Assembly (NCBI GenBank): GCA_016720345.1
Contig: JADKKV010000005.1
Location: 434,001 to 498,000 of the forward strand
Reading direction: 5' to 3'
DNA: 64,000 nucleotides
Origin: Thermomonas sp.
GTDB taxonomy: Bacteria > Pseudomonadota > Gammaproteobacteria > Xanthomonadales > Xanthomonadaceae
A program made the position numbers and the translations under genes. Shown piece by piece: positions 1-64,000 of this stretch (position 1 is its first letter; every line of letters begins with the position of its first letter). The notes below the pieces were generated by a model, which did not search any database, was not told the origin of the DNA, and was given only the letters and a program-made list of their open reading frames with translations.

Positions 1-2351
1 GACTTGAACGCGCTGCCATCGGCCTGCCATTGCGCCTGCATCGACAGCGAATCCTTGCCGACCGGGATGCTCAATTCGAGCTCCGGGCACAGCTCCAGGC
101 CCACCGCCTTGACCGCGTCGAACAGGCGCGCGTCCTCGCCCGGGTGGCCGGCGGCGGCCATCCAGTTGGCCGACAGCTTGACCCGGTTCAGCGATTCCAC
201 CGGCGCGGCGAGCAGGTTGGTGATCGCTTCGCCCACCGCCATCCGCGCCGAGGCAGCGGCATCCAGCAAGGCCAGCGGGGTGCGTTCGCCGATCGCCATC
301 GCCTCGCCGGTGTTGCCGTCGAAACCGCTGAGGGTGATCGCGCAGTCGGCCACCGGCACCTGCCACGGGCCGATCATCTGGTCGCGCGCGGTCAGCCCGC
401 CAACGGTGCGGTCGCCGATGGTGACCAGGAAGGTCTTGGCGGCCACGGTCGGGTGCGCGAGCACGCGCAGGCCGGCGTCGCGCAGGTCGAGCGCGTCGGT
501 ATCCGCCTCCGGCCAGCGCGGCGGCGCCGGATGCGCGGTGTCGCGGTGCATCTTCGGTGCCTTGCCGAACAGCACGTCCATCGGCAGGTCGATCGCCGCG
601 GCCTCGCCCGCGTAGCCGACCACCAGCCGCTCCTCCGCAGTGGCGGTGCCGACCACCGCGAACACGCAGCGCTCGCGCGCGCACAGCGCGGCGAATTCGG
701 CCACCCGCGAGGGCGGGATGCCGAGCACGTAGCGCTCCTGCGATTCGTTGCACCACAGTTGCATCGGCGACAACGCGGGATCGTCCTTCGGCACCCGGCC
801 GAGGTCGATCACGCCGCCGACGCCGGAGTCGTGCAGCAGCTCCGGGATCGCATTGGACAGGCCGCCGGCGCCGACGTCATGGATCGACTGGATCGGGTTG
901 GCATCGCCCAGGGCGACGCAACGGTCGATCACTTCCTGCGCGCGCCGCTCCATCTCCGGGTTGTCGCGCTGCACCGAGGCGAAATCGAGGTCTTCGCTGG
1001 TGTCGCCCGAGGCCACCGAACTGGCGGCGCCGCCGCCGAGGCCGATCAGCATCGCCGGGCCGCCGAGCACGATCACCGCGTCGCCCGGCTGCAGCAGGCG
1101 CTTGGCCACCATCGGCCGGTCCATCGCGCCGATGCCGCCGGCGAGCATGATCGGCTTGTCGTAGGCGCGGGTCAGGCCGGCGGCTTCGTGCAACTCGAAG
1201 CTGCGGAAATAACCGTTGAGGTTGGGGCGGCCGAATTCGTTGTTGAACGCGGCGGCGCCGAGCGGGCCGTCGAGCATGATCTCGAACGCGCTGGCCATGC
1301 GCGGGTTGAGCGCGCGCTCGCCTTCCCACGGCTGCGGCAGCGTGGGGATGCGCAGGTGGCTGACCGAGAACCCGCACAGGCCGGCCTTCGGGCGGCCGCC
1401 GCGGCCGGTGGCGCCTTCGTCGCGGATCTCGCCGCCGGCGCCGGTGGAGGCGCCGGGGAACGGCGCGATCGCGGTCGGGTGGTTATGGGTTTCGACCTTG
1501 ATGCAGAACGCGCTGTCGGCCACCGGCTCGGCGCGGTACTGCTGGGTCGCCGGGTCGGGCCGGAAGCGCGCGGCCGCATAGCCTTCCACCACCGCCGCGT
1601 TGTCGCTGTACGCGGAAAGCGTGTGCTCCGGCGTGTGCGCATGGGTGTGCTTGATCATCCTGAACAGCGATGTCGCCTGTTCACGGCCGTCGATCGTCCA
1701 CGACGCATTGAAGATCTTGTGCCGGCAGTGTTCCGAATTGGCCTGCGCGAACATCATCAGTTCGACGTCGTGCGGGTCGCGGCCGAGTTGGCCGTAGCGT
1801 TCGCGCAGGTAGTCGATCTCGTCCCGTGCCAGGGCGAGGCCGAGGCGCTGGTTCGCGCCTTCGAGGTCGTCCAGGCGGATGCTCTCAAGCGCGCCGCGCG
1901 GATGCGATGCGAACAGCGCCGCGCCCGCCTCGCGCTCGGCCAGCAACGACTGCGTCATCGGGTCGTGCAGCAGCTTGGCCAGCGCGGCCTGGGTGGCGGC
2001 ATCGGACGGCCAGCCGAGCAGGTCGATGCGCATGCCGCGCTCCACCCGCTTCACCGGCAGGCCGGCGCCGCGCAGCAGTTCGGTGGCCTTGCTCGCCCAC
2101 GGCGACAGCGTGCCCAGGCGCGGGACCACGAAGCGGCTGGTCGCGCCGGCTTCCGCTTCGGCGAAACCGCCTTCGGCCTGCAGGATGCGCCCCAGCGCTT
2201 CGCGATCCGGGCTGGCGCCCTGCTCCGGGTCGATCCAGTAGCCGTGCCGGGTATCGACGACCCGCAATGCGGGCGCGACGGCATTCAGGCGGGCTTGCAG
2301 GCGTTCGCGGCGGAACGGCGACAGGGCGGGAGCGCCCTCGAGGACGATCAT
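1..2351 (-). CDS. purL: Phosphoribosylformylglycinamidine synthase PurL (5' part, cut by window edge)
   Basis: FGAM synthase converts FGAR, glutamine and ATP to FGAM in de novo purine synthesis in the cytoplasm. Only the first 783 codons lie in the window. Family members of this large type have roughly 1,300 residues, so the C-terminal glutaminase domain is beyond the left edge. The family signature NSEHCRHK is encoded around 1715-1750, and the frame is open without interruption to base 1. The start is the ATG whose first base is 2351, 75 bp after the dsbC stop. A minus-strand TACAAT hexamer at 2382-2387 could be a -10 element, but I see no good -35. The long open frames on the opposite strand are GC-driven shadows. 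Confidence 0.95.
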
Positions 2352-2426
2352 GTCCGGGACAACCGTGGCAACGGGCCGGCTATTGTAGCCGAGGCCGGCG
2401 TGGCGCCGGCCGCGGCGATGCCGGGA

Positions 2427-3260
2427 TCAGGCCCCCTCGGCGGCGCGCTCGGCCTCGACCTGCTGCATGCGCTGCAGCAGCACGTCCGGCGGCAGGTAGC
2501 CGCCGAGGAACTCGCCATCGGTGGTCAGGAGCATCGGGGTGCCTTCCAGGCCCATCCGCTGGCCGGCGTTGTACTGCATGTCGACCGGCGTCTTGCAGGT
2601 CCTGGGCGGGACCGCGCGGTCGTTCTTGGCATCGGTCAGGGCCTTGCGGCGGTCGTCCGCGCACCAGACCGACACCATCTTGCGGTAGTCCGGGCTGCCC
2701 AGGCCTGCACGCGGGAACGCCAGGTACTGGACCTCGATGCCGCGCTTGGTGTACTCGGCCAGGTCGTTGTGGAACTTGCGGCAATAGCCGCATTCGACGT
2801 CGGTGAGCACCACCACCTTGTGCTTGGCGGCGCCAACCGGCGAGTAGACGATGCGGTCCGCCATCGGCAGCGTCTTCAGCACGTCGGCGCGCACCCTGGC
2901 CAGCGCCGATTCGGACATGTCCTTGCGCTTGGCGACGTCGAGCAGGCCACCCTGGAACAGGTACTTGCCGTCGTCGCTGACGTAGACCACCTGGCCACCG
3001 GCGACCACCTCGCGGAAGCCGGGGATCGGCGCCACCCCGATGCGGTCGACCCGGATCTTCGGGTTGAGCTGCTTGAGCACGTCGCGCACGCGCGCTTCCG
3101 GGCTGCCCTCGGCGAACGCCGGTTCGGCCAGCGGTTTGGTCGCCGCCGGCGTGCTGCCGCCGACGCCGATCTTCTGGCCGCCGTCGGCCTGGGGATTGGC
3201 AGGCTGCGCGCACGCAGCCAGGCTGAAGGTGCTCAACACCGCGAAGACAAGGGACTTCAT
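2427..3260 (-). CDS. dsbC: Thiol:disulfide interchange protein DsbC, predicted lipoprotein
   Basis: Periplasmic disulfide isomerase, 277 residues, that reshuffles wrong disulfides and is normally kept reduced by DsbD. The thioredoxin-fold active site CGYC is at residues 157-160 and the cis-proline (GTP) at about 242. A second Cys pair at 200 and 222 matches the structural disulfide of DsbC. The N-terminus is a signal peptide ending SLAAC at residue 17, which fits a lipobox, so this copy is probably membrane anchored, unlike soluble E. coli DsbC. I chose the ATG at 3260 because an AGGAAT ribosome-binding site sits just upstream and the signal peptide begins there; an in-frame start 35 codons earlier is not signal-like. 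It lies downstream of xerD, as xerD-dsbC do in E. coli. Confidence 0.93.
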   Translation of the reverse strand: MKSLVFAVLSTFSLAACAQPANPQADGGQKIGVGGSTPAATKPLAEPAFAEGSPEARVRDVLKQLNPKIRVDRIGVAPIPGFREVVAGGQVVYVSDDGKYLFQGGLLDVAKRKDMSESALARVRADVLKTLPMADRIVYSPVGAAKHKVVVLTDVECGYCRKFHNDLAEYTKRGIEVQYLAFPRAGLGSPDYRKMVSVWCADDRRKALTDAKNDRAVPPRTCKTPVDMQYNAGQRMGLEGTPMLLTTDGEFLGGYLPPDVLLQRMQQVEAERAAEGA

Positions 3261-3396
3261 CTGGGATTCCTGGTTCAGGCGGGCATCGGACCGGACGCCC
3301 GCCGTGGGGTTCCATGGATTGTCGCATGCGCCGACCGGCGGCCACCCCTGCCGAACGGACGGCATGGCCGTCGAATGCGCGGCCGTTCAGCGCGCC

Positions 3397-4344
3397 TCAG
3401 GCCCGCGGATGGTGCCTGGCGTGCAGCGACTTCAGGTGCTCGCGGGCGACCAGGGTGTAGATCTGGGTGGTCGAGAGCGAGCCGTGGCCAAGCAGCATCT
3501 GCAGCGCGCGCAGGTCGGCACCGTGGTTGAGCAGGTGGGTGGCGAAGCTGTGCCGGAGCCCGTGCGGGCTGATCCGCGCAGGCTCGATCCCGGCCACCAT
3601 GGCGCAGCGCTTGACCAGGGCCCAGAAGGCCTGGCGGGTCAAGGGCAGGCCCTTGCCGTCGACGAACAGGGCGGTGGCCTTCGACGGATCGCGCAGGGCC
3701 CGGGACATCGCCGGCCGCGCCTCGGCCATCCAGCGTTGCAGCCAGTGCCGGGATTCCTCGCCCAGCGGTACCAGCCGCTCGCGGCCGCCCTTGCCGCTCA
3801 CCCGCAGCACGCCCTGGCGCAGGTTGACCGCGGTCGCCGGCAGCCCCACCAGTTCGCTGACCCGCAGGCCGCAGGCATACATCAGCTCCAGCATCGCGCG
3901 GTCGCGCAGCCCGCCAGGGGTTTGCACGTCGGGCGCTGCCAGCAGCGCCTCCACCCCCGCTTCGGACAACGCCTTCGGCAGCAGTCGCGGCAGCTTCGGC
4001 GGCTGCAGCAGCGCGGTGGGATCGTCGCTGCGCTCGCCGCGGCGGACGCACCACCCGAAATACGCGCGCAGCGACGACAGCAGCCGCGCATTGCTGCGCG
4101 CGCTGTAACCCGCGTGCGTGCGCTGCGCGAGGTAGTCGAACAGCGCCTGGCGGTCGCTCCCGTGCAGCGACCCGCGCTGGCGCGCCAGTCCCCGCAGGTC
4201 GCGCCGGTAGGCATCCAGGGTCGCCGCGGACAGGCCGCGTTCGGCCCAGATCGCGTCGATGAAGCGCTCGATGGCCGCATCGTCCGCATCCGTGGGCGGT
4301 GGCTGCGAACGGGCGAGCCGGCGGCGTTCGGCGATGCTGGACAT
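3397..4344 (-). CDS. xerD: Site-specific tyrosine recombinase XerD
   Basis: With XerC it resolves chromosome dimers at dif under FtsK control. The protein has 315 residues, close to the usual 300. It has an N-terminal SAM-like core-binding domain (about 24-105) and a C-terminal catalytic domain with the full tyrosine-recombinase set: R161 (CGLRVSEL), K185, H261 and R264 ([10 protein letters not shown]), H287 ([13 protein letters not shown]) and nucleophile Y296. The start ATG at 4344 gives a normal N-terminus; the longer open frame upstream antisense to the RDD gene is not Xer-like. The spacing of these residues and the pairing with dsbC favour XerD over XerC or a phage integrase. Confidence 0.94.
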
Positions 4345-4401
4345 GCTGCAAGCGTAGCGTGTCGGCGCGGGCGCCGAATGCGGCGCCTGTATCCTTGCGC
4401 G

Positions 4402-4842
4402 ATGCAGGACACCCGCGGACGCCACGAACCCACGCGCGCACTGATCGGCTGGCGGCTGCTGGCGCTGGCCTATGACTTCTTCCCGGTGCTGGCGCTGTGG
4501 TTCGTCATCGCCGCCGTGTTCACCGCGCTGAACGGCGACTCGGTGCGCGGCGGCTGGCTGGGCCTGCTGGAGTTCGTGGTGCTGTGGCTGGTCGCCGGGG
4601 CGTACGCGGTGCCGAGCTGGCGGCGCGGCGGCCAGACCCTGGGCATGCGGCCGTGGCGCCTGCGGGTGGTCGGCGCGCACGGCGGCAGCCCCGACCCCCG
4701 CACCCTGTGGATGCGCTACGCGGTCGGCGGGCTGTCACTGCTGGCGGGTGGGCTGGGGTTCTGGTGGGCCTGGATCGACCGCGACCGGCTGACCTGGCAC
4801 GACCGCATCAGCGGCACGCGGATGCGGCGCGAGTCGAAATAG
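4402..4842 (+). CDS. RDD family membrane protein
   Basis: Integral membrane protein of 146 residues with the RDD domain layout: a short Arg-rich N-terminus, two hydrophobic segments (about 22-42 and 55-72), a G-Q-T-L-G-M motif ([15 protein letters not shown]) and a third hydrophobic stretch near 108-125. It ends with the typical [10 protein letters not shown] tail. RDD proteins are of unknown or varied function; some are proposed Na+/H+ exchangers. It is divergent from xerD across 57 bp. A TATCCT hexamer lies only about 8 bp upstream of the ATG, so the message might be leaderless, but this is weak. The family call is secure and the function is unknown. Confidence 0.88.
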
Positions 4843-4867
4843 CCCCGGGTCCTGCCGGCGCGGCTGC

Positions 4868-5965
4868 TCAGCCGGACCGGCGCTTGAACAGCCACAGCGA
4901 CACCGCCAGCATGATCGCCGGCGGCAGCGCGAAGGCGATGCGGTAATCGAAGTGGTAGATGCCGGCCAACTCGGTCGCCATCCGCTGCAGCGTGTAGAAG
5001 CCGAGGGCGAACACGATCCCCAGGAACAGGCGCTTGCCGTAGCCACCGCTGCGCAGGGTGCCGAACGCGAACGGAATCGCCGCCAGGCACAGCGTCAGCA
5101 CGTTGAGGGGATAGAACCAGCGGCCCCAGTAGACCTCCTCGAAGTCGCCCGCTTCCAGCCGGTTGCGCTTGCGGTAGTCGATGCTCTCGCGCAGCTCGCC
5201 GCTGCCCATGTTGCGCGGCTTGGTCACGTTCGCGGCCAATGCGGCCTCGTCCAGTTTGGAATCCCAGCGTTCCTCGGCCACTCGGGCGCGGCTGACCGAC
5301 TTCGCGCTGAAGCTGGTGCGTTCCACGTCGCGCAGGATCCAGCCGCCGGGGCGGTGCTCGGCCAGGCCGACGTTGGCGATGGATTGCAGGCGGCCGTCCC
5401 GGTCGAACTGGAACAGGCGCACGCCGCGCAGCTCCAGCCAGGTATCGCCATCGCGCGCCTTCTGCTCGCCGCTGCGCGCGTTCAGGAACATGTCGCCTTC
5501 GCGCGCCCACAACCCGCTGTACTCCGCCACCACCATGTCGGTGTTGCGTGCGGACTTCAGCGATTGCGCACGTTCCTCACCCCACGGTGCCAGAGCTTCG
5601 CCATTGGCAACCATCAGCAGGGTCAGCAACGCCAGCGGCAACGCCACCGAAACGCTCAAACGTCGGCGTGACAGGCCCAGCGCACGCAACGCGGTCAGTT
5701 CGGAGGTGGCCGCCAGTTGGCCGAGTCCCAGCAAGGAACCGATGACCGCCGAGGTCGGGAACAGGTTGTAGGCGCGCCATGGGATGGTCAGGCAAGTGGC
5801 AGCGATGGCGTGGTTCATGGTGTAGCCGCCCTTGCCGACATCGCCGAACTCATCGGCGAACGCCAGCACCACGTCCAGCCCGAGCAGCACCCCCCAGGCG
5901 GCGAGCACGGTCATGATCACCATGCGGGCGATGTAATGGTCGTGCAGTTTGGGTCGCAGCATCAT
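4868..5965 (-). CDS. lptG: LPS export ABC transporter permease LptG
   Basis: Inner-membrane subunit of the LptB2FG complex that extracts LPS from the inner membrane and pushes it onto the LptC-A-D bridge. It has 365 residues in the YjgP/YjgQ layout: three N-terminal transmembrane helices, a periplasmic beta-jellyroll region (about 120-270) and three C-terminal helices ending in KRRSG. The start ATG at 5965 overlaps the lptF stop by 4 bp (ATGA); a second ATG follows immediately, so M1 or M2 could be used. The overlap implies translational coupling with lptF. The order lptG-lptF divergent from pepA is conserved in gammaproteobacteria. Confidence 0.93.
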   Translation of the reverse strand: MMLRPKLHDHYIARMVIMTVLAAWGVLLGLDVVLAFADEFGDVGKGGYTMNHAIAATCLTIPWRAYNLFPTSAVIGSLLGLGQLAATSELTALRALGLSRRRLSVSVALPLALLTLLMVANGEALAPWGEERAQSLKSARNTDMVVAEYSGLWAREGDMFLNARSGEQKARDGDTWLELRGVRLFQFDRDGRLQSIANVGLAEHRPGGWILRDVERTSFSAKSVSRARVAEERWDSKLDEAALAANVTKPRNMGSGELRESIDYRKRNRLEAGDFEEVYWGRWFYPLNVLTLCLAAIPFAFGTLRSGGYGKRLFLGIVFALGFYTLQRMATELAGIYHFDYRIAFALPPAIMLAVSLWLFKRRSG

Positions 5966-7044
5966 TTCGATTGCCACCAGGCTTTCGCGATGCGCCCGTC
6001 GCGCAGATACAGCCACACCCCAAGGCCCAGCATCGGCAGCAGCAGCCACCACAGCCCGGCAGCAACCGGCAGCTTGCCCTCGGCCAGCCATTGGGTGCCC
6101 AGGATCATCAGGAAGATGCCGACCAGGTAGGCCAGAAAGGCCAACAACACGGAGCCGTAACGCGCCTGCCGCGGCGAACTGCGCGACAGCGGCACCGCCA
6201 GCAGCACGAACGCCAGCGCCAGCAGCGGCGGCGCGATCCGCCAGTGCAACTGCGCAACGGCCGCGCGCGAGGGGTCACCCAGCAACTGCAGGGTCGGCTT
6301 GAAGGCGGGATCGTTGCCGGGGCGTTCGTCGTCGGCCGCGGGCAGCTGCATCTCGTTGCGCGCATAGCGCATCAGCCGGTAGTCCAGGCCATTGCCGGCA
6401 CTCGGCCCTTCGACCCGGAAGCCTTCCTCCAGCGCCAGCATGCGCGCGCCCTGGTCGCGGTAGAGCTCGCCGCTGCGGGCGGTGGCCACGTCCATGCGCT
6501 GCTCGCGCTCGCGGTACACGAACACCCGTCCCAGCCGCTTGCCGTCGGCGGACATCGTCCCGGCGTAGGCCACGCCGCCATTCGCCATCGGGGTGAAGCG
6601 GCCCGGCTCCAGCCCCGCCACCAGCAGGTTCTTGTTGGCCTCGGCCACCATCGCCTGCGCCACCCGGTCGGCCCAGGGGCCCAGCCACAGCGAACTCAGT
6701 GCGATCAGCGCCAGCACCGGCAGCGCCACCAGCATGACCGGCCGCAGCAGCCGGCGCGGGCCAACCCCGACCGCAGCCAGCACGTGCATCTCGGAATCCC
6801 GGTACAGCCGGCCCAGCGCCAGCAGGTAGCCCAGCAACAACGCCAACGGCAGGATCAGCGGCAGGTAGCGCACCAGCCGCAGGCCCAACTGCGACAGCAG
6901 CAGCGGTGGCGGTACCTTTCCGCTGGCCATTTCGCCCAGCAAGTCGGCGAACAGTCCGGTAAAGCTGACCATGCCCAGCACCACCAGCGCCGCGAACACG
7001 GAGCGTGCGATCTCGCTGCTGAGGTAGCGGTCCAGCTTCGGCAT
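5962..7044 (-). CDS. lptF: LPS export ABC transporter permease LptF
   Basis: Partner of LptG in the LptB2FG LPS extractor, 360 residues. It begins [16 protein letters not shown], a typical LptF N-terminus, followed by three membrane helices, a periplasmic domain (roughly 115-260) and three C-terminal helices. I use the ATG at 7044; a longer in-frame extension upstream to 7134 runs into the divergent pepA promoter region and is not conserved-looking. The ATP-binding subunit LptB is not in the window. The 154-bp divergent region to pepA contains a small perfect hairpin (arms 7102-7108 and 7111-7117) and a minus-strand TACAAT at 7124-7129 that may be an lptF -10 element. Confidence 0.93.
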
Positions 7045-7198
7045 CGGCCCTGCTTGCTTTAGAATCCGGGGGAGTCCTGCAACCGTGTGCAGCGCTGCAT
7101 GCCGCGGGTTCCCGCGGTCGCGCATTGTAAGCAATGACGCAAATCATGCCGCGCCAACGCCGCGTGGACGCCCCCTCCTTTCCCCGGAACTGTGGTCG

Positions 7199-8680
7199 AT
7201 GAGCCTCGAATTCAGCCTGAACCAAGCCCCTCCCGCCAACGCCGACGTCGATTGCGTGGTCGTCGGCGCCTTTGCCGACGGCAGCCTCACCCCCTCCGCC
7301 ACGGCCCTGGATGCCGCCAGCGGCGGCAAGCTGAAGGCGCTGGTGGCGCGCGGCGACGTCGACGGCAAGACCGGCAAGACGTCCCTGCTGCACGACCTGC
7401 CCGGCGTCGAAGCAAAGCGCGTACTGGTGATCGGGCTGGGCGAAGCCGCCAAGTTCGGGGTGCCGCAATACATCAAGGCGTCCGCCGACGCCGCGCGCGC
7501 GCTGAAGACCGGCGCGGTGGCATCGGCCCTGTTCACGATCAGCGAAGTCGCGGTCAAGGGCCGCGACGCCGCCTGGAACATCCGCACCGCCGCGATCGCC
7601 GCGGACCATGCCTGCTACCGCTACACGGCCACCCTCGGCGCCAGCAACAAGAAGCGCGACGAGAAGGGCCTGGAACGCTTCGGGATCACGGGCGACGACG
7701 CCACCGCGCTCGCCCGCGGCATCGCCATCGCCGCCGGCGTCGCCTTCACCCGCGAGCTGGGCAACCTGCCGCCGAACATCTGCAATCCCGCCTACCTCGC
7801 CCGGCAGGCGCAGGACTTCGCCGAGAAGAGCGACAAGGTCGAATGCGAGGTGCTGGACGATGCCGCGATGGAAGCGCTCGGCATGGGCTCGCTGCTGGCG
7901 GTCGCGCGCGGCTCCGCCAACCGCCCGCGGCTGGTGGTGCTGAAGTACTCCAACGGCGGCGATGCGAAGCCCTACGTGCTGGTCGGCAAGGGCATCACCT
8001 TCGATACCGGCGGCGTCAACCTGAAGACCCAGGGCGGCATCGAGGAAATGAAGTACGACATGTGCGGCGCCGGCACCGTGCTCGGCACCTTCGTCGCCGC
8101 GGTCGGGATGCAATTGCCGGTCAACCTGGTGGTGATCGCCGCCGCGGTGGAGAACGCCATCGACGGCAACGCCTACCGGCCGTCCGACGTGATCACCAGC
8201 ATGAGCGGCAAGACCATCGAGGTCGGCAACACCGATGCCGAAGGCCGCCTGATCCTGTGCGATGCATTGACCTATGCGCAGCGCTTCGAGCCGGCCGCGC
8301 TGGTCGACGTCGCCACCCTGACCGGGGCGATGGTGGTTGCACTCGGCAAGTACGCCACCGGGGTGATGACCAAGAAGGACGACGACCTGGCGCATGAGCT
8401 GATCGCCGCCGGCGAAACCAGCTTCGACCGCGCCTGGCAGATGCCGCTGTGGGACGAATACCAGGGCCAGCTCGATTCCGCCTTCGCCGACGTCTACAAC
8501 ATCGGCGGCCGCTGGGCCGGCGCGATCACCGCTGGCTGCTTCCTGTCGCGCTTCACCGAAGGCCAGCGCTGGGCGCACATGGACATCGCCGGCGTTTCCA
8601 ATGGCGACGGCAAGCTGGGGATGGCCACCGGCCGCCCGGTCGGCCTGCTCAGCCAGTGGCTGCTGGACCGGGTTGGATAA
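7199..8680 (+). CDS. pepA: Leucyl aminopeptidase PepA (M17)
   Basis: Cytosolic two-metal leucine aminopeptidase of 493 residues. In E. coli PepA also binds DNA in Xer recombination at plasmid sites and in carAB control. The M17 signature NTDAEGRL is at residues 344-351. Metal ligands lie in [11 protein letters not shown] (K264, D269) and in the NTDAEG loop (D346, E348). The N-terminal macro-like domain precedes it. The start ATG at 7199 gives MSLEFSLNQ, the usual xanthomonad N-terminus; the frame is open further upstream but unlike the family. The gene order pepA-holC-valS is widely conserved, with an inverted repeat in the 92-bp gap to holC. Confidence 0.95.
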
Positions 8681-8687
8681 TGCTCTC

Positions 8688-8755
8688 GCAGGAGCGCCCC
8701 ATGGGCGCGATTGCACGTCCACCATGCTGCGATCGCGCCCATGGGGCGCTCCTAC
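8688..8755. repeat. GTAG-type REP inverted repeat between pepA and holC
   Basis: Two 28-bp arms (8688-8715 and 8728-8755) face each other around a 12-nt loop. The right arm read on the minus strand begins GTAGGAGCGCCCCATGGGCG; the left arm begins GCAG and differs at two positions. The GTAG foot and hairpin resemble the REP/SMAG elements of Stenotrophomonas and relatives, which RAYT transposases mobilise. No RAYT gene is in the window. It may also act as a transcription barrier after pepA, although there is no T-tract. Confidence 0.75.
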
Positions 8756-8772
8756 AAAAGCACTGACACCCC

Positions 8773-9198
8773 ATGCCACGCGCCGACTTCTACCTGATCG
8801 ACAAGCCGCGGTTCCGCGAGCAGCCGCTGCTGCTGGTGTGCGAGCTGGCCAGGCGCGGCTACGCGGCCAACCTGCCGATCCTGGTGCTGGCACGCGATGC
8901 CGCGCAGGCGGAGGCCATCGACGACCTGCTGTGGGCGTTCGACCCCGACGAGTACCTGCCGCACCAGATCGCCGGCATGGACGAGGGCGACGACGACACC
9001 CCGATCCTGGTCGCCACCCCGCAGATGGACGTGCCGTCGCGTGCGCTGCTGATCAACCTGCGCGATGCCGCGCCGGCCGGCAGCTTCCAGCGCGTGCTGG
9101 AGGTGGTGCCCGCCGATCCGGCCGCGCGCGGCCCGCTGCGCGAGCGCTGGAAGCACTACCAGGCGCTCGGGTTCGAATTGAACAAATACGACATGTGA
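8773..9198 (+). CDS. holC: DNA polymerase III chi subunit HolC
   Basis: Chi subunit of the clamp-loader complex, 141 residues. With psi it links the clamp loader to single-stranded DNA-binding protein. The sequence starts [14 protein letters not shown] and carries the family patterns [14 protein letters not shown] and [20 protein letters not shown], matching the usual length (about 140-150). It sits between pepA and valS, as in E. coli and Xanthomonas, 10 bp ahead of the valS ATG, so the two are probably co-transcribed. A candidate psi partner (HolD-like) is encoded at 12513-12785. Confidence 0.92.
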
Positions 9199-9208
9199 TG
9201 CCGCGACC

Positions 9209-12037
9209 ATGACCACCCTCGCCCCTGGCTACGACCCCAAGTCCTTCGAATCCCGCCTGTATGCGCAGTGGGAATCCAGCGGCGCGTTCGCCCCGCAAGG
9301 CGACGGTCCGGCCTACACCATCCTGCTGCCGCCGCCGAACGTCACCGGCACCCTGCACATGGGCCACGCGTTCCAGCACACCCTGCAGGACGCGTTGATC
9401 CGCTACCACCGCATGCGCGGCTACCGCACGCTGTGGCAGATGGGCACCGACCATGCCGGCATCGCCACCGAAATGGTGGTCAGCCGCAACCTCGCCATCG
9501 AAGGCAAGGGCGAGACCCGCGACACCCTCGGCCGCGACGCCTTCATCGAGAAGGTGTGGGCTTGGAAGCAGCAGTCCGGCGACACCATCGAACGCCAGAT
9601 GCGCCGCCTCGGCGCCAGCGGCGACTGGTCGCGCAGCGTGTTCACCATGGACCCGATGGCCTCCGACGCGATCGTCGAGGCCTTCGTGCGCCTGCACGGG
9701 CAGGGCCTGGTCTACCGCGGCCAGCGCCTGGTCAACTGGGACCCGGTCCTGAAGACCGCGATCTCCGACCTGGAAGTGGCCAGCGAGGAAGAGAACGGCC
9801 ACATGTGGTCGCTGCGCTATCCGCTGGCCGATGGCGCCAGCTACGAGCACGTGGAAACCGATGCCGACGGCAACGAGGTGCTGCGCGAAACGCGCGACTA
9901 CCTGGTGGTCGCCACCACCCGCCCGGAAACCATGCTCGGCGACACCGCGGCGATGGTGCATCCGGAAGATCCGCGCTATTCGGGCCTGCACGGCAAGTTC
10001 GTGCAGCTGCCGCTGACCGGCCGCCGCATCCCGGTGGTCACCGACGACTACGTGGACCGCGACTTCGGCACCGGCGTGGTCAAGGTCACCCCCGCGCACG
10101 ACTTCAACGACTACGCGGTCGGCCAGCGGCACGCGCTGCCGATGATCAACATCTTCACCGACGATGCGAAGGTGGTCTCCTCGCGCGACGACATCCCGGC
10201 CGCGTATCGCGGGCTGGATCGGTTCGACGCTCGCAAGCTGATCGTCGCCGACCTCGAAGCCGCCGGCCTGCTGGTGGAGATCAAGCCGCACCGCCTGCAG
10301 GTGCCGCGCGGCGACCGCAGCGGCCAGGTGATCGAGCCGTTCCTGACCGACCAGTGGTTCGTGAAGATGGACACGCTGGCGAAGCGTGGCCTGGACCTGG
10401 TCGAATCCGGCGAAGTGAAGTTCGTGCCGCCGAACTGGATCAACACCTACCGCCACTGGCTGGAGAACATCCAGGACTGGACCATCAGCCGCCAGCTGTG
10501 GTGGGGCCACCGCATCCCGGCGTGGTTCGACGACGCCGGCAACATCTACGTGGGCCGCAACGAAACCGAAGTGCGCGCAACGCATGGCCTCGGCGACGCG
10601 CCGCTGCGGCAGGACCCGGACGTGCTGGAGACCTGGTTCTCCTCGGCGATGTTCCCGTTCAGCACCCAGGGCTGGCCGAACGAAGACAGGATGGGCAAGC
10701 TCGGATTCGACGTCGCGCTGCCGACCAGCGTGCTGGTCACCGGCTTCGACATCATCTTCTTCTGGGTGGCGCGGATGATCATGATGACCGACCAGCTGGT
10801 CGGCCAGGTGCCGTTCCGCGACGTCTACATCACCGGCCTGGTCCGCGACAAGGACGGCCAGAAGATGTCGAAGTCGAAGGGCAACATCCTCGACCCGCTG
10901 GACATCATCGACGGCATCGACATCGACACCCTGGTCGCCAAGCGCACCACCGGGTTGATGAAGCCCACCGATGCGCCGAAGATCGAGAAGGCCACGCGCA
11001 AGGAATTCCCGGACGGCATCCCTGCGTTCGGCGCGGACGCGCTGCGCTTCACCATGGCCGCACTGGCCGGTCCCGGCCGCGACATCAAGTTCGACCTGCA
11101 GCGCGCCGAGGGCTACAAGAACTTCTGCAACAAGCTGTGGAACGCGACCCGCTTCGCGCTGATGAATGTCGGCGACGCCAGCTTCGAAGGCGCGCCTGCG
11201 CCCGTGACCGACGCGGAGAAGTGGATCCTGGCCCAGCTCGACCGCACCTGCGCCGAGGCCGCCGGCCACTTCGCCAGCTACCGCTTCGACCTGCTGGCGC
11301 AATGCCTGTACGAATTCACCTGGAACCAGGTTTGCGACTGGTTCCTGGAGCTGGCCAAGCCGGCCCTGAATGGCGACGACGCGGGTGCCGCCGCGAGCAC
11401 CCGCCACACCCTGGCCCACGTGCTCGAAGCGCTGCTGCGGATGCTGCACCCGCTGGTCCCGTTCGTGACCGAGGAATTGTGGCAGGCGGTCGCGCCGACG
11501 CTCGGCAAGTCCGGCAGCATCATGCTGCAGGCGTATCCACGGGCGGGCGAGGTCGAAGCCGCCGCCTACGCGCAGGCCGAGGCCGACATCGAATGGCTGA
11601 AGGCGATGGTCAGCGCGATCCGCCGCATCCGCAGCGAGCTCGGGGTGTCGCCGGCCAGGCAGGTGTCGCTGCTGCTGCGGGGCGGTGGTGAGGCCGAATG
11701 CGCGCGGCTGGGCAGGCTGGAGGCGCAGCTGCGCTTCCTGTGCAAGCTGGAACGCATCGACACGCTCGCCGGCGAGCCGCCGGCCGCCGCGCCCGCGGTG
11801 GTCGGCGAGCTGCAGCTGTTCGTGCCGCTGGAAGGCCTGGTCGACCTCGATGCCGAGCGCGTGCGGCTGGACAAGGACATCGCCAGGGTGGCGGCCGAGA
11901 AGGACAAGAGCGAGGCGAAGTTGGCCAGGTTCGGCGCCGGCGTTCCCGCGGCGGTGATCGAGCAGGAGCGCGCGCGCCTGGCCGATTGGTCCGCCAAGCT
12001 GGACGCGCTGACCACCCAGCGCACGCGGCTGGACTAG
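9209..12037 (+). CDS. valS: Valyl-tRNA synthetase ValS
   Basis: Class I aminoacyl-tRNA synthetase that charges tRNA-Val and edits mischarged Thr. It has 942 residues, close to the family norm of about 950. The HIGH signature is at residues 50-53 (GTLHMGH) and KMSKS at 552-556 (QKMSKSKGN). Between them lies the CP1 editing domain, with [13 protein letters not shown] and [12 protein letters not shown]. The C-terminus has the coiled-coil tRNA-binding arm (about 870-940; [13 protein letters not shown]...). The TAG stop at 12035-12037 overlaps the convergent rimI stop, so the two genes share their last bases. Confidence 0.96.
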
Positions 12038-12516
12038 TCCAGCAATTCCATCGCCATCACGATGGCGTCCTCGCGGCCGTTGTTGGCGGCGGGGTAGTAG
12101 CGCGGGCGGCGGCCGATCTCGTTGAACCCGCTGCGGTCGTAGAGCTCGATCGCGCGCGGGTTCGACGGCCGCACCTCGAGGAACACGCGCTGCGCGCCGC
12201 CACCACGCGCGACCCGCAGCAGCGCCTGCAACATGCGCCGCGCCAGTCCGCGCCCCTCGTGTCCCGGGGCGGTGCACAGGTTGAGCAGGTGCGCTTCGTC
12301 GGCGGCGATGCTGAGCACCCCGTAGCCCACGATCGCCCCCGCGTGTTCCTGCACCCACATCGGATAGCCGGCGCGCAGGCAGTCACGGAAGATCCCGGGC
12401 GTCCACGGGAACGGGTAGGCGCGCGCCTCGATCCGCATCACCGCGTCCAGGTCCGCCTCGCGCATCGGCCGCAGGCTGGCGTCGCACGGCGCATCGATCG
12501 CGCACACCGCGCTCAC
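12034..12516 (-). CDS. rimI: Ribosomal protein S18-alanine N-acetyltransferase RimI
   Basis: GNAT-family acetyltransferase of 160 residues, presumed to acetylate the N-terminal alanine of ribosomal protein S18. The RimI hallmarks are visible: [20 protein letters not shown] near the start, the acetyl-CoA pyrophosphate loop in [14 protein letters not shown], and [21 protein letters not shown] chose the GTG at 12516: it overlaps the stop of the upstream gene as GTGA and gives the normal length. The ATG at residue 19 would truncate the domain. It is the last gene of a coupled pssA / holD-like / rimI operon. E. coli also pairs holD with rimI. Confidence 0.9.
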
Positions 12517-12785
12517 CCCGGGTGCCGTCGCAGTGCGCGCAGGCGCGGCCACAGCGCGCGCTTGGCGCTGGCGTTGCCACGCAAGCCCGCGCTTGCCCCG
12601 GCGATGTCCGCATGCGCGCGCAGGCCCTCCGCATCCACGCCTGCCGCACGCGCGATCCGCGCCAGCATGGCCTCGTCGATGGCACCCATGGCAGCCTGCG
12701 CCCCCGCTTGCCGTGCGTGCAGCGGGACGTAGAGCACATGGCCGAGCTCGGCCAGCACCTCGCGCTGGAACCCGTCCCAGCTCAC
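12513..12785 (-). CDS. holD: Small protein upstream of rimI, probable DNA polymerase III psi (HolD-like)
   Basis: 90 residues from a GTG start that overlaps the pssA stop (GTGA). Two things suggest a divergent psi subunit. First, the C-terminal stretch LRGNASAKRALWPRLRAL resembles the LRANPTARAALW motif of E. coli HolD, and the N-terminal WDGFQREVLAELGHVLYVPL resembles the chi-binding segment with its Trp/Gln/Leu pattern. Second, holD directly precedes rimI in E. coli, and chi (holC) is encoded nearby. It is much shorter than E. coli psi (137 residues), so the middle of the psi fold is reduced. Alternatively it is simply a conserved hypothetical. The call rests on short motifs recalled by eye. 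Confidence 0.6.
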   Translation of the reverse strand: MSWDGFQREVLAELGHVLYVPLHARQAGAQAAMGAIDEAMLARIARAAGVDAEGLRAHADIAGASAGLRGNASAKRALWPRLRALRRHPG

Positions 12786-13576
12786 GCAACCGGTTCCTGC
12801 GGCGGCAGCTTGCGACGGCGGAACCACAGCAGCGGGCCGGACAGCGCATACAGCATGGCGGTCGCGAGCAGGGTCTTGGGAGGATCGATGGTGAGCGCGA
12901 TCAGGACCACCACCACGATCAGCAGGGCGAAGAACGGCACCCGGTCGGCCTTCGGCCCGCTGCCACTGCCCTTGAAGCTGCTGTAGCGGATCCGGCTCAC
13001 CATCAGCAGGCCGGCGGTGATCGTCACCGCCAGCGCGGCATGGCGCAGCTCGGGACCTTGCAGGCCGAGGTCGTGCATCGTCCACACAAAACTCGCCATC
13101 AAGCCTGCAGCGGCGGGGCTGGCCAGGCCGATGAACCAGCGCTTGTCGACCTGCCCGACCTGGCTGTTGAAGCGCGCCAGCCGCAGCGCCGCACAGGCGG
13201 CGTACAGGAATGCAGCCAGCCAGCCCAGCTTGCCCATGGTCGCGCCGTCCAGCTTCATCGACACCAGCGCCCAGTGGTACATCACCAGCGCCGGCGCCAT
13301 CCCGAAGCTGACCAGGTCCGCCAGCGAGTCGTACTGCACGCCGAACTCGGTCTGGGTATTGGTCAGGCGGGCGACGCGGCCATCCACCCCGTCCAGCACC
13401 CCGGCCACGAAGATCGCCACGCACGCCGCCTCGATGCGCCCCTGCGAGGCGGCGATGATGGCGAAGAAGCCGGCGAACAGGCCGCCGGTGGTGAACAGGT
13501 TGGGCAGCAGGTAGATGCCGCGGCTGCGCGGACGTGCCGGCAGGTGGTCGTGGTGCTCGTCGGGGTGTTCGTCCAT
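12782..13576 (-). CDS. pssA: CDP-diacylglycerol--serine O-phosphatidyltransferase PssA
   Basis: Membrane enzyme that makes phosphatidylserine from CDP-diacylglycerol and serine, the precursor of phosphatidylethanolamine. 264 residues. The CDP-alcohol phosphotransferase signature is clear (LDGVDGRVARLTN, then VQYDSLADLVSFG), giving the D-x2-DG-x2-AR-x8-G-x3-D-x3-D pattern. About seven hydrophobic segments follow. The start ATG at 13576 gives a short His-rich N-terminus; in-frame codons up to 13672 overlap the divergent gene and are unlikely. It heads a three-gene operon with 4-bp overlaps into the holD-like gene and rimI. Confidence 0.92.
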   Translation of the reverse strand: MDEHPDEHHDHLPARPRSRGIYLLPNLFTTGGLFAGFFAIIAASQGRIEAACVAIFVAGVLDGVDGRVARLTNTQTEFGVQYDSLADLVSFGMAPALVMYHWALVSMKLDGATMGKLGWLAAFLYAACAALRLARFNSQVGQVDKRWFIGLASPAAAGLMASFVWTMHDLGLQGPELRHAALAVTITAGLLMVSRIRYSSFKGSGSGPKADRVPFFALLIVVVVLIALTIDPPKTLLATAMLYALSGPLLWFRRRKLPPQEPVA

Positions 13577-13649
13577 GCGGCCAGTGTAAGGGCTTGCAGC
13601 GGCACCGGCGCGGTGCTGCAATCGGATCCGGCTACCCCCGGAGTGCGCC

Positions 13650-14030
13650 ATGAACCGTTCCCTGACCGCCATCGCCGCCCTGCTGCTGGCGACCGCACTG
13701 CCCTCGGACGCACAGCAGCGCGTCTACCAGTGGAAGGACGCCAAGGGCGTGACCCACTACACCGACATGCCACCGCCGCAGGCGCACAAGGCCCGCGACA
13801 TCGACAACCGCGGCTCCGCGACCGCGGTTAGCGCAGTCAAGCAGGACGAGAACCCGCAGTGCCTGGACGCGCGCGCCAACCTGCTGCGCCTGCAGGGAAG
13901 CCAGACGGTAGGCGTCGACACCAACGGCGACGGCAAGGCGGACCGCAACCTCAGCCCCGAGGAGCGGAGTGCCCAGACTGACCTGAACCAGGCGGCGGTG
14001 AAGGCCTACTGCCCGTCATCCAAACCGTGA
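13650..14030 (+). CDS. Secreted DUF4124 domain protein
   Basis: 126 residues with a Sec signal peptide (MNRSLTAIAALLLATALPSDA, cleavage near 21) followed by a DUF4124 domain, seen as VYQWKDAKGVTHYTDMPPPQ. This small beta-rich domain is common in exported proteobacterial proteins and its function is unknown. The C-terminal half contains DTNGDGKADRNLSPEE, an acidic loop resembling a single calcium-binding (dockerin/EF-like) motif; calcium binding is my inference only. The stop overlaps the GTG start of a second DUF4124 gene, so the pair is probably co-translated. Confidence 0.85.
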   Translation: MNRSLTAIAALLLATALPSDAQQRVYQWKDAKGVTHYTDMPPPQAHKARDIDNRGSATAVSAVKQDENPQCLDARANLLRLQGSQTVGVDTNGDGKADRNLSPEERSAQTDLNQAAVKAYCPSSKP

Positions 14031-14296
14031 AGTCCCTCGGCATGGCCCTGCTCGCGGCCCTGTTGAGCGTGGCCGCGTGGTGGTGGTACACCGCGGAGAT
14101 GCCACGCCGCGAGCGCGAACGCGCGGCAGCGGCAGAGGCGGCGATGGCCGAAGCCGAACGCGCCGGCTCGCTGTACCGCTGGCGCGATGCCGAGGGTCGC
14201 CTGCAGGTCACCGACGAGCCACCCAAGGGCCGCCCATCCGAGCGGATCAGCCGCGAACCGAGGGACGGCCTGGAGGTCGACGGCACCCGCGAGTAA
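14027..14296 (+). CDS. Membrane-anchored DUF4124 domain protein
   Basis: 89 residues from a GTG start at 14027 that overlaps the preceding stop (GTGA). A single N-terminal hydrophobic helix (about 4-22) is followed by a charged Ala/Glu/Arg linker and a DUF4124-type core (LYRWRDAEGRLQVTDEPPKG). It has no signal-peptidase site that I can see, so it is likely anchored in the inner membrane with the domain in the periplasm. Its function is unknown. A long inverted repeat follows at 14325-14401. Confidence 0.8.
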   Translation: MKSLGMALLAALLSVAAWWWYTAEMPRRERERAAAAEAAMAEAERAGSLYRWRDAEGRLQVTDEPPKGRPSERISREPRDGLEVDGTRE

Positions 14297-14324
14297 CCGG
14301 ACGCCGCGAAGGCGATCTGGCGAT

Positions 14325-14401
14325 GCGACGGTGCGGCCGCCGGGTGCCCGCGCCGGAGCATTTCGAGCGACAAAGCGGGTACCCGGCGGTCGCACCGTCG
14401 C
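14325..14401. repeat. Long imperfect inverted repeat upstream of proS
   Basis: Arms of 27 bp at 14325-14351 and 14375-14401 are reverse complements except at two positions, separated by 23 nt. The left arm starts GCGACGGTGCGGCCGCCGGG. It lies between the DUF4124 pair and proS and could be a REP-like element or a stem that stops transcription, though no T-tract follows. Its sequence is unrelated to the repeats at 8688 and 23334. Confidence 0.7.
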
Positions 14402-14466
14402 TGCTCGGGGGTCGATAAGGGCCGCGCATGGCAAAATGCCCATTCCGCCTGTTTCGAAGTCCCCGC

Positions 14467-16176
14467 ATGCGCCTGTCGCAGTTCCACCTCCGCACCGAAA
14501 AGGAAACCCCCGCCGACGCCGAGGTCGTCAGCCACAAGCTGATGCTCAAGGCCGGGATGATCCGCAAGCTGGCCGCCGGCCTGTACACCTGGTCGCCACT
14601 GGGCCTGCGCGTGCTGCGCAAGGTCGAGGGCATCGTCCGCGAGGAAATGAACCGCGCCGGCGCGATCGAGATGGCGATGCCCTCGATCCAGCCGAAGGAA
14701 CTGTGGGACGAAACCGGCCGCTGGGCAAAGTTCGGCCCGCAGTTGCTGAAGATCCGCGACCGCAAGGACCAGGACTACTGCTTTACCCCCACCGCCGAGG
14801 AAGCCGTCACCGATTTCTTCCGCCAGGAAGTGGCCAGCTACAAGCAGCTGCCGGTGAACTTCTACCAGGTCAGCACCAAGTTCCGCGACGAGATCCGCCC
14901 GCGCTTCGGGGTGATGCGCGCGCGCGAATTCATCATGAAGGACGCGTATTCCTTCCACATCGACGAAGACTCGCTGGCCGCCGAATACCGGAACATGTAC
15001 GACACCTACTCGCGCATCTTCGCGCGGCTGGGCCTGAAGTTCCGCGCGGTGTTCGCCGATACCGGCGCGATCGGCGGCAGCGCCTCGCACGAATTCCACG
15101 TGCTGGCCGATTCCGGCGAAGACGCCATCGCGTTTTCCGACGGCTCCGACTACGCGGCGAACGTGGAACTGGCCGAGGCGGTTTCGCCGGGCGAACGTCC
15201 GGCGCCGTCCGAGGCCCTGCGCGAGATCGACACGCCCACCCAGAAAACCTGCGAGGACGTGGCCGCGCTGATGGGCATCCCGCTGGCGCGCACCGCCAAG
15301 TCGGTGGCGCTGGTCGGCACCGATGCGGACGGCAAGGACCAGTTGGTGCTGGCGCTGGTGCGCGGCGACCACATGGTCAACGAGATCAAGCTGGCCAAGC
15401 TGCCGGGCCTGGCCGAGTACCGGCTGGCGAGCGAAGCGGAGATCGCCGAGTCCCTGGGCAGCGAGCCGGGCTTCCTGGGCCCGCTCCACGCGCGCAAGCC
15501 GATCCGCGTGATCGCCGACCGCAGCGTGGCGGCGCTGGCGGACTTCGTGGTCGGCGCCAACAGGCCGGGCTTCCACATCGCCGGGGTCAACTGGGGCCGC
15601 GACCTGCCGGAGCCGGAAATCGCCGACATCCGCAACGTGGTCGCCGGCGATGCCTCGCCGGACGGCAACGGCACCCTCGGCCTGGCCCGCGGGATCGAGG
15701 TCGGCCACGTGTTCGCGCTGGGCCGCAAGTATTCCGAGGCGATGGACGCCACCGTGCTGGACACCAACGGCAAGGCGGTGCATCCGGCGATGGGCTGCTA
15801 CGGCATCGGCGTGTCGCGCATCGTCGCCGCGGCAATCGAACAGAACCACGACGACAACGGCATCCTCTGGCCGGCGGCGATGGCGCCGTGGCAGGTCGCG
15901 GTGTGCGTGATCAACCCGAAGAACGACCCGAACGTGGCTGCCGCGGCGGACGCCCTTTACGCGGAGTTGAACGCGCGCGGCCTCGATGCCGTGCTCGACG
16001 ACCGCGGGCTGCGCGCAGGTTCGATGTTCGCGGATATCGAGCTGATCGGCATCCCGCACCGGGTGGTGGTGTCCGGGCGCGGGCTGGAAGCCGGCACCTT
16101 CGAATACCGTGCGCGCAACGCCGCCGAGGCCGAACAACTGGACCGCGAATCCCTTCTGCACAGGCTCGCTGGCTGA
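14467..16176 (+). CDS. proS: Prolyl-tRNA synthetase ProS (bacterial type)
   Basis: Class II aminoacyl-tRNA synthetase of 569 residues; E. coli ProS has 572. Motif 2 is seen in [20 protein letters not shown] and motif 3 in [17 protein letters not shown]. The insertion (editing) domain lies at about 225-405, and the anticodon-binding domain is at the C-terminus (from [13 protein letters not shown]). The start is the ATG at 14467, giving [19 protein letters not shown], the normal family N-terminus; an in-frame ATG 13 codons upstream adds a non-conserved stretch. It is followed by the H-NS-like gene after a 97-bp gap containing a large palindrome. Confidence 0.96.
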
Positions 16177-16221
16177 ACGGGAAACCCGGCCGCGGTTTGC
16201 GCGGGTTATCCCCGGCATTTA

Positions 16222-16255
16222 GTATCGGATTAACCCGATCGGGTTGAACCGATAC
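16222..16255. promoter_or_regulatory. 34-bp nested palindrome upstream of the H-NS-like gene
   Basis: A perfect 14-bp palindrome AACCCGATCGGGTT (16232-16245) is nested inside a second perfect inverted repeat, GTATCGG (16222-16228) and CCGATAC (16249-16255), with 3 nt between each pair. It ends 18 bp before the ATG at 16274, just ahead of an AGGAAAC ribosome-binding region. It could be a dimeric-regulator operator, perhaps autoregulatory, or an RNA hairpin controlling translation. There is no T-tract, so it does not look like a proS terminator. Confidence 0.55.
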
Positions 16256-16273
16256 GAACGAGGAAACAAGCGC

Positions 16274-16648
16274 ATGAGCGTCAACATCGAAGGCCTGAGC
16301 AGCAAGGAACTGGCGGAACTGATTTCCCGCGCCAACCAGCGCAAGAAAGTACTGGCCAAGCGCAAGCCGGCCGCGCAGGTGAAGGCGGCGGTCAGCAAGC
16401 TGCTCAAGGCCAGCGGCTGGACCTTCGCCGAGCTGTACGGCGCGGCCGGCGCCGCCAGGCCCGCAGCGGCCGCGGCCCCGAAGCCGGCACGCAAGTCGAC
16501 CAAGGGCCGCACCCTGGGCAAGGTCGCCCCCAAGTACCGCAACCCGGCCAATGCCAAGGACACCTGGGCCGGCCGCGGCAAGCAGCCGAAGTGGCTGGCG
16601 GCGGAAACCGCCAAGGGCCGCAAGCTGGAAGAATTCCTGATCAAGTAA
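16274..16648 (+). CDS. H-NS family nucleoid protein (histone-like, Xanthomonas Xrv type)
   Basis: 124 residues. The C-terminal DNA-binding motif YRNPANAKDTWAGRGKQPKW matches the H-NS consensus in which a GR(G)-containing loop reads the minor groove of AT-rich DNA. The N-terminal half (LSSKELAELISRANQRKK) is a short helical oligomerisation region. The middle is a Lys/Ala/Pro-rich linker. Such proteins silence horizontally acquired genes, and relatives in Xanthomonas act as virulence regulators. The start ATG at 16274 follows an AGGAAAC ribosome-binding sequence; ten codons upstream are in frame but fall inside the palindrome. A strong terminator follows. Confidence 0.88.
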   Translation: MSVNIEGLSSKELAELISRANQRKKVLAKRKPAAQVKAAVSKLLKASGWTFAELYGAAGAARPAAAAAPKPARKSTKGRTLGKVAPKYRNPANAKDTWAGRGKQPKWLAAETAKGRKLEEFLIK

Positions 16649-16670
16649 ATCGACCGGGAATATCGCGAAG

Positions 16671-16698
16671 ACACCGGCATTCGCCGGTGTTCTTGTTT
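16671..16698 (+). terminator. Rho-independent terminator after the H-NS-like gene
   Basis: Perfect 8-bp stem ACACCGGC / GCCGGTGT (16671-16678, 16683-16690) with loop ATTC, followed by the T-rich tail TCTTGTTT. It lies 22 bp after the stop of the H-NS-like gene and before the convergent ThrE-like gene. Confidence 0.87.
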
Positions 16699-16740
16699 CG
16701 GGAACGACCGCCTGGCCGGGCCCGCTGCCGCGCCTGGCCG

Positions 16741-17991
16741 CTAGAGGTTTCGCCGCGCCGACACCAGCAGGTTGCCGAACAACAGGCCCGCGAGCAGCGC
16801 CATCAATGTGTTCAGCGCCGCCATCGCGGCCTCCTGCCCGGCGCCGAGGTCCTGCGCCTGCACCAGCGAGATCACCCCGCGCAGGGCCACGCTGCCGGGC
16901 ACCAGCATGATGATCCCGGGCAGCCGGATCAGCGCGCCCGGCCGGTTCATCCATCGCGCATAGGCATTGCCGGCGGCGGTGGTGACCAGCGCGGCGAGGA
17001 ACACCCCGGCCTGCGGGCCGAAGGCCTCGCCGCCATGCCGCGAAATCAGGTAGCCGGAGATCGCCGCCAGCATCACCAGCGGGTAGTCGCGGCGATGCGC
17101 GCGGAACAGCACCGCGAACGCATACGCGCCGACCAGCAGTGCCGCCCACATGACCACGTCCGGCTGCGGGCGCAGCGCGCGCACTTCCGGCTGCAGCCCC
17201 GCCAGGTTGGCGACGGTGAGCGCGATCGCGGTGCCGATGGTGAGCTTGAGGATGGTGGTCAGCGCCCCGGCGAAGCGCGCGGTGCCGGACACCAGGTGCC
17301 GGCTGGTGAGTTCGTTGACCGCGTTGGTCAGCGACATGCCCGGCAGCAACACGATCAGCGAGGCGATGATCACCGTGTTGAGGTTGAGCGGGGCGACCAG
17401 GTTCGACACCAGGATCGCCACCGTGCCGGCAACCAGCCCGGAAATCGCGTCCGCGGCTTCCTGCAGGCGCGGGCGCTGCTGCGCGGCGATGTCGACCAGC
17501 CCGATCAACAGGCCGATCACCCCGGCGGTGGCGATGTCCAGCCACGGCAGCCGCAGCAACCCGGCCACCGCCGCCGACGCCAGCGCGAAGCCCAGCAGCT
17601 GCATGCCGCGCCCGCGCCAGCCGGTGCCGCGCGACAGCGCGCGCAACGCCTGGCGGCCGTCGGCGATCTGGGTGCGCCCGGCCATCACGTCTTCGGCGAT
17701 GCGGTCGGCCTCGCACAATTTGTAGAGGTCGGTATCGCCAAGTCCCAGGCGGATCACCCGGGTGGTATCGGATTCGCCGGCCGGGCGCGCGGGGTCGCTG
17801 AAGGCCAGGATCATGCCGGTGGGATTCACCCACGGCTCGCACTCCAGCCCGAGCCGCTTGGCCACCGCCTCGACCGCGCCTTCCAGCCGCTGCGCGGTGG
17901 TGCCGTACGCGTGCAGGTGGCCGCCCAGCTCGACCACGAAGGCGATGCGCTCGGCGTAGCCGGCCTCTGGCGGGGCGTCGATGGGTCGCAT
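16741..17991 (-). CDS. Threonine/serine exporter family protein (ThrE/YjjP-YjjB type)
   Basis: Membrane protein of 416 residues with the fused two-part ThrE architecture. The N-terminal DUF1212-like cytoplasmic region (about 1-120) carries the HLHAYGTTAQRLE motif. Then come about ten hydrophobic segments, including the second, YjjB-like half (from about 290; GYLISRHGGEAFGPQAG). Corynebacterium ThrE exports threonine and serine, while the split YjjP/YjjB pair of E. coli exports succinate, so the substrate here is not determined. It is convergent with the H-NS-like gene and divergent from the Mce-type operon. Confidence 0.82.
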   Translation of the reverse strand: MRPIDAPPEAGYAERIAFVVELGGHLHAYGTTAQRLEGAVEAVAKRLGLECEPWVNPTGMILAFSDPARPAGESDTTRVIRLGLGDTDLYKLCEADRIAEDVMAGRTQIADGRQALRALSRGTGWRGRGMQLLGFALASAAVAGLLRLPWLDIATAGVIGLLIGLVDIAAQQRPRLQEAADAISGLVAGTVAILVSNLVAPLNLNTVIIASLIVLLPGMSLTNAVNELTSRHLVSGTARFAGALTTILKLTIGTAIALTVANLAGLQPEVRALRPQPDVVMWAALLVGAYAFAVLFRAHRRDYPLVMLAAISGYLISRHGGEAFGPQAGVFLAALVTTAAGNAYARWMNRPGALIRLPGIIMLVPGSVALRGVISLVQAQDLGAGQEAAMAALNTLMALLAGLLFGNLLVSARRNL

Positions 17992-18076
17992 CCGGCAAGG
18001 ATCGCACGCGCGGCCGGTGGTTCACACCGGATGCATGGAGTTGCGTAAGCTTGGCGCACGCCGAACCCGAGCCCGC

Positions 18077-19198
18077 ATGAGCGTCGCCCCCAACCACCAT
18101 CCGCCTGCCGCCGCCGTCGATCCCGCGGAGCCGGGGACGCTGCGCCTGTCCGGGCGCTGGACGCTGCGCTTCGCCAACGAGATCGGCGAAGCGTTGCGCG
18201 CGAGCCCGGACGGCATCGTCCGCGTGGATGCGCGCGCGGTGGAGCGGATCGATACCCTCGGCGTGCTGCAGCTGCTGCGCCACGCGGACCGCCGCAAGCT
18301 CGACTTCGACCACTTCGAGTTCCGCGACGACCAGAAATCGCTGATCGCCGCGATCGAGGACGTCCACGACGAGCGCCCCAAGCCCGAACGCGACACCGGC
18401 TTCAAGGCGGCGCTGGGGCGGCTTGGCCATGCGGTGGTCGACAACGGCCGCGAGGTCGCGGCGCTGGTCGCGTTCCTCGGCGAGCTGCTGGTCAAGCTGC
18501 TGCGCCTGTTCAAGGAACCGAGCCGCTTCCGCCTCACCTCCACCGTCCACCACATGGAGCAGGTGGGACTTGACTCGGCGCCGCTGGTGGCGCTGCTGTC
18601 GTTCATGGTCGGCGCGGTGATCGCCTTCCTCGGGGCGATGGTGCTGCGCGACTTCGGCGCCACCATCTTCGTGGTCGAGCTGGTCAACGCCGCGTTCCTG
18701 CGCGAGTTCGGCGTGCTGCTGACCGCGATCCTGCTGGCCGGCCGCACCGCCAGCGCGTTCACCGCGCAGATCGGGATGATGGTCAACCGCGAGGAAGTCG
18801 ACGCGATCCGGGTGCTCGGCCTCGATCCGGTCGACCTGCTGGTGATCCCGCGCGTGCTGGCGCTGCTGGCGATGCTGCCGCTGCTGACCTTCATCGCGAT
18901 GATCGCCGGCCTCGCCGGTGGCATGGCGGTGGGCGCGTTCACCCTCGACATCCCCGCGGTCGCCTACTTCGCGCGGATGCAGGAAATGATGGAGACCCGC
19001 CATTTCGTGGTCGGGATGGTGAAGGCGCCGGTGTTCGCGGTGCTGATCGCGCTGATCGGCTGCCTGGAGGGCCTGCAGGTCGCCGGCACCGCGCAGTCGC
19101 TGGGCGAACGCACGACCTCCAGCGTGGTGCAGTCGATCTCGATGGTGATCGTGATCGATGCGCTGGCGGCGCTGTGGTTCATGGAAATGGACTACTGA
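18077..19198 (+). CDS. Mce/Mla-type ABC transporter permease with N-terminal STAS domain
   Basis: 373 residues. Residues about 15-95 form a STAS/MlaB-like domain (LSGRWTLRFANEIGEAL...VDARAVERIDTLGVLQL). The rest is a MlaE-type permease with the conserved FVVELVNAAFLREFGVLLTA and GRTASAFTAQIG stretches. In E. coli MlaB and MlaE are separate proteins, so this is a natural fusion. Role: inner-membrane permease of a phospholipid trafficking system working with the ATPase, MCE protein and lipoprotein encoded next. The start ATG at 18077 gives the STAS domain a short leader; the in-frame extension upstream is not domain-like. The stop is 2 bp before the ATPase start. Confidence 0.9.
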   Translation: MSVAPNHHPPAAAVDPAEPGTLRLSGRWTLRFANEIGEALRASPDGIVRVDARAVERIDTLGVLQLLRHADRRKLDFDHFEFRDDQKSLIAAIEDVHDERPKPERDTGFKAALGRLGHAVVDNGREVAALVAFLGELLVKLLRLFKEPSRFRLTSTVHHMEQVGLDSAPLVALLSFMVGAVIAFLGAMVLRDFGATIFVVELVNAAFLREFGVLLTAILLAGRTASAFTAQIGMMVNREEVDAIRVLGLDPVDLLVIPRVLALLAMLPLLTFIAMIAGLAGGMAVGAFTLDIPAVAYFARMQEMMETRHFVVGMVKAPVFAVLIALIGCLEGLQVAGTAQSLGERTTSSVVQSISMVIVIDALAALWFMEMDY

Positions 19199-19200
19199 GC

Positions 19201-20010
19201 ATGCCCGCCGCCACGATGCAGACCCTCGATGGGGTGGTGATCGGCGATGCGCCGCTGATCCGGGTGCGCGGGCTGGTCAACCGCTTCGGCGACCAGCTGG
19301 TGCACGACGGCGTCGACCTCGACGTCCGCCGCGGCGAGATCCTCGGCGTGGTCGGCGGCTCCGGCACCGGCAAGTCGGTGTTGATGCGCTCGATCCTGGC
19401 CCTGCGCAGCCCGGAGGCCGGCGAGATCCGGCTGCTGGGGGTGGACGGGCGCTCGCGCGATCCGGTGCAGCGCCGCCACATCGAGCGCAACACCGGGGTG
19501 CTGTTCCAGGACGGCGCGCTGTTCTCCTCGCTGACCGTGGGCGAAAACGTGCAGGTGCCGCTGAAGGAGTACTACCCGGAGCTGCCGGATTCGCTGCGCT
19601 ACGAACTGGCGCTGCTGAAGATCAAGCTGGCCGGGCTGCCCGCCGACGCCCTCGACAAGCTGCCCTCGCAACTGTCCGGCGGCATGCGCAAGCGCGCCGG
19701 GCTGGCGCGCGCGCTGGCGCTGGACCCGCCGCTGCTGTTCCTCGACGAACCGACCGCCGGCCTCGACCCGATCGGCGCGGCCGCGTTCGACGAACTGATC
19801 CGCAACCTGCAGCAGGCGCTGGGCCTGACCGTGTTCCTGATCACCCACGACCTCGACACGCTATACGCTATCTGCGACCGGGTGGCGGTGCTGGCCGACC
19901 GCAAGTTGCTGGCGGCGGCCCCCGTCGCCGAACTGGAAACGCTGGACCACCCCTGGGTGCAGGAATATTTCAACGGGCCGCGTGGGCGAGCCGCGCGTGA
20001 AGCGACCTGA
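19201..20010 (+). CDS. Mce/Mla-type ABC transporter ATP-binding protein (MlaF-like)
   Basis: 269 residues. Walker A GGSGTGKS is at residues 52-59. The Q-loop is in GVLFQDGALFSSLTVGENV, the signature is LSGGMRKRAG and Walker B is LLFLDEPTAGLDPI, which is characteristic of the MlaF/Mkl family. It energises lipid transport by the adjacent STAS-permease. I start at the ATG at 19201, immediately after the permease stop; an in-frame start 9 codons upstream overlaps the permease. It ends in a short basic tail (GRAAREAT). A 36-bp gap separates it from the MCE gene. Confidence 0.92.
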   Translation: MPAATMQTLDGVVIGDAPLIRVRGLVNRFGDQLVHDGVDLDVRRGEILGVVGGSGTGKSVLMRSILALRSPEAGEIRLLGVDGRSRDPVQRRHIERNTGVLFQDGALFSSLTVGENVQVPLKEYYPELPDSLRYELALLKIKLAGLPADALDKLPSQLSGGMRKRAGLARALALDPPLLFLDEPTAGLDPIGAAAFDELIRNLQQALGLTVFLITHDLDTLYAICDRVAVLADRKLLAAAPVAELETLDHPWVQEYFNGPRGRAAREAT

Positions 20011-20046
20011 GCCACCGGTGTCGGCGCAAGCAAGAAGGACTGCGAG

Positions 20047-20973
20047 ATGGAAACCCGTGCCAACTACGTACTGATCGGCGCCTTCACCCTGCTGACCGCG
20101 GTGTTCCTGCTGCTGTTCACGCTGTGGGCGACCAAGTACAGCGCCGATCGCAACTGGCGCCAGTTCCAGGTGATCTTCTCCGAGCCGGTGACCGGCCTGA
20201 CCGAGGGTGGCGGCGTGCAGTACAACGGCATCGCGGTCGGTACCGTCGACAAGCTGCGCCTGGATCCCGACGACGCGCGCAAGGTGATCGCGCTGCTCAA
20301 GGTGCAGGCGGACACCCCGGTCAAGGTGGATACCAAGGCCAAGCTGTCGCAACAGGGCATCACCGGGGTGCCGTTCATCCAGCTCACCGGCGGCAGCCCG
20401 CAGGCGGCGCTGCTGGAGCCGGATGATCGCGGCGACGTCCCGGTGATCCACACCGAACCTTCCGCCCTGCAGAACATCGCCGACACCGCCAACCGGTTGG
20501 TGGCGCGGATGGACCAGGTGCTGAGCGAGCAGAACATCGAGCGCATCACCGCCACCATCGGGCACATCGAGCAGGCCACCGGCAGCATCGCCGGCCAGCG
20601 CGAGGACATCGCCGCCCTGATCGTCAACACCCGCGAGGCCACCGATTCGCTGAAGGCCACCCTCGCCACCGCCAACGGCTCGGTCGAGCGCATCGACCGC
20701 GAGGTGGTGGCGCAGCTTCCGGCGCTGATGACCAAGCTCGATGCCACCGTCGGCAAGCTGGATTCGGTCGCCGGCAACGCCAACGCGATGATCGCGGAGA
20801 ACCGACCCGCGCTGCAGAGCTTCACCAACGACGGCCTCGCCCAGCTTGGCCCGACGCTGGCCGAGTTGCGGGTGCTGGTCCGCGACCTGCGCCGGATCAC
20901 CGACCGCATGGAAGGCAGCCCGGCACGCTACCTGCTGGGCCGCGACGCGCCCAAGGAGTTCGAACCCGAATGA
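20047..20973 (+). CDS. MCE domain lipid-binding protein (MlaD-like)
   Basis: 308 residues. A single N-terminal membrane anchor (about 7-28; METRANYVLIGAFTLLTAVF) is followed by one MCE domain (about 38-125) with the diagnostic VQYNGIAVGTVDKLRL and VPFIQLTGG. A long helical region (about 135-290) follows and probably forms a coiled-coil needle or barrel as in PqiB/YebT-type assemblies. It resides in the periplasm and passes lipids between the membranes. It overlaps the following lipoprotein start by 4 bp (ATGA). One MCE domain and no MlaC gene nearby suggest a paralogous system rather than canonical MlaFEDB-C. Confidence 0.91.
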   Translation: METRANYVLIGAFTLLTAVFLLLFTLWATKYSADRNWRQFQVIFSEPVTGLTEGGGVQYNGIAVGTVDKLRLDPDDARKVIALLKVQADTPVKVDTKAKLSQQGITGVPFIQLTGGSPQAALLEPDDRGDVPVIHTEPSALQNIADTANRLVARMDQVLSEQNIERITATIGHIEQATGSIAGQREDIAALIVNTREATDSLKATLATANGSVERIDREVVAQLPALMTKLDATVGKLDSVAGNANAMIAENRPALQSFTNDGLAQLGPTLAELRVLVRDLRRITDRMEGSPARYLLGRDAPKEFEPE

Positions 20974-21611
20974 ACACGCCAATGCTTCGCATCGCGGCCG
21001 CCCTGCTGGCCGCCGCCACGCTCGCCGGCTGCGCGCTGGGCGGCGACAAGGTCGCACCGACCGTGTTCGCGCCGCAGCCCGCCTACCAGGCCGATCCAGC
21101 CTGGCCGACGGTTCGCTGGCAACTCGGGATCTCCCGCCCGGAAGCCTCGCGCATGCTGGACAGCACCCGCATCGCGGTGCGGCCGGTACCGGGCGAACTG
21201 CAGGTCTACAAGGGCGCGTCATGGGCGCGCACGCCGGTGGAGATGCTGGAGGACGGCGTGCTGCGCACGCTGGAGGATTCCGGGCGGATCCCCGCGGTGG
21301 CCCGCCAGGGCAGCGGGATGTCGGCCGATTACCGGCTGCTGATGGACCTGCGCCACTTCGAGGCCGACTACGCCGCCGGCGCCACCCCCGCCGCGGTGCT
21401 GGAGGTGAGCGCCAAGCTGCTGCACGCACAGGACAAGTCGGTGGTCGCCAGCCGTGTGTTCCGGCAGGCGCAGCCCGCGGCCGGCACCGAGGTGGCGCAG
21501 GTCGCCGATGCCTTCGCGCAGGCGCTGGCGGCCACCAGCCAGGAGCTTGCCGGCTGGGTGCTGGCCAGCGGCCAGGCGCACGCCGCCGCGCACCCGGACG
21601 GCAACCGCTGA
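20970..21611 (+). CDS. ABC-type transport auxiliary lipoprotein (PqiC-like)
   Basis: 213 residues with a lipoprotein signal peptide ending LAGC at residue 21, followed by an ABC_trans_aux (DUF330/PqiC-like) domain. Typical segments are WQLGISRPEASRMLDSTRIA and YRLLMDLRHFEADY. Such proteins sit on the inner face of the outer membrane and are the outer partner of an MCE transporter. It is co-translated with the MCE gene (4-bp overlap) and closes the four-gene operon. A 76-bp gap then leads to the ETF-QO gene. Confidence 0.85.
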   Translation: MNTPMLRIAAALLAAATLAGCALGGDKVAPTVFAPQPAYQADPAWPTVRWQLGISRPEASRMLDSTRIAVRPVPGELQVYKGASWARTPVEMLEDGVLRTLEDSGRIPAVARQGSGMSADYRLLMDLRHFEADYAAGATPAAVLEVSAKLLHAQDKSVVASRVFRQAQPAAGTEVAQVADAFAQALAATSQELAGWVLASGQAHAAAHPDGNR

Positions 21612-21687
21612 CCGCGTCGCGCCGCGGGGATTTGCCGCATCCGGTGCAAACCGGGGAAAATCGCGGCATCCACCGCGGAGCGCGAGC

Positions 21688-23313
21688 ATGAGCCAGCCTG
21701 AGCCGATCGAACGGGACGTCATGGAGTACGACGTCGTCGCCGTCGGCGCGGGGCCGGCCGGCCTTGCGTTCGCGATCCGGCTCAAGCAACTGGACCCCGC
21801 GCTTTCGGTGTGCGTGATCGAGAAGGCCAGCACGATCGGGGCGCAGATCCTGTCCGGCGCGGTGATCGAGACCGGCCCGCTGGATGCGCTGCTGCCGGAC
21901 TGGCGCAAGAGCCCGCCGCCGATCTGCGTGGACGCCACCGACGACGAGTTCTGGCTGCTCAGCAAGACCGGCGGCCGCAAGTTGCCGGTGCCGCCCGGGA
22001 TGCACAACCGCGGCAACGTGATCGTCAGCCTGGGCGCGATGTGCGCCTGGCTGGCGCCGCAGGCGGAAGCGCTGGGGGTCGAGATCTATCCCGGCTTCGC
22101 CGCCGCCGAAACCCTGCACGACGACACCGGCAAGGTCATCGGCGTGCGCATCGGCGACATGGGCGTGGCCAGGGACGGATCGCACAAGCCCGGCTACACC
22201 GCCGGGATCGACATCCGCGCCAAGGTGACGGTGCTTGCCGAAGGCGCGCGCGGGCACCTGACCAAGCGGCTGGTCAAGCGCTTCAAGCTCGACGCGGATA
22301 GCGACCCGCAGGGTTATTCGATCGGCATCAAGGAGCTGTGGCAGGTTCCGGAAGAGCGCGTGTCACCCGGCAGGATCGTGCACAGCTTCGGCTGGCCGGC
22401 GGACAGCAGGACCTACGGCGGCAGCTTCCTGTACCACCTGGACAAGGGCCGGATCGCGCTGGGCTACGTCAGCGGGCTGGATTACCAGGACCCGAACTAC
22501 CAGCCGTGGGAAGCCTTCCAGCAATGGAAGAACCACCCGATGGTGAAGCCGCTGCTGGAAGGCGGCAGCATCGTGTCCTCCGGCGCGCGGGCGATCGTGA
22601 CCGGCGGCTACCAATCGCTGCCGAAGGTGGAGATGCCGGGTGCGCTGCTGATCGGCGACACCGCCGGCCTGCTCAACGTGCCGAAGGTGAAGGGGACCCA
22701 CCAGGCGATCCGCAGCGGCATGCTCGCCGCCGAGCACCTGGTCGCCACCCGGCTCGCGGCCGAAGGCTTCGACGCCAGGCTGCGCGGCTCGGAGGCGATG
22801 GCGGAACTGAAGAAGGTCCGCAACGTCAAGCCGGGCTTCAAGCGCGGGCTGTGGTTCGGCATGTTGAACGCGGCGTGGGAAACCGTCACCGGCGGGCTGT
22901 CGCCGTGGACGCTGAAGAACAAGCCGGACTGGAGCGCCCTGCACAAGCTCGGCGAACACCAACAGCCGAAGCGTGACTACCTCGAACGCACGCTCGCGCC
23001 GCGCGACCGCCTGGCAAGCGTGTACTTCGCCGCCACCGAGCACGACGAGGACCAGCCGGTCCACCTCAAGGTTGCCGACACCGACCTGTGCGCAAGCCGC
23101 TGCGTGGTGGAATACGACAATCCCTGCACCCGCTTCTGCCCCGCCGGCGTCTACGAAATGGTGGCTGACGACAACGCCCCGCACGGCAAGCGCCTGCAGG
23201 TCAATTCCGCCAACTGCGTGCACTGCAAGACCTGCGACATCAAGGACCCGTACGAGATCATCACCTGGGTCACGCCGGAAGGCGGCAGCGGGCCGAATTA
23301 CCAGAACCTGTGA
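21688..23313 (+). CDS. Electron transfer flavoprotein-ubiquinone oxidoreductase (ETF-QO)
   Basis: 541 residues. It takes electrons from ETF (made by the nearby etfBA) and reduces ubiquinone in the inner membrane, linking acyl-CoA dehydrogenases to respiration. The FAD-binding GAGPAG is at 20-25. C-terminal 4Fe-4S ligands lie in CTRFCPAG (C480, C484) and CVHCKTC (C510, C513, C516). The start ATG at 21688 gives MSQPEPIERDVMEYDVVAVG; a longer open frame upstream overlaps the lipoprotein gene. It shares a neighbourhood with etfBA and a CoA-transferase, which fits fatty-acid or ketone-body catabolism. Confidence 0.95.
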   Translation: MSQPEPIERDVMEYDVVAVGAGPAGLAFAIRLKQLDPALSVCVIEKASTIGAQILSGAVIETGPLDALLPDWRKSPPPICVDATDDEFWLLSKTGGRKLPVPPGMHNRGNVIVSLGAMCAWLAPQAEALGVEIYPGFAAAETLHDDTGKVIGVRIGDMGVARDGSHKPGYTAGIDIRAKVTVLAEGARGHLTKRLVKRFKLDADSDPQGYSIGIKELWQVPEERVSPGRIVHSFGWPADSRTYGGSFLYHLDKGRIALGYVSGLDYQDPNYQPWEAFQQWKNHPMVKPLLEGGSIVSSGARAIVTGGYQSLPKVEMPGALLIGDTAGLLNVPKVKGTHQAIRSGMLAAEHLVATRLAAEGFDARLRGSEAMAELKKVRNVKPGFKRGLWFGMLNAAWETVTGGLSPWTLKNKPDWSALHKLGEHQQPKRDYLERTLAPRDRLASVYFAATEHDEDQPVHLKVADTDLCASRCVVEYDNPCTRFCPAGVYEMVADDNAPHGKRLQVNSANCVHCKTCDIKDPYEIITWVTPEGGSGPNYQNL

Positions 23314-23333
23314 TCTTGCTCGCGCGCAACACG

Positions 23334-23448
23334 CGCGGGGGCCGCTGAGCGGCGGGCCCCTGTAGCGGAATCAAGGAGGAGGCAGCGGCCGACAGGTCGC
23401 TGCCGGGGGACATTCGCGGAAGGGGCTCGCCGCTCAGCGGCCCCCGCG
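23334..23448. repeat. Composite inverted repeat between ETF-QO and scoB
   Basis: 27-bp arms at 23334-23360 and 23422-23448 are reverse complements with one mismatch (the left arm starts CGCGGGGGCCGCTGAGCGGC). They enclose 61 bp containing an inner hairpin, GGCAGCG (23381-23387) against CGCTGCC (23398-23404). It fills most of the gap between the two convergent genes and could fold into a cruciform or long RNA hairpin. It may be a small non-autonomous mobile element or a bidirectional transcription barrier. No flanking target duplication is obvious. Confidence 0.7.
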
Positions 23449-23453
23449 ATGCC

Positions 23454-24080
23454 TCAGTGCAGCGGAACGCCGGTCTTCTGCACCGCTTCCTCGCGGCTCA
23501 CGCCGTCCGCCAGTTCGACCAGCTTCAGGCCTTCTGCGGTCACGTCGAACACGCCCAGCTCGGTGATGATGCGGCTGATCACGCCCAGCCCGGTCAGCGG
23601 CAGCGTGCATTGCGGGATGATCTTCGGCGCGCCGGTCTTGGTGGTGTGTTCCATCAGCACCACCACCCGCTTGACCCCGGCCACCAGGTCCATCGCGCCG
23701 CCCATGCCCTTGACCAGCTTGCCCGGCACCATCCAGTTGGCGAGGTCGCCCTTGTCGGTGACCTCCATCGCGCCGAGGATCGCAAGGTCGATGTGGCCGC
23801 CGCGGATCATCGCGAACGACTCCTGGCTGCCGAAGTAGCTGGCGCCATCGACCGCGGTGACGGTCTGCTTGCCGGCGTTGATCAGGTCGGCATCGACCTC
23901 TTCGTCCAGCGGGTACGGGCCGATCCCGAGCAGGCCGTTCTCGCTCTGCAGCCACACGTGCATGCCGTCCGGGATGTGGTTGGCCACCAGCGTCGGCAGG
24001 CCGATGCCGAGGTTCACGTAGGCGCCATCGCTCAGTTCCCTGGCGGCGCGCTCGGCCATCTGGTCGCGGGTCCAGGCCAT
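23454..24080 (-). CDS. scoB: 3-oxoacid CoA-transferase subunit B
   Basis: Beta subunit (208 residues) of a succinyl-CoA:3-ketoacid CoA-transferase (SCOT) that activates acetoacetate with CoA from succinyl-CoA. The catalytic glutamate lies in the conserved [12 protein letters not shown], and [15 protein letters not shown] is the typical N-terminal segment. It is encoded 1 bp after the alpha-subunit stop. In Xanthomonas the homologous pair is named lpsIJ because it borders the LPS locus, although its biochemistry is that of a CoA-transferase. Confidence 0.93.
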
Positions 24081-24081
24081 G

Positions 24082-24798
24082 TCAGTTCTCCTCCGGCTGG
24101 CGGATGGTGCGTTGTTCGATGCGCTTCTCCGGGATGGCGTTGACCACGATCCGGTCCACGTAGATGCCGGGCAGGTGCACGTGGTCGGGATCGATCGCGC
24201 CGATCTCCACCAGTTCCTCGACCTCGGCCACGCAGACCTTGCCGGCCATCGCCACCGCCGGGTTGAAGTTGCGCGCGGTCTTGCGGAACACCAGGTTGCC
24301 GGCGGTGTCCGCCTTCCATGCCTTGACCAGCGAGACGTCCGCCTTCAGCGCGGTTTCCAGCACGTACCAGCGGCCGTCGATCTGCCGGGTTTCCTTGCCC
24401 TCGGCCACCACCGTGCCGTAGCCGGTGGCGGTGAAGAACGCCGGGATGCCGGCACCGCCGGCGCGCAGGCGCTCGGCGAGGGTGCCCTGCGGGTTGAACT
24501 CCAGCTCCAGTTCGCCGCCGAGGAACTGGCGCTCGAACTCCTTGTTCTCGCCGACGTAGGACGAAATCATCTTGCGGATCTGGCGGGTTTCCAGCAGCTG
24601 GCCGAGGCCGAAGCCGTCGACGCCGGCGTTGTTGGAGATCGCGGTCAGGCCGGTGACCCCGGAATCGCGCAGCGCGGCGATCAGGGCCTCGGGGATGCCG
24701 CACAGGCCGAAGCCGCCGACGGCGAGGGTCTGGCCGTCCGCCACCAGCCCGGCAAGGGCAGTCGCGGCATCCGGGTATTGCTTGCTCTTGGCGGCCAA
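24082..24798 (-). CDS. scoA: 3-oxoacid CoA-transferase subunit A
   Basis: Alpha subunit (238 residues) of the SCOT heterodimer, with the family motif [11 protein letters not shown] and [12 protein letters not shown]. The only plausible start is a TTG at 24798: the in-frame stop lies 12 codons upstream, there is no in-frame ATG or GTG in between, and a GGAG ribosome-binding site (24804-24807) is correctly spaced. The ATG 13 bp upstream is in another frame. It is divergent from etfB across 160 bp of regulatory DNA. Confidence 0.92.
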
Positions 24799-24958
24799 GG
24801 GGCGGCTCCATCGGGGCGGGGAACCGGTATTTTACCGGCAAGCCGCGGCTCGCCCACCGTACCTTCGGGCACCCGGCGCGGGGCCCCGCGCTTCGAGCAA
24901 ATACCCAGTCACCCTCGGGTAAAATGGCGGCCACGTCTTTCCCAGGATTCCCCGCCCG

Positions 24959-25705
24959 ATGAAGATCCTCGTCGCCTACAAGCGCGTGGTGGACTACAAC
25001 GTCCGCATCCAGGTCAAGCCGGACGGTTCCGGCGTGGTCACCGATGGCGTCAAGCTGTCGGCCAACCCGTTCGACGACATCGCGCTGGAAGAAGCCCTGC
25101 GCCTGCGCGACAAGGGCATCGCCACCGAGGTGGTCGTCGCCACCATCGCCCCGGCCGACGCCCAGGCGCACCTGCGCAACGGCCTGGCGATGGGCGCCAA
25201 CCGCGCCATCCACGTGGTCAGCGACCAGCCGATCCAGCCGCTGGCCGCCGCCCGCACCTTCCTCAAGCTGATCGAGAAGGAACAGCCGGACCTGGTGATC
25301 CTCGGCAAGCAGGCGATCGACGACGACGCCAGCCAGACCGGGCAGATGCTGGCCACCCTGTGGGGCCGCCCGCAGGCGACCTTCGCATCGAAGCTCGACA
25401 TCGAAGGCGGCAAGGCCACGGTGGTGCGCGAGGTCGATGCCGGCCTGGAGACGCTCGAGGTCGACCTGCCGGCGGTGGTCACCACCGACCTGCGCCTCAA
25501 CGAGCCGCGCTTCATCAAGCTGCCGGACATCATGAAGGCCAAGTCCAAGCCGCTGGAAACCATCGCCTTCGCCGACCTCGGCGTGGATGCCGGCGAAGGG
25601 CTCAAGACCACCCATTACGCGGCGCCGGCCAAGCGCAGCCGCGGGGTGATGGTGAAGGACGCGGCCGAACTGGTCGCCGCGCTCAAGCAGAAGGGGTTGC
25701 TCTGA
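24959..25705 (+). CDS. etfB: Electron transfer flavoprotein subunit beta
   Basis: AMP-binding beta subunit of ETF, 248 residues. It begins MKILVAYKRVVDYNVRI and carries the ETF-beta signature region VDLPAVVTTDLRLNEPRFI. With EtfA it carries electrons from acyl-CoA and other dehydrogenases to ETF-QO. The TGA stop overlaps the etfA ATG by one base. Upstream a TAAAAT hexamer at 24920-24925 is a plausible -10, about 34 bp before the start, but I see no matching -35. In Xanthomonas etfA marks one border of the LPS locus. Confidence 0.95.
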   Translation: MKILVAYKRVVDYNVRIQVKPDGSGVVTDGVKLSANPFDDIALEEALRLRDKGIATEVVVATIAPADAQAHLRNGLAMGANRAIHVVSDQPIQPLAAARTFLKLIEKEQPDLVILGKQAIDDDASQTGQMLATLWGRPQATFASKLDIEGGKATVVREVDAGLETLEVDLPAVVTTDLRLNEPRFIKLPDIMKAKSKPLETIAFADLGVDAGEGLKTTHYAAPAKRSRGVMVKDAAELVAALKQKGLL

Positions 25706-26661
25706 TGTCGAACAACATGGCTGCCAAGGTCCTGATCGTCGCCGAACACCTGGGCGGCAAGCTCAACGCCTCCACCGCCAAGTGCGTGTCGGCCGCGCAG
25801 GCGCTGTCGCCTGACTCCATCGACATCGTCGTACTCGCAGCAGACCCGGCCGGCGTTGCCGCCGAGGCCGCGCAGATCGCCGGCGTGGCGAAGGTGCTGA
25901 CGGTCGCCAATGCCGCGAACGCAAACGCCATCGCCCAGGTGCTGGCACCGCAGGTCGCCGCGTTGGCCGCCGGTTACAGCCACGTGTTCGGCCCCAGCAC
26001 CACCTTCGGCAAGGACCTGATGCCCTGCGTCGCCGCCCTGCTCGGCGTGGCCCAGGTCTCCGACGTGATGGCGGTCGAAGGCAGCCATACCTTCAAGCGC
26101 CCGATCTACGCCGGCAACGCGATCATCACCGTGGAAGCGCCGGCCGACCACGCAGTGGTCGCCACCGTGCGCACCGCCTCCTGGCCGGAAGCCGCGCGCG
26201 GCGGCAGCGCCAGCGTCGAAGCCGCCAGCGTCGATGCCGCGCTGCCCGCGCATACCCGCTTCGTTGGCCTCGCCGCCGGCAAGTCCGACCGCCCCGACCT
26301 GCAGAGTGCAAAGCGCGTGGTCTCCGGCGGCCGCGGCGTGGGTTCGCAGGAGAACTTCAAGATCATCTACGACTTCGCCGACAAGCTCGGCGCGGCGGTC
26401 GGCGCCTCGCGCGCCGCGGTCGACGCAGGCTACGTGCCGAACGAACTGCAGGTCGGCCAGACCGGCAAGATCATCGCCCCGGAGCTGTACGTCGCGGTCG
26501 GCATCAGCGGCGCGATCCAGCACCTGACCGGCATCAAGGACGCCGGCACCATCGTCGCCATCAACAAGGACGGCGATGCGCCGATCTTCGAGATCGCGGA
26601 CATCGGGCTGGTGGGGGATCTGTTCCAGATCCTGCCGGAGTTGCAGGCAGCGCTGGGCTGA
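25705..26661 (+). CDS. etfA: Electron transfer flavoprotein subunit alpha
   Basis: FAD-binding alpha subunit of ETF, 318 residues. The C-terminal FAD domain shows [39 protein letters not shown] and [20 protein letters not shown], all diagnostic. It is translationally coupled to etfB by a one-base overlap. A strong bidirectional terminator separates it from the convergent accessory locus. It is the left conserved flank of the etfA-metB interval. Confidence 0.95.
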
Positions 26662-26682
26662 GCCCGCTGGGTGGGCACCCAC

Positions 26683-26710
26683 GAAAAAGGAGCCTCACGG
26701 CTCCTTTTTC
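26683..26710. terminator. Bidirectional Rho-independent terminator between etfA and gtrA-like gene
   Basis: Perfect 12-bp stem GAAAAAGGAGCC (26683-26694) and GGCTCCTTTTTC (26699-26710) with loop TCAC. The A-run on one side and T-run on the other let it stop transcription both from etfBA and from the long minus-strand operon, whose last stop codon overlaps it. Confidence 0.88.
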
Positions 26711-27104
26711 ATTTGTAGATCCAGGCGCGATACACGACGAAGGTGATGGCGGCGAGCACGCCCTCGACCGCGGGCTTCGCGAGCCACGCCCACTGCAGGC
26801 CAGCACCTTGCTCGATGGCTTGGATCGCCCAGGTACTGGCGAGGGTCATCACGCACCACGTCGCCACGTAGCGTCCGAAGCGGCGCCAGCCGAGCTTGCT
26901 GCCTTCGGCATCGCGGAAGGTGAACACGCCATTGAGCAGGTACGCGAGCAGCGCACCGGCCAGGCGCGCCAGCACGTTCGCCGGAATCGACGGCATGCCA
27001 AGCCAGGTGAGGGCGACGAAGCTTGCCCAGTCCAGCAGCAGCGCCATTCCACCCGCCAGGCCATACGCCATGCCCTGTCGCAGCAGGCCCCGCATCGAAC
27101 CCAT
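26709..27104 (-). CDS. GtrA-like lipid-linked sugar flippase
   Basis: 131 residues with four predicted membrane helices and the GtrA pattern: RQGMAYGLAGGMALLLDWAS at the N-terminus, LNGVFTFRD in the middle and TFVVYRAWIYK at the end. GtrA proteins are thought to flip undecaprenyl-phosphate-linked sugars for O-antigen or surface-glycan modification. It is the last gene of the minus-strand locus and lies 3 bp after the GT2 gene, the usual partner that would make the lipid-linked sugar. The donor sugar is unknown. Confidence 0.85.
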   Translation of the reverse strand: MGSMRGLLRQGMAYGLAGGMALLLDWASFVALTWLGMPSIPANVLARLAGALLAYLLNGVFTFRDAEGSKLGWRRFGRYVATWCVMTLASTWAIQAIEQGAGLQWAWLAKPAVEGVLAAITFVVYRAWIYK

Positions 27105-27107
27105 CGG

Positions 27108-28124
27108 CTAGCGCCGCAGGCGACCCAGCGCGTGGCGCGGGACGCTGGCGATGTCGTAGGCGAGGAACGCCAGCAGCAGCTGCAGGCCGATCAGCACCGG
27201 CATCGCCGCCAGCATGATCACGCCCGTCGCCGCGGTCTGGCCGGTGGACAGCGACTGCCACCAGTGCCACCCGCCGTAAACCACGCCGAACACCAGCAGC
27301 GCGAGGCCGCACAGCAGTTCCAACGAGGCTACCGACACATCGCGCAGGAAGTAGTTGTAGAAGATTCGCTTCAGGAAATTGCCGGTGTGCTTGAAAAGGA
27401 ATTCCGGCAACACGCCTCCGATCCTGAGGTTGCTCACTTCATCGCCGTATTCGGCATCCATGGGCACATCGCGCACCACCGCGCGGAACGTGCCGAGCCG
27501 GAACAGCATGTCCGACTCGAAGAAATAGCGTTCGCTGATCCGGTCCTGCGGCAGCATCGCCGCGGCGCGCCGGGAAATAGCGGTGTAGCCATTGGTGGGG
27601 TCGAAGATGTCCCAGTAGCCGGTCGAGAATTTCGCCATGAACGACAGCACCGCATTGCCGAACAAGCGCAACCGCGGCATGCGCGAGATGTAGCGCAGGT
27701 CGTAGAAGCGGTTCCCCTTGGTGTAGTCGGCTTCACCGGCCAGCACCGGCGCCACGAACGACGGCAGCAATGCAGGGTCCATCTGTCCGTCGCCATCCAG
27801 CTTGACGATGACATCCGCCCCCGCGGCGATGGCGTGCCGGTAACCGGTCATGACCGCCCCACCGACGCCGCGATTCGCCTCGTGGAATACGACCTGCAAG
27901 CGGGGATCGTGGCACTGCTCCTGCAGCAAGCGTCCCGACCCCTGTGGGCACGCATCGTCCACCGCCACGATCAAGCCCACTTCAGGGCCGATCCTGCCAA
28001 CGAGCTCGACGACGTGGGCGGCGACCTTGTAGCAGGGAATCACTGCCGCGATGACAGGGGGCGGCATGTCCACCGCCAGCGCATCGACGCCGGTTCCGGC
28101 CAGTGCGTGCGGCAGTTGGTTCAT
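27108..28124 (-). CDS. GT2 family polyprenyl-phosphate glycosyltransferase
   Basis: 338 residues. The N-terminal GT-A domain (about 22-250) shows AAVIPCYKVAAHVVELVGRI, the nucleotide-binding VAVDDACPQGSG and the metal-binding DGDGQ at 110-114. Two C-terminal membrane helices (about 262-330) resemble DPM1/GtrB-type enzymes that transfer a sugar to polyprenyl phosphate. The start ATG at 28124 overlaps the upstream lipoprotein stop (ATGA). Placed before the GtrA-like gene, it probably supplies that flippase with a lipid-linked sugar. The sugar cannot be read from sequence. Confidence 0.87.
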   Translation of the reverse strand: MNQLPHALAGTGVDALAVDMPPPVIAAVIPCYKVAAHVVELVGRIGPEVGLIVAVDDACPQGSGRLLQEQCHDPRLQVVFHEANRGVGGAVMTGYRHAIAAGADVIVKLDGDGQMDPALLPSFVAPVLAGEADYTKGNRFYDLRYISRMPRLRLFGNAVLSFMAKFSTGYWDIFDPTNGYTAISRRAAAMLPQDRISERYFFESDMLFRLGTFRAVVRDVPMDAEYGDEVSNLRIGGVLPEFLFKHTGNFLKRIFYNYFLRDVSVASLELLCGLALLVFGVVYGGWHWWQSLSTGQTAATGVIMLAAMPVLIGLQLLLAFLAYDIASVPRHALGRLRR

Positions 28125-28546
28125 TGCTTCTGGCAGGGAATCTTGGCGACCGCGCGACGCGCGAGCACTGCGCCCGACACACGATCCTGCAGGGTGAACT
28201 GGGTGCCTTCGAAGACCCACTTGCCTGTGGTCGCCGTGTCCTTCTGCCCCGCCTCCACCCACAGCTTGCGCGGATTGCCGGGGCTTTCCACGAAGACCGA
28301 GACACCGCCCGCGGCAAGCGCGCCGGCATCCCAGCCCATGGTCGCGACTGCCACCGGCGTTCCACTGCAGTCCACATCACTCAACGCAACCGATACCTTG
28401 TCTGCGGGCAACGCATCCGTAACGGGCGCTGCTGCAGCAGCAGCCGTGCTTGCCGCCGGCGCGGGCGCGGGTGCAGGAACGTTGGGCACTTCCTGGCTAC
28501 AGCCCGCAAGGCCGAGCACGGCAGCCAGCATCAGTACGCGTTTCAT
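28121..28546 (-). CDS. Small lipoprotein with conserved two-Cys domain (copy A)
   Basis: 141 residues, no family recognised. The signal peptide ends GLAGC at residue 16 (lipobox), then an Ala/Pro-rich linker (about 20-48) and a domain of about 90 residues with one Cys near each end (DVDCSG and KIPCQKQ). That domain can be aligned by eye with the one encoded at 31806-32249: WDA-, then V-V-V-S--NP-K, then TG-WV--G----L-D--SG--LA, then PC near the end. The start ATG at 28546 overlaps the acyltransferase stop (ATGA) and the end overlaps the GT2 start, so it is translated with surface-glycan genes. Possibly a beta-sandwich surface or periplasmic accessory protein. Confidence 0.8.
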   Translation of the reverse strand: MKRVLMLAAVLGLAGCSQEVPNVPAPAPAPAASTAAAAAAPVTDALPADKVSVALSDVDCSGTPVAVATMGWDAGALAAGGVSVFVESPGNPRKLWVEAGQKDTATTGKWVFEGTQFTLQDRVSGAVLARRAVAKIPCQKQ

Positions 28547-29625
28547 GACTTGTCGACTCCTGTTGCGAAATCCGTCCAGCGCGCCTTCGCGCGATCCAGG
28601 AAGCGTCCCACCCTGCCCTTCAGCCTCAAGGCCGGTTGCTCGATCAGGCGCCAGGACAGGACCCCCATGATGCTGGCGGCAAGCGCACTGGCAAGGAAAT
28701 TCGGCATCGGCGTGATCCCCGGGAACACCGACACCATCACCTGCTGCAGCGGCCAACCCCACAGGTAGATGCCATAGGAAGGGTCGCCCAGCCTGGCAAG
28801 GTCCAGGTAAGGCGTGCGATACGCGAACCAGAAGCAGAAGTAGGCGATCGACAGGCCCAGCAGCCATTGGTAGCTGTCGGTGTTGTAGCTGATGTAGGTG
28901 AGCACCGCCAACGCGAGCATGACGTCATGGCGGACCTCGATCCGGTTCTTGAACAACTGCGCAAGGATGCCCACGCAGAAGAACGCGCCCAGCCGCAGCC
29001 ATTCGGTGTGCACCGGCAACAACCGCGGATGCACGATCCCCGCGAGCAGCAACGCCAGCAATGCAACGGTCCCCAGCCGCCAGTTGCGCAGCAGCCCGAA
29101 CACGCCCAACGCGGCGACCAGCAGGTACATCCGCATCTCCGCGGGAAGCGTCCACAGCGAGCCATTGACCGAAGGCATCCGGTGGTCGGCGAATACGCCG
29201 GGGAGCGTCCATGCCATCTCGGACGAGAACGCGAGATTGGTGGTGACGTAGCGTCGAACCTCCGGAGAGGCGAAATACTCGGCGCTGCCGAGGTCGGTGA
29301 ACAGCGGCCCGAGGATGAGCGCGGACGCCACCAGCACGAACAGGAATGCCGGCACGATGCGCAGCAGGCGCGCGGTCATGAAGTCCGCCAGGTTTGCCCG
29401 GGCGATGTAGCTGCCGGAGACCATGAAGCCGCTGATCACGAAGAACATCATCACCGCGATGTCGCCGCTGTAGAACGGCCAGCCATTGCGCAGGAACACA
29501 TCGGTGGTTCCGACATCGCGCGCAAGCACGAAGCTGTGGCCGTAGATGACCATCAGCGCGGCGATGATTCGCAGCAACAGGAAGTTGTCGCGCTTCTTCG
29601 TCAGGTATGAATGGATGGTATGCAT
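28543..29625 (-). CDS. Acyltransferase 3 family membrane protein
   Basis: 360 residues with about ten hydrophobic segments and the acyltransferase-3 pattern: LRIIAALMVIYGHSF with the catalytic-type His at residue 30, VMMFFVISGFMVSGSYIARA, and LGDPSYGIYLWGWPLQQ near the C-terminus. Members O-acetylate or otherwise acylate sugars of O-antigens, Nod factors and exopolysaccharides. There is no SGNH domain fused at the C-terminus. The start ATG at 29625 is 34 bp after the GT-C stop; the in-frame extension upstream is not conserved-looking. It probably decorates the glycan made by this locus. Confidence 0.88.
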   Translation of the reverse strand: MHTIHSYLTKKRDNFLLLRIIAALMVIYGHSFVLARDVGTTDVFLRNGWPFYSGDIAVMMFFVISGFMVSGSYIARANLADFMTARLLRIVPAFLFVLVASALILGPLFTDLGSAEYFASPEVRRYVTTNLAFSSEMAWTLPGVFADHRMPSVNGSLWTLPAEMRMYLLVAALGVFGLLRNWRLGTVALLALLLAGIVHPRLLPVHTEWLRLGAFFCVGILAQLFKNRIEVRHDVMLALAVLTYISYNTDSYQWLLGLSIAYFCFWFAYRTPYLDLARLGDPSYGIYLWGWPLQQVMVSVFPGITPMPNFLASALAASIMGVLSWRLIEQPALRLKGRVGRFLDRAKARWTDFATGVDKS

Positions 29626-29659
29626 CGCGCGGTGGTCTTGTCCGAATCGTGGGTGGCGA

Positions 29660-31783
29660 TCAGTGCAGCAAGCGCTGCGCTTCATTCCTGGGCGCGATGG
29701 TGCCGGTCAGGCAGCGGCTTGCATCCGCGCCCGGTCGCCACCAGACCTCCGCCTCGCCGCGGCGTTCCAGCATGACGAACCCAAGCGCCTCGAGTGCGGG
29801 CATTAGGCCCGGCCGCGCTTGCGCGGGACGAAACTCGACATGGGTGATGCCGATGCGCTCGAGGCCTTCCTTCCACAGGGACCCACTGGGATCCTTGGCC
29901 GCTTCGCCCGCAAATGCACTCATCCGCGGATCATAGAAACCGGTCGCCAGCGATTTCGACGGTGCCAGTGCCACGTACGAAGTGGTCAGGTCGGCGAACA
30001 ACAGGCAGTAGGGGCGGCCCGATGCATCCAGGCTCCTCACCAGGGCCCGCTCCGGCACGTATGCCTGCTCGACCTGCGCAACCGCACGTGGCCCATCCTT
30101 GAGCAGTTGTTCCGCCGCGCCGGCGGTGAGGATCCAGCTGGTGCTGCGGATCAGGCCGCACTGCACCAGCACCAGCGCGACCAGGCTCGCCACCGCCGCG
30201 CGCCGGTAGGGCTGCGCGGACAACGCCACCACCCCCAGCACGCCCAGCAAGCCGATCGCCGGGAAGATGTAGCGCAGATACTGGACCTGCAAGAACACCA
30301 CCAGCCCCGTCGCAAGCGCGAATATCGTCAGCGCGGCGCGCCAGCCACCCGCAACGGCCGAGACCGCCCAGGCGCCAAGCAACGCCAACAGGCTGAGCCC
30401 GGCGGCTCCGATGTAGGACTCCAAGTAGCTGGGCGTCGCGAACGTGAGCTTCCAGAACGCATCGAGGCCGACGCCGGTATGCCAGCGGGGATCGGCGAAA
30501 TCGATCGCCGCCATGTACGGCGATTTGAAGATGCCGTTGAACAACGGGAACAACGGATTCCCGGTGATCAGTGTTGCGTAGAAGTAGCTGCTGCCTGCAA
30601 TGACGGCGGCGAACGCCAGCAGGAGTGCAAGGCGTCGGTACTGCCGCAGGGAAACGTGGTGCCAGATCAACCAGCTGCCGAGCACCAGCAGGTACACGCC
30701 ATTGCTGATCTTCAGACCCGCCAGCATCCCGCACAGGCCGCCGATCACCCACGGCGAGGCGGCCCAGGTATCGTCGCGCTTGAGGGCGATACAGCAGGCG
30801 ACGAGGTGCAGCAGCACGGCGGTCGAGGCGCCATCCACCTGCAGCGTCATCCCGAAGTAGGCGGTCAGGGGATGGCTTGCATAGAGTGCGGCGGCCAGCC
30901 AGGGGAATGCGCCGCGCGCGCCCAGCAGATGCGCCACGCGATACGCGCCAACGCAGCCCGCCAGCAGCCAGCCAACCCCGATTGCCGAACGCGATTCCCC
31001 GCCTGCGAGGACGGAGGTCATCGCATGCAGCACGTTGTTCAACCACGGCGCCACGGCGAATACCTGGCTCGACGCGTCGATCCGGTAGTACGACCCTGCA
31101 AGTAGTTCGCGCGCCATCAGCAGGTGCGCGGAGTTGTCGTCCGGATTGAGGCTGGGCAACCAGGCCGGCACCGCGGCGAGCCCGATGATCCCGACCGCGA
31201 AACATGCCGCGAGCGGCTCCTTCGTCGTTGCCTCGGACCACGACTGCATCATCGACCGTGCCGAGGCCAACAGCCTGTGCCTGCCCGCCCACAAGACGAG
31301 TGAGGCAGCAAACAGATACACGAGCGGTGAGTGGATCGGCAGGGGAAGCAACCACCCGATCAGAGCCGCCATCGCCCCCAGTCCGGCCAGCATCGCGGTG
31401 AACGCCACGTCCCCGGAACGCTCGCCGTCCCTGTGCAGGAACGAGCCGATCACCAAGCCCAACGACAGCAGCAAGACATAGGCTGCGGACTGTGCGATCC
31501 CGGCGAAGCCAACGAAGGCCACGACGCAGGCCAGCGCGAGCACGTCAGCGGCACGGAGCCGCCGCCCTGCACCCCTGGCAAGCGCCCACAGCAGCAACGC
31601 CGGCAGCACCAGCACGGCGCCGTAACGTGCCAGTAAGGGCAAGGCGCCCGTCAATGCCTCGCGTATCCCGGCGTTGGAGAACGCGAGCGCCAGGGTTACG
31701 ACGATCGGCGCGATGCAGAGCACCGCAGCGATCCCCGCTTTCATGGGAACGTCGGCGATTCCTCGACCAGACATCATCGGCAT
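29660..31783 (-). CDS. GT-C-like multi-spanning membrane protein (copy A)
   Basis: 707 residues with about 12-13 membrane helices and a soluble C-terminal domain (about 555-700). The first large loop carries WLPSLNPDDNSAHL (DD near residue 215), which resembles the acidic loop motif of GT-C glycosyltransferases (PMT/ArnT/STT3-like). Further stretches ITGNPLFPLFNGIFKSPY and VQYLRYIFPAIGLLG recur in the paralogue at 34428-36548, which has 706 residues. I chose the ATG at 31783 because it gives this matching length; ATGs at 31777, 31774 and 31744 are alternatives. It may use a polyprenyl-linked sugar to modify a periplasmic glycan or protein. Substrate unknown. Confidence 0.75.
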   Translation of the reverse strand: MPMMSGRGIADVPMKAGIAAVLCIAPIVVTLALAFSNAGIREALTGALPLLARYGAVLVLPALLLWALARGAGRRLRAADVLALACVVAFVGFAGIAQSAAYVLLLSLGLVIGSFLHRDGERSGDVAFTAMLAGLGAMAALIGWLLPLPIHSPLVYLFAASLVLWAGRHRLLASARSMMQSWSEATTKEPLAACFAVGIIGLAAVPAWLPSLNPDDNSAHLLMARELLAGSYYRIDASSQVFAVAPWLNNVLHAMTSVLAGGESRSAIGVGWLLAGCVGAYRVAHLLGARGAFPWLAAALYASHPLTAYFGMTLQVDGASTAVLLHLVACCIALKRDDTWAASPWVIGGLCGMLAGLKISNGVYLLVLGSWLIWHHVSLRQYRRLALLLAFAAVIAGSSYFYATLITGNPLFPLFNGIFKSPYMAAIDFADPRWHTGVGLDAFWKLTFATPSYLESYIGAAGLSLLALLGAWAVSAVAGGWRAALTIFALATGLVVFLQVQYLRYIFPAIGLLGVLGVVALSAQPYRRAAVASLVALVLVQCGLIRSTSWILTAGAAEQLLKDGPRAVAQVEQAYVPERALVRSLDASGRPYCLLFADLTTSYVALAPSKSLATGFYDPRMSAFAGEAAKDPSGSLWKEGLERIGITHVEFRPAQARPGLMPALEALGFVMLERRGEAEVWWRPGADASRCLTGTIAPRNEAQRLLH

Positions 31784-31805
31784 CCGCCGCCCCTGCGGTT
31801 GCTGC

Positions 31806-32249
31806 TTAATTGCAGGGCAGGGCCGTGACCGTATGCGTCGCCAGTTGCTTGCCGGATTCGCCATCCACCAGCTCGACGAGGAGCCCGGCGATCACCCACT
31901 CGCCGGTCTTCGCTTCACCCTTCGGCGACATCACGGCCAGCGTCTTCTTCTCCGGGTTAGTGGAATCGCTGACCAGGACCTTGACCGAATTGACGTCGGG
32001 CCGCTGGACATCCCACTTGACCACCGAAGTCGTGCGATCCCGCCCCTCACAGGCATACACGTTCGCCGGCTCGACCGAGAAGGTCACGCCCTGCTCGACG
32101 CGGGTGTTGCTCGCCGGTGCCGCAGCGGCGGTTGCCGGCGCTTTCTGGTTCTTGTCGACATTGTCTGCAGGCGGCGCCGGCTTGGAGCAGGCTGCCAACC
32201 CGGCAAGCGACAACATCACGAACATGGCACGGGCAGTGTGGCTCTTCAT
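31806..32249 (-). CDS. Small lipoprotein with conserved two-Cys domain (copy B)
   Basis: 147 residues. The lipoprotein signal peptide ends LAAC at residue 21, followed by a Pro/Ala linker and a domain of about 90 residues bounded by two Cys (VYACEGRD and ALPCN). The domain matches copy A (28121-28546) in spacing and in NP-K, TGEWV, SGKQLA and PC positions; no known family was recognised. It sits 22 bp upstream of GT-C copy A in the same operon. The 220-bp gap before it (32250-32469) is the largest in the minus-strand locus; I see no clear promoter or terminator there. Confidence 0.8.
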   Translation of the reverse strand: MKSHTARAMFVMLSLAGLAACSKPAPPADNVDKNQKAPATAAAAPASNTRVEQGVTFSVEPANVYACEGRDRTTSVVKWDVQRPDVNSVKVLVSDSTNPEKKTLAVMSPKGEAKTGEWVIAGLLVELVDGESGKQLATHTVTALPCN

Positions 32250-32469
32250 TGCTTGCTCCAGGCAAAGGGGGAAAACCGTCAAAAAACCAACATGTTCGGA
32301 AGGGCGGACTGACGTCATCCATGCAAGGAGATGCGCCGGATCAGGCGCGTCCCGATGCCGCATGGCAACTCGGTCTTGATGAAATCCCGGCAGGGACCGG
32401 GCACGCCGGCATGATAATGCAGGCGGGCACGCTGCAGCCGTGAACGGCGTTGACGGCGATTCCAGCGGC

Positions 32470-33444
32470 TCAGGGCCGCCGGATTGCCTCATGGGGCCCG
32501 ATTCCCGCTTCATGAACGCAGCTTGGGGCCGTTTTCTGGAACCTGGCCAGCATGTGCGTCGGGCTGATCCGTCCCGACGTGATCGCGGCGTGGTCCATGG
32601 CCTGGACCATGTCGATGAAATGCAGGTCCCACTCGGACTGTTGCCGGAAATGATGGCCAAAGCCACGATCGATGAACACGTCGATGATGTAGCCCCACGC
32701 CAGGAAGACGCTCGGCTGGAAGCGCTCCAACAAGAGCGGCAGGATGTCCTGGGCACGGATTCCCTCGAAGCCCTCCAGCGAGCAGTCCCAATCCAGAAAA
32801 CTGTCTTCCTGTCGTTGCAGGCGATGGTTGTACCGGTACCGGGGCGGCATCCACCGCCACGCCTCATCCACCAGCGCCCGCGCCTCCGGCCAGCGTTGGT
32901 GGCCATTGCGACCGATGGTGTCGGAGATCAGGAAACAGCCTTGATCGCCGAGCCGCTCGCACACGGAATCGAACAGGCGCTCGAGCTCGACGACGTGATG
33001 CAGCGACTGGTTGGCAATCACCACATCGAACTCGCCGCTCGGCAAGCCTTCGTTGAGATCATGGACCTGGGTACTGATGCGGCCTGCCAGCCCCTGCGCC
33101 TCGATGGCCTCGTTCGCGCGACCCAGGGCACCCTCGCTGATATCGAGACAGAGGATGCTGAAATCCTCCACTCCGCGCGCCAGCAATCCCTTCGCCACGT
33201 CGATCTCGTGCGCACAGTCGCCGGCTCCCACGCTCACCGCACGCAACGGGCGCCATGGCATACCGGCCCAGCGATCCATCTCGAGGACGAAGAAGTCCAC
33301 GATGTTGTCGTAGCCATGGGTGTTGAGCGTGGCGCGCGGGTACTTGTTGGCCCAGTAATGGAAGATGTCCGGCAGGTCATGCACGCACAGGTCCGCATCG
33401 AAGCGGGCCCGCTCCTGTTCCAGACGTTCTGAATATTCGCTCAT
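32470..33444 (-). CDS. Class I SAM-dependent methyltransferase
   Basis: 324 residues. SAM-binding motif I is VSVGAGDCAHEIDVAKGLL (about 70-88), followed by the motif II acidic residue in ILCLDISEGALGRAN, then DVVIANQSLHHVVELERLFD. The C-terminal third (WMPPRYRYNHRLQRQEDSF...) is substrate-specific and unrecognised. In this setting it most likely methylates a sugar of the surface glycan. It starts 60 bp after the neighbouring methyltransferase gene. Confidence 0.82.
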   Translation of the reverse strand: MSEYSERLEQERARFDADLCVHDLPDIFHYWANKYPRATLNTHGYDNIVDFFVLEMDRWAGMPWRPLRAVSVGAGDCAHEIDVAKGLLARGVEDFSILCLDISEGALGRANEAIEAQGLAGRISTQVHDLNEGLPSGEFDVVIANQSLHHVVELERLFDSVCERLGDQGCFLISDTIGRNGHQRWPEARALVDEAWRWMPPRYRYNHRLQRQEDSFLDWDCSLEGFEGIRAQDILPLLLERFQPSVFLAWGYIIDVFIDRGFGHHFRQQSEWDLHFIDMVQAMDHAAITSGRISPTHMLARFQKTAPSCVHEAGIGPHEAIRRP

Positions 33445-33504
33445 GGATTCCGATATCCGGTTGCGACTGAAGTATCCCGCTAGTGCCGCCAGACGTGAAG
33501 CCCG

Positions 33505-34431
33505 CTAGCGCGATGGAGCGCGAGCGTCACCACGAAGTTTCTCGTCGAGGGACAGCGCCCATTGCGTCCTGACCATGTACTCGGCCTGATAGTAGTAGGA
33601 ACGCGCCGCTTCGAATGATGCCTGGTGAAGCAAGCCGTTGCGCTGCAGGAGCGACAGGTTCTCCGGTACCGGGTGGTACAGGCGCGCATCGAATTCCGGG
33701 CTTTCCGAAGGCTCGAACTCGACGAAGAACCCGAATGAACGCCCCGGCAGCGCGCTGACTCGGAACCCGTGCGCCTCGAAATACGGCGTCACGCCGGCGA
33801 GCGAGTAGCTGATGATATGGCCGCGATGGCGGGGATCCAGGTATGCAGGATCCTCGTTGCGCACGTAGTCCGGCATGCCGGTGTTGAACAGCCACAAGCT
33901 GCCCGGCTCGCTAACCGTTGCGAGGTCGGCCAGCATCCTGTCGAGCATGCGCGGCGTGAGATGTTCGACCACTTCGATGCAGACGCCGGCGTCGAAACGG
34001 CCCTCCAACGCTTCAATGCCGCCGATGTGGAAATTCGGACACGACGCCGCATACGGCGGCGGGTACTTCTCGACGCCATGGAAGATCTCGGCAGACGGGT
34101 CGATGAGCCGGTGCAGCTCCTGCAACAGGAAGCCAGGCCCGGCACCCAGATCGAGGAACCGCCGCACCGGGCGCCGGCAGTACAGGATCGCCTCGCCAGC
34201 CCGGCACAACGAAACTCCGGAGGCGCGCTCGATCGCGCCAACCCGCTCCTGTTGCCAGTACTCCTCCGTGTAGTCGCCTACCAAGGAACCGCCGGCGTCC
34301 AACATGGCGATCACGTCCGGATCGATGTGGATGGAACCGCACTGCGCGCAGGTGAAATACGGATACCCGTCGATGACAGCGTACCCGGCGCTACGGCCGG
34401 AGACGCAGATCGGGCAATCAAAGGACGTCAT
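33505..34431 (-). CDS. SAM-dependent methyltransferase with N-terminal zinc-ribbon-like motif
   Basis: 308 residues. The N-terminus has paired cysteines, CPIC (6-9) and CAQC, spaced like a zinc ribbon. A Methyltransf_12/23-type domain follows with motif I RFLDLGAGPGFLLQELH and FDAGVCIEVVEHLTPRMLD. Proteins with this CxxC-methyltransferase layout are common in LPS and capsule loci and methylate sugars or act in sugar biosynthesis. The start ATG at 34431 overlaps the stop of GT-C copy B (ATGA), so translation is coupled. Confidence 0.83.
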   Translation of the reverse strand: MTSFDCPICVSGRSAGYAVIDGYPYFTCAQCGSIHIDPDVIAMLDAGGSLVGDYTEEYWQQERVGAIERASGVSLCRAGEAILYCRRPVRRFLDLGAGPGFLLQELHRLIDPSAEIFHGVEKYPPPYAASCPNFHIGGIEALEGRFDAGVCIEVVEHLTPRMLDRMLADLATVSEPGSLWLFNTGMPDYVRNEDPAYLDPRHRGHIISYSLAGVTPYFEAHGFRVSALPGRSFGFFVEFEPSESPEFDARLYHPVPENLSLLQRNGLLHQASFEAARSYYYQAEYMVRTQWALSLDEKLRGDARAPSR

Positions 34432-36548
34432 CGCATGTTTCCCAGCATGGGTAACAGCGCAACTGACCTGTCCCTCGACGCACGCAACGCGGGCACGCAA
34501 CGACGCGCCTGCTCGTCCGCGGCGCCGCGCACTTCCAGCGCACCCTCGCGATCCAGCACCACATGACCCATGACCGCCAACGTCCGCGCCAACAAAGGCT
34601 CCTTGCCAGAATCGACGATCACATGGGACGCGCCGATCCGCGCGAGCAAGGCGCGCCACTTGCCACCGCTGGCGTCGGCTTCGGCATCGTTGCGCGCGCG
34701 CCAGAGTTCCGGGTCGTAGCGACGATGCAGGGAAATCGCATGGCCGCGACCCGTCCCCACGAACGGGGCCCTGGGGTTGCTCATCAGCACACAAGCGTTG
34801 GGATCGCGCGCCACGATCCGCGACAGCAACGCGCGTTCCGGCATGACCTTGCGTTCGATGTCGGTGCGCGCCGCCGGGCCCTCGCGCAGCAGTTGCGCCC
34901 AGTGGTTCTCGCGCGCGATCCAGCTGGTGGTCGGCATCAGCATGGCATCGGCCAGCACCAGCACCACCACCGCGGCGGCAAACACGCGGCGGTCGGCGAA
35001 ACGCGCCAACGCGACGGTGCCCAGCACCGCCAGCACCGCCAGCACAGGGAAGATGTAGCGCAGGTACTGCATGAACCAGAACAGCAGCAGGCCGGTGGCG
35101 AGTGCCCACAAGAGTAGCCAGCGCGGCTGCGGACGCCGCGCGGCATCGACGATGAGGGCAGGCAAGGTGGCAAGCACGGCGAGCCCGGCCGCACCCGGGA
35201 AGAACTGGCCATAGGCATTGGTCTTGAACGCGATGTCCCACAGCGAACGCCACGACACGCCGGCCATCCACTTCAGGTCGCGGAAGTTTTCCAGCGGGTA
35301 ATAGGGCGACTTGAACACCGCGTTGTAGAACGGGAACAGTGGATTACCGGTGACCAGCCAGGCATAGGCATAACTTGATGCGGCGACCGGCAGCAGGCAG
35401 AGGACGAAGGTGCCGAGCCAGCGCGCGCGCGTACCGCCGGGCAGCGACACGACCAGCCACACAAGGAGCGGCAGGCAGTACACGAGGTTGCTGGTCTTCA
35501 GCGCCGGCAGCAGGCCCGCGAGCAGGCCGATGACCACCGCGCCCGGCCTTGAAGCCACAGGCGTCGCGCCGATCGCGGCAAGGTGCAGCAACACCGCCGC
35601 GCTGGCACCGTCGACCTGCATCGTGGTGGTGAAGTAACCGGTCAATGGCTGCGCCGCGAATACCGCCGCTGCGGCTAGCGCCACCTGCGGCGACGCGCCC
35701 ACCGCGCGCGCCAGCCGCCATGCGCCCGACATGCCGAGCAGCAGCCACAGCAGCGCCACTGACGCGCGCGCCTCCTGCCCGGCGAAAACAGCGGCGATCG
35801 CGTGCAGCACATTGTTTGCCCACGGCGCCACCGCCCACGACTGGGTCTGCACGTCGAGTCGGTAGTACCCATCCGCCAGCAACTGGGAGGGCAGGATCAG
35901 ATGGACGGCGTTGTCGTCGTAGTTGAGGCTCGGCAGCCACAGGCCGAGGCTGGCGATGGTGGTAGCCCCGATCAGCAGGATCGACCAGCCCGGATTCGCG
36001 GACAGCGCGCCGCGCAGGGTTGCAGACGCCTCGCGCCCAATCTCCCGCAACGCACGCCAGCGCGCGACAACCAGCACCAGCGCCGCAATGAGATAGGCGG
36101 CACGATGGTGGATCGGGAACGGCAGCAGCCAGCCGACCAGCGCCATCAGGCAGGCCATGCCCGCCATCAATGCGATCGCGATACCGGACGGGCTTGCCGG
36201 ATGGAAGCACGACGCCAACGCGAGTGCCGCCGCAATGAGCAAGAGGCTTGCGCCGACCGAGGCCCAACCGGCATATACCACGACCCCCAACAACGGCACG
36301 CAGGCGGCGAGCAGCGACAGCAACGCCGCGTGCCGCCAGCCCCGTTGCATGGCGATGTGCGCACCACCAGCGAGCGCGGCGAAACCGACGAACAGCGTGC
36401 CGACCAGCCAGCGATAGTCGCTGCGGATGTTGGCGAGCAGGTCGTAATGCCACGCCGAGAACAGCACGATCAGCAGCGGCAGCAGGGCCAACGCATTCCC
36501 CATGCGATACGTCGGGGCCGGTGCAATCGCTGCGTCGCCCATGCTCAT
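34428..36548 (-). CDS. GT-C-like multi-spanning membrane protein (copy B)
   Basis: 706 residues, paralogous to 29660-31783 across the whole length. Shared landmarks are WLPSLNYDDNAVHL (DD at 211-212), RLDVQTQSWAVAPWANNVLH, VTGNPLFPFYNAVFKSPYYP, QYLRYIFP and a soluble C-terminal domain starting near VMPERALL. About 12 membrane helices. The start ATG at 36548 overlaps the hddC-gmhB stop (ATGA). A GT-C-type transferase adding a lipid-linked sugar in the periplasm is the simplest reading; a polymerase role cannot be excluded. The copies flank the two methyltransferase genes and copy-B lipoprotein, suggesting segmental duplication and divergence. Confidence 0.75.
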   Translation of the reverse strand: MSMGDAAIAPAPTYRMGNALALLPLLIVLFSAWHYDLLANIRSDYRWLVGTLFVGFAALAGGAHIAMQRGWRHAALLSLLAACVPLLGVVVYAGWASVGASLLLIAAALALASCFHPASPSGIAIALMAGMACLMALVGWLLPFPIHHRAAYLIAALVLVVARWRALREIGREASATLRGALSANPGWSILLIGATTIASLGLWLPSLNYDDNAVHLILPSQLLADGYYRLDVQTQSWAVAPWANNVLHAIAAVFAGQEARASVALLWLLLGMSGAWRLARAVGASPQVALAAAAVFAAQPLTGYFTTTMQVDGASAAVLLHLAAIGATPVASRPGAVVIGLLAGLLPALKTSNLVYCLPLLVWLVVSLPGGTRARWLGTFVLCLLPVAASSYAYAWLVTGNPLFPFYNAVFKSPYYPLENFRDLKWMAGVSWRSLWDIAFKTNAYGQFFPGAAGLAVLATLPALIVDAARRPQPRWLLLWALATGLLLFWFMQYLRYIFPVLAVLAVLGTVALARFADRRVFAAAVVVLVLADAMLMPTTSWIARENHWAQLLREGPAARTDIERKVMPERALLSRIVARDPNACVLMSNPRAPFVGTGRGHAISLHRRYDPELWRARNDAEADASGGKWRALLARIGASHVIVDSGKEPLLARTLAVMGHVVLDREGALEVRGAADEQARRCVPALRASRDRSVALLPMLGNMR

Positions 36549-37801
36549 GGCAGCGACCAGCTCCCGTCGTCCGCGACCAGCTGCACGCGGGTCAGGCCCG
36601 CCGCGCGTCCGGCTTCCAGATCCGACACCTTGTCGCCAACCAAGAACGAACCCGGCAAGTCCAGGTCGAAGGCCGTGGCTGCGGCGAGCAACATGCCCGG
36701 CGCGGGCTTGCGGCAAGTGCAGTCGACTCGGTAGTCACCCAGCCCGGCCTCCGCATGGTGCGGGCACCAGTAGGTCGCGAGCAGCGGCGCGCCCTGTTCA
36801 GCGAAGCGTTCATGCATCCATGCGCTGTACGCCAGGAACGCGGGTTCGCCGTAATAGCCACGCCCGATGCCCGCCTGGTTGGTGACCACGATGGGCAGGT
36901 AGCCCGCCGCGCGTGCTTCCCGCACGCGATCGAAGATGCCCGCCACCCACTCCGTGTGTGCTGGAGTGTGCACGTAGCCATGGTTGACGTTGATCACGCC
37001 ATCGCGGTCGAGGAACAGTGCCCTGCGCGGTCCGGGCATCGATGCCAGCAACGCCTGGGCATCCGGGTCGATGTAGGGCGCGCGGATCACGGGATGCGCA
37101 TCGGGCGCCGCGAACAACCCCTGCGCAACCTGGTAGTCCTCCGGCACGCCTATGTCGATGAAGCCGGACGTATCGAGGAATCCCGCGACCCCGCCCGACG
37201 CGGCGGCAGGTTGCAGCACTTCGCGTTCGAACGAGAACGCCGCCTGCGCCGGCAGCGCCGCCAGCGCGGCCTCGGTGAGGAAATAGCAGCCGGCATTGAT
37301 CGCCCCGCGGCCGTGTTCGCCCTTCTCGCGAAAGCCCGCCACCATGCCGCGCCCGTCGCGTTCGACCGCGCCGTAACGGCCAACATCAGCGACCTCGGCC
37401 AGCGCCATTCCGATCAGTGCACCGCTCTCGCGGGTCGCGCGCTCCAGCGCCTGCGGCGGATACACCAGCCAGGTGTCGCCGTTGAGCACGTGCACGCTGG
37501 TGCCGCGCAGCTGCATGACCGCGAGTCTGATCGCGCCACCGGTGCCGAGGGGCTCGGGCTCGACCGAATAGGCGATCTCCATCCCCTGCCAGCGCGTGCC
37601 GATGGTGCGTTCGATGGCATCGGACATGTAGCCGGTCGCGAGGATGCAGCGGCGCATGCCGGACGCCGCCAGGCGATCCAACAGCCATGCCAGGAACGGG
37701 CGTCCGGCGACCGGCGCCAGCGGCTTGGGGACGTCGTCGACGATGCCGCGCAGGCGGGTGCCGAAGCCGCCGGCAAGGACGATGGCCTCGTCAGCCGGCA
37801 T
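36545..37801 (-). CDS. hddC: Fused HddC nucleotidyltransferase - GmhB heptose-bisphosphate phosphatase
   Basis: 418 residues with two catalytic domains. Residues 1-235 form a sugar-1-phosphate nucleotidyltransferase (LAGGFGTRL at 9-17, NGDT at 107-110) like HddC, which would make GDP-D-glycero-D-manno-heptose from heptose-1-phosphate. Residues about 260-418 form a HAD phosphatase like GmhB: nucleophile D265 in FLDRDGVINVNHGYV, and zinc-loop residues C346, H348, C361 and C363 (YWCPHH, DCTCRKPAPG). GmhB removes the C7 phosphate. The enzymes are usually separate. It overlaps gmhA by 11 bp. Confidence 0.9.
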   Translation of the reverse strand: MPADEAIVLAGGFGTRLRGIVDDVPKPLAPVAGRPFLAWLLDRLAASGMRRCILATGYMSDAIERTIGTRWQGMEIAYSVEPEPLGTGGAIRLAVMQLRGTSVHVLNGDTWLVYPPQALERATRESGALIGMALAEVADVGRYGAVERDGRGMVAGFREKGEHGRGAINAGCYFLTEAALAALPAQAAFSFEREVLQPAAASGGVAGFLDTSGFIDIGVPEDYQVAQGLFAAPDAHPVIRAPYIDPDAQALLASMPGPRRALFLDRDGVINVNHGYVHTPAHTEWVAGIFDRVREARAAGYLPIVVTNQAGIGRGYYGEPAFLAYSAWMHERFAEQGAPLLATYWCPHHAEAGLGDYRVDCTCRKPAPGMLLAAATAFDLDLPGSFLVGDKVSDLEAGRAAGLTRVQLVADDGSWSLP

Positions 37802-38387
37802 TGCGCGGGTACATCTCCGCTTCGACCAGCGCGCACAGCAGGTGGCCGATCAGCTCGTGGCCTTCCTGGATGCGCGGGGTCTCGCTGGAGGGCATGCGGA
37901 AGCAGATGTCGGCCAGCGGCGCGAGCTTGCCGCCGGATGCGCCGGTGAAGCCGATCACGCGGATGCCGCGCGCGCGCGCGGCGTCGGCGGCGCGCAGGAT
38001 GTTCGGCGAATTGCCCGAGGTGGAAATGGCGATGAACACGTCGCCGGCCTGGCCGAGCGCCTCGACCTGGCGCGCGAAGGTGTAGTCGTAGCCGTAGTCG
38101 TTGCCGATCGCGGTGAGGATGCTGCTGTCGGTAGTCAGCGCGATCGCGGCCAGGCCCGGACGGTCGTAGTAGAAGCGGCTGACCAGCTCGCCGGCCCAGT
38201 GCTGCGCATCCGCCGCGCTGCCGCCGTTGCCGGCGAACAGCAGCTTGCGGCCGTCGCGCAAGGCGCCGGTGCACAGGCCCACCGCCTGCTCGAGCAGCGC
38301 CTGCATCGCGGCATCCGCGGCCAGCGCCTGGATGTTGCGGACGGCGTTGTCGAGCTCCGCGGCAATCGCGTCGCGCATCGCGCTCAT
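37791..38387 (-). CDS. gmhA: D-sedoheptulose-7-phosphate isomerase GmhA
   Basis: 198-residue SIS-domain isomerase, first step of heptose synthesis (sedoheptulose-7-P to D-glycero-D-manno-heptose-7-P). It shows NGGSAADAQHWAGELVSRF, AIALTTDSSILTAIGNDYGY and STSGNSPNIL, all typical of GmhA, and the zinc-ligand-bearing C-terminus QEGHELIGHLLCALVE. The start ATG at 38387 lies in a 4-bp overlap with the hddA stop. Together with hddA and hddC-gmhB it gives the complete GDP-heptose pathway. A separate gmhA for ADP-heptose of the LPS core may exist elsewhere. Confidence 0.94.
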   Translation of the reverse strand: MSAMRDAIAAELDNAVRNIQALAADAAMQALLEQAVGLCTGALRDGRKLLFAGNGGSAADAQHWAGELVSRFYYDRPGLAAIALTTDSSILTAIGNDYGYDYTFARQVEALGQAGDVFIAISTSGNSPNILRAADAARARGIRVIGFTGASGGKLAPLADICFRMPSSETPRIQEGHELIGHLLCALVEAEMYPRNAG

Positions 38388-39412
38388 GGCACCCTCCACG
38401 CGGTCGCGCCGCCGGGACTGAAATGGAAATCGAGCAGGCTGCCGCCCTGCCCGCGCAGTACCGCCGACAGCCGCATGCGATCCACCGGGTCGCAGACGAA
38501 CATCATGAAGCCGCCACCGCCCGCGCCCGAGACCTTGGTCGCCCGCGCGCCATTGTCCATCGCCAGGGCTTCCAGCGAATCGATCATCGGGTTGCTGATG
38601 CTGCTGGCCATGCGCTTCTTCGCCTGCCAGCCCTGCTGCAGGGTGCGCGCGAAACCGGCCAGGTCGCCCTGCAGCAGGTTCTCCTTCATCTGCACCGCCT
38701 CGGCCTTGAGCTGGTGCATGGCCTCCAGCGAGACCGACGCACCCTCGCGCGCGTTGCGCGCCTGCTCGTCGATGATCCGCGCCGACTCGCGGGAGACACC
38801 GGTGAAGTACAGCAGCAGCGAGGCCTCCAGTTCGGCCAGCACCCACGCCTTGATCCGCAGCGGATTGACGATCACCCGTTCCTGCGCGTGGAATTCCATG
38901 AAGTTGAAGCCGCCGAACGCCGCCGCGTACTGGTCCTGGCGGCCACCGGCCAGGCCGAGGTCGACGCGTTCGATCTCGTAGGCCAGGCGCGCGACTTCGT
39001 ATTCGCCGAGCGCAAGATTGCAGTACTCCGCCAGCGCGGTGACCAGTGCGACCACCAGGGTGGACGATGAGCCCAACCCGGAGCCGGGTGGCGCATCCGA
39101 CCAGCTGCGGATGCGCAGCGGCGGGCGTTCGCCAGCAAGGAAATCCCGGCTGATCCGCAGGTAGGTACCGGCGAGCAGTTGCAGCGGCCCGGCATCGGCG
39201 CGCAGGTCGCCCGGCAGGCAGGACGCCGACACGCCGCGATCCAGCGCCTCCAGCACCAGCATGCCGTCCGGCGACGCATCGACCGTCGCGTGCGCGTGCT
39301 TGTCGATCGCCGCGTTCATCACGAAGCCGCCATGCAGGTCGCAATAGGGCGCCACATCGGTGCCGCCACCGGCCAGCCCCAGGCGCAGCGGCGCGCGCGC
39401 GCGGACGATCAT
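38384..39412 (-). CDS. hddA: D-glycero-D-manno-heptose-7-phosphate kinase HddA (GHMP kinase)
   Basis: 342 residues. GHMP kinase motif 1 is [18 protein letters not shown] near the start, the ATP-binding motif 2 is [11 protein letters not shown] (108-118) and motif 3 is [14 protein letters not shown]. HddA phosphorylates D,D-heptose-7-P at C1, giving the alpha-1,7-bisphosphate used in the GDP-heptose route; the ADP-heptose route uses HldE instead. The start ATG at 39412 overlaps the big glycosyltransferase stop by 4 bp. The adjacent gmhA and hddC-gmhB fix the assignment. Confidence 0.92.
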
Positions 39413-42400
39413 GCGCCGTGCTCCGTGCGGGCGTCGATGGCCAGCGCAGACAGCAGGTCGCGGCGCATGGCATCGGCGGAGAAATGGGCGGAGGCATACG
39501 CGCTGCCATCGCGCGAGCAACGCAGCCAGGCCGCGTCGTCGTCAAGCAGGCGCACGATGCCGCCGGCGATGCCGTCGATATCGTCGGCCACCGAACAGGC
39601 CGCCTCGACGCCGGGCAACCCCTGCGCGCCGACCGTGGTGGTGACCAGGGGCAGCCCTTGCTGCAACGCTTCGACGACCTTGCTCTTCACCCCGGCACCA
39701 TAGCGCAGCGGCACCACTGCGACCCGCGCATGCCGGTAGCGCCGCGCCAGTGCATCGTCGCTGACGAAACCGGTGACCTCGACCCGGTCACAGGCCAGGG
39801 CAAGCACGTCGGCGGTCGGATTCGCGCCCACCAGCGCGAGGCGCGCCTGCGGATGGGTGGCCCACACCCGCGGCATGATCGCTTCGACCAGCCAGCGCGC
39901 GGCGTCCACGTTCGGTGGATGCGCGAAGCCGGCGACGAACAGGATGTCGCCGCGTTGCGCGAGCGGGGTTTCGGAGCCGAACGCGGCGTAGGCGTAAGGC
40001 GTCACCGCGCGCGCATCGACGGCAGGCTCCAGCGCACGGACCGCATCGGCTTCGTCGGCCGATGGATACAGCACCGCATCCACGCCGCGCCAGATCGCGC
40101 GCTCGCGCGCTTCCATCGATGCCGCCTCGCGCTGCAACGCATCGCGGTCCGCGCCGCCATCCAGCAACGCGGCCTGGTCCTGCATGCGGCGGAAATGCAG
40201 GTCGTGCCCGTAATAGACGACACGCGCGCGGCTGTGGGCGCGGGTCGCGGCCAGGTGGTGCTCGGCCACGTCGGGCCGCGACAACAACACCGCGTCGAAG
40301 ATGTCGCCGCAGGCCTCGACCAGCGCGCCGATCCCGCCCAGCCAGCGCGGGCCGTGCAGCACCTCGATGCCCATCGCCTGCAGCCGCGGCGCGTACTGCG
40401 GGTCGTAATGCAGGTTGTCCGGCCAGAATTTCACCACGCAGCCCGCCTCCAGCAACCGCTGCAGGAAGGCGAACATGGTGCGCGAACCGGCATCGCGATC
40501 CGGCTGGGGGATGTAGTGGTCGACCACCAGCACCACCGGCCGGTCCCAGGCGCGGTCGCGCGCGCGCGCGACCTGCTCGCCGTTCGGATAGTGCGCGGCC
40601 AGCTCCTTCGCCCAGCGTTCGCGGAACCTGGCCTGGTTGGCGACCTGGCAGGCCTTGATCCCGCTGCCGGTGTCGGTGCCGTGCGAGATGCCCTCAAAGT
40701 GCACCACCTTCGAGAACGGGGTGAAGTACACCTCCCGGCCCGCTTCGCGTACCCGGAACGCGAGGTCCGAATCCTCGCAGTAGGCGGGGACGTAGCGCTC
40801 GTCGAAACCGCCGAGTTCGCGGAACAGTGCAGACGGCAGCAACAGCGCCGCGCCCGAGCAGTAATCCGCGCGGCGCACGTAGTTGAATTCGGTCGCGGTG
40901 GGGTCGCCCAGCCGGCCATAGTTCCACGCCGAGGCATCGCGCCAGAGGATGCCGCCGGCTTCCTGCAGGCGCCCGTCCGGATACAGCAGCATCGAGCCGG
41001 CCATGCCGGCGTCGGCGTGCTGCGCGAACACGTCGAGCAACGCGTCCAGCCAGCCTGGCATCGGCTCGGTGTCGTTGTTGAGGAAGCAGACGTACTCGCC
41101 ACGCGCGAGCTGCAGGGCCTGGTTGCAGGAACGCAGGAAGCCGAGGTTCTGCGGATTCTCGTGGTAGCGCAGCCCGGGGACGTCGCGCAGCGCGGTCATC
41201 CCGGCATCGCCGGAGGCGTCCTCCAGCACCAGTACTTCGAACGTCGCGGCATCGCCACTGGCCTGCAGCGCGCGCAGGCAACGCGCGGTGTAATCGAGCT
41301 TGCCGTAGGTCGGCACCACGATGGTCACGCGCGGCGCGGGCACGTCCGGGAAATGCACGCCTTCCAGCAGGGCCGGCATGTCCACCTGCGGCGAAACGGA
41401 CGCTGTGGGTACCGGCGTGTACGCCGGCAGCGCGGGACGCTGCGGCAGTTGCAGGGTTTCGCCGGTGCCGCGCAGGCGCGCGCGCAACGCGCGCAGCGGA
41501 CGCGTGAGTTTCCAACTGGTGGATGCCAGCAATGCACGCGCTGCGTTCTCTAGCGCGGTGGCGTACGTGTCCAGTGCAGTGGCGCGCGCGCGGCTATCGG
41601 CCAACGCGTCCTGCGTCTTGCGCAGGTCCAGCACCAAGTCCGCGGCCTGCTCGCGTAGCTGCATCGCCTCGGCCTCGCTCACACCTAGCCGCTCATTGAG
41701 CTGGCGCGTCGCTTCACGGGATGTCACAAGCTCCGCATCCAGCGAACGCGCCCATGCCAGTTTCTCCAGCCGGTCCGAATCCACCCGCTGGTACGCCTGG
41801 CGCAGCTGCTCCAGCTCGTCGCGCGTGGCCTGTGCCCACTCGAGCTTCTCATCACGATCCGCTTGCAGTGCGCGGTGGGTTCGCCCCAGTTCGTCCAGCT
41901 GCACTTGGAGGGCGTTCGCCCAACTGATCTTCTCGTCGAGATCCGCCTGCAGGACCTGGCAGTTGTCGCCCAACGCCTCTAGCTGGTGCCGCAGCGATAT
42001 CGCCCAAGCGAGTTTCTCGACGCGATCCGCATCCACCTTGCGATGGATCTCGCCCAGCGCGGCCAGTTCGCCCTGCAGCGACTGCGCCCAGGCCACCGCA
42101 CCCGCGTGTTCGGCGACCAGCGCCCCATGGGTGGCGCGCAACGCATTGAGTTCCGCATCCAGCGACGCGGCCCAGCTGCCGCGTGCGTCCAGTTCGCCGT
42201 GCAGGCCGGCGGTCTCGTCGCGTGCCGCTGCAAGTTGGGCGCGGCTCGTGGACAGCATGCCGGCAAGGCCGTCCACCACGCCTTCGACCGGCGCCAGGAC
42301 CTGCGAGAAACGATCGACGGCCGTCGGCCAGGCCGATGGCAGCGTGTTGTCGCTGGCCTGGTCGAGCGCCGCCTGCAGGGGCGCGACCAGCCCATCCGCG

Positions 42401-43143
42401 GATTGCCCGGCATCGACCACGTGGTGGCGCATCTGCGGCACCAGGAAGGCATCGGCGGCGGCTTCGATCGCCGGGTCGTGGCGGAGCTCGACGGCAAGCG
42501 CGTGTTCGATGCCGGCGACCGCGCCGCGCCAGTCCTGCAGCAGGTCCGGATAACGCAGCAGGGTGCGCGGCATGTCGCCGCTGCCGTTGACCGCATCCAC
42601 GAAATGGCGCGCCCACAGCAGGTTGCCAAGCGCGGCCGGCAGCGCATCGCGCGTTTGCAGCGAATGCGCCACTTCCGCCGGATGCCGGGCGACCAGGATC
42701 GCGTGCGGCTCGATCCCGCGCGCGCGCATCGCCCGCGACCACAGCGGCGCGAAGCGGCACAGGCGTGGGTCCTTGACCGCCCACAGCGCCTCGCCGGCGA
42801 AGGTGCGGTCGATCAGCGCGCCGATCGCGTCGCCCGCGCGCCTGGCCGCGTCGCCGTCCTGCCAGTCCGGCGGCAGCGCCCGCGGGTCGTCCCAGGCCAT
42901 GCCAAGGCCGGCCAGCAGCCGTTCGTGGATCGCGACCGCTTCGCGCAGTTCCCAGAAGCCACTGGGGTTGTCGTGCCCCGCCGGCAGCAGGTCATCGCCC
43001 AGCACCGCGCCGTGCAGGTTGAGCAGCCGGGTCAGCGCCGAGGTACCGCTGCGGTGCATCCCCAGCACCAGCAGGCCCTTCGCGCCCGGCGCCCGCGCAA
43101 GGGACACCCGCGGTTGTCCATGCTGTGCTGGCATGCGGTCCAT
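39409..43143 (-). CDS. Large multidomain glycosyltransferase: sulfotransferase-like, repeat coiled coil, GT2, GT4-like
   Basis: 1,244 residues, probably cytoplasmic. Residues about 22-240 are sulfotransferase-like (P-loop [25 protein letters not shown]). Residues about 300-535 are a predicted coiled coil that includes six 28-residue repeats, each with W-A at W324, W352, W380, W408, W436 and W464. A basic [15 protein letters not shown] stretch follows. Residues about 604-830 are a GT2 domain ([18 protein letters not shown]; DxD-like [10 protein letters not shown]). Residues about 867-1240 are GT-B/GT4-like ([19 protein letters not shown]). It probably builds the backbone of the glycan exported by Wzm/Wzt, with the coiled coil acting as a molecular ruler. 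It directly follows gspD (27-bp gap). Confidence 0.85.
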
Positions 43144-43170
43144 CCGCTGGTCGGGAAGCTGCCGCCGCGA

Positions 43171-45321
43171 TCAGGGCTGTACCGGGACCGAGGGCGTGAC
43201 CTGCACCGGCGGTTGCCCGGTCAGCGGCAGTTCCAGCATTTCGAAGCGCTGGCCAAGCGAACGGGTCAATTCCTCGACCTGGTCATCGGTCTCGAGGATG
43301 TACGGCACGATCATCATGATGAGTTCGGTCTTGTTGTCGCCGCGCTTCTCGGTCTTGAACAGGTTGCCCAGCAACGGGATGTCCTTGAGGTAGGGCACGC
43401 CGCTGTCACCGACGGTCTTGCGCTGCGCCATCAGGCCGGCGATCAGGATCGCGCTGCCGTCCTTCAGGCTGAGGCTGGTGGTATAGGAACGGTTGAAGAT
43501 CGCCGGCGAGTTGACCGAGGAGTCCGCCCCCACCGGCAGCGCTTCGCTGACCTCCTGGCGCAACTCGATGTCGACCCGGTCGTCGGAGTACACCACTGGC
43601 TTGACGTTGAGCAGGATGCCGGTCTTGCGGTACTGCACGGTCTGGATGATGCCGCTGTTGCCATCCGTCGTGATGCCGGAGGTGGCTTGCGATGAAATCG
43701 TCGGAACTTCGGTGCCGACGTCGAAACTGGCTTCCTCGCCACTCTTTACCATCAGTCGCGGGGTGGACAGCACGCTGATGCGGTCCTGGCTGGCCAGCGC
43801 CCTCAAGGACGCGCGGGTCTGCCCACCGATGTCGAGCAGGTAGGTCAACCCGGCACCGCCGGTACCGGTGACCAGGGTGCCGGAGCTGATGGTGCCATTG
43901 TACTTGCCGAGGTCGGCGTTCCTCGCCAGCCACGCGATCCCCAGTTCCTGGTCGTTGGTCAAGGTCACTTCGGCCACGGTGACCTCGATCATCACCTGAC
44001 GCGGTGCGCGATCCATCTGCTGGATCAACTGCAGCACGCGACCCCAGTCGGTCGCCGAGCCCTGGAAGATGATCGCGTTGCGCGGCTCGTCCAGCGACAG
44101 CTTGCCCTTGGCCAGGTCGCCACCGCCGGCCGCAGCGTTGGTTGCGGTTCCGGCCGCAGGCGGCGCCGCGCCGACCTGGCTGCCGTCGATCGCGTTGCGC
44201 GCCGGGTCGCGGGTGCCGCCAGTACCCGTGCGCACCCCGGTGATCGTCTTCACGATCTCGGCGGCTTGGGTGTTCTTGACCATGTAATAGAAAAGGCCGT
44301 CGCTGCCCGCGGTGGGATTGGGCTTGTCGATGCTGCGCGCCCATTCCACCGCATGCTCCAGCGCGCCGCGGTCGGCGGCGAACACCAGCACCGCATTCGC
44401 CGCATCCAGCGGCAGCACCAGGATCGCGGTGCCGCCCGCACCGGCGCTGTAAAGCGCCGCACCGTAGCCTTCCGCGCTCATGACTTCGACCAGCCGCTTG
44501 GCAAGGTCGGCGGCAGTGACGAACGCGGGCTCCAGCCTGGCGCTGACGCGGCCGCGCATGTAAGGCCGGTCGAGCACGCGGATCGCTTCACCAGCCTGCC
44601 GCACCAGCTCCGGCTTGCCCATCAGGATCACCGCATTGCGGCCGCTGTCCGCCTGGATGGTCAGGCCCTGGTCCTTGAATGCCACGTTCAGCAGGTTCAC
44701 CACGTCGCTGGCCCGCACCGAGTGCATTTCCATCAACTGGAACACCGGGCGGTGGCTGATGGGCACCTCGGGCAGGGTACGTCCGCTGACGACCAGCGGC
44801 GTGGCCCCGGTCGACGAATCGCGCGCGCGGTTGAAGAACACCAGGCCGGAGCTGAACTCTGTGGACACGCCATACGTGCGCAGCACCTGCACCGCGAGCC
44901 GGTAGAAATCCTGCGGCGACTGCGGTCCTTGCGTGCGCAGGGTGACCAGGTCCTGCATGCGCGCGACCTGCGGATCCATCTGGAAGCCGACGCCCAGGAT
45001 CGAACCGAAGAATTCGTTGATGAACGCCGGTACCGGCATGCCCTCGATGTTGACGTTCACCGCACCGCCCTTCAGCGGCGGCATCGCCGCGCCGCTGATG
45101 CCTGCGACCAGCGTGTTGTTGCCGCTGCCGGGGATTTCCGGGGTGCCGCTGCGCTGCAGGTCCTGGCGCTGAACGCCTCCCTGCTGCTGGCTGAACGCCT
45201 CGGTGCCAGGCGCCTGGTCCGGAAGCGGCAGCGGTGCGGGCAGCACGACCGGCGGCGTGGCGCAGGCGCCGGCCAACAGCGCGGTGGCGGCGGCGATCAA
45301 CAGGGGACGAAGGTTATTCAT
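43171..45321 (-). CDS. gspD: T2SS outer-membrane secretin GspD (XpsD-type, lipoprotein)
   Basis: 716 residues. The signal peptide ends LAGAC at residue 20, so the secretin is probably lipidated like XpsD. N-domains (about 85-400) include NIEGMPVPAFINEFFGSILG and RNAVILMGKPELVRQ. The secretin core (about 440-675) has VMIEVTVAEVTLTNDQELGI, VLSTPRLMVKSGEEASFDVG and the C-terminal GVPYLKDIPLLGNLFK. A low-complexity Thr/Gly/Ala insertion lies near 365-400. It forms the gated outer-membrane channel. It is the last T2SS gene, in the E-to-D order of the Xps system. Confidence 0.94.
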   Translation of the reverse strand: MNNLRPLLIAAATALLAGACATPPVVLPAPLPLPDQAPGTEAFSQQQGGVQRQDLQRSGTPEIPGSGNNTLVAGISGAAMPPLKGGAVNVNIEGMPVPAFINEFFGSILGVGFQMDPQVARMQDLVTLRTQGPQSPQDFYRLAVQVLRTYGVSTEFSSGLVFFNRARDSSTGATPLVVSGRTLPEVPISHRPVFQLMEMHSVRASDVVNLLNVAFKDQGLTIQADSGRNAVILMGKPELVRQAGEAIRVLDRPYMRGRVSARLEPAFVTAADLAKRLVEVMSAEGYGAALYSAGAGGTAILVLPLDAANAVLVFAADRGALEHAVEWARSIDKPNPTAGSDGLFYYMVKNTQAAEIVKTITGVRTGTGGTRDPARNAIDGSQVGAAPPAAGTATNAAAGGGDLAKGKLSLDEPRNAIIFQGSATDWGRVLQLIQQMDRAPRQVMIEVTVAEVTLTNDQELGIAWLARNADLGKYNGTISSGTLVTGTGGAGLTYLLDIGGQTRASLRALASQDRISVLSTPRLMVKSGEEASFDVGTEVPTISSQATSGITTDGNSGIIQTVQYRKTGILLNVKPVVYSDDRVDIELRQEVSEALPVGADSSVNSPAIFNRSYTTSLSLKDGSAILIAGLMAQRKTVGDSGVPYLKDIPLLGNLFKTEKRGDNKTELIMMIVPYILETDDQVEELTRSLGQRFEMLELPLTGQPPVQVTPSVPVQP

Positions 45322-45345
45322 TCGGATGGCGTTTCTTCACGGAAT

Positions 45346-45921
45346 TCAGTTGGGGCCGCGCGCCACCGGCGCCGCGGGCGAAGGCTTGGCCGGGACGACA
45401 GCGGGCTTGCCCGATGATGGAGTGGCCGCAGGCTTCCCAGGCGCGCCGATACAGGCATCGGATTCGGCGGTTGGCTTCTGGTACAGCTTGCGCAGGCGGC
45501 GGCAACCGTCCTTTTCGAACCAGATGCTGTCGCGATTGGCGGCGACCAGGGTCGCACCGTCGGGCATCGTCTCGCCGATGCCGACCCAGACCGACTTCTG
45601 TGCCTTGCCCGACTCGTTGACCGCCACCCTGAGCCGCGGCTGGGTGACGATGGCGGCCAGGGTCCATTGCGTCGCAGGCGCGGCGCGGCTCCCAGCCTGC
45701 CGCAGGTCACCCCAGTAGCGGGCACTCTGGACGGACTGGAACTGGTCGAAGCGGAAACGCCGGGTTTCCTGCGCGTTGGGCAACGACCACGGCGTATCGT
45801 CAGGCTTCGGCGGCGCGGCCGCGCGGATCGGCAGGAACAAGCCGATCACCGCGCCCACCAGCACGCCAGCGAGCGCCGCAGCGGCCAGTCCACGCCGGCG
45901 CACGAGCTCAGGCAGCGCCAT
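45346..45921 (-). CDS. T2SS inner-membrane protein GspN/GspC-like (XpsN-type)
   Basis: 191 residues. One N-terminal membrane helix (about 13-32) is followed by a periplasmic domain resembling the homology region of GspC: GIGETMPDGATLVAANRDSI then WFEKDGCRRLRKLYQ. It ends in a Pro/Ala-rich tail. It takes the XpsN place between gspM and gspD, where the protein connects the inner-membrane platform (L, M) to the secretin. There is no PDZ domain. The start ATG at 45921 overlaps the gspM stop by 14 bp; an ATG 7 codons upstream is possible. Confidence 0.75.
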   Translation of the reverse strand: MALPELVRRRGLAAAALAGVLVGAVIGLFLPIRAAAPPKPDDTPWSLPNAQETRRFRFDQFQSVQSARYWGDLRQAGSRAAPATQWTLAAIVTQPRLRVAVNESGKAQKSVWVGIGETMPDGATLVAANRDSIWFEKDGCRRLRKLYQKPTAESDACIGAPGKPAATPSSGKPAVVPAKPSPAAPVARGPN

Positions 45922-46516
45922 TGGCCGCCCCCTGCACGCCAAGCTTGCCCACGCGGTAATACGCCACCAGCGTCAGCGAGAAATTCGGCACGCCCTGCGC
46001 GAACGTAAACGAGAATTGCTCGATCGTGACCAGGCGGTCGGAGCTTTCCAGCAACCGCAGGATCTCCAGCATCTGCGCCTGGCTGGTCACCCCCCGCATC
46101 GTCACCGGAATGCGCCAGAGGCCACGTTGGCCGGCCATCTCCGTCGGCGGACGGGCTTCGGTGGTCAGCTTGCGGCCGTAGGCGTTCATCAGCTTGCGGA
46201 CCATCGCCTGCACTTCGGCCTGGGCAAGGCCAATCGTCGCGGCTGCGGGAATCTCCGCCTGCAGCGCCTTCTCCACCGCCTGCGCCGATTGCGCGCGCGC
46301 CACCCAGTACTCCTGGCCGGCGAGCGCGGTCATCTTGTACAGGTGCAGCGACCGCTCCTGGTAATGCGAATGCAGGTCGCGGCGCCAGTCCACCAGCACC
46401 AGGCACAGGTAGATGAAGGCGATGGCAGCAGCGGCAACGGTCCCCCAGCGCAGCCGGGGGTTGCCCTTCCACTCTTCGCGCATCGCCCGCAGCTGCGACG
46501 GGATCCGGGCACTCAC
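45908..46516 (-). CDS. gspM: T2SS inner-membrane protein GspM
   Basis: 202 residues from a GTG start that overlaps the gspL stop (GTGA). One membrane helix near 24-42 (WGTVAAAAIAFIYLCLVLVD) follows a short cytoplasmic end. The periplasmic part is helical and then ferredoxin-like (LLESSDRLVTIEQFSFTFAQ). It forms the inner-membrane platform with GspL and anchors the ATPase. Identity is from topology, size and place in the cluster rather than a strong motif. Confidence 0.78.
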   Translation of the reverse strand: MSARIPSQLRAMREEWKGNPRLRWGTVAAAAIAFIYLCLVLVDWRRDLHSHYQERSLHLYKMTALAGQEYWVARAQSAQAVEKALQAEIPAAATIGLAQAEVQAMVRKLMNAYGRKLTTEARPPTEMAGQRGLWRIPVTMRGVTSQAQMLEILRLLESSDRLVTIEQFSFTFAQGVPNFSLTLVAYYRVGKLGVQGAANGAA

Positions 46517-47622
46517 TTGCCGGTCCCCTTCCGAAGCGGGGCACGCAGGATGCGCGCCTTGACGACCACGCTGTCGGGCTGCCGGCCGATCTCCGCCGTG
46601 ACTGCCGAGAACCGCCCGGATCCTTCCCACGCGGACACGATCGCGCGCGGGTCCGGGTTGGCCATGCGCGCGGTCATTTCCAGCGTCTGCGCATCGGGCA
46701 CCTTCCACTCCAGCAACTGCCAATTGCCGCTGATCAAGCCGGACACCAGCGCCAGCAGCTCGACCTGGCCCGCCGGCGGCCGCATCGCGATGCGGGCATC
46801 GATCGCCGCGCGTGCCTTCATCGCACCGTCGCGCGCGTCGATGATCCGCTCCAGCGACTGCTCGCGCTCCGCGATGTCCCGGTCCAGCTGCCAGATCGAC
46901 ACCTTGAGCGCCAGGACCCCGACCAGCAGCGCGCACACCACCGCGGTCCCGATCCCCACCGCCGCCAGCGCCAGCATCCCGCCGTAACGACCGAACGCCT
47001 CGCCGACGCCGATCGCCTTCGGCGTTGTCCATGCGCGGTCGGCCAACGGGCTTGATACCGCCACCGGTGCCGCCGCCTCCGGTGGCAACCCGGCGCCACG
47101 GCGGAACTCGTTCCATTCCCCGAGCGAAGGCACCTGCGGCCACCAGCAGGATGCGGTCATCACCCCATCGCGCCAGACCCGGCCCTCGAAGCCCTCCTCC
47201 AGGGTGACCAGCTCGTCACCGCTCGCCCGCGGTTCGCCGCGGAACAGCGACTCCGGCCGCGCCCGTCGCGGCGAGGGCCGCGATTCGACGCCATCGACCG
47301 CCTCCACCTGCGACTTCGACCACGCCCACACCATGGCGCGATCGCCCACCCATTCCACGTGCGACTGCACGTCCGCGAACGGCGACCACCGCGCGACCGC
47401 CATCTCCACGAATCCGCGCCGCTTGCGCACCGGCACCGCCGCGCCGTCCAGCACCGTGTAGGTGCAGAAGCCGCGCGCGAGCACCCACTCCTGGCCGTTT
47501 CCACCCTCGGCCAGCTGGCGCAGGCCGCTACTTCCGCGCAGCCACCGGCTCGCGGAAAAGCCGCGAGCGAACCGGGTACGCAGCGTCGTTTCGCGACGAG
47601 GCTCGGGATTGGATGAGCTCAT
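46513..47622 (-). CDS. gspL: T2SS inner-membrane protein GspL
   Basis: 369 residues from the ATG at 47622. The cytoplasmic N-terminal part (about 1-205) is a divergent GspL region that would dock the GspE ATPase; one membrane helix (about 216-242) follows and then a periplasmic ferredoxin-like domain. The start overlaps the end of gspK by 95 bp, which is unusually long. If a later start were used the N-terminus would lose up to about 30 residues, but no good ATG lies near the gspK stop. Position between K and M supports the call. Confidence 0.78.
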   Translation of the reverse strand: MSSSNPEPRRETTLRTRFARGFSASRWLRGSSGLRQLAEGGNGQEWVLARGFCTYTVLDGAAVPVRKRRGFVEMAVARWSPFADVQSHVEWVGDRAMVWAWSKSQVEAVDGVESRPSPRRARPESLFRGEPRASGDELVTLEEGFEGRVWRDGVMTASCWWPQVPSLGEWNEFRRGAGLPPEAAAPVAVSSPLADRAWTTPKAIGVGEAFGRYGGMLALAAVGIGTAVVCALLVGVLALKVSIWQLDRDIAEREQSLERIIDARDGAMKARAAIDARIAMRPPAGQVELLALVSGLISGNWQLLEWKVPDAQTLEMTARMANPDPRAIVSAWEGSGRFSAVTAEIGRQPDSVVVKARILRAPLRKGTGK

Positions 47623-48604
47623 AGTCCTCACGCCAGGGGCGACCCCGGTCTTCACTGGGGGTCGATCGCCAATGCAACAGTCTCACCTGCCCCCCCTGGG
47701 AAGGCCACAGCTTCAACGTGCCTGACCTCGCAGGATACACGGCGACCGGCGCATCCAGCGTGGGCTGCAGGCCCAGGAACCGGAAAAACGCCGTGTCAGT
47801 CATGAACGGTTGCAACTTGCGGTAGGCGATCGCGCGCTCGGCCATTTCCTGGTCGACGCCGGGCAGCGTCCCCAGGACGCGGGCCGGTGCGGTGTTGACG
47901 TTCAGTACCGACACCGACTCGACGGTCAGGGTATCGCTCACATCGACCGGGGTCAGGAACGACAGCGCCTGCTCCCAGCCCGCCACCCGGAACAGCTCCA
48001 TCGGCGTGGCCAGCGGCAGGTTGGTCGGCGGCAGCATCCCGGCGCTGCGGTAGCCGTCCGCCTCCAGGCTGTCCAGGCGATAGAGGTTGTCGCGATCCTG
48101 GTAATCCATGATCCGGTTGAACAGCGCCGGCGCCGCCACCGGGCGCTGCTGGCCGCCCTGCGCCAGCAGCCGCTCCAGCCGCGCCGGCGAATTCCAGTTC
48201 ACCGCGAACAGGCCGTTCTCGTCCTGGATGGCGAAGCGGGCATTGCCGATCCCGCGGTAGGCGCGGCCATCCATCGCGATCTCGGTGCCCACCGGCAACA
48301 GCAGTCCGTTGCCCTCGATATCCGCGGGCGACTGCGACGGGCGCACGCCGTCCTCGCCGAACGACACCAGGTTGTCCACGGTCAGGCCGCCAACGGTCAG
48401 CCGCTGGGTGCCGATCAGGTACAGCACGGTGGCGCGCGTGCTGGCCATGTCCAACTGGTCCTGCATCCCGCGTTCGCGCTGGGTGGCCTGCTCCAGCAGG
48501 CGCGACGTCGTCGCGGCGATCGACCCCGCCAGCAGCGACAGCACCACCAGCATGGCCAGCACCAGCACCAGCACGAAACCGCCCTCGCGCCGCACCGGCC
48601 TCAT
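47528..48604 (-). CDS. gspK: T2SS minor pseudopilin GspK
   Basis: 358 residues. Class III signal MRPVRREGG cleaved before FVLVLVLAMLVVLSLLAGS, lacking the Glu5 of other pseudopilins, which is normal for GspK. The large globular insert contains FAIQDENGLFAVNWNSPARL and the helix-hairpin-like LPGVDQEMAERAIAYRKLQP, typical of this subunit. GspK caps the pseudopilus tip with I and J. The start ATG at 48604 overlaps the gspJ stop (ATGA). Confidence 0.9.
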   Translation of the reverse strand: MRPVRREGGFVLVLVLAMLVVLSLLAGSIAATTSRLLEQATQRERGMQDQLDMASTRATVLYLIGTQRLTVGGLTVDNLVSFGEDGVRPSQSPADIEGNGLLLPVGTEIAMDGRAYRGIGNARFAIQDENGLFAVNWNSPARLERLLAQGGQQRPVAAPALFNRIMDYQDRDNLYRLDSLEADGYRSAGMLPPTNLPLATPMELFRVAGWEQALSFLTPVDVSDTLTVESVSVLNVNTAPARVLGTLPGVDQEMAERAIAYRKLQPFMTDTAFFRFLGLQPTLDAPVAVYPARSGTLKLWPSQGGQVRLLHWRSTPSEDRGRPWREDYELIQSRASSRNDAAYPVRSRLFREPVAARK

Positions 48605-49227
48605 TCGTATTCCTCCTCGCCATACAGGCGGCGCGGCGGCTCCAGCGGACCCAGCACCGCCGCCAGCACCGGGCGCTCGCCGTCGGCGGCCTCGCGCACC
48701 AGCGCCACCAGCGCCGGCAACGCCCCGGGTTGCACCTTGCCGCGATTCGGCGGCCAGGTATCGAGTTGCCGCCAGTCCTCGGCGTAATAGGCGAACGTCG
48801 CCGCGCGTGCGCCCTTCAGCGGCAGGCTCCAGCGCTCGAGCCCGGCTTCCACGTACACCACCTCCGGCAAGCCGTCGGAGCTGGTGCGCAGCCGCCATTC
48901 GATCGGGGTCGGGCGCCCCGCCGGCGCATACAGCGGATTGAGGGTGGTTGCGGCGAAGCGGTCCGGCGCTCCGACGAAGGTCAGGTTCGGGGCCGCATAC
49001 AGTCCCTGCACGCTGTCGCGGAACCAGGCCTGGAACAGCGCCCGGCGGTCGATCGAACCGGCCTGCTCGCGCACGCGATCGTTCGCGATGCGGTAGCTGC
49101 CCAGCATCTGGAACATCAGCATGGTCGCGAACGAGACCAGCATCAGCGTGACCAGCATTTCCATCAGGGTGAAGCCGGCGGCGGTGCGGCCGGGCCGGCT
49201 GGGCACCCACGATCCGGGGCCGCTCAC
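48601..49227 (-). CDS. gspJ: T2SS minor pseudopilin GspJ
   Basis: 208 residues from a GTG at 49227, which overlaps the gspI stop (GTGA). The prepilin peptidase site is RTAAG|FTLMEMLVTLMLVSF with Glu5 present, after an 18-residue leader. The globular part includes LTFVGAPDRFAATTLNPLYA, characteristic of GspJ. An ATG 11 codons further upstream lies inside gspI. It forms the tip complex with GspI and GspK. Confidence 0.87.
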   Translation of the reverse strand: MSGPGSWVPSRPGRTAAGFTLMEMLVTLMLVSFATMLMFQMLGSYRIANDRVREQAGSIDRRALFQAWFRDSVQGLYAAPNLTFVGAPDRFAATTLNPLYAPAGRPTPIEWRLRTSSDGLPEVVYVEAGLERWSLPLKGARAATFAYYAEDWRQLDTWPPNRGKVQPGALPALVALVREAADGERPVLAAVLGPLEPPRRLYGEEEYE

Positions 49228-49730
49228 TGGTCGTCGCCCAGTGTCTGCACCTGCTTCCATCCGACCTGGCGCACCCGGAACGCCTGCAGCTGCCTGCCAT
49301 CGCGCAGTACCCGCACGTGGGCGTCATACAGCCCGACCAGGAAGATGCCGGGGGACCCGTCGCGGTGCGCGTTCGGCCGCGGCGGCTCCACCGGGACGCT
49401 GGTCCACGCCACCTGCAGGCTGCCCGCCTGGCGCTGGGCGCTGGGGATTTCCATCGGGTTGGTGCGCCGGATCATGTCGAGCGCCGACAACTGCGCGACT
49501 TCCACCTGCTGGCGTTCCTGGATCCGGTTGAGGGTGATGATGTTGGTCGACAGCCACCCGTACAGCGCCATCGCGCCCATGCTGAACACGACCAGCGCAA
49601 CGATCGCTTCCAGCAGGGTGAAGCCGGCCGCGTTGGCGGCACTGCCGCCTGGCCGGCTGAACGCCCGAGGGCTATGCCCGAGGGCCGGATTGAAGCCGCT
49701 TTCGCGATTCCTCGTAACCTGGCCGCGCAT
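49224..49730 (-). CDS. gspI: T2SS minor pseudopilin GspI
   Basis: 168 residues. The cleavage site is NAAG|FTLLEAIVALVVFSM with Glu5. The leader from the ATG at 49730 would be 36 residues, long for this family, and contains no other usable start. It is encoded partly by two copies of GCCCGAGGGC 13 bp apart (49665-49687 region), which suggests a small local expansion. The start overlaps the gspH stop by one base (TGATG). GspI nucleates the pseudopilus tip. Confidence 0.86.
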   Translation of the reverse strand: MRGQVTRNRESGFNPALGHSPRAFSRPGGSAANAAGFTLLEAIVALVVFSMGAMALYGWLSTNIITLNRIQERQQVEVAQLSALDMIRRTNPMEIPSAQRQAGSLQVAWTSVPVEPPRPNAHRDGSPGIFLVGLYDAHVRVLRDGRQLQAFRVRQVGWKQVQTLGDDQ

Positions 49731-50116
49731 CACGGCTTCACCCGCGGGTCGCAGAACGGCGACGCCACTGCGATCACGCGCTTGCCGTGCTGGTTGCCGA
49801 TTTCCACGCTGCCGCCTTCGCATACGCCGTTGGCGTTGACCTTCCACGGCTCCGGTACCCGCAGCGTCCAGTCGCCGGCGACCCGCAACGGCGCGTCCTT
49901 GCCCTTCAGTGCTTCGCCATCGAGGACGATCACCCGGCCGCTGGCGCGCGCGTCGCCGGGCAGCGCGCGGATCTGGTCCAGCAGCGAATCCAGTTCCGCC
50001 TGCCGGCGCCAGCTGTCGATGCTGCGGATGGCCGCCGGCGCGACCATCGCGGTGGCCAGGCCAAGGATGGCCAGCACCACGATCATCTCCAGCAAGGTGA
50101 AGCCATCCCGGCGCAT
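49730..50116 (-). CDS. gspH: T2SS minor pseudopilin GspH
   Basis: 128 residues. Short leader MRRDG cleaved before FTLLEMIVVLAILGLATAMV, with Glu5. The C-terminal domain is small, with a Cys near each end of its last third (GVCEGGSVEI and SPFCDPRVKP). GspH sits between the GspG shaft and the I-J-K tip. The start ATG at 50116 is 10 bp after the gspG stop; an in-frame start 18 codons upstream overlaps gspG. Confidence 0.88.
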   Translation of the reverse strand: MRRDGFTLLEMIVVLAILGLATAMVAPAAIRSIDSWRRQAELDSLLDQIRALPGDARASGRVIVLDGEALKGKDAPLRVAGDWTLRVPEPWKVNANGVCEGGSVEIGNQHGKRVIAVASPFCDPRVKP

Positions 50117-50126
50117 GCGCGCGGCG

Positions 50127-50591
50127 TTACGGGGTGCCGGCCTGGTCCGGCAGGTAGCCGAGGTCGGCATCCTGGCCCTCGCCGCCGGCCTTGGCGTCGG
50201 CGCCCCAGGAATACAGCACGAACGGGTTGTCGCCGGTGGCCTGCGGGGCGTACTGATAGGGCTGGCCCCACGGATCCTGCGGCACCGCCTCGTCGAGGTA
50301 GGGACCGGCCCAGCCGGGCACCGCTTCCGCGCTGGCGGGACGTGTGGTCAACAGCGCCAGGCCTTCCTGCTCGGTCGGCCAGCGGCTGATGTCAAGGCGC
50401 ATGGTCTGCAGGGCGCCGCGCAGCATCTTGATCTGGGTCTGCGCGGTCTGCACCTTGGCCTTGTCGGCCTGTCCGAACAGGCGCGGACCGACCAGGCCCA
50501 TGATCAGGCCGATGATCACCAGCACGACGATCATCTCCAGCAGCGTGAAGCCGGCCTGGCGCTGGATGGAAGGAATGCGGCGACGATGCAT
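50127..50591 (-). CDS. gspG: T2SS major pseudopilin GspG
   Basis: 154 residues. Leader of 14 residues, then FTLLEMIVVLVIIGLIMGLV with Glu5. The C-terminal part has the GspG hallmarks ISRWPTEQEGLALLTTRP, YLDEAVPQDPWGQPYQY and the calcium-site region FVLYSWGADAKAGGEGQDAD. It polymerises into the pseudopilus that pushes substrates through GspD. A 30-bp gap separates it from gspF. Confidence 0.94.
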   Translation of the reverse strand: MHRRRIPSIQRQAGFTLLEMIVVLVIIGLIMGLVGPRLFGQADKAKVQTAQTQIKMLRGALQTMRLDISRWPTEQEGLALLTTRPASAEAVPGWAGPYLDEAVPQDPWGQPYQYAPQATGDNPFVLYSWGADAKAGGEGQDADLGYLPDQAGTP

Positions 50592-50621
50592 CGGTAATGC
50601 CCCTGAGTGGTTGCGTTGCGG

Positions 50622-51818
50622 TCAGACCGCGAGGTCGTTGGCGCTGGTGATGGCCAGGATCACGCCGAGGATGATGGTGCCGATCATGCTGCCGATCACC
50701 AGGATCGCGATCGGCTCCAGCAGGATCAGCACGCGCTTCATCCGGTTGCGGCCCGCCTCTTCATACAGCCTGGCCAATGAATCGAGCATGGACGCCAGCT
50801 TGCCGGAGCGCTCGCCGACCCGGATCAGGTTGTAGCCGGTGGCGGTCAGCGCGTCATGGTCCTCCAGCGCATCGGCCAGCGAGGCGCCGCCGCGCACCGC
50901 GCGGGTGACCTCGCCCATCCGCGCGTGCCGCTGCGGCAACTGCAGGCCGGACTGGGCCAGCTCCAGCCCGCGCATCAGCGGCACCTTGTTGCCCAGCAGG
51001 GCACCCAGCACCTTCGCCCAGCGCGCGGTGTCGGCCTCGACCAGCCACGGCCCGACCACCGGCCAGCGCGACAGCGCGTCCATCGTCCGCGCACGCAGTT
51101 CCGGCTTGCGCAGCGCCCACGCGGCGCCGGCGCCGGCAGCGGCGAGCAGCAGCAGCAACAGCCAGAAGTTCTCGCGGGTCCAGGTGCCGAACGCCAGCAC
51201 CACCCACGCCAGCAACGGCAGGTCGTTGGCCTGTTCCAGCAGCGAGGCGAACTTCGGCACCACGAAGATGAACATGATCGCGACCGCGGCGATCCCGGCC
51301 ACCACCAGCACCGCCGGGTAGATCAGCGCATTGCGCATCTCGTTGCGCAGCTGCTGCTCGTATTCCATCTGCGCACCGGCATCGCGCAGGGCCTTGCCGA
51401 GCTCGCCGGTCATCTCGCCCGCGCGCGCCAGCTGCACCACGTATTCGGGCAACGGCAGGCCGCACTTGGCCAGGGTCGCCGAGAACGCCTGCCCGCGCTG
51501 CAGGTCGCGCGACATCCCGGCGAACGCCGCCACGATCCGCGGGTGGTGCGCACCCAGCGCCTGGCTGCCGACCGCATCGGCGATGCTGACCCCGGAGGTC
51601 AGCATGGTCGCCAGTTCCTGCAGGGCCAGGATCACGTCGCCGTGGCGCAGCCGCCCGCGGCGCTCGTTGCCGCCGCCGGCCTCGCCGGAGCGCACCTCGA
51701 TCACCGACAGCCCGCGCCGCTCCAGCGCGCGCGCGGCCTCGCGCTCGTTGTTGGCGCGCAGCATGCCTTCCAGGCTGATGCCCTCGGCGTTCATCGCCTG
51801 GTAGTGGTAGCGCGGCAT
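50622..51818 (-). CDS. gspF: T2SS inner-membrane platform protein GspF
   Basis: 398 residues. It begins MPRYHYQAMNAEGISLEGML and contains two repeated T2SSF helical domains (about 60-185 and 265-390), each followed by membrane helices. Conserved stretches include VVQLARAGEMTGELGKALRD and LIRVGERSGKLASMLDSLA. It couples GspE ATP hydrolysis to pseudopilus assembly. It starts 4 bp after the gspE stop. Confidence 0.94.
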   Translation of the reverse strand: MPRYHYQAMNAEGISLEGMLRANNEREAARALERRGLSVIEVRSGEAGGGNERRGRLRHGDVILALQELATMLTSGVSIADAVGSQALGAHHPRIVAAFAGMSRDLQRGQAFSATLAKCGLPLPEYVVQLARAGEMTGELGKALRDAGAQMEYEQQLRNEMRNALIYPAVLVVAGIAAVAIMFIFVVPKFASLLEQANDLPLLAWVVLAFGTWTRENFWLLLLLLAAAGAGAAWALRKPELRARTMDALSRWPVVGPWLVEADTARWAKVLGALLGNKVPLMRGLELAQSGLQLPQRHARMGEVTRAVRGGASLADALEDHDALTATGYNLIRVGERSGKLASMLDSLARLYEEAGRNRMKRVLILLEPIAILVIGSMIGTIILGVILAITSANDLAV

Positions 51819-51822
51819 CGGC

Positions 51823-53527
51823 TCAGGTCCCCGCCACGCGCAGCACTTCCTCCACCGTGGTCAGGCCCTGCCACGCCTTCAGCAGGCCGTCGTCGCGCAG
51901 GAAGCGGTGGCCTTCGTCGCGCGCCAGCTTCTTCATCTCGTTGACGCTGGCGCCGCTGACGATCAGGTGCTGCATCGCCTCCGACACCGGCACCATCTCG
52001 TAGATGCCCAGGCGCCCGCGGTAGCCGGTGTTCATGCAATTGGGGCAGCCCACCGCCTCCATCCAGCGCGGCGCCATGCCCGGCAGCACCTTGTGCGCGA
52101 ACACCGCGGCCTCGGCTTCGATGTTGTGCGGCACCGCATGCGGGCGCGCGCACTGCGTGCACAGGCGCCGCACCAGCCGCTGCGCCTGCACCGCGCGGAT
52201 CGGGGTGGCGACCAGGAACGGCTCCACGCCCATGTCGATCAGGCGGGTGAACGCGCTGATCGCATCGTTGGTGTGCAGCGTGCTCAATACAAGGTGTCCG
52301 GTGAGCGCCGCCTGCACCGCGATCTCCGGCGGTCTCGAGGTCGCGGATCTCGCCGATCATGATCACGTCCGGGTCCTGGCGCAGGATCGAACGCAGCGCA
52401 TTGGCGAAGGTCAGGCCGATGTCCGGGTGCGCCTGGATCTGGGTGATCGCGGGCAGCTGGAATTCGACCGGATCCTCGACCGTGATGATCTTCTTGAGGC
52501 CGTCGTTGGCCGCGGCCAGCGCCGCGTACAGCGTGGTCGACTTGCCCGAACCGGTGGGACCGGTGACCAGCACGATGCCGTTCGCCTCCGCGGTCCACGC
52601 CTGCATCATCGCCAGGTGGTCGGATTCGAAGCCGAGCCGCTCCAGCCCCAGTTCCTTGCGCTCCTTCGGCAGCAGGCGCATCACGATCGATTCGCCATGC
52701 ACGCCGGGCAGCGCCGACACGCGGATGTCCATCTCCTGGCCGCCGACGCGGGTGGACAGGCGCCCATCCTGCGGCAGGCGGCGTTCGGCGATGTCCATCC
52801 CGGAAATCAGCTTGAGGCGCGAGGCGACCGCGTCGAAGCGGTCGCGCGGCAGCTGCAGGCGGGTATGCAGGACGCCGTCGATGCGGAAGCGCACCGCGAA
52901 GATGCGCTCCTCCGGCTCCAGGTGGATGTCCGAGGCGCGCTGCTCGACCGCCTGCGCCATCAGGTTGCTGACCAGCTCGACGACCGGCGCTTCCTCCGCC
53001 ATCGCGCGCAGCTGCTGTTCGTCGCCGCCGCCCCACTCGTCGGAACGCGCGTGGTGGGCCAGCGCGTCCAGCATCCGCTCCAGGTCTTGCGCGCGGCACA
53101 GGCACCAGAGCACCTTGCGCCCCGGGTAGGCGTGGCGCATGGCTTCGCGCAGCGCCGGCAGCAACGGGTCGCGGGCGGCGCAGAACAGGTCGGAGCCCTC
53201 GCCCGGCCACACCAGCAGTTGCTGGTCGAGCAGCCAGTCGATCCCCGTTGGCGCCTGCGCCGCGGTGAGGCGGACCATGTCCTCGTCGGGCGCCGGCACG
53301 TCGGCCCCCATCACCGGCAGGCCCAGCTGGCGGCTGAGCACCTGCAGCAGGTTGTCCTCGCTGACCGCGCCGATCCGCATCAGCACGCTGCCGATCCGCC
53401 CGCCAAGCTTCAGCTGCAGGGCCAGCCCGCGTTCGAGGTCGGCGGGGCCGACCAGCCCGGCATCGAGCAACAGCTCGCCCAGCAGGCGGTCGCGCGGGGC
53501 GACCCGCAATGCGGCGTCAGAGGACAT
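51823..53527 (-). pseudogene. gspE: T2SS ATPase GspE (XpsE-type), interrupted by a 1-bp frameshift
   Basis: Traffic ATPase that drives the T2SS. From the ATG at 53527 the frame encodes residues 1-400: N-terminal domains, Walker A GPTGSGKST (323-331), and Walker B region [12 protein letters not shown] (385-396). After LETA the frame is lost. Removing one C at 52326-52327 (+ strand) restores [18 protein letters not shown] and the rest, including the zinc motif pair CTQC and CPNC, for about 567 residues in total. As given, the product would lack the arginine-rich and zinc-binding C-terminal part. All other T2SS genes are intact, so this may be a sequencing error rather than a true pseudogene. 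Confidence 0.85.
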
Positions 53528-54344
53528 CGGCGAATCCCTTCTTGAGCTTGGTGAACGCCCACAGGCCGAACAGGTACACGGCCACGGCGACCAGCGAATA
53601 CTGCGCCACAACGTCCCATTGCGGCCACTGCGCGGCGAACAGCACCCGCCGCAGCTGCTCCACCGGGATCGTGATCGGGTTGACCGCCAGCCACGGCTGC
53701 GCCGCCGCCGGCATCGCCTCGCGCGGGTAGAACACCGGGCCCAGGAACATGGTGACCATCACCAGCGGGCCGATCAGCTGCGCCAGGTCGCGCAGGTACA
53801 CGCCAAGCGCGGCCACCAGCCAGGCCAGGCCCAGCAGCAGCACCGCAAACGGCAGCAGCACCAGCGGCAACGCCAGCAGCGACCATGACAGCCCGGTGCC
53901 CAGCAGGCCATTCAGCGCCACCAGCACCAGCAGCGCCATCGCCGCATGGAACAGCCCGGCCAGCAGGCTGACCCAGCCCAGCGTCTCCAGCGGGAACACC
54001 ACCTTGGTGACGTAGTTCGGCTGCCCGGTGACCAGGGTCGGCGCGCGCGACAGCACCTCCGCCAGCAGCCCATGCACCACCATCCCGGCCAGCAGGCGCA
54101 GCGCGAACATCCCGATCCCCTGCGCTTCCGCGCCCGGCCAGCGGGTCGGCGCGATCACCCCGAACACCAGGGTGAACACCCCCAGCATCAGCAGCGGCGT
54201 CAGCAGCGACCACAGCGACCCCAGCAACGAGCCGCGGTAACGCCCGCTGATCTCGCGCCAGGCCAGGATGCGGATCAGCGCCCGATGGCGCCAGGGATGG
54301 GACAGGCTGGCTTGCACGCGGAAGGGTCGATTCTCTGGGGCCAA
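53517..54344 (-). CDS. wzm: ABC-2 type polysaccharide export permease Wzm
   Basis: 275 residues with six predicted membrane helices. It has the ABC-2 pattern ILAWREISGRYRGSLLGSLW at the N-terminus and FLGPVFYPREAMPAAAQPWL before the last helices. With Wzt (56897-58210) it exports a finished polysaccharide across the inner membrane. The two subunits are split by the divergent secreted-protein gene, which is unusual because wzm and wzt are normally adjacent. It overlaps the gspE start by 11 bp and is the first gene of the 27.6-kb minus-strand run. Confidence 0.9.
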   Translation of the reverse strand: MAPENRPFRVQASLSHPWRHRALIRILAWREISGRYRGSLLGSLWSLLTPLLMLGVFTLVFGVIAPTRWPGAEAQGIGMFALRLLAGMVVHGLLAEVLSRAPTLVTGQPNYVTKVVFPLETLGWVSLLAGLFHAAMALLVLVALNGLLGTGLSWSLLALPLVLLPFAVLLLGLAWLVAALGVYLRDLAQLIGPLVMVTMFLGPVFYPREAMPAAAQPWLAVNPITIPVEQLRRVLFAAQWPQWDVVAQYSLVAVAVYLFGLWAFTKLKKGFADVL

Positions 54345-54780
54345 CGGCCGGATCGGATGGACAAGCGGTTCCCCGGGTGGCCAGGCGGCACCGAAGCGGG
54401 CGGCGCAAGTCTACCTGCGCACCCGCCTGCCCGGCCGATTCACCCTGAACAGCGCCTGACATGCCCCGGACCGTCGGGTTTCGGCCGTAACGTCATGATG
54501 TGACGCAACTTCCGCTCAGGACGCCAACCTGTTCAGAATACTGGGGATTGACGATTCCTTAACCCTGCGTTAGCGTCCGCATTGCAACTTGATCGACCAG
54601 GGGAGTAGGGGGAGCTGCGTCTGGCCTGTGGCCAGCGCGGAATCCGTATCAGATACGTGAGAATGCAGTACCTGGAAGACACCGGTTGCGGGGGGCCCTG
54701 CCTCCTGGTACCGGGCTAGGGCCAGCAATCGGAGCAAGTTGCGTCATTCCGCTTTACCAACTGACAGGAGTTAGTTAGAC
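54345..54780 (+). promoter_or_regulatory. Divergent promoter region and structured leader of the secreted-protein gene
   Basis: A 436-bp gene-free region. A candidate sigma-70 promoter for the plus-strand gene is TTGACG (54548-54553), 17-bp spacer, TAGCGT (54571-54576), giving a leader of about 200 nt. The leader has perfect small hairpins: CTGGCC/GGCCAG (54621-54635) and CGTATC/GATACG (54645-54657), plus GGCCCT/AGGGCC (54694-54723). An 11-bp perfect inverted repeat, TGACGCAACTT (54501-54511) and AAGTTGCGTCA (54736-54746), brackets the promoter and leader. The ribosome-binding site AGGAG is at 54766-54770. I could not place a clear promoter for wzm on the minus strand. Confidence 0.5.
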
Positions 54781-56766
54781 ATGTCTAGCATGAAGAAGAA
54801 CGTCCTCGCCGTTGCCCTCGTGGCCGGTCTGGGCCTGGCCGGCGGCGCTGCGGCCTACAACTACGGCACCAGCCTGGCCGATGATTCGGCAGCTGCTGCT
54901 TTCTCGGATGCCGCCCTGCAAGATGCTGAAAACGTCTCTTACGAGATGCTCGTGGCCTCCGCCTACAAGTGGACCATGAAGGAAGGCCTGGTTTTCGACA
55001 TCGAAACCGCCGACAACGGCGCTGCCGTCACCGAAGGTTTCACCGTCCGCGTTGCCCTGAACCAGCGCTGCAGCCCGCACGACACGGCGACCAACCCGGC
55101 CAGCCCGCCCACCAACGTCGGCGTTTGCGCTCCGACCGGCGATGGCGCCCAGTTCGACGCCAGCATTCCGATCGTCGCGGGCGACCTGGTGCTCGACCCG
55201 ACCTTGGCCTTGGAGTGGAAGGTTACGTTCGATGGCTACACCAGCGGTAACACCGTTGCGACGTTCCGCATCGAGCCGCTCGTCACCAACCCGACTGGCC
55301 CGGGCACCAACGGCACCACCATCACCTTCACCTGGAACAACGCGCACCTGACCAGCCTGAACGAGTTCGCGGCCACCGCCGCTGCCGGCGGGAATGCCAA
55401 GGTCGATGCCGAGTTCTGGATGGTGAACGTCTCGAACGACGCCCGCTTCGTCAACTCGACCCGTTCGCGCACCATCCTCGAAAGCCGCAACGGCGTGGTT
55501 GCCTGCGCAACCCCGAATCCGGCGGAAATCGACAAGTACATCGATGTCGCCGACAACTTCAACGAAGACCAGATCCCGAAGACCCGCTTCAGCTGGGACG
55601 GCAAGCTGGGTTCGGCCGACGACGCCTCGACCGTTGCAGCCTTCCAGCTGCCGTTGGGTTCCGATTACGACGCGCAGGTCATCGACCTGGGTGACGTGAC
55701 CCTGAGCACCGGTTCCATCACCGGTACCGGCACCTTCCAGTACTGGGGTTCGGGCAACATCTACAACGGCGTGACCGACGTGTTCCAGACCGTGATCGAG
55801 GCTGGCGCTGGCAACGACTGGGCCGCGTTCGACAACAGCTTCACCGACGACGACGACGTCTTCCTGGTCAACGGCACCTGCTCCAGCGGCGTGATCATCG
55901 ACCGTGGCCGGGTCAGCGGCACCACCGTGACCTTCAACTACAGCTCGCAAGAAATCGAAAATGCGGCTCCGGGCTTCATCAACGTCGGCGGCGCCAGCCG
56001 CAACCTGACCGTCTGCGGCTACGTCGATACCGACACCATCATCGACGACCACAACAACCAGGTCACCACCACGTTCTACCGCGTGGGCATGTACCCGGCC
56101 AATGGCACTGCCCCGGGCGACGCCAGCACTGGCTACCCGACCTCCGGGTACAGCTCTGGCGTGGGTTCCAAGACCATGGCCGGCGAAACCTGCATCCTGC
56201 TGCCGCTGCGCTACAACGGCTCGTCGATGGAGATCTTCACCATCAACCCGGGCAGCAACACCACCCAGCGCAGCTTCGTCCGCCTGACCAACCGCAGCAT
56301 GACCGACGGTTACGTCTCGCTGGAAGGCATCGACAACAACGGTGATCGTGGTGCCTCGCAGGTGCGCGTGTGGGTGCCGGCCGGCGCCTCCGTGCAGCTG
56401 GATTCCAAGGATCTGGAAGACGGCACCAACGGCGCCGTCGGCGCCTGGGGTACCGGCGCCGGCAAGTGGCGCGCAGTCGTGACCGCGGAGTTCCCGGGCC
56501 TGGTTGCCACCAGCCTGGTCAACACCTCCGGTGATCGCACCCTGCAGAACATCACCGACAGCGACACCCGCGGTGAGCAGATCGAGCGCGACTGGGCCGA
56601 AGGCACCTGGGGCAGCGAGCCGGGCGAGCGCCCGTCGGACTACGTCCAGGAGTTCGAGCCGGACTTCCACGGCAATGGCGACTACACCGGTGAGCCGGGC
56701 GGTCCCGATGCCGACGACGGTCCGGCCGGCGGCCAGACCGGTGCCGATGGCAACCCCGGCCTGTAA
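54781..56766 (+). CDS. Abundant-type secreted acidic protein, candidate S-layer-like T2SS substrate
   Basis: 661 residues; family not recognised with certainty. A Sec signal peptide (MSSMKKNVLAVALVAGLGLA...) has a probable cleavage after A25. The mature protein is Asp/Asn/Thr/Gly-rich, acidic, apparently beta-rich, with six Cys and very few Lys. The C-terminal ~50 residues are Gly/Pro/Asp/Glu-rich (from about 612). Strong expression signals are present: a good promoter candidate, long leader, AGGAG site, perfect terminator and pyrimidine-ending codons (GCT, GTT, GGT) more frequent than in neighbours. It lies between wzm and wzt and is divergent from a complete T2SS. S-layer or surface-matrix protein is inference; an adhesin or other exoprotein is possible. 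Confidence 0.75.
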   Translation: MSSMKKNVLAVALVAGLGLAGGAAAYNYGTSLADDSAAAAFSDAALQDAENVSYEMLVASAYKWTMKEGLVFDIETADNGAAVTEGFTVRVALNQRCSPHDTATNPASPPTNVGVCAPTGDGAQFDASIPIVAGDLVLDPTLALEWKVTFDGYTSGNTVATFRIEPLVTNPTGPGTNGTTITFTWNNAHLTSLNEFAATAAAGGNAKVDAEFWMVNVSNDARFVNSTRSRTILESRNGVVACATPNPAEIDKYIDVADNFNEDQIPKTRFSWDGKLGSADDASTVAAFQLPLGSDYDAQVIDLGDVTLSTGSITGTGTFQYWGSGNIYNGVTDVFQTVIEAGAGNDWAAFDNSFTDDDDVFLVNGTCSSGVIIDRGRVSGTTVTFNYSSQEIENAAPGFINVGGASRNLTVCGYVDTDTIIDDHNNQVTTTFYRVGMYPANGTAPGDASTGYPTSGYSSGVGSKTMAGETCILLPLRYNGSSMEIFTINPGSNTTQRSFVRLTNRSMTDGYVSLEGIDNNGDRGASQVRVWVPAGASVQLDSKDLEDGTNGAVGAWGTGAGKWRAVVTAEFPGLVATSLVNTSGDRTLQNITDSDTRGEQIERDWAEGTWGSEPGERPSDYVQEFEPDFHGNGDYTGEPGGPDADDGPAGGQTGADGNPGL

Positions 56767-56793
56767 TCTGCCGTAAGCAACACCCGTAGCACC

Positions 56794-56824
56794 ACGGGCG
56801 GCCTTCGGGCCGCCCGTTTTTTTT
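56794..56824 (+). terminator. Strong Rho-independent terminator after the secreted-protein gene
   Basis: Perfect 10-bp stem ACGGGCGGCC / GGCCGCCCGT (56794-56803, 56808-56817) with a stable TTCG tetraloop and a run of eight T. It lies 27 bp after the stop and separates the secreted-protein transcript from wzt. Confidence 0.95.
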
Positions 56825-56896
56825 GGGAAGCCGCCGCGGCAGCCACCAACGGCACCGACGTACAATGCATGCCGCGCCCTTGCGACCCATGCCTTG

Positions 56897-58210
56897 ATGC
56901 CAGCCGACACCATCGCCGCCGACGACTTGCCCGCGATCCGGGTGGACGCCGTCGGCAAGGTCTTCCGGACCTGGGCCAGTCCCGCGCAACGGCTGATCGT
57001 CCCCGCCCTGCATCGCAGCGGATCGCTGCTGGCGGCCGCGCTGCCGCGCGTCGCCGCGCGCCTGCATGCGTCCGCGCACCGGCGCATCCACGTCCACCAG
57101 GCGCTGCACGACATCAGCTTCGACCTGCGCCGCGGCGAGGCGCTGGGCATCATCGGCCTCAACGGCAGCGGCAAGAGCACCCTGCTGCAGATCATCGCCG
57201 GCGTGCTGCCGCCGACCTGCGGCCGCGTGCACACCCATGGCCGCATCGCCGCCCTGCTGGAGCTGGGTTCCGGCTTCAACCCGGAGCTGACCGGGCGCGA
57301 GAACATCCACATCAACGGCGCGATCCTGGGCCTCACCCGCGCCCGCATCGATGCGGTCATCGACGACATCATCGACTTCGCCGACATCGGCGACTACATC
57401 GAGCAACCGGTCAAGACCTACAGCTCCGGCATGGCCCTGCGCCTGGCCTTTTCGGTGCAGGTGCACGTGGAGCCGGACATCCTGATCGTGGACGAAGCAC
57501 TCGCGGTCGGCGATGCGGCGTTCCAGGCCAAGGCGATGACCCGGATCCAGCAGATCCTGGCGCGCGGCACCACCCTGTTGTTCGTCGGCCACGACCTCAA
57601 CGCCCTGCGCGCGTTCTGCCAGCGCGCGATCCTGCTCGAGGACGGGCGCATGGCGATGCTGGGCGCACCCGAGGAAGTGATCGAGGAATACCTGTTCCGG
57701 GTGCACGCCAAGGCGGCGCGCGACGGCCAGGCCAAGCCGATCCGGATCGCCGAGGGCTTCCGCAGCGAGGACGGCGGCGTGCTCGGCCTGTCGCTGCAGG
57801 GCGGCGCGCGCCACCTGGCGCTCAACTGCGGCGATCCGCTGGAGGTCGACATCGACCTCGAGGTGCAGGCCGCGCTGGCGGATGCCGCCTGCATCATCGA
57901 CATCCTCGACGAGCGCGGGGTCCCGCTCAGCGGCCGCCGGATCCGCCTGCCGGAGTCCGCCGACGGCCCGCAGCGGCTGCGCCTGCGGGTCGCCTTCCGC
58001 GCCGAACTGGCGCGTGGCATCTATCGCGTGCGCGCGCGCCTGGTGCAGGCGCCGGACCGCCACCAGCACCATCGCCGGGTGCTGTGCCGCTACGAATCGG
58101 ACCTGTCGTTCGAGGTCATCGACAATTCCATCGAGCGCTTCAGCGGGCTGTTCCCGCTGCCGGCGGAGGTGGTGGTGCAGCGGCTGGGCACGGATGACCA
58201 CCGCGCCTGA
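56897..58210 (+). CDS. wzt: Polysaccharide ABC transporter ATP-binding protein Wzt with C-terminal glycan-binding domain
   Basis: 437 residues. The ABC domain (about 12-255) has Walker A GLNGSGKST (87-95), TYSSGMALRLAF as signature and DILIVDEAL (194-202) as Walker B. The long insertion before Walker A is typical of Wzt/TagH. The C-terminal ~180 residues (from about 265) form a beta-rich Wzt_C-like domain that in O-antigen systems recognises the finished, end-modified chain. It pairs with wzm at 53517-54344. A TTG immediately precedes the ATG at 56897; I prefer the ATG. It overlaps the sulfotransferase start by 17 bp. Confidence 0.92.
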   Translation: MPADTIAADDLPAIRVDAVGKVFRTWASPAQRLIVPALHRSGSLLAAALPRVAARLHASAHRRIHVHQALHDISFDLRRGEALGIIGLNGSGKSTLLQIIAGVLPPTCGRVHTHGRIAALLELGSGFNPELTGRENIHINGAILGLTRARIDAVIDDIIDFADIGDYIEQPVKTYSSGMALRLAFSVQVHVEPDILIVDEALAVGDAAFQAKAMTRIQQILARGTTLLFVGHDLNALRAFCQRAILLEDGRMAMLGAPEEVIEEYLFRVHAKAARDGQAKPIRIAEGFRSEDGGVLGLSLQGGARHLALNCGDPLEVDIDLEVQAALADAACIIDILDERGVPLSGRRIRLPESADGPQRLRLRVAFRAELARGIYRVRARLVQAPDRHQHHRRVLCRYESDLSFEVIDNSIERFSGLFPLPAEVVVQRLGTDDHRA

Positions 58211-58961
58211 GCCGCGCATCCGCTTCCTGCTTGGCGGTGTGCAGAAGGCCGGCACCAGCGCACTGGCGCGCTACCTGTCCACCCACCCACGCCTGCGGCT
58301 GCCGATCGACAAGGAAGCGCATGTGTTCGATGCACCGGACTTCGACGAAGGCTGGACGCCGGAACAGGTCGACCGGCGCTACGCGGACCGGTTCGACGAC
58401 GCCGGTGCAGGCGCCATCCACGGCGATGCCACCCCGTTCTACGTGATGCACCCGCGGGTGGTCGCGCGGATTGCCCGCTACAACCCGGGCATGCGCTGGA
58501 TCGTGTTGCTGCGCGACCCGGGCGAACGTGCGCTCTCGCACTTCCACATGGAACGCCAGCGCGGCCTGGAGGGCTGGCCGCTGTGGCCGGCCCTGCTGCT
58601 GGAACGCTGGCGGCTGCGCGGCCACCACGAGGACCTGCAGCGAGGCTCGCCGTTGCGCCGGCACGGCTACCGCCTGCGCGGCGACTACGCGCGCCAGCTG
58701 GACGTGCTGTATTCGCATTTCCCGCGCGAACAGGTGCTGCTGCTGCGCAGCGATCGCCTGCGCGAACAGCCGGCGGCCTGCGTACGCGAGGCCTGCGCGT
58801 TCCTCGGGGTCGAACCACCCGCGGCGGATGCGTCCTACCCGCCGGTGTTCGTCGGCGACTATCCGGCGCCCGGCCACTGGACCCGCGGCCTGCTGCGCTG
58901 GCTGCTGCGCCACGAGCGGCGCGCTTTGCGCACCCGCTACGGCATCGCCTTCGACGACTGA
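58194..58961 (+). CDS. Sulfotransferase domain protein
   Basis: 255 residues. The PAPS-binding 5' loop is GVQKAGTSALARYLSTHP (residues 15-32) and the 3'-phosphate motif is RWIVLLRDPGERALSHF with R107 and S115, matching heparan-sulfate/NodH-type sulfotransferases. It would transfer sulfate from PAPS to a sugar hydroxyl or amine. Translation is coupled to wzt (17-bp overlap), so its likely substrate is the glycan exported by Wzm/Wzt. It is convergent with metB, leaving 7 bp between stops and no terminator visible. Confidence 0.87.
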   Translation: MTTAPEPRIRFLLGGVQKAGTSALARYLSTHPRLRLPIDKEAHVFDAPDFDEGWTPEQVDRRYADRFDDAGAGAIHGDATPFYVMHPRVVARIARYNPGMRWIVLLRDPGERALSHFHMERQRGLEGWPLWPALLLERWRLRGHHEDLQRGSPLRRHGYRLRGDYARQLDVLYSHFPREQVLLLRSDRLREQPAACVREACAFLGVEPPAADASYPPVFVGDYPAPGHWTRGLLRWLLRHERRALRTRYGIAFDD

Positions 58962-58968
58962 GGCACGC

Positions 58969-60086
58969 TCAGGCCAGCGCCTGCGCCACGTCCGCGCGCA
59001 AGTCGTCGAGCGCCTCGATGCCCACGCTCAGGCGCACCAGCTCGTCGCCGATCCCGAGTTCCGCGCGGCGCGCCGGCGGGATCGAGGCGTGGGTCATCAC
59101 CGCCGGGTGGTTGACCAGCGACTCCACCCCGCCCAGCGACTCGGCCAGGGTGAACAGCTCGAGGCGTTCGCAGAAGGTCTTCGCCGCTTCGAAGCCGCCC
59201 TTGAGGCGGATCGACAGCATGCCGCCGAAGCCGTCCATCTGCCGCGCCGCCAGCGCATGGTGGGGGTGCGAAGCCAGCCCCGGGTAGATGACGTCGGAGA
59301 CCGCATCGTGGGTCTGCAACCATTCGGCCAGTGCCTGCGCATTCGCGCAATGCGCTTGCATGCGCAGGTGCAGGGTCTTCAGGCCGCGCAGCGCGAGGAA
59401 GCTGTCGAACGGACCCTGCACCGCACCGACGGAATTCTGCAGGAACGCCAGTTGCTCGCCGAGTTCGTCGTTGTCGCCGACCACCAGCATGCCGCCGACC
59501 ATGTCCGAATGGCCGTTGAGGTACTTGGTCGCCGAATGCATGACGATGTCGGCGCCATGTTCCAGCGGCCGCTGCAGGATCGGCGAGGCGAAGGTGTTGT
59601 CGACCGCCACCAGCAGCCCGCGCGCTTTCGCGATGGCGGCGATCGCGGCGATGTCGACGATCTTCAGCAGCGGGTTGGTCGGGGTCTCGATCCACACCAG
59701 CTTCGTCTTCGGCGTGATCGCCGCTTCGAACCGCGCCGGATCGGTGAGATCGACGAACGAGAACGACAGCCCCGCGCTGCGCGTGCGCACGCGCTCGAAC
59801 AGGCGGTAGCTGCCGCCGTAGAGGTCGTCCATCGCGATCACGTGGTCGCCGCTGTCCAGCAGCTCCAGCAGGGTCGAGGTCGCCGCCAGCCCGGAGGCGA
59901 AGGCGAAGCCGCGGCTGCCGCCCTCGAGCGAGGCGATACAACGCTCGTAGGCGAAGCGGGTGGGGTTGTGCGTGCGCGAATACTCGAAGCCCTGGTGCAC
60001 GCCCGGGCTGGACTGCGCGTAGGTGCTGGTGGCGTAGATCGGCGGCATCACCGCGCCGGTGGTCGGGTCGGGCGACTGGCCGCCAT
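58969..60086 (-). CDS. metB: Cystathionine gamma-synthase/lyase MetB (5' end lost in a poly-G artefact)
   Basis: PLP enzyme of the Cys/Met metabolism family. The recognisable frame runs from HGGQSPDPTTGAV (first codon ending at 60086) through PPIYATSTYAQ, EYSRTHNPTRFAYE and the PLP-lysine region SATKYLNGHSDM to the stop. About 25 N-terminal residues and the start codon are missing because a 64-nt G tract (60087-60150) abuts the coding sequence. The GTG and ATG at 60051 and 60048 are internal, not true starts. It would act in transsulfuration with the adjacent cbs. In Xanthomonas metB is the second border of the LPS locus. Confidence 0.88.
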
Positions 60087-60150
60087 GGGGGGGGGGGGGA
60101 GGGGGGGGGGGGGAGGGGGGGGGGGGGGGGGCGGGGGGGGGGGGGGGGGG
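60087..60150. other. Near-pure G tract, probable sequencing or assembly artefact
   Basis: 64 nt of which 61 are G; the exceptions are A at 60100, A at 60114 and C at 60132. It replaces the start of metB and the metB-cbs intergenic region and ends exactly at the cbs stop codon. Poly-G runs are typical of no-signal calls in two-colour sequencing or of gap filling. A biological tract of this kind inside a housekeeping gene is unlikely. Confidence 0.9.
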
Positions 60151-61527
60151 TCACTGCACTCGGCGGCGCAGGTAGTTCAGCAGGTCGATGCGGGTGATCA
60201 GGCCGAGGAAGCGCTCGCCCTCGGTGACGATGGCGACGTGACCGCGGTCGAACACCGGCAGCAGCGCCTCGATCGGCGCGCGCACGTCGACCTTGTCCAG
60301 CTTGCTGACCATCGCGGTGGCGACCGGGTCGCGGAAGCGCGCCTCGTCGCCGTACACGTGCAACAGCACGTCGGATTCATCGACGATACCGACCAGCTGG
60401 TCGCCATCCATCACCGGCAGCTGCGACACGTCGTACAGCTTCATCCGCTGCCACGCCGTCACCAGCAGGTCGTTGGCGCCCACCACCACCGTGTCGCGGT
60501 CCGCGAACGGACGCAGGATCAGGTCGCGCAGGTCGCCGTGCTGCTCGCGCGCCAGGAAGCCGTTGTCCAGCATCCAGTAGTCGTTGTACATCTTCGACAG
60601 GTACTTGTTGCCGGTATCGCAGACGAACACCAGCACGTTCTTCGGCGTGGTCTGTTCGCGGCAGTACTTCAGCGCCGCCGCCAGCAGGGTGCCGCTCGAC
60701 GAGCCGCCGAGGATGCCCTCCTTCTCCAGCAGTTCGCGCGCGGTGAGGAAGCTTTCCTTGTCGCTGATCGCGTAGGCCTGCTTGACGCGGGTGAAATCGG
60801 AGATCGGCGGCAGGAAATCCTCGCCGATGCCTTCCACCATCCAGCTCGCGGACTTGTCGCTGAGGGTGCCGCGGTTGATGTATTCCTCGAGGATCGAGCC
60901 CACCGGATCCGCCAGCACCAGCTCGGTGTGCGGGGAATGCGCCGCGAAGCAGCGCGACAGGCCGGTCATGGTCCCCGAACTTCCGCAACCGAAGACGATG
61001 GCGTCCAGCCCGCCGACCCCGGCCATCTGCCGCAGGATCTCCGGCCCGGTCCCGGACTCGTGCGCGGCCGGGTTGTCCTGGTTGCCGAACTGGTTGATGA
61101 AGTACGCGCCCGGCGTGCGGTCGGCGATGGCCTTGGCCAGGTCCTGGTAATAGTCCGGATGGCCCTTGGCGACGTCGCTGCGGGTCAGCACCACCTGCGC
61201 GCCCATCGCCTTCAGGTTGAAGATCTTCTCCCGGCTCATCTTGTCCGGGACCACCAGGATCAGCTTGTAGCCCTTCTGCTGCGCCACCAGGGCAAGGCCG
61301 ATGCCGGTGTTGCCGGCGGTGCCTTCCACCAGGGTGTCGCCGGGCCTGATGTCGCCGCGCTTCTCCGCCGCCTCGATCATGCTCAGGCCGATGCGGTCCT
61401 TGATCGACCCGCCGGGGTTCTGGCTTTCGAGCTTCAGGTAAAGCGTGCACGGGCCCGTATCGAGGCGACGCGCACGGATGATCGGGGTATCGCCGACCAG
61501 GTCAAGGATGGAATCGTGGATCGGCAT
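60151..61527 (-). CDS. Cystathionine beta-synthase Cbs
   Basis: 458 residues. The N-terminal PLP domain (about 5-320) has the lysine K43 in NPGGSIKDRIG, the substrate loop GTAGNTGIGLAL and the phosphate-binding GGSSSGTLLA. Two C-terminal CBS domains (about 335-455) follow, ending RIDLLNYLRRRVQ. It condenses serine with homocysteine to cystathionine. There is no haem-binding N-terminus, as usual in bacteria. Cysteine synthase is excluded by the CBS pair and the metB neighbour. The end abuts the poly-G tract, but the reading frame is complete. Confidence 0.93.
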   Translation of the reverse strand: MPIHDSILDLVGDTPIIRARRLDTGPCTLYLKLESQNPGGSIKDRIGLSMIEAAEKRGDIRPGDTLVEGTAGNTGIGLALVAQQKGYKLILVVPDKMSREKIFNLKAMGAQVVLTRSDVAKGHPDYYQDLAKAIADRTPGAYFINQFGNQDNPAAHESGTGPEILRQMAGVGGLDAIVFGCGSSGTMTGLSRCFAAHSPHTELVLADPVGSILEEYINRGTLSDKSASWMVEGIGEDFLPPISDFTRVKQAYAISDKESFLTARELLEKEGILGGSSSGTLLAAALKYCREQTTPKNVLVFVCDTGNKYLSKMYNDYWMLDNGFLAREQHGDLRDLILRPFADRDTVVVGANDLLVTAWQRMKLYDVSQLPVMDGDQLVGIVDESDVLLHVYGDEARFRDPVATAMVSKLDKVDVRAPIEALLPVFDRGHVAIVTEGERFLGLITRIDLLNYLRRRVQ

Positions 61528-61658
61528 GCGGGACCCGCTGGCATTGCGTCGAACGCGATTCTAGCAGCCGGTCCCACGCAGCCCGGAACCGGCGCTGCAG
61601 GCGCGGAACGGGCGGCGATCGCCCGCACGCGCAGGCCGATCGCCGCCCCGACGAGGTT

Positions 61659-61874
61659 TCAGTGCGTGCTTTCGTACATCCGGGTCAGGCGGTCCTTGGC
61701 GGCGAGCTTTTCGCGCTTCATCTGGCCAAGGGTGGTGTCATCCAGCGGCAGCACGCCAAGCTCGGCGTCCAGCACCTGCTTGTCCAGCTCCTTGTGCCGG
61801 TAGTACAGCTGCCGGAACTCGGGGCTGGCTTTCATCATCGCTTCGAGTTCCGCCTGCGGTTGTCCTTCGAACAT
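61659..61874 (-). CDS. YdcH-like DUF465 protein
   Basis: 71 residues, helical and charged, with the YdcH/DUF465 pattern LYYRHKELDKQV, LDDTTLGQMKREKLAAKDRL and a short C-terminal tail. Function is unknown in the family. The start is the ATG at 61874, preceded by a purine-rich AGGAGG-like site (complement of CCTCCTT at 61879-61885); a TTG or other start 7 codons upstream is not needed. It is followed by a 131-bp gap to cbs. Confidence 0.87.
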   Translation of the reverse strand: MFEGQPQAELEAMMKASPEFRQLYYRHKELDKQVLDAELGVLPLDDTTLGQMKREKLAAKDRLTRMYESTH

Positions 61875-62286
61875 GGAAACCTCCTTCGGTTTCAACGATG
61901 CGGAGCCCGGCCGGACGGGCCGGGGCGGCGCGGGTGGTGGCAGGTGGGGGCCTGCCGGAATGCGCGATCCGCCGGTTCGCGGATCGCAAATACACGTACG
62001 CCCCGGCTGCTGGCAGCGCGGGGCGTACGGGAATGCGTTGGAGCGTGGAATGCGATGCGGCCACGGCGTCCGGACAGGCCGCCGCGATCCTGGCTTGCGG
62101 CGGCGGTCTCCGAATTGTCGAGCGGATCAAGCATCGGCCGGTCTCCGGCCAGATGGGGGAGGTTCGCAACCATCTGGGTAACCGACACTACGCCTGCCTC
62201 CGGCCATCCGCAAGTGCAGGCGACGGGCGGTCACGCGCCCCCTGCCCGTACCCGCAGACTTTTGTTAACCCAATGTTTTGAAAGGG
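61875..62286. other. 412-bp gene-free region with several hairpins (possible structured RNA)
   Basis: No convincing gene. Perfect inverted repeats: GGCAGG/CCTGCC (61939-61956), GCGATCCG/CGGATCGC (61964-61987), CGTACGCCCCG/CGGGGCGTACG with a further inner GCTG/CAGC (61995-62029), GGCCGG/CCGGCC (62136-62150), CCAGATGG/CCATCTGG (62149-62177) and CGCCTGC/GCAGGCG (62191-62222). A weak TTAACCC/GGGTTAA pair flanks the OmpA gene end near 62263-62289. The 61995-62029 hairpin could end transcription from the OmpA-like gene, or the region could encode a small RNA. A 98-codon minus-strand frame from a GTG at 62188 is not supported. Confidence 0.4.
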
Positions 62287-63549
62287 TTAATTGGCAACGA
62301 CGATCTCCACCCGGCGGTTCTGCGCGCGCCCCGCCGCGGTCAGGTTGTCGGCCACCGGCGCGTCCTCGCCGCGCCCGTCCGCGCGGGTCCGGGCCCGGCC
62401 GATGCCGGCCGCGACCAGCGCTGCCTGCACCGCGTCGGCGCGCCGCTGCGACAGCGCGCGGTTGGCCTCGGCCTCGCCCTGGCTGTCGGTGTGGCCGAGC
62501 ACCTGCACGCTGCCGGCGCCGATCGCCTTCAGGTACAGGCCCAGGGCCCGCACGCTGGCCGCGGCATCCGCGGTGAGCTGGGCCTGGCCGGAGCCGAAGG
62601 CATCGCCGGCAAGGGTGAAGACCTCCCCGTCGGCCTGCTTGCGCGACGGCGGCAAGGCCGCGCCCGCGACCAGTTCCGCCTCCTGCCTGGCCAAGGCCGC
62701 TTCCTTCGCACGCGCGGCGGCCACGCGGGCATCCTGGTCGACCCGTGCGGTGTCCAGCACGGCCTCGGCCTGTTCGGCCTGTGCGCGCAGGCGCGCCGCT
62801 TCCTCGGCCTGCACCTGGGCTTCGATGCGCAGGCGCTCGGCCTCGGCACGCGCGCGCTCGGCGTCGCGGCGGCTGGCTTCCACCAGCAACTCGCTGCGCT
62901 CGCGCTCCATGTCCTCGATCGCGCGGCGGGCGGCCTCGATCCGCGCCGCCTGCTCGGCAATCCCGACCCGGCGTTCGGCCAACTGCTCGGCGCCGGCGCG
63001 CTCGCGCTTGCCGGCGGCCTGCGCGGCCGCCAGTGCCTGGCGGGCCTGCAGCCGCTCGTACTGGGCGAACGGATTCAGCCGGGTGTCCGCATCCAGCGCC
63101 TGCAGGCGCTGCGCGGCCGGCGCGGCCACGGTGGGGAGATCCAGCGGGTTGTCCTGGACCACGATCGCATCCATCCCCAGGCGCCCCTTCAGCGCGGCGA
63201 GCTGCGCCTGCTGCTGCTCGAACTCGGCGCGGGTCACCGCCGCCCGGCTCAGCACATGGGACAGGTCCGCATCGGCGCTGGCCGCGAGCGCGGCGCTGCG
63301 TGCTTCCTCGTCGCGACCGCGCGCCATCGCCGCCTGCGCGCGCTCCAGGCCCGCCCGCGCCTGCGCGAGCGGGGCCGCGGCGTACTGGTCGCCATCGGCC
63401 GCATCGGCCCGCGCAACCGCCTGCTGCGCGGCATCCAGCTCCGCGGTCGGGGGCGGCAGGGTGGCGCAGCCGGCAAGTGCGAACGCGAACGCAAGGCCGC
63501 ACAGGAGCGCGTGCCGCGTTACCGGGAAGTGTGCGAAGCTTGGTCGCAT
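62287..63549 (-). CDS. OmpA family lipoprotein with DUF4398-like coiled-coil region
   Basis: 420 residues. The signal peptide ends ALAGC at residue 28 (lipobox). A DUF4398-like helical region (about 35-125; QYAAAPLAQARAGLERAQAA) follows, then a long Ala/Glu/Arg coiled coil (about 165-295). The C-terminal OmpA peptidoglycan-binding domain (about 300-420) contains VQVLGHTDSQGEAEANRALS and AGRAQNRRVEIVV. It probably tethers the outer membrane to peptidoglycan from a lipidated N-terminus. It is divergent from pilU across 87 bp. Confidence 0.9.
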   Translation of the reverse strand: MRPSFAHFPVTRHALLCGLAFAFALAGCATLPPPTAELDAAQQAVARADAADGDQYAAAPLAQARAGLERAQAAMARGRDEEARSAALAASADADLSHVLSRAAVTRAEFEQQQAQLAALKGRLGMDAIVVQDNPLDLPTVAAPAAQRLQALDADTRLNPFAQYERLQARQALAAAQAAGKRERAGAEQLAERRVGIAEQAARIEAARRAIEDMERERSELLVEASRRDAERARAEAERLRIEAQVQAEEAARLRAQAEQAEAVLDTARVDQDARVAAARAKEAALARQEAELVAGAALPPSRKQADGEVFTLAGDAFGSGQAQLTADAAASVRALGLYLKAIGAGSVQVLGHTDSQGEAEANRALSQRRADAVQAALVAAGIGRARTRADGRGEDAPVADNLTAAGRAQNRRVEIVVAN

Positions 63550-63636
63550 AGGGGGACCGTGCGTGTTGGCGTGCGGTCATTGTGGGAAGCCGGCGGCGCA
63601 TGCGCAAATCGCCGGCAGCGAACGGGAATCGACGCG

Positions 63637-64000
63637 ATGGATATCGGCTACTTCCTCAAGCTGATGGCGGAAAAGAACGCCTCGGACATGTTCCTGAGTT
63701 CGGGCGCGCCGGTGAACATCAAGGTCGAGGGCGAGCTGCTGCCGCTGGGCAGCGCGCCGCTGCCGGCGGGGATGCCGAAAAAGGTCGCCTATTCGCTGAT
63801 GAGCGAGGCGCAGATCGCCGAGTTCGAACGCGAGCTGGAGATGAACATGGCGATCGCGGTGGCCGGCTCCGGCCGCTTCCGCGTGAACGTGTTCCAGCAG
63901 CGCGGCGAGGTCGGCCTGGTGATCCGCGCGATCCGCAGCGACATCCCCACCATCGAGGAACTGCAGCTGCCGCAGGTGCTGAAGAGCATCATCATGGCGC
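63637..64000 (+). CDS. pilU: Type IV pilus retraction ATPase PilU (5' part, cut by window edge)
   Basis: The first 121 codons of a PilT/PilU-type ATPase. The N-terminal domain MDIGYFLKLMAEKNASDMFL, VNIKVEGELLPLG and GRFRVNVFQQRGEVGLVIRA match PilU closely, in particular the MEKNASDMF stretch, rather than PilT. The Walker motifs are beyond the right edge. PilU assists PilT in type IV pilus retraction. pilT would normally lie upstream, but here an OmpA-like gene is divergent, so pilT is elsewhere. Confidence 0.9.
   Translation, partial: MDIGYFLKLMAEKNASDMFLSSGAPVNIKVEGELLPLGSAPLPAGMPKKVAYSLMSEAQIAEFERELEMNMAIAVAGSGRFRVNVFQQRGEVGLVIRAIRSDIPTIEELQLPQVLKSIIMA

Follow-up and report, generated by a model that had tools for sequence, protein, structure and literature searches.

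A T2SS-linked S-layer-like gene with a structured leader RNA within a putative ABC-type O-antigen locus of Thermomonas sp.

Gene content of the locus

The window analyzed here is a 64-kb stretch of Thermomonas sp. DNA in which type II secretion system (T2SS) genes and the gene for a 661-aa protein sit between wzm and wzt. As the first-pass annotation had described, gspD-C-M-L-K-J-I-H-G-F-E and wzm all lie on the minus strand, assigned from Pfam and NCBIfam profile matches or, for gspC, gspJ and gspL, from position and conservation. The 661-aa gene is divergent from them and is followed by wzt and a sulfotransferase gene, both recognized by their Pfam domains, Wzt_C included.

36545..39430, minus: NTP_transferase plus HAD fusion, GmhA-like SIS and GHMP kinase (domain matches)
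39409..43143, minus: 1244-aa multi-domain glycosyltransferase downstream of gspD (GT2 and GT1_4 domains)
43171..45321, minus: gspD, outer-membrane secretin (Pfam Secretin, 6e-40; TIGR02517, 309.6 bits, cut-off 351.35)
45346..45921, minus: gspC-like (no Pfam match; position and conservation in syntenic loci)
45908..46597, minus: gspM (T2SSM_b), start approximate (Pfam PF10741, 28.8 bits)
46513..47655, minus: gspL, subtype marker (no Pfam match; strong matches in 25 of 296 family genomes)
47528..48715, minus: gspK, start approximate (Pfam T2SSK, 26 bits)
48601..49260, minus: gspJ (no Pfam match; position and conservation)
49224..49700, minus: gspI pseudopilin, start approximate (Pfam N_methyl)
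49730..50170, minus: gspH pseudopilin (Pfam N_methyl)
50127..50591, minus: gspG major pseudopilin (Pfam T2SSG, 5e-32)
50622..51818, minus: gspF (Pfam T2SSF, 4e-45)
51823..53533, minus: gspE ATPase, frameshift near 52318-52330 (two ORFs matching consecutive parts of TIGR02533)
53517..54344, minus: wzm, ABC-2 O-antigen export permease (Pfam ABC2_membrane, 5e-24)
54548..54576, plus: candidate promoter TTGACG-N17-TAGCGT (invariant in six aligned sequences; no sigma-70 consensus match)
54580..54746, plus: structured RNA leader, 5′ UTR of the S-layer-like gene (covariation; matches of model R2)
54781..56766, plus: 661-aa S-layer-like protein (ORF, signal peptide, predicted domains)
56794..56817, plus: intrinsic terminator (10-pair stem with 9 G-C pairs, then T's)
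56897..58210, plus: wzt with Wzt_C glycan-recognition domain (Pfam ABC_tran and PF14524)
58194..58961, plus: sulfotransferase, start approximate (Pfam PF00685 and PF13469)

Relatives of the 1244-aa glycosyltransferase are present in several syntenic loci, and the NTP_transferase/HAD, GmhA-like SIS and GHMP kinase genes beyond it are presumably heptose-activation-like.

All eleven gsp genes of the T2SS, previously annotated as complete, are present, but gspE is interrupted by the frameshift, with TIGR02533 positions 95-327 in one frame and 331-485 in another. The gene is intact in relatives, the cultured Thermomonas beijingensis (L032) among them, and in all 42 other loci holding both halves their spacing keeps a single frame. 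Against the nearest relative, one half shows 7 amino-acid changes to 25 synonymous ones over 164 codons and the other 20 to 87 over 401. Both halves thus appear to be under like selection, which suggests that the frameshift is either recent or a sequencing error; unless it is the latter, this strain may not export the 661-aa protein. A second T2SS is encoded in the genome (G000:C5, ~419.5-430 kb), with 25-46% identity to that of the window in the five parts that matched. Given this distinct second system, and GspD and GspF scores under the NCBIfam cut-offs, XpsF included, the earlier "Xps-type" label for the window T2SS is doubtful.

The 661-aa protein and its leader RNA

The 661-aa product is acidic (mature pI 4.09) and carries a signal peptide with an A-x-A motif, as judged by eye, with a helix at residues 4-18 in the structure model; these features and the terminator bear out the first-pass description. 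Sequence searches of Pfam, NCBIfam and the PDB returned no match to the protein, enzyme families of the first two included, and a PHROGs search gave nothing useful. The model comprises an Ig-like beta-sandwich region, an ASRT/ASRAH-like domain (~480-579) and a low-confidence acidic tail (~593-661). The C-terminal domain is predicted, from the model of the whole protein, as an eight-stranded beta-sandwich of the ASRT type and would thus have the putatively sugar-binding ASRT/ASRAH fold, an assignment new here. Residues ~245-470 had no convincing fold match, which in itself proves nothing. No ASRT family appeared among Pfam matches of 24 members at E values up to 1, a search in which distant members could be missed and the profile's presence in the library was unchecked. 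Family members diverge strongly outside the C-terminal domain, within which Arg501 is invariant and Asn504 nearly so. Tandem copies of this domain are present in large ORFs from other genomes.

The codon bias of the gene is only moderate. Its effective number of codons, 27.7, is near those of EF-Tu (25.6) and EF-G (27.3), against a background median of 31.0 (65 ORFs), while its CAI of 0.687 falls only between the background median (0.621) and the ribosomal mean (0.749). The values lend little weight to the "dominant-type" description of the first-pass annotation.

Upstream of the gene, no sigma-70 consensus promoter was found, and the promoter proposed earlier stays a candidate on the strength of TTGACG-N17-TAGCGT, identical in all six sequences aligned. 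The structured leader that had been noted next to it is real: in its alignment 92.0% of cells are paired, 22 of 33 pairs have changed on both sides, and none of 500 shuffles scored as high on any of five measures. Of the 25 family genes, 22 are preceded by the leader, which had no other occurrence in 198 genomes. Model R2 gave 15 finds in these genomes, every one before a family member; this search used stricter filters, so that absence elsewhere is not proof. No leader was found before the other three genes (G018, G182 and G224) or in three loci from the second family sampled in the order (L186, L189 and L190). On covariation and position specificity, we rejected a chance GC-rich fold. Three Rfam matches all fell below gathering scores and were taken as chance, and the status of the leader as a conserved structured RNA unmatched in Rfam is close to established. 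Our literature search, which reached its sources in part, turned up no S-layer leader RNA of this type.

Distribution and relation to known S-layer systems

Of 296 Lysobacteraceae genomes sampled, 25 carry the 661-aa family, as do 8 of 147 from the second family. Within the 296 genomes, the family and the GspL of this subtype co-occur in 24 of 25 genomes each way, and nine genomes of the same genus have neither. A single stretch holds both gene and T2SS in 21 of the 25 genomes, one of the 21 being a remnant. Three genomes of one genus (G004, G056 and G084) have no T2SS genes on the contig stretch of the gene and carry GspL elsewhere, and another (G018, locus L046) has kept the protein and lost most of the T2SS. 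At the same site in six same-genus genomes without the family, wzm and wzt are adjacent.

At the level of the class, an alignment (A1) search of 370 genomes gave 22 weak matches outside the genome itself, all at profile positions 1-137. A PF10741 search of the class for other S-layer T2SSs found 57 of 352 genomes, and 40 regions were taken up, including the second T2SS of the genome itself. Among these, locus L146 stood out, with a similar T2SS, wzm and a 479-aa secreted protein. This protein had been missed by the A1 search and was later linked to A1 by hhalign (probability 96.5, signal peptide included); its match to the NpdA-like alignment covers 77 columns at the N-terminus alone (probability 52). 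No relative turned up in 19 further genomes of its family. Plasmid searches for the NpdA-like and 661-aa proteins gave no match.

The layout closely recalls the A-layer locus of Aeromonas salmonicida, for which the published text available to us in part gives wzm, T2SS genes from spsE on, vapA, wzt (438 aa), an ORF with a sulfotransferase domain and a 1122-aa glycosyltransferase. The trait of that locus type, a T2SS and a (here putative) S-layer gene between wzm and wzt, is present in the window, compared by gene layout rather than by VapA protein sequence. The T2SS genes of A. hydrophila AH-1 are ordered E to M, Orf2, D, which parallels E to M, C, D in the window, where the gspC-like gene occupies the position of Orf2 in the sps cluster. 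In contrast to Aeromonas, the window has its S-layer-like gene, wzt and sulfotransferase divergent from the T2SS and its long glycosyltransferase beyond gspD. AH-1 differs further by a truncated wzm upstream and an intact wzm downstream, with no sulfotransferase in the text searched, and the accessible Aeromonas descriptions do not mention a structured leader. In marine Gammaproteobacteria, the Slr4 gene also lies beside a conserved T2SS cluster; the likeness is one of gene neighborhood, and the available Slr4 text, unlike the window, mentions no O-antigen exporter.

A further counterpart is the NpdA family (Delftia, Paracidovorax and others), a secreted protein encoded beside a gsp cluster whose assembly is reported to need LPS. 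Over its whole length, the 661-aa profile is homologous to an NpdA-like S-layer protein type of the same bacterial family, at ~18% identity in the profile alignment; this type was identified by gene layout, the sequence of NpdA (WP_011797163) lying outside the comparison. Aligned by halves, the match is weaker than for the whole (probability 84.5 for the N part, 34.0 for the C part). The NpdA-like protein model is poor overall (pLDDT 59), and its C-terminal part alone was used. NpdA cassettes have their gsp cluster upstream of the gene, a trait that the window shares in that its cluster is adjacent, yet divergent and with wzm between; the cassette layout differs. In the part of the source available, the table of NpdA orthologues lists "Lysobacter species" and several Rhodanobacteraceae and does not include Thermomonas, and our search of partly accessible literature found no S-layer in Thermomonas. 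The first-pass statement that no such arrangement was described in the family needs qualifying by these Lysobacter entries and by the nearly identical Aeromonas layout.

A putative S-layer cassette and its alternatives

Overall, the first-pass proposal of a glycan-anchored surface-layer protein exported by this T2SS remains the best supported, on comparative evidence throughout: synteny, co-occurrence, the presence or absence of the module between wzm and wzt, the Aeromonas layout and the NpdA-like homology. We consider it probable that an S-layer cassette is set into an ABC-type O-antigen cluster, with a dedicated T2SS to export its protein and the Wzm-Wzt O-antigen to tether it. The 661-aa protein would be made with its signal peptide, cross the inner membrane by Sec, and fold and probably form disulfides in the periplasm. 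We infer that the divergently encoded T2SS then serves as its dedicated exporter, separate from the other T2SS of the genome. Outside the cell the protein would assemble into a surface layer held by O-antigen exported through Wzm-Wzt, with the C-terminal domain as the likeliest O-antigen-binding module, and the leader may support or tune its high-level synthesis.

An unlikely alternative, though the strongest of those weighed, casts the protein as an adhesive surface or biofilm-matrix component, exported by the T2SS and bound to O-antigen, that forms no two-dimensional lattice. It would account for the resemblance of the N-terminal and middle parts to Ig-like adhesins and pilins, and for the tandem copies of the C-terminal domain elsewhere. 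Foldseek rows also include RbmA and a biofilm-associated protein; these rows have TM scores of ~0.3 or less and say little. Against this alternative stand the end-to-end NpdA-like homology and the occurrence of the gene once only, next to a dedicated T2SS, as in known S-layer loci. Export of many enzymes is common among T2SSs, and this one could serve exoenzymes in general, its linkage with the 661-aa gene being incidental. We rejected this very improbable reading given the second T2SS; the sharing of subtype GspL and protein, and their joint absence from the nine same-genus genomes, also oppose it. Least likely of all is an enzyme or binding protein for exogenous carbohydrates, for which the predicted fold, from a superfamily proposed to bind sugars, would speak; the lack of enzyme family matches, the strong variation outside this domain and the linkage to T2SS and O-antigen genes speak against it.

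What is new here is the predicted ASRT/ASRAH-fold C-terminal domain together with the covarying 5′ leader RNA. In the partly available descriptions of this superfamily, TM1070 is a tetramer and secreted versions are dyads or tetrads, unlike the single domain at the end of the 661-aa protein. Since the Delftia and A. salmonicida layers are tetragonal, we tentatively raise the possibility, well short of probable, that the domain is the O-antigen anchor of the 661-aa and NpdA-like proteins, perhaps as a tetramer at lattice fourfold axes, and the leader a new cis-acting RNA coupling synthesis to export or envelope state.

The wzm/T2SS-S-layer protein/wzt layout in both Aeromonas and Lysobacterales, together with the module-free sites, points to S-layer cassettes that either move together with ABC-type O-antigen loci or are repeatedly gained and lost there. 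LPS recognition by T2SS-exported S-layer proteins has, to our knowledge, few explanations so far. Were the ASRT/ASRAH-like domain to act as the anchor, one small domain would account for it at the molecular level in two types of S-layer protein, in a way open to test, and its sugar ligand could be looked for in the glycan that the adjoining genes make. The leader RNA, for its part, offers a first handle on the bulk production of such proteins.

Locus layout and the proposed export route

The window (G000:C5:434001-498000) lies in a genome of 2.66 Mb and carries on its minus strand wzm followed by a T2SS cluster of 11 genes, ordered E-F-G-H-I-J-K-L-M-C-D. The 661-codon gene is divergent from these, together with wzt and a gene for a sulfotransferase. 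Past gspD, still on the minus strand, come a 1244-aa glycosyltransferase and then heptose-activation-like genes (GHMP kinase, GmhA-like SIS protein and NTP transferase-HAD fusion), as well as two ORFs with methyltransferase matches, one acyltransferase and one GT2. This sugar-gene content marks the stretch as a likely ABC-type O-antigen cluster. Weak SMC matches between about 300 and 540 in the 1244-aa protein point to a coiled-coil-like stretch, and a possible role of this protein is to set or end the O-antigen chain.

39409-43143, minus strand: 1244-aa protein with two glycosyltransferase domains, its N-terminus sulfotransferase-like by eye
51823-53533, minus strand: gspE, with a frameshift private to the window

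The first-pass annotation described a complete T2SS; all 11 genes are there, but a frameshift near 52318-52330 breaks the reading frame of gspE. One part of the gene covers TIGR02533 positions 95-327 and the other, in a different frame, 331-485. In all 42 other loci with both halves, these are 9 nt apart and share a single frame. Compared with its nearest relative, gspE has 7 amino-acid and 25 synonymous differences over 164 codons on one side of the frameshift and 20 and 87 over 401 codons on the other, and this likeness between the two sides points to a recent event or an error. Window GspD (309.6 bits) and GspF (263.6 bits) score below their NCBIfam cut-offs of 351.35 and 424. A second T2SS lies outside the window at about G000:C5:419.5-430 kb (L122; GspM at 422463), with 25-46% identity to the window proteins in five matching parts, and its presence makes the window T2SS a candidate dedicated system.

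The mature 661-aa protein (66.8 kDa, pI 4.09) contains 83 acidic and 33 basic residues and six cysteines. Searches of Pfam, NCBIfam and other databases returned no family match, and a convincing Pfam match was absent in all 24 family members examined. From known T2SS and S-layer biology it would follow that the protein crosses the inner membrane by Sec export, folds in the periplasm with formation of disulfides, is then exported by the T2SS and binds the O-antigen. Periplasmic disulfides are suggested by even cysteine counts in 24/24 members and in 9/9 proteins of the NpdA-like type, an S-layer protein (SLP) type of the same bacterial family named by its layout; these sequences are related, and one protein has no cysteines. 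Aeromonas is the closest tested system, and in Delftia the assembly of NpdA is reported to need LPS. Codon use lends weak support to the earlier description of the protein as dominant.

Distribution of the protein family and its module

Among 296 Lysobacteraceae genomes, the single-sequence query matched in 27 and a 24-row profile of the protein family (A1) in 45, with E up to 0.001. Twenty-five of the latter were counted as members, 23 with the gene in one piece, G109 with it split over two frames and G187 with two pieces on two contigs. The other 20 were left out: 19 matched weakly (E between 8e-6 and 9e-4), and G110 has the C-terminal domain only. Of the 16 genomes from the same genus, seven are members. 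In a second family of the same order (that of G611), the extended profile A2 gave long matches in 8 of 147 genomes, with up to three 661-aa-family genes in tandem. At L183 (G785), L189 (G701) and L190 (G804), all from this second family, two to three such genes are either consecutive or separated by a few kb, next to the same kind of T2SS. Large open frames (694-1848 codons) contain the C-terminal domain in several copies (L059, L060, L061; genomes G004, G049, G056, G084, G110) and may encode further surface proteins that share it.

In 21 of 25 member genomes, counting G018, which has remnants only, the region fetched for the family gene (up to 20 kb) also holds T2SS genes. It does not in G004, G056 and G084, which belong to one genus, or on the short contig of G187. 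Stretches from 20 of the 25 carry wzm. T2SS genes are likewise present in 6/8 second-family genomes, and in the other two the gene stands at the contig start, followed by wzt and the sulfotransferase gene. With GspL as a marker, 43/296 genomes matched, 25 with scores of at least 140 bits, 17 with 62-116 bits and one with 20 bits; the 25 strong-GspL genomes and the 25 member genomes have 24 in common.

Wzm was found in 8/9 same-genus genomes without the 661-aa family. At the corresponding site, six fetched regions from such genomes hold ompA, cbs or a cbs piece, and adjacent wzm-wzt, with metC in three. Five of the six lack gsp genes there, except for a GspE-like match of 83 residues next to ompA, which member loci have too. 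G260 (L227) retains a gspE N-terminal remnant (residues 10-156) beside wzm-wzt, an apparent sign of module loss. Across occupied and empty sites, then, the module behaves as a unit that either fills the gap between wzm and wzt or is missing from it.

In G018 (L046), an apparent loss case, the S-layer-like gene, wzm and wzt are kept and little of the T2SS is left. Outside Lysobacteraceae, L146/L192 (G587:C42) has a similar T2SS with wzm and wzt, as well as probable manC and rmlD genes assigned by eye; a secreted protein of 479 aa is encoded between its gspE and gspD.

Relationship to the NpdA-like type

From the weaker-GspL group, 14 regions were fetched (L193-L206). In 11 a signal-peptide protein of 429-488 aa or similar directly follows gspD; the remaining three contigs stop short of that position. 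Seven of these 11 NpdA-like proteins match A2 (E 2.5e-8 to 0.08) and four are assigned by position alone; in most cases metC, wzm and wzt come next. The palindrome CCTAAGCTTAGG followed by AG stands directly before the start codon in 8/8 NpdA-like genes inspected (L193, L194, L197, L200, L201, L203, L204, L206), overlapping the likely ribosome-binding site.

The 24-member profile and one built from nine of these NpdA-like proteins (11 in all) align end to end (probability 98.4), a homology to the NpdA-like type as identified by its layout. With signal peptides removed the score was 68 and the probability 94.7; among the controls for this comparison, reversing the alignment gave 19.8, and eight shuffles of its columns gave no more than 17.6. 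Taken separately, the N parts reached a probability of 84.5 (reversed control 0.1) and the C parts 34.0 (0.9).

The first-pass annotation knew of no described system with this exact arrangement in Xanthomonadaceae. Precedent exists, since the Aeromonas layout is almost the same and NpdA-type loci occur in the same bacterial family. The published npdA is reported with 12 gsp genes upstream, the arrangement of the NpdA-like loci, and its orthologue table includes 'Lysobacter species' and several Rhodanobacteraceae, without Thermomonas.

A structured leader and overall significance

The region that separates a TTGACG block from the start codon holds a leader strongly conserved in the window and five close relatives. 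These six sequences share a consensus fold of 49 pairs, of which 4 show compensatory changes, and the covariance model built from them found one place only in the window's own genome. Across 47 sources the same model found 15 further leaders with E values no higher than 4.5e-4, all immediately in front of a family gene; the next-best match (E 0.0035) fell within the gspE region of L197. In a 21-row alignment, 92.0% of cells pair and 22/33 pairs show double changes; 0/500 shuffles reach any of five values, and slid structures give at most 43.4% paired. Because this alignment had been fitted to the model, 13 of the 15 outer leaders were aligned by MAFFT alone, which returned the same two main stems, with compensatory changes in 10/21 pairs. 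Covariation, reproduced in this model-free alignment, thus bears out the proposed structured leader.

A second covariance model (R2) matched once each in 15/198 Lysobacteraceae genomes; set against the A1 search positions, every match precedes a family member by 28-49 nt. R2 also precedes members in L051, L054 and four second-family loci (L183, L184, L187, L191); it had no match in NpdA-like loci, control stretches or member loci L046, L055, L063, L186, L189 and L190. With searches combined, the leader precedes 22/25 member genes and was not found in G018, G182 and G224. Rfam returned no match above thresholds, and a non-exhaustive literature search found no similar leader.

Overall, the first-pass interpretation of a putative S-layer protein that would be exported by the T2SS and perhaps anchored by glycan is essentially right, with support that is comparative. 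What is new is a divergent subfamily of S-layer-like protein with its cassette form, the leader RNA, and a C-terminal domain of predicted ASRT-type fold in two SLP types, a candidate glycan anchor.
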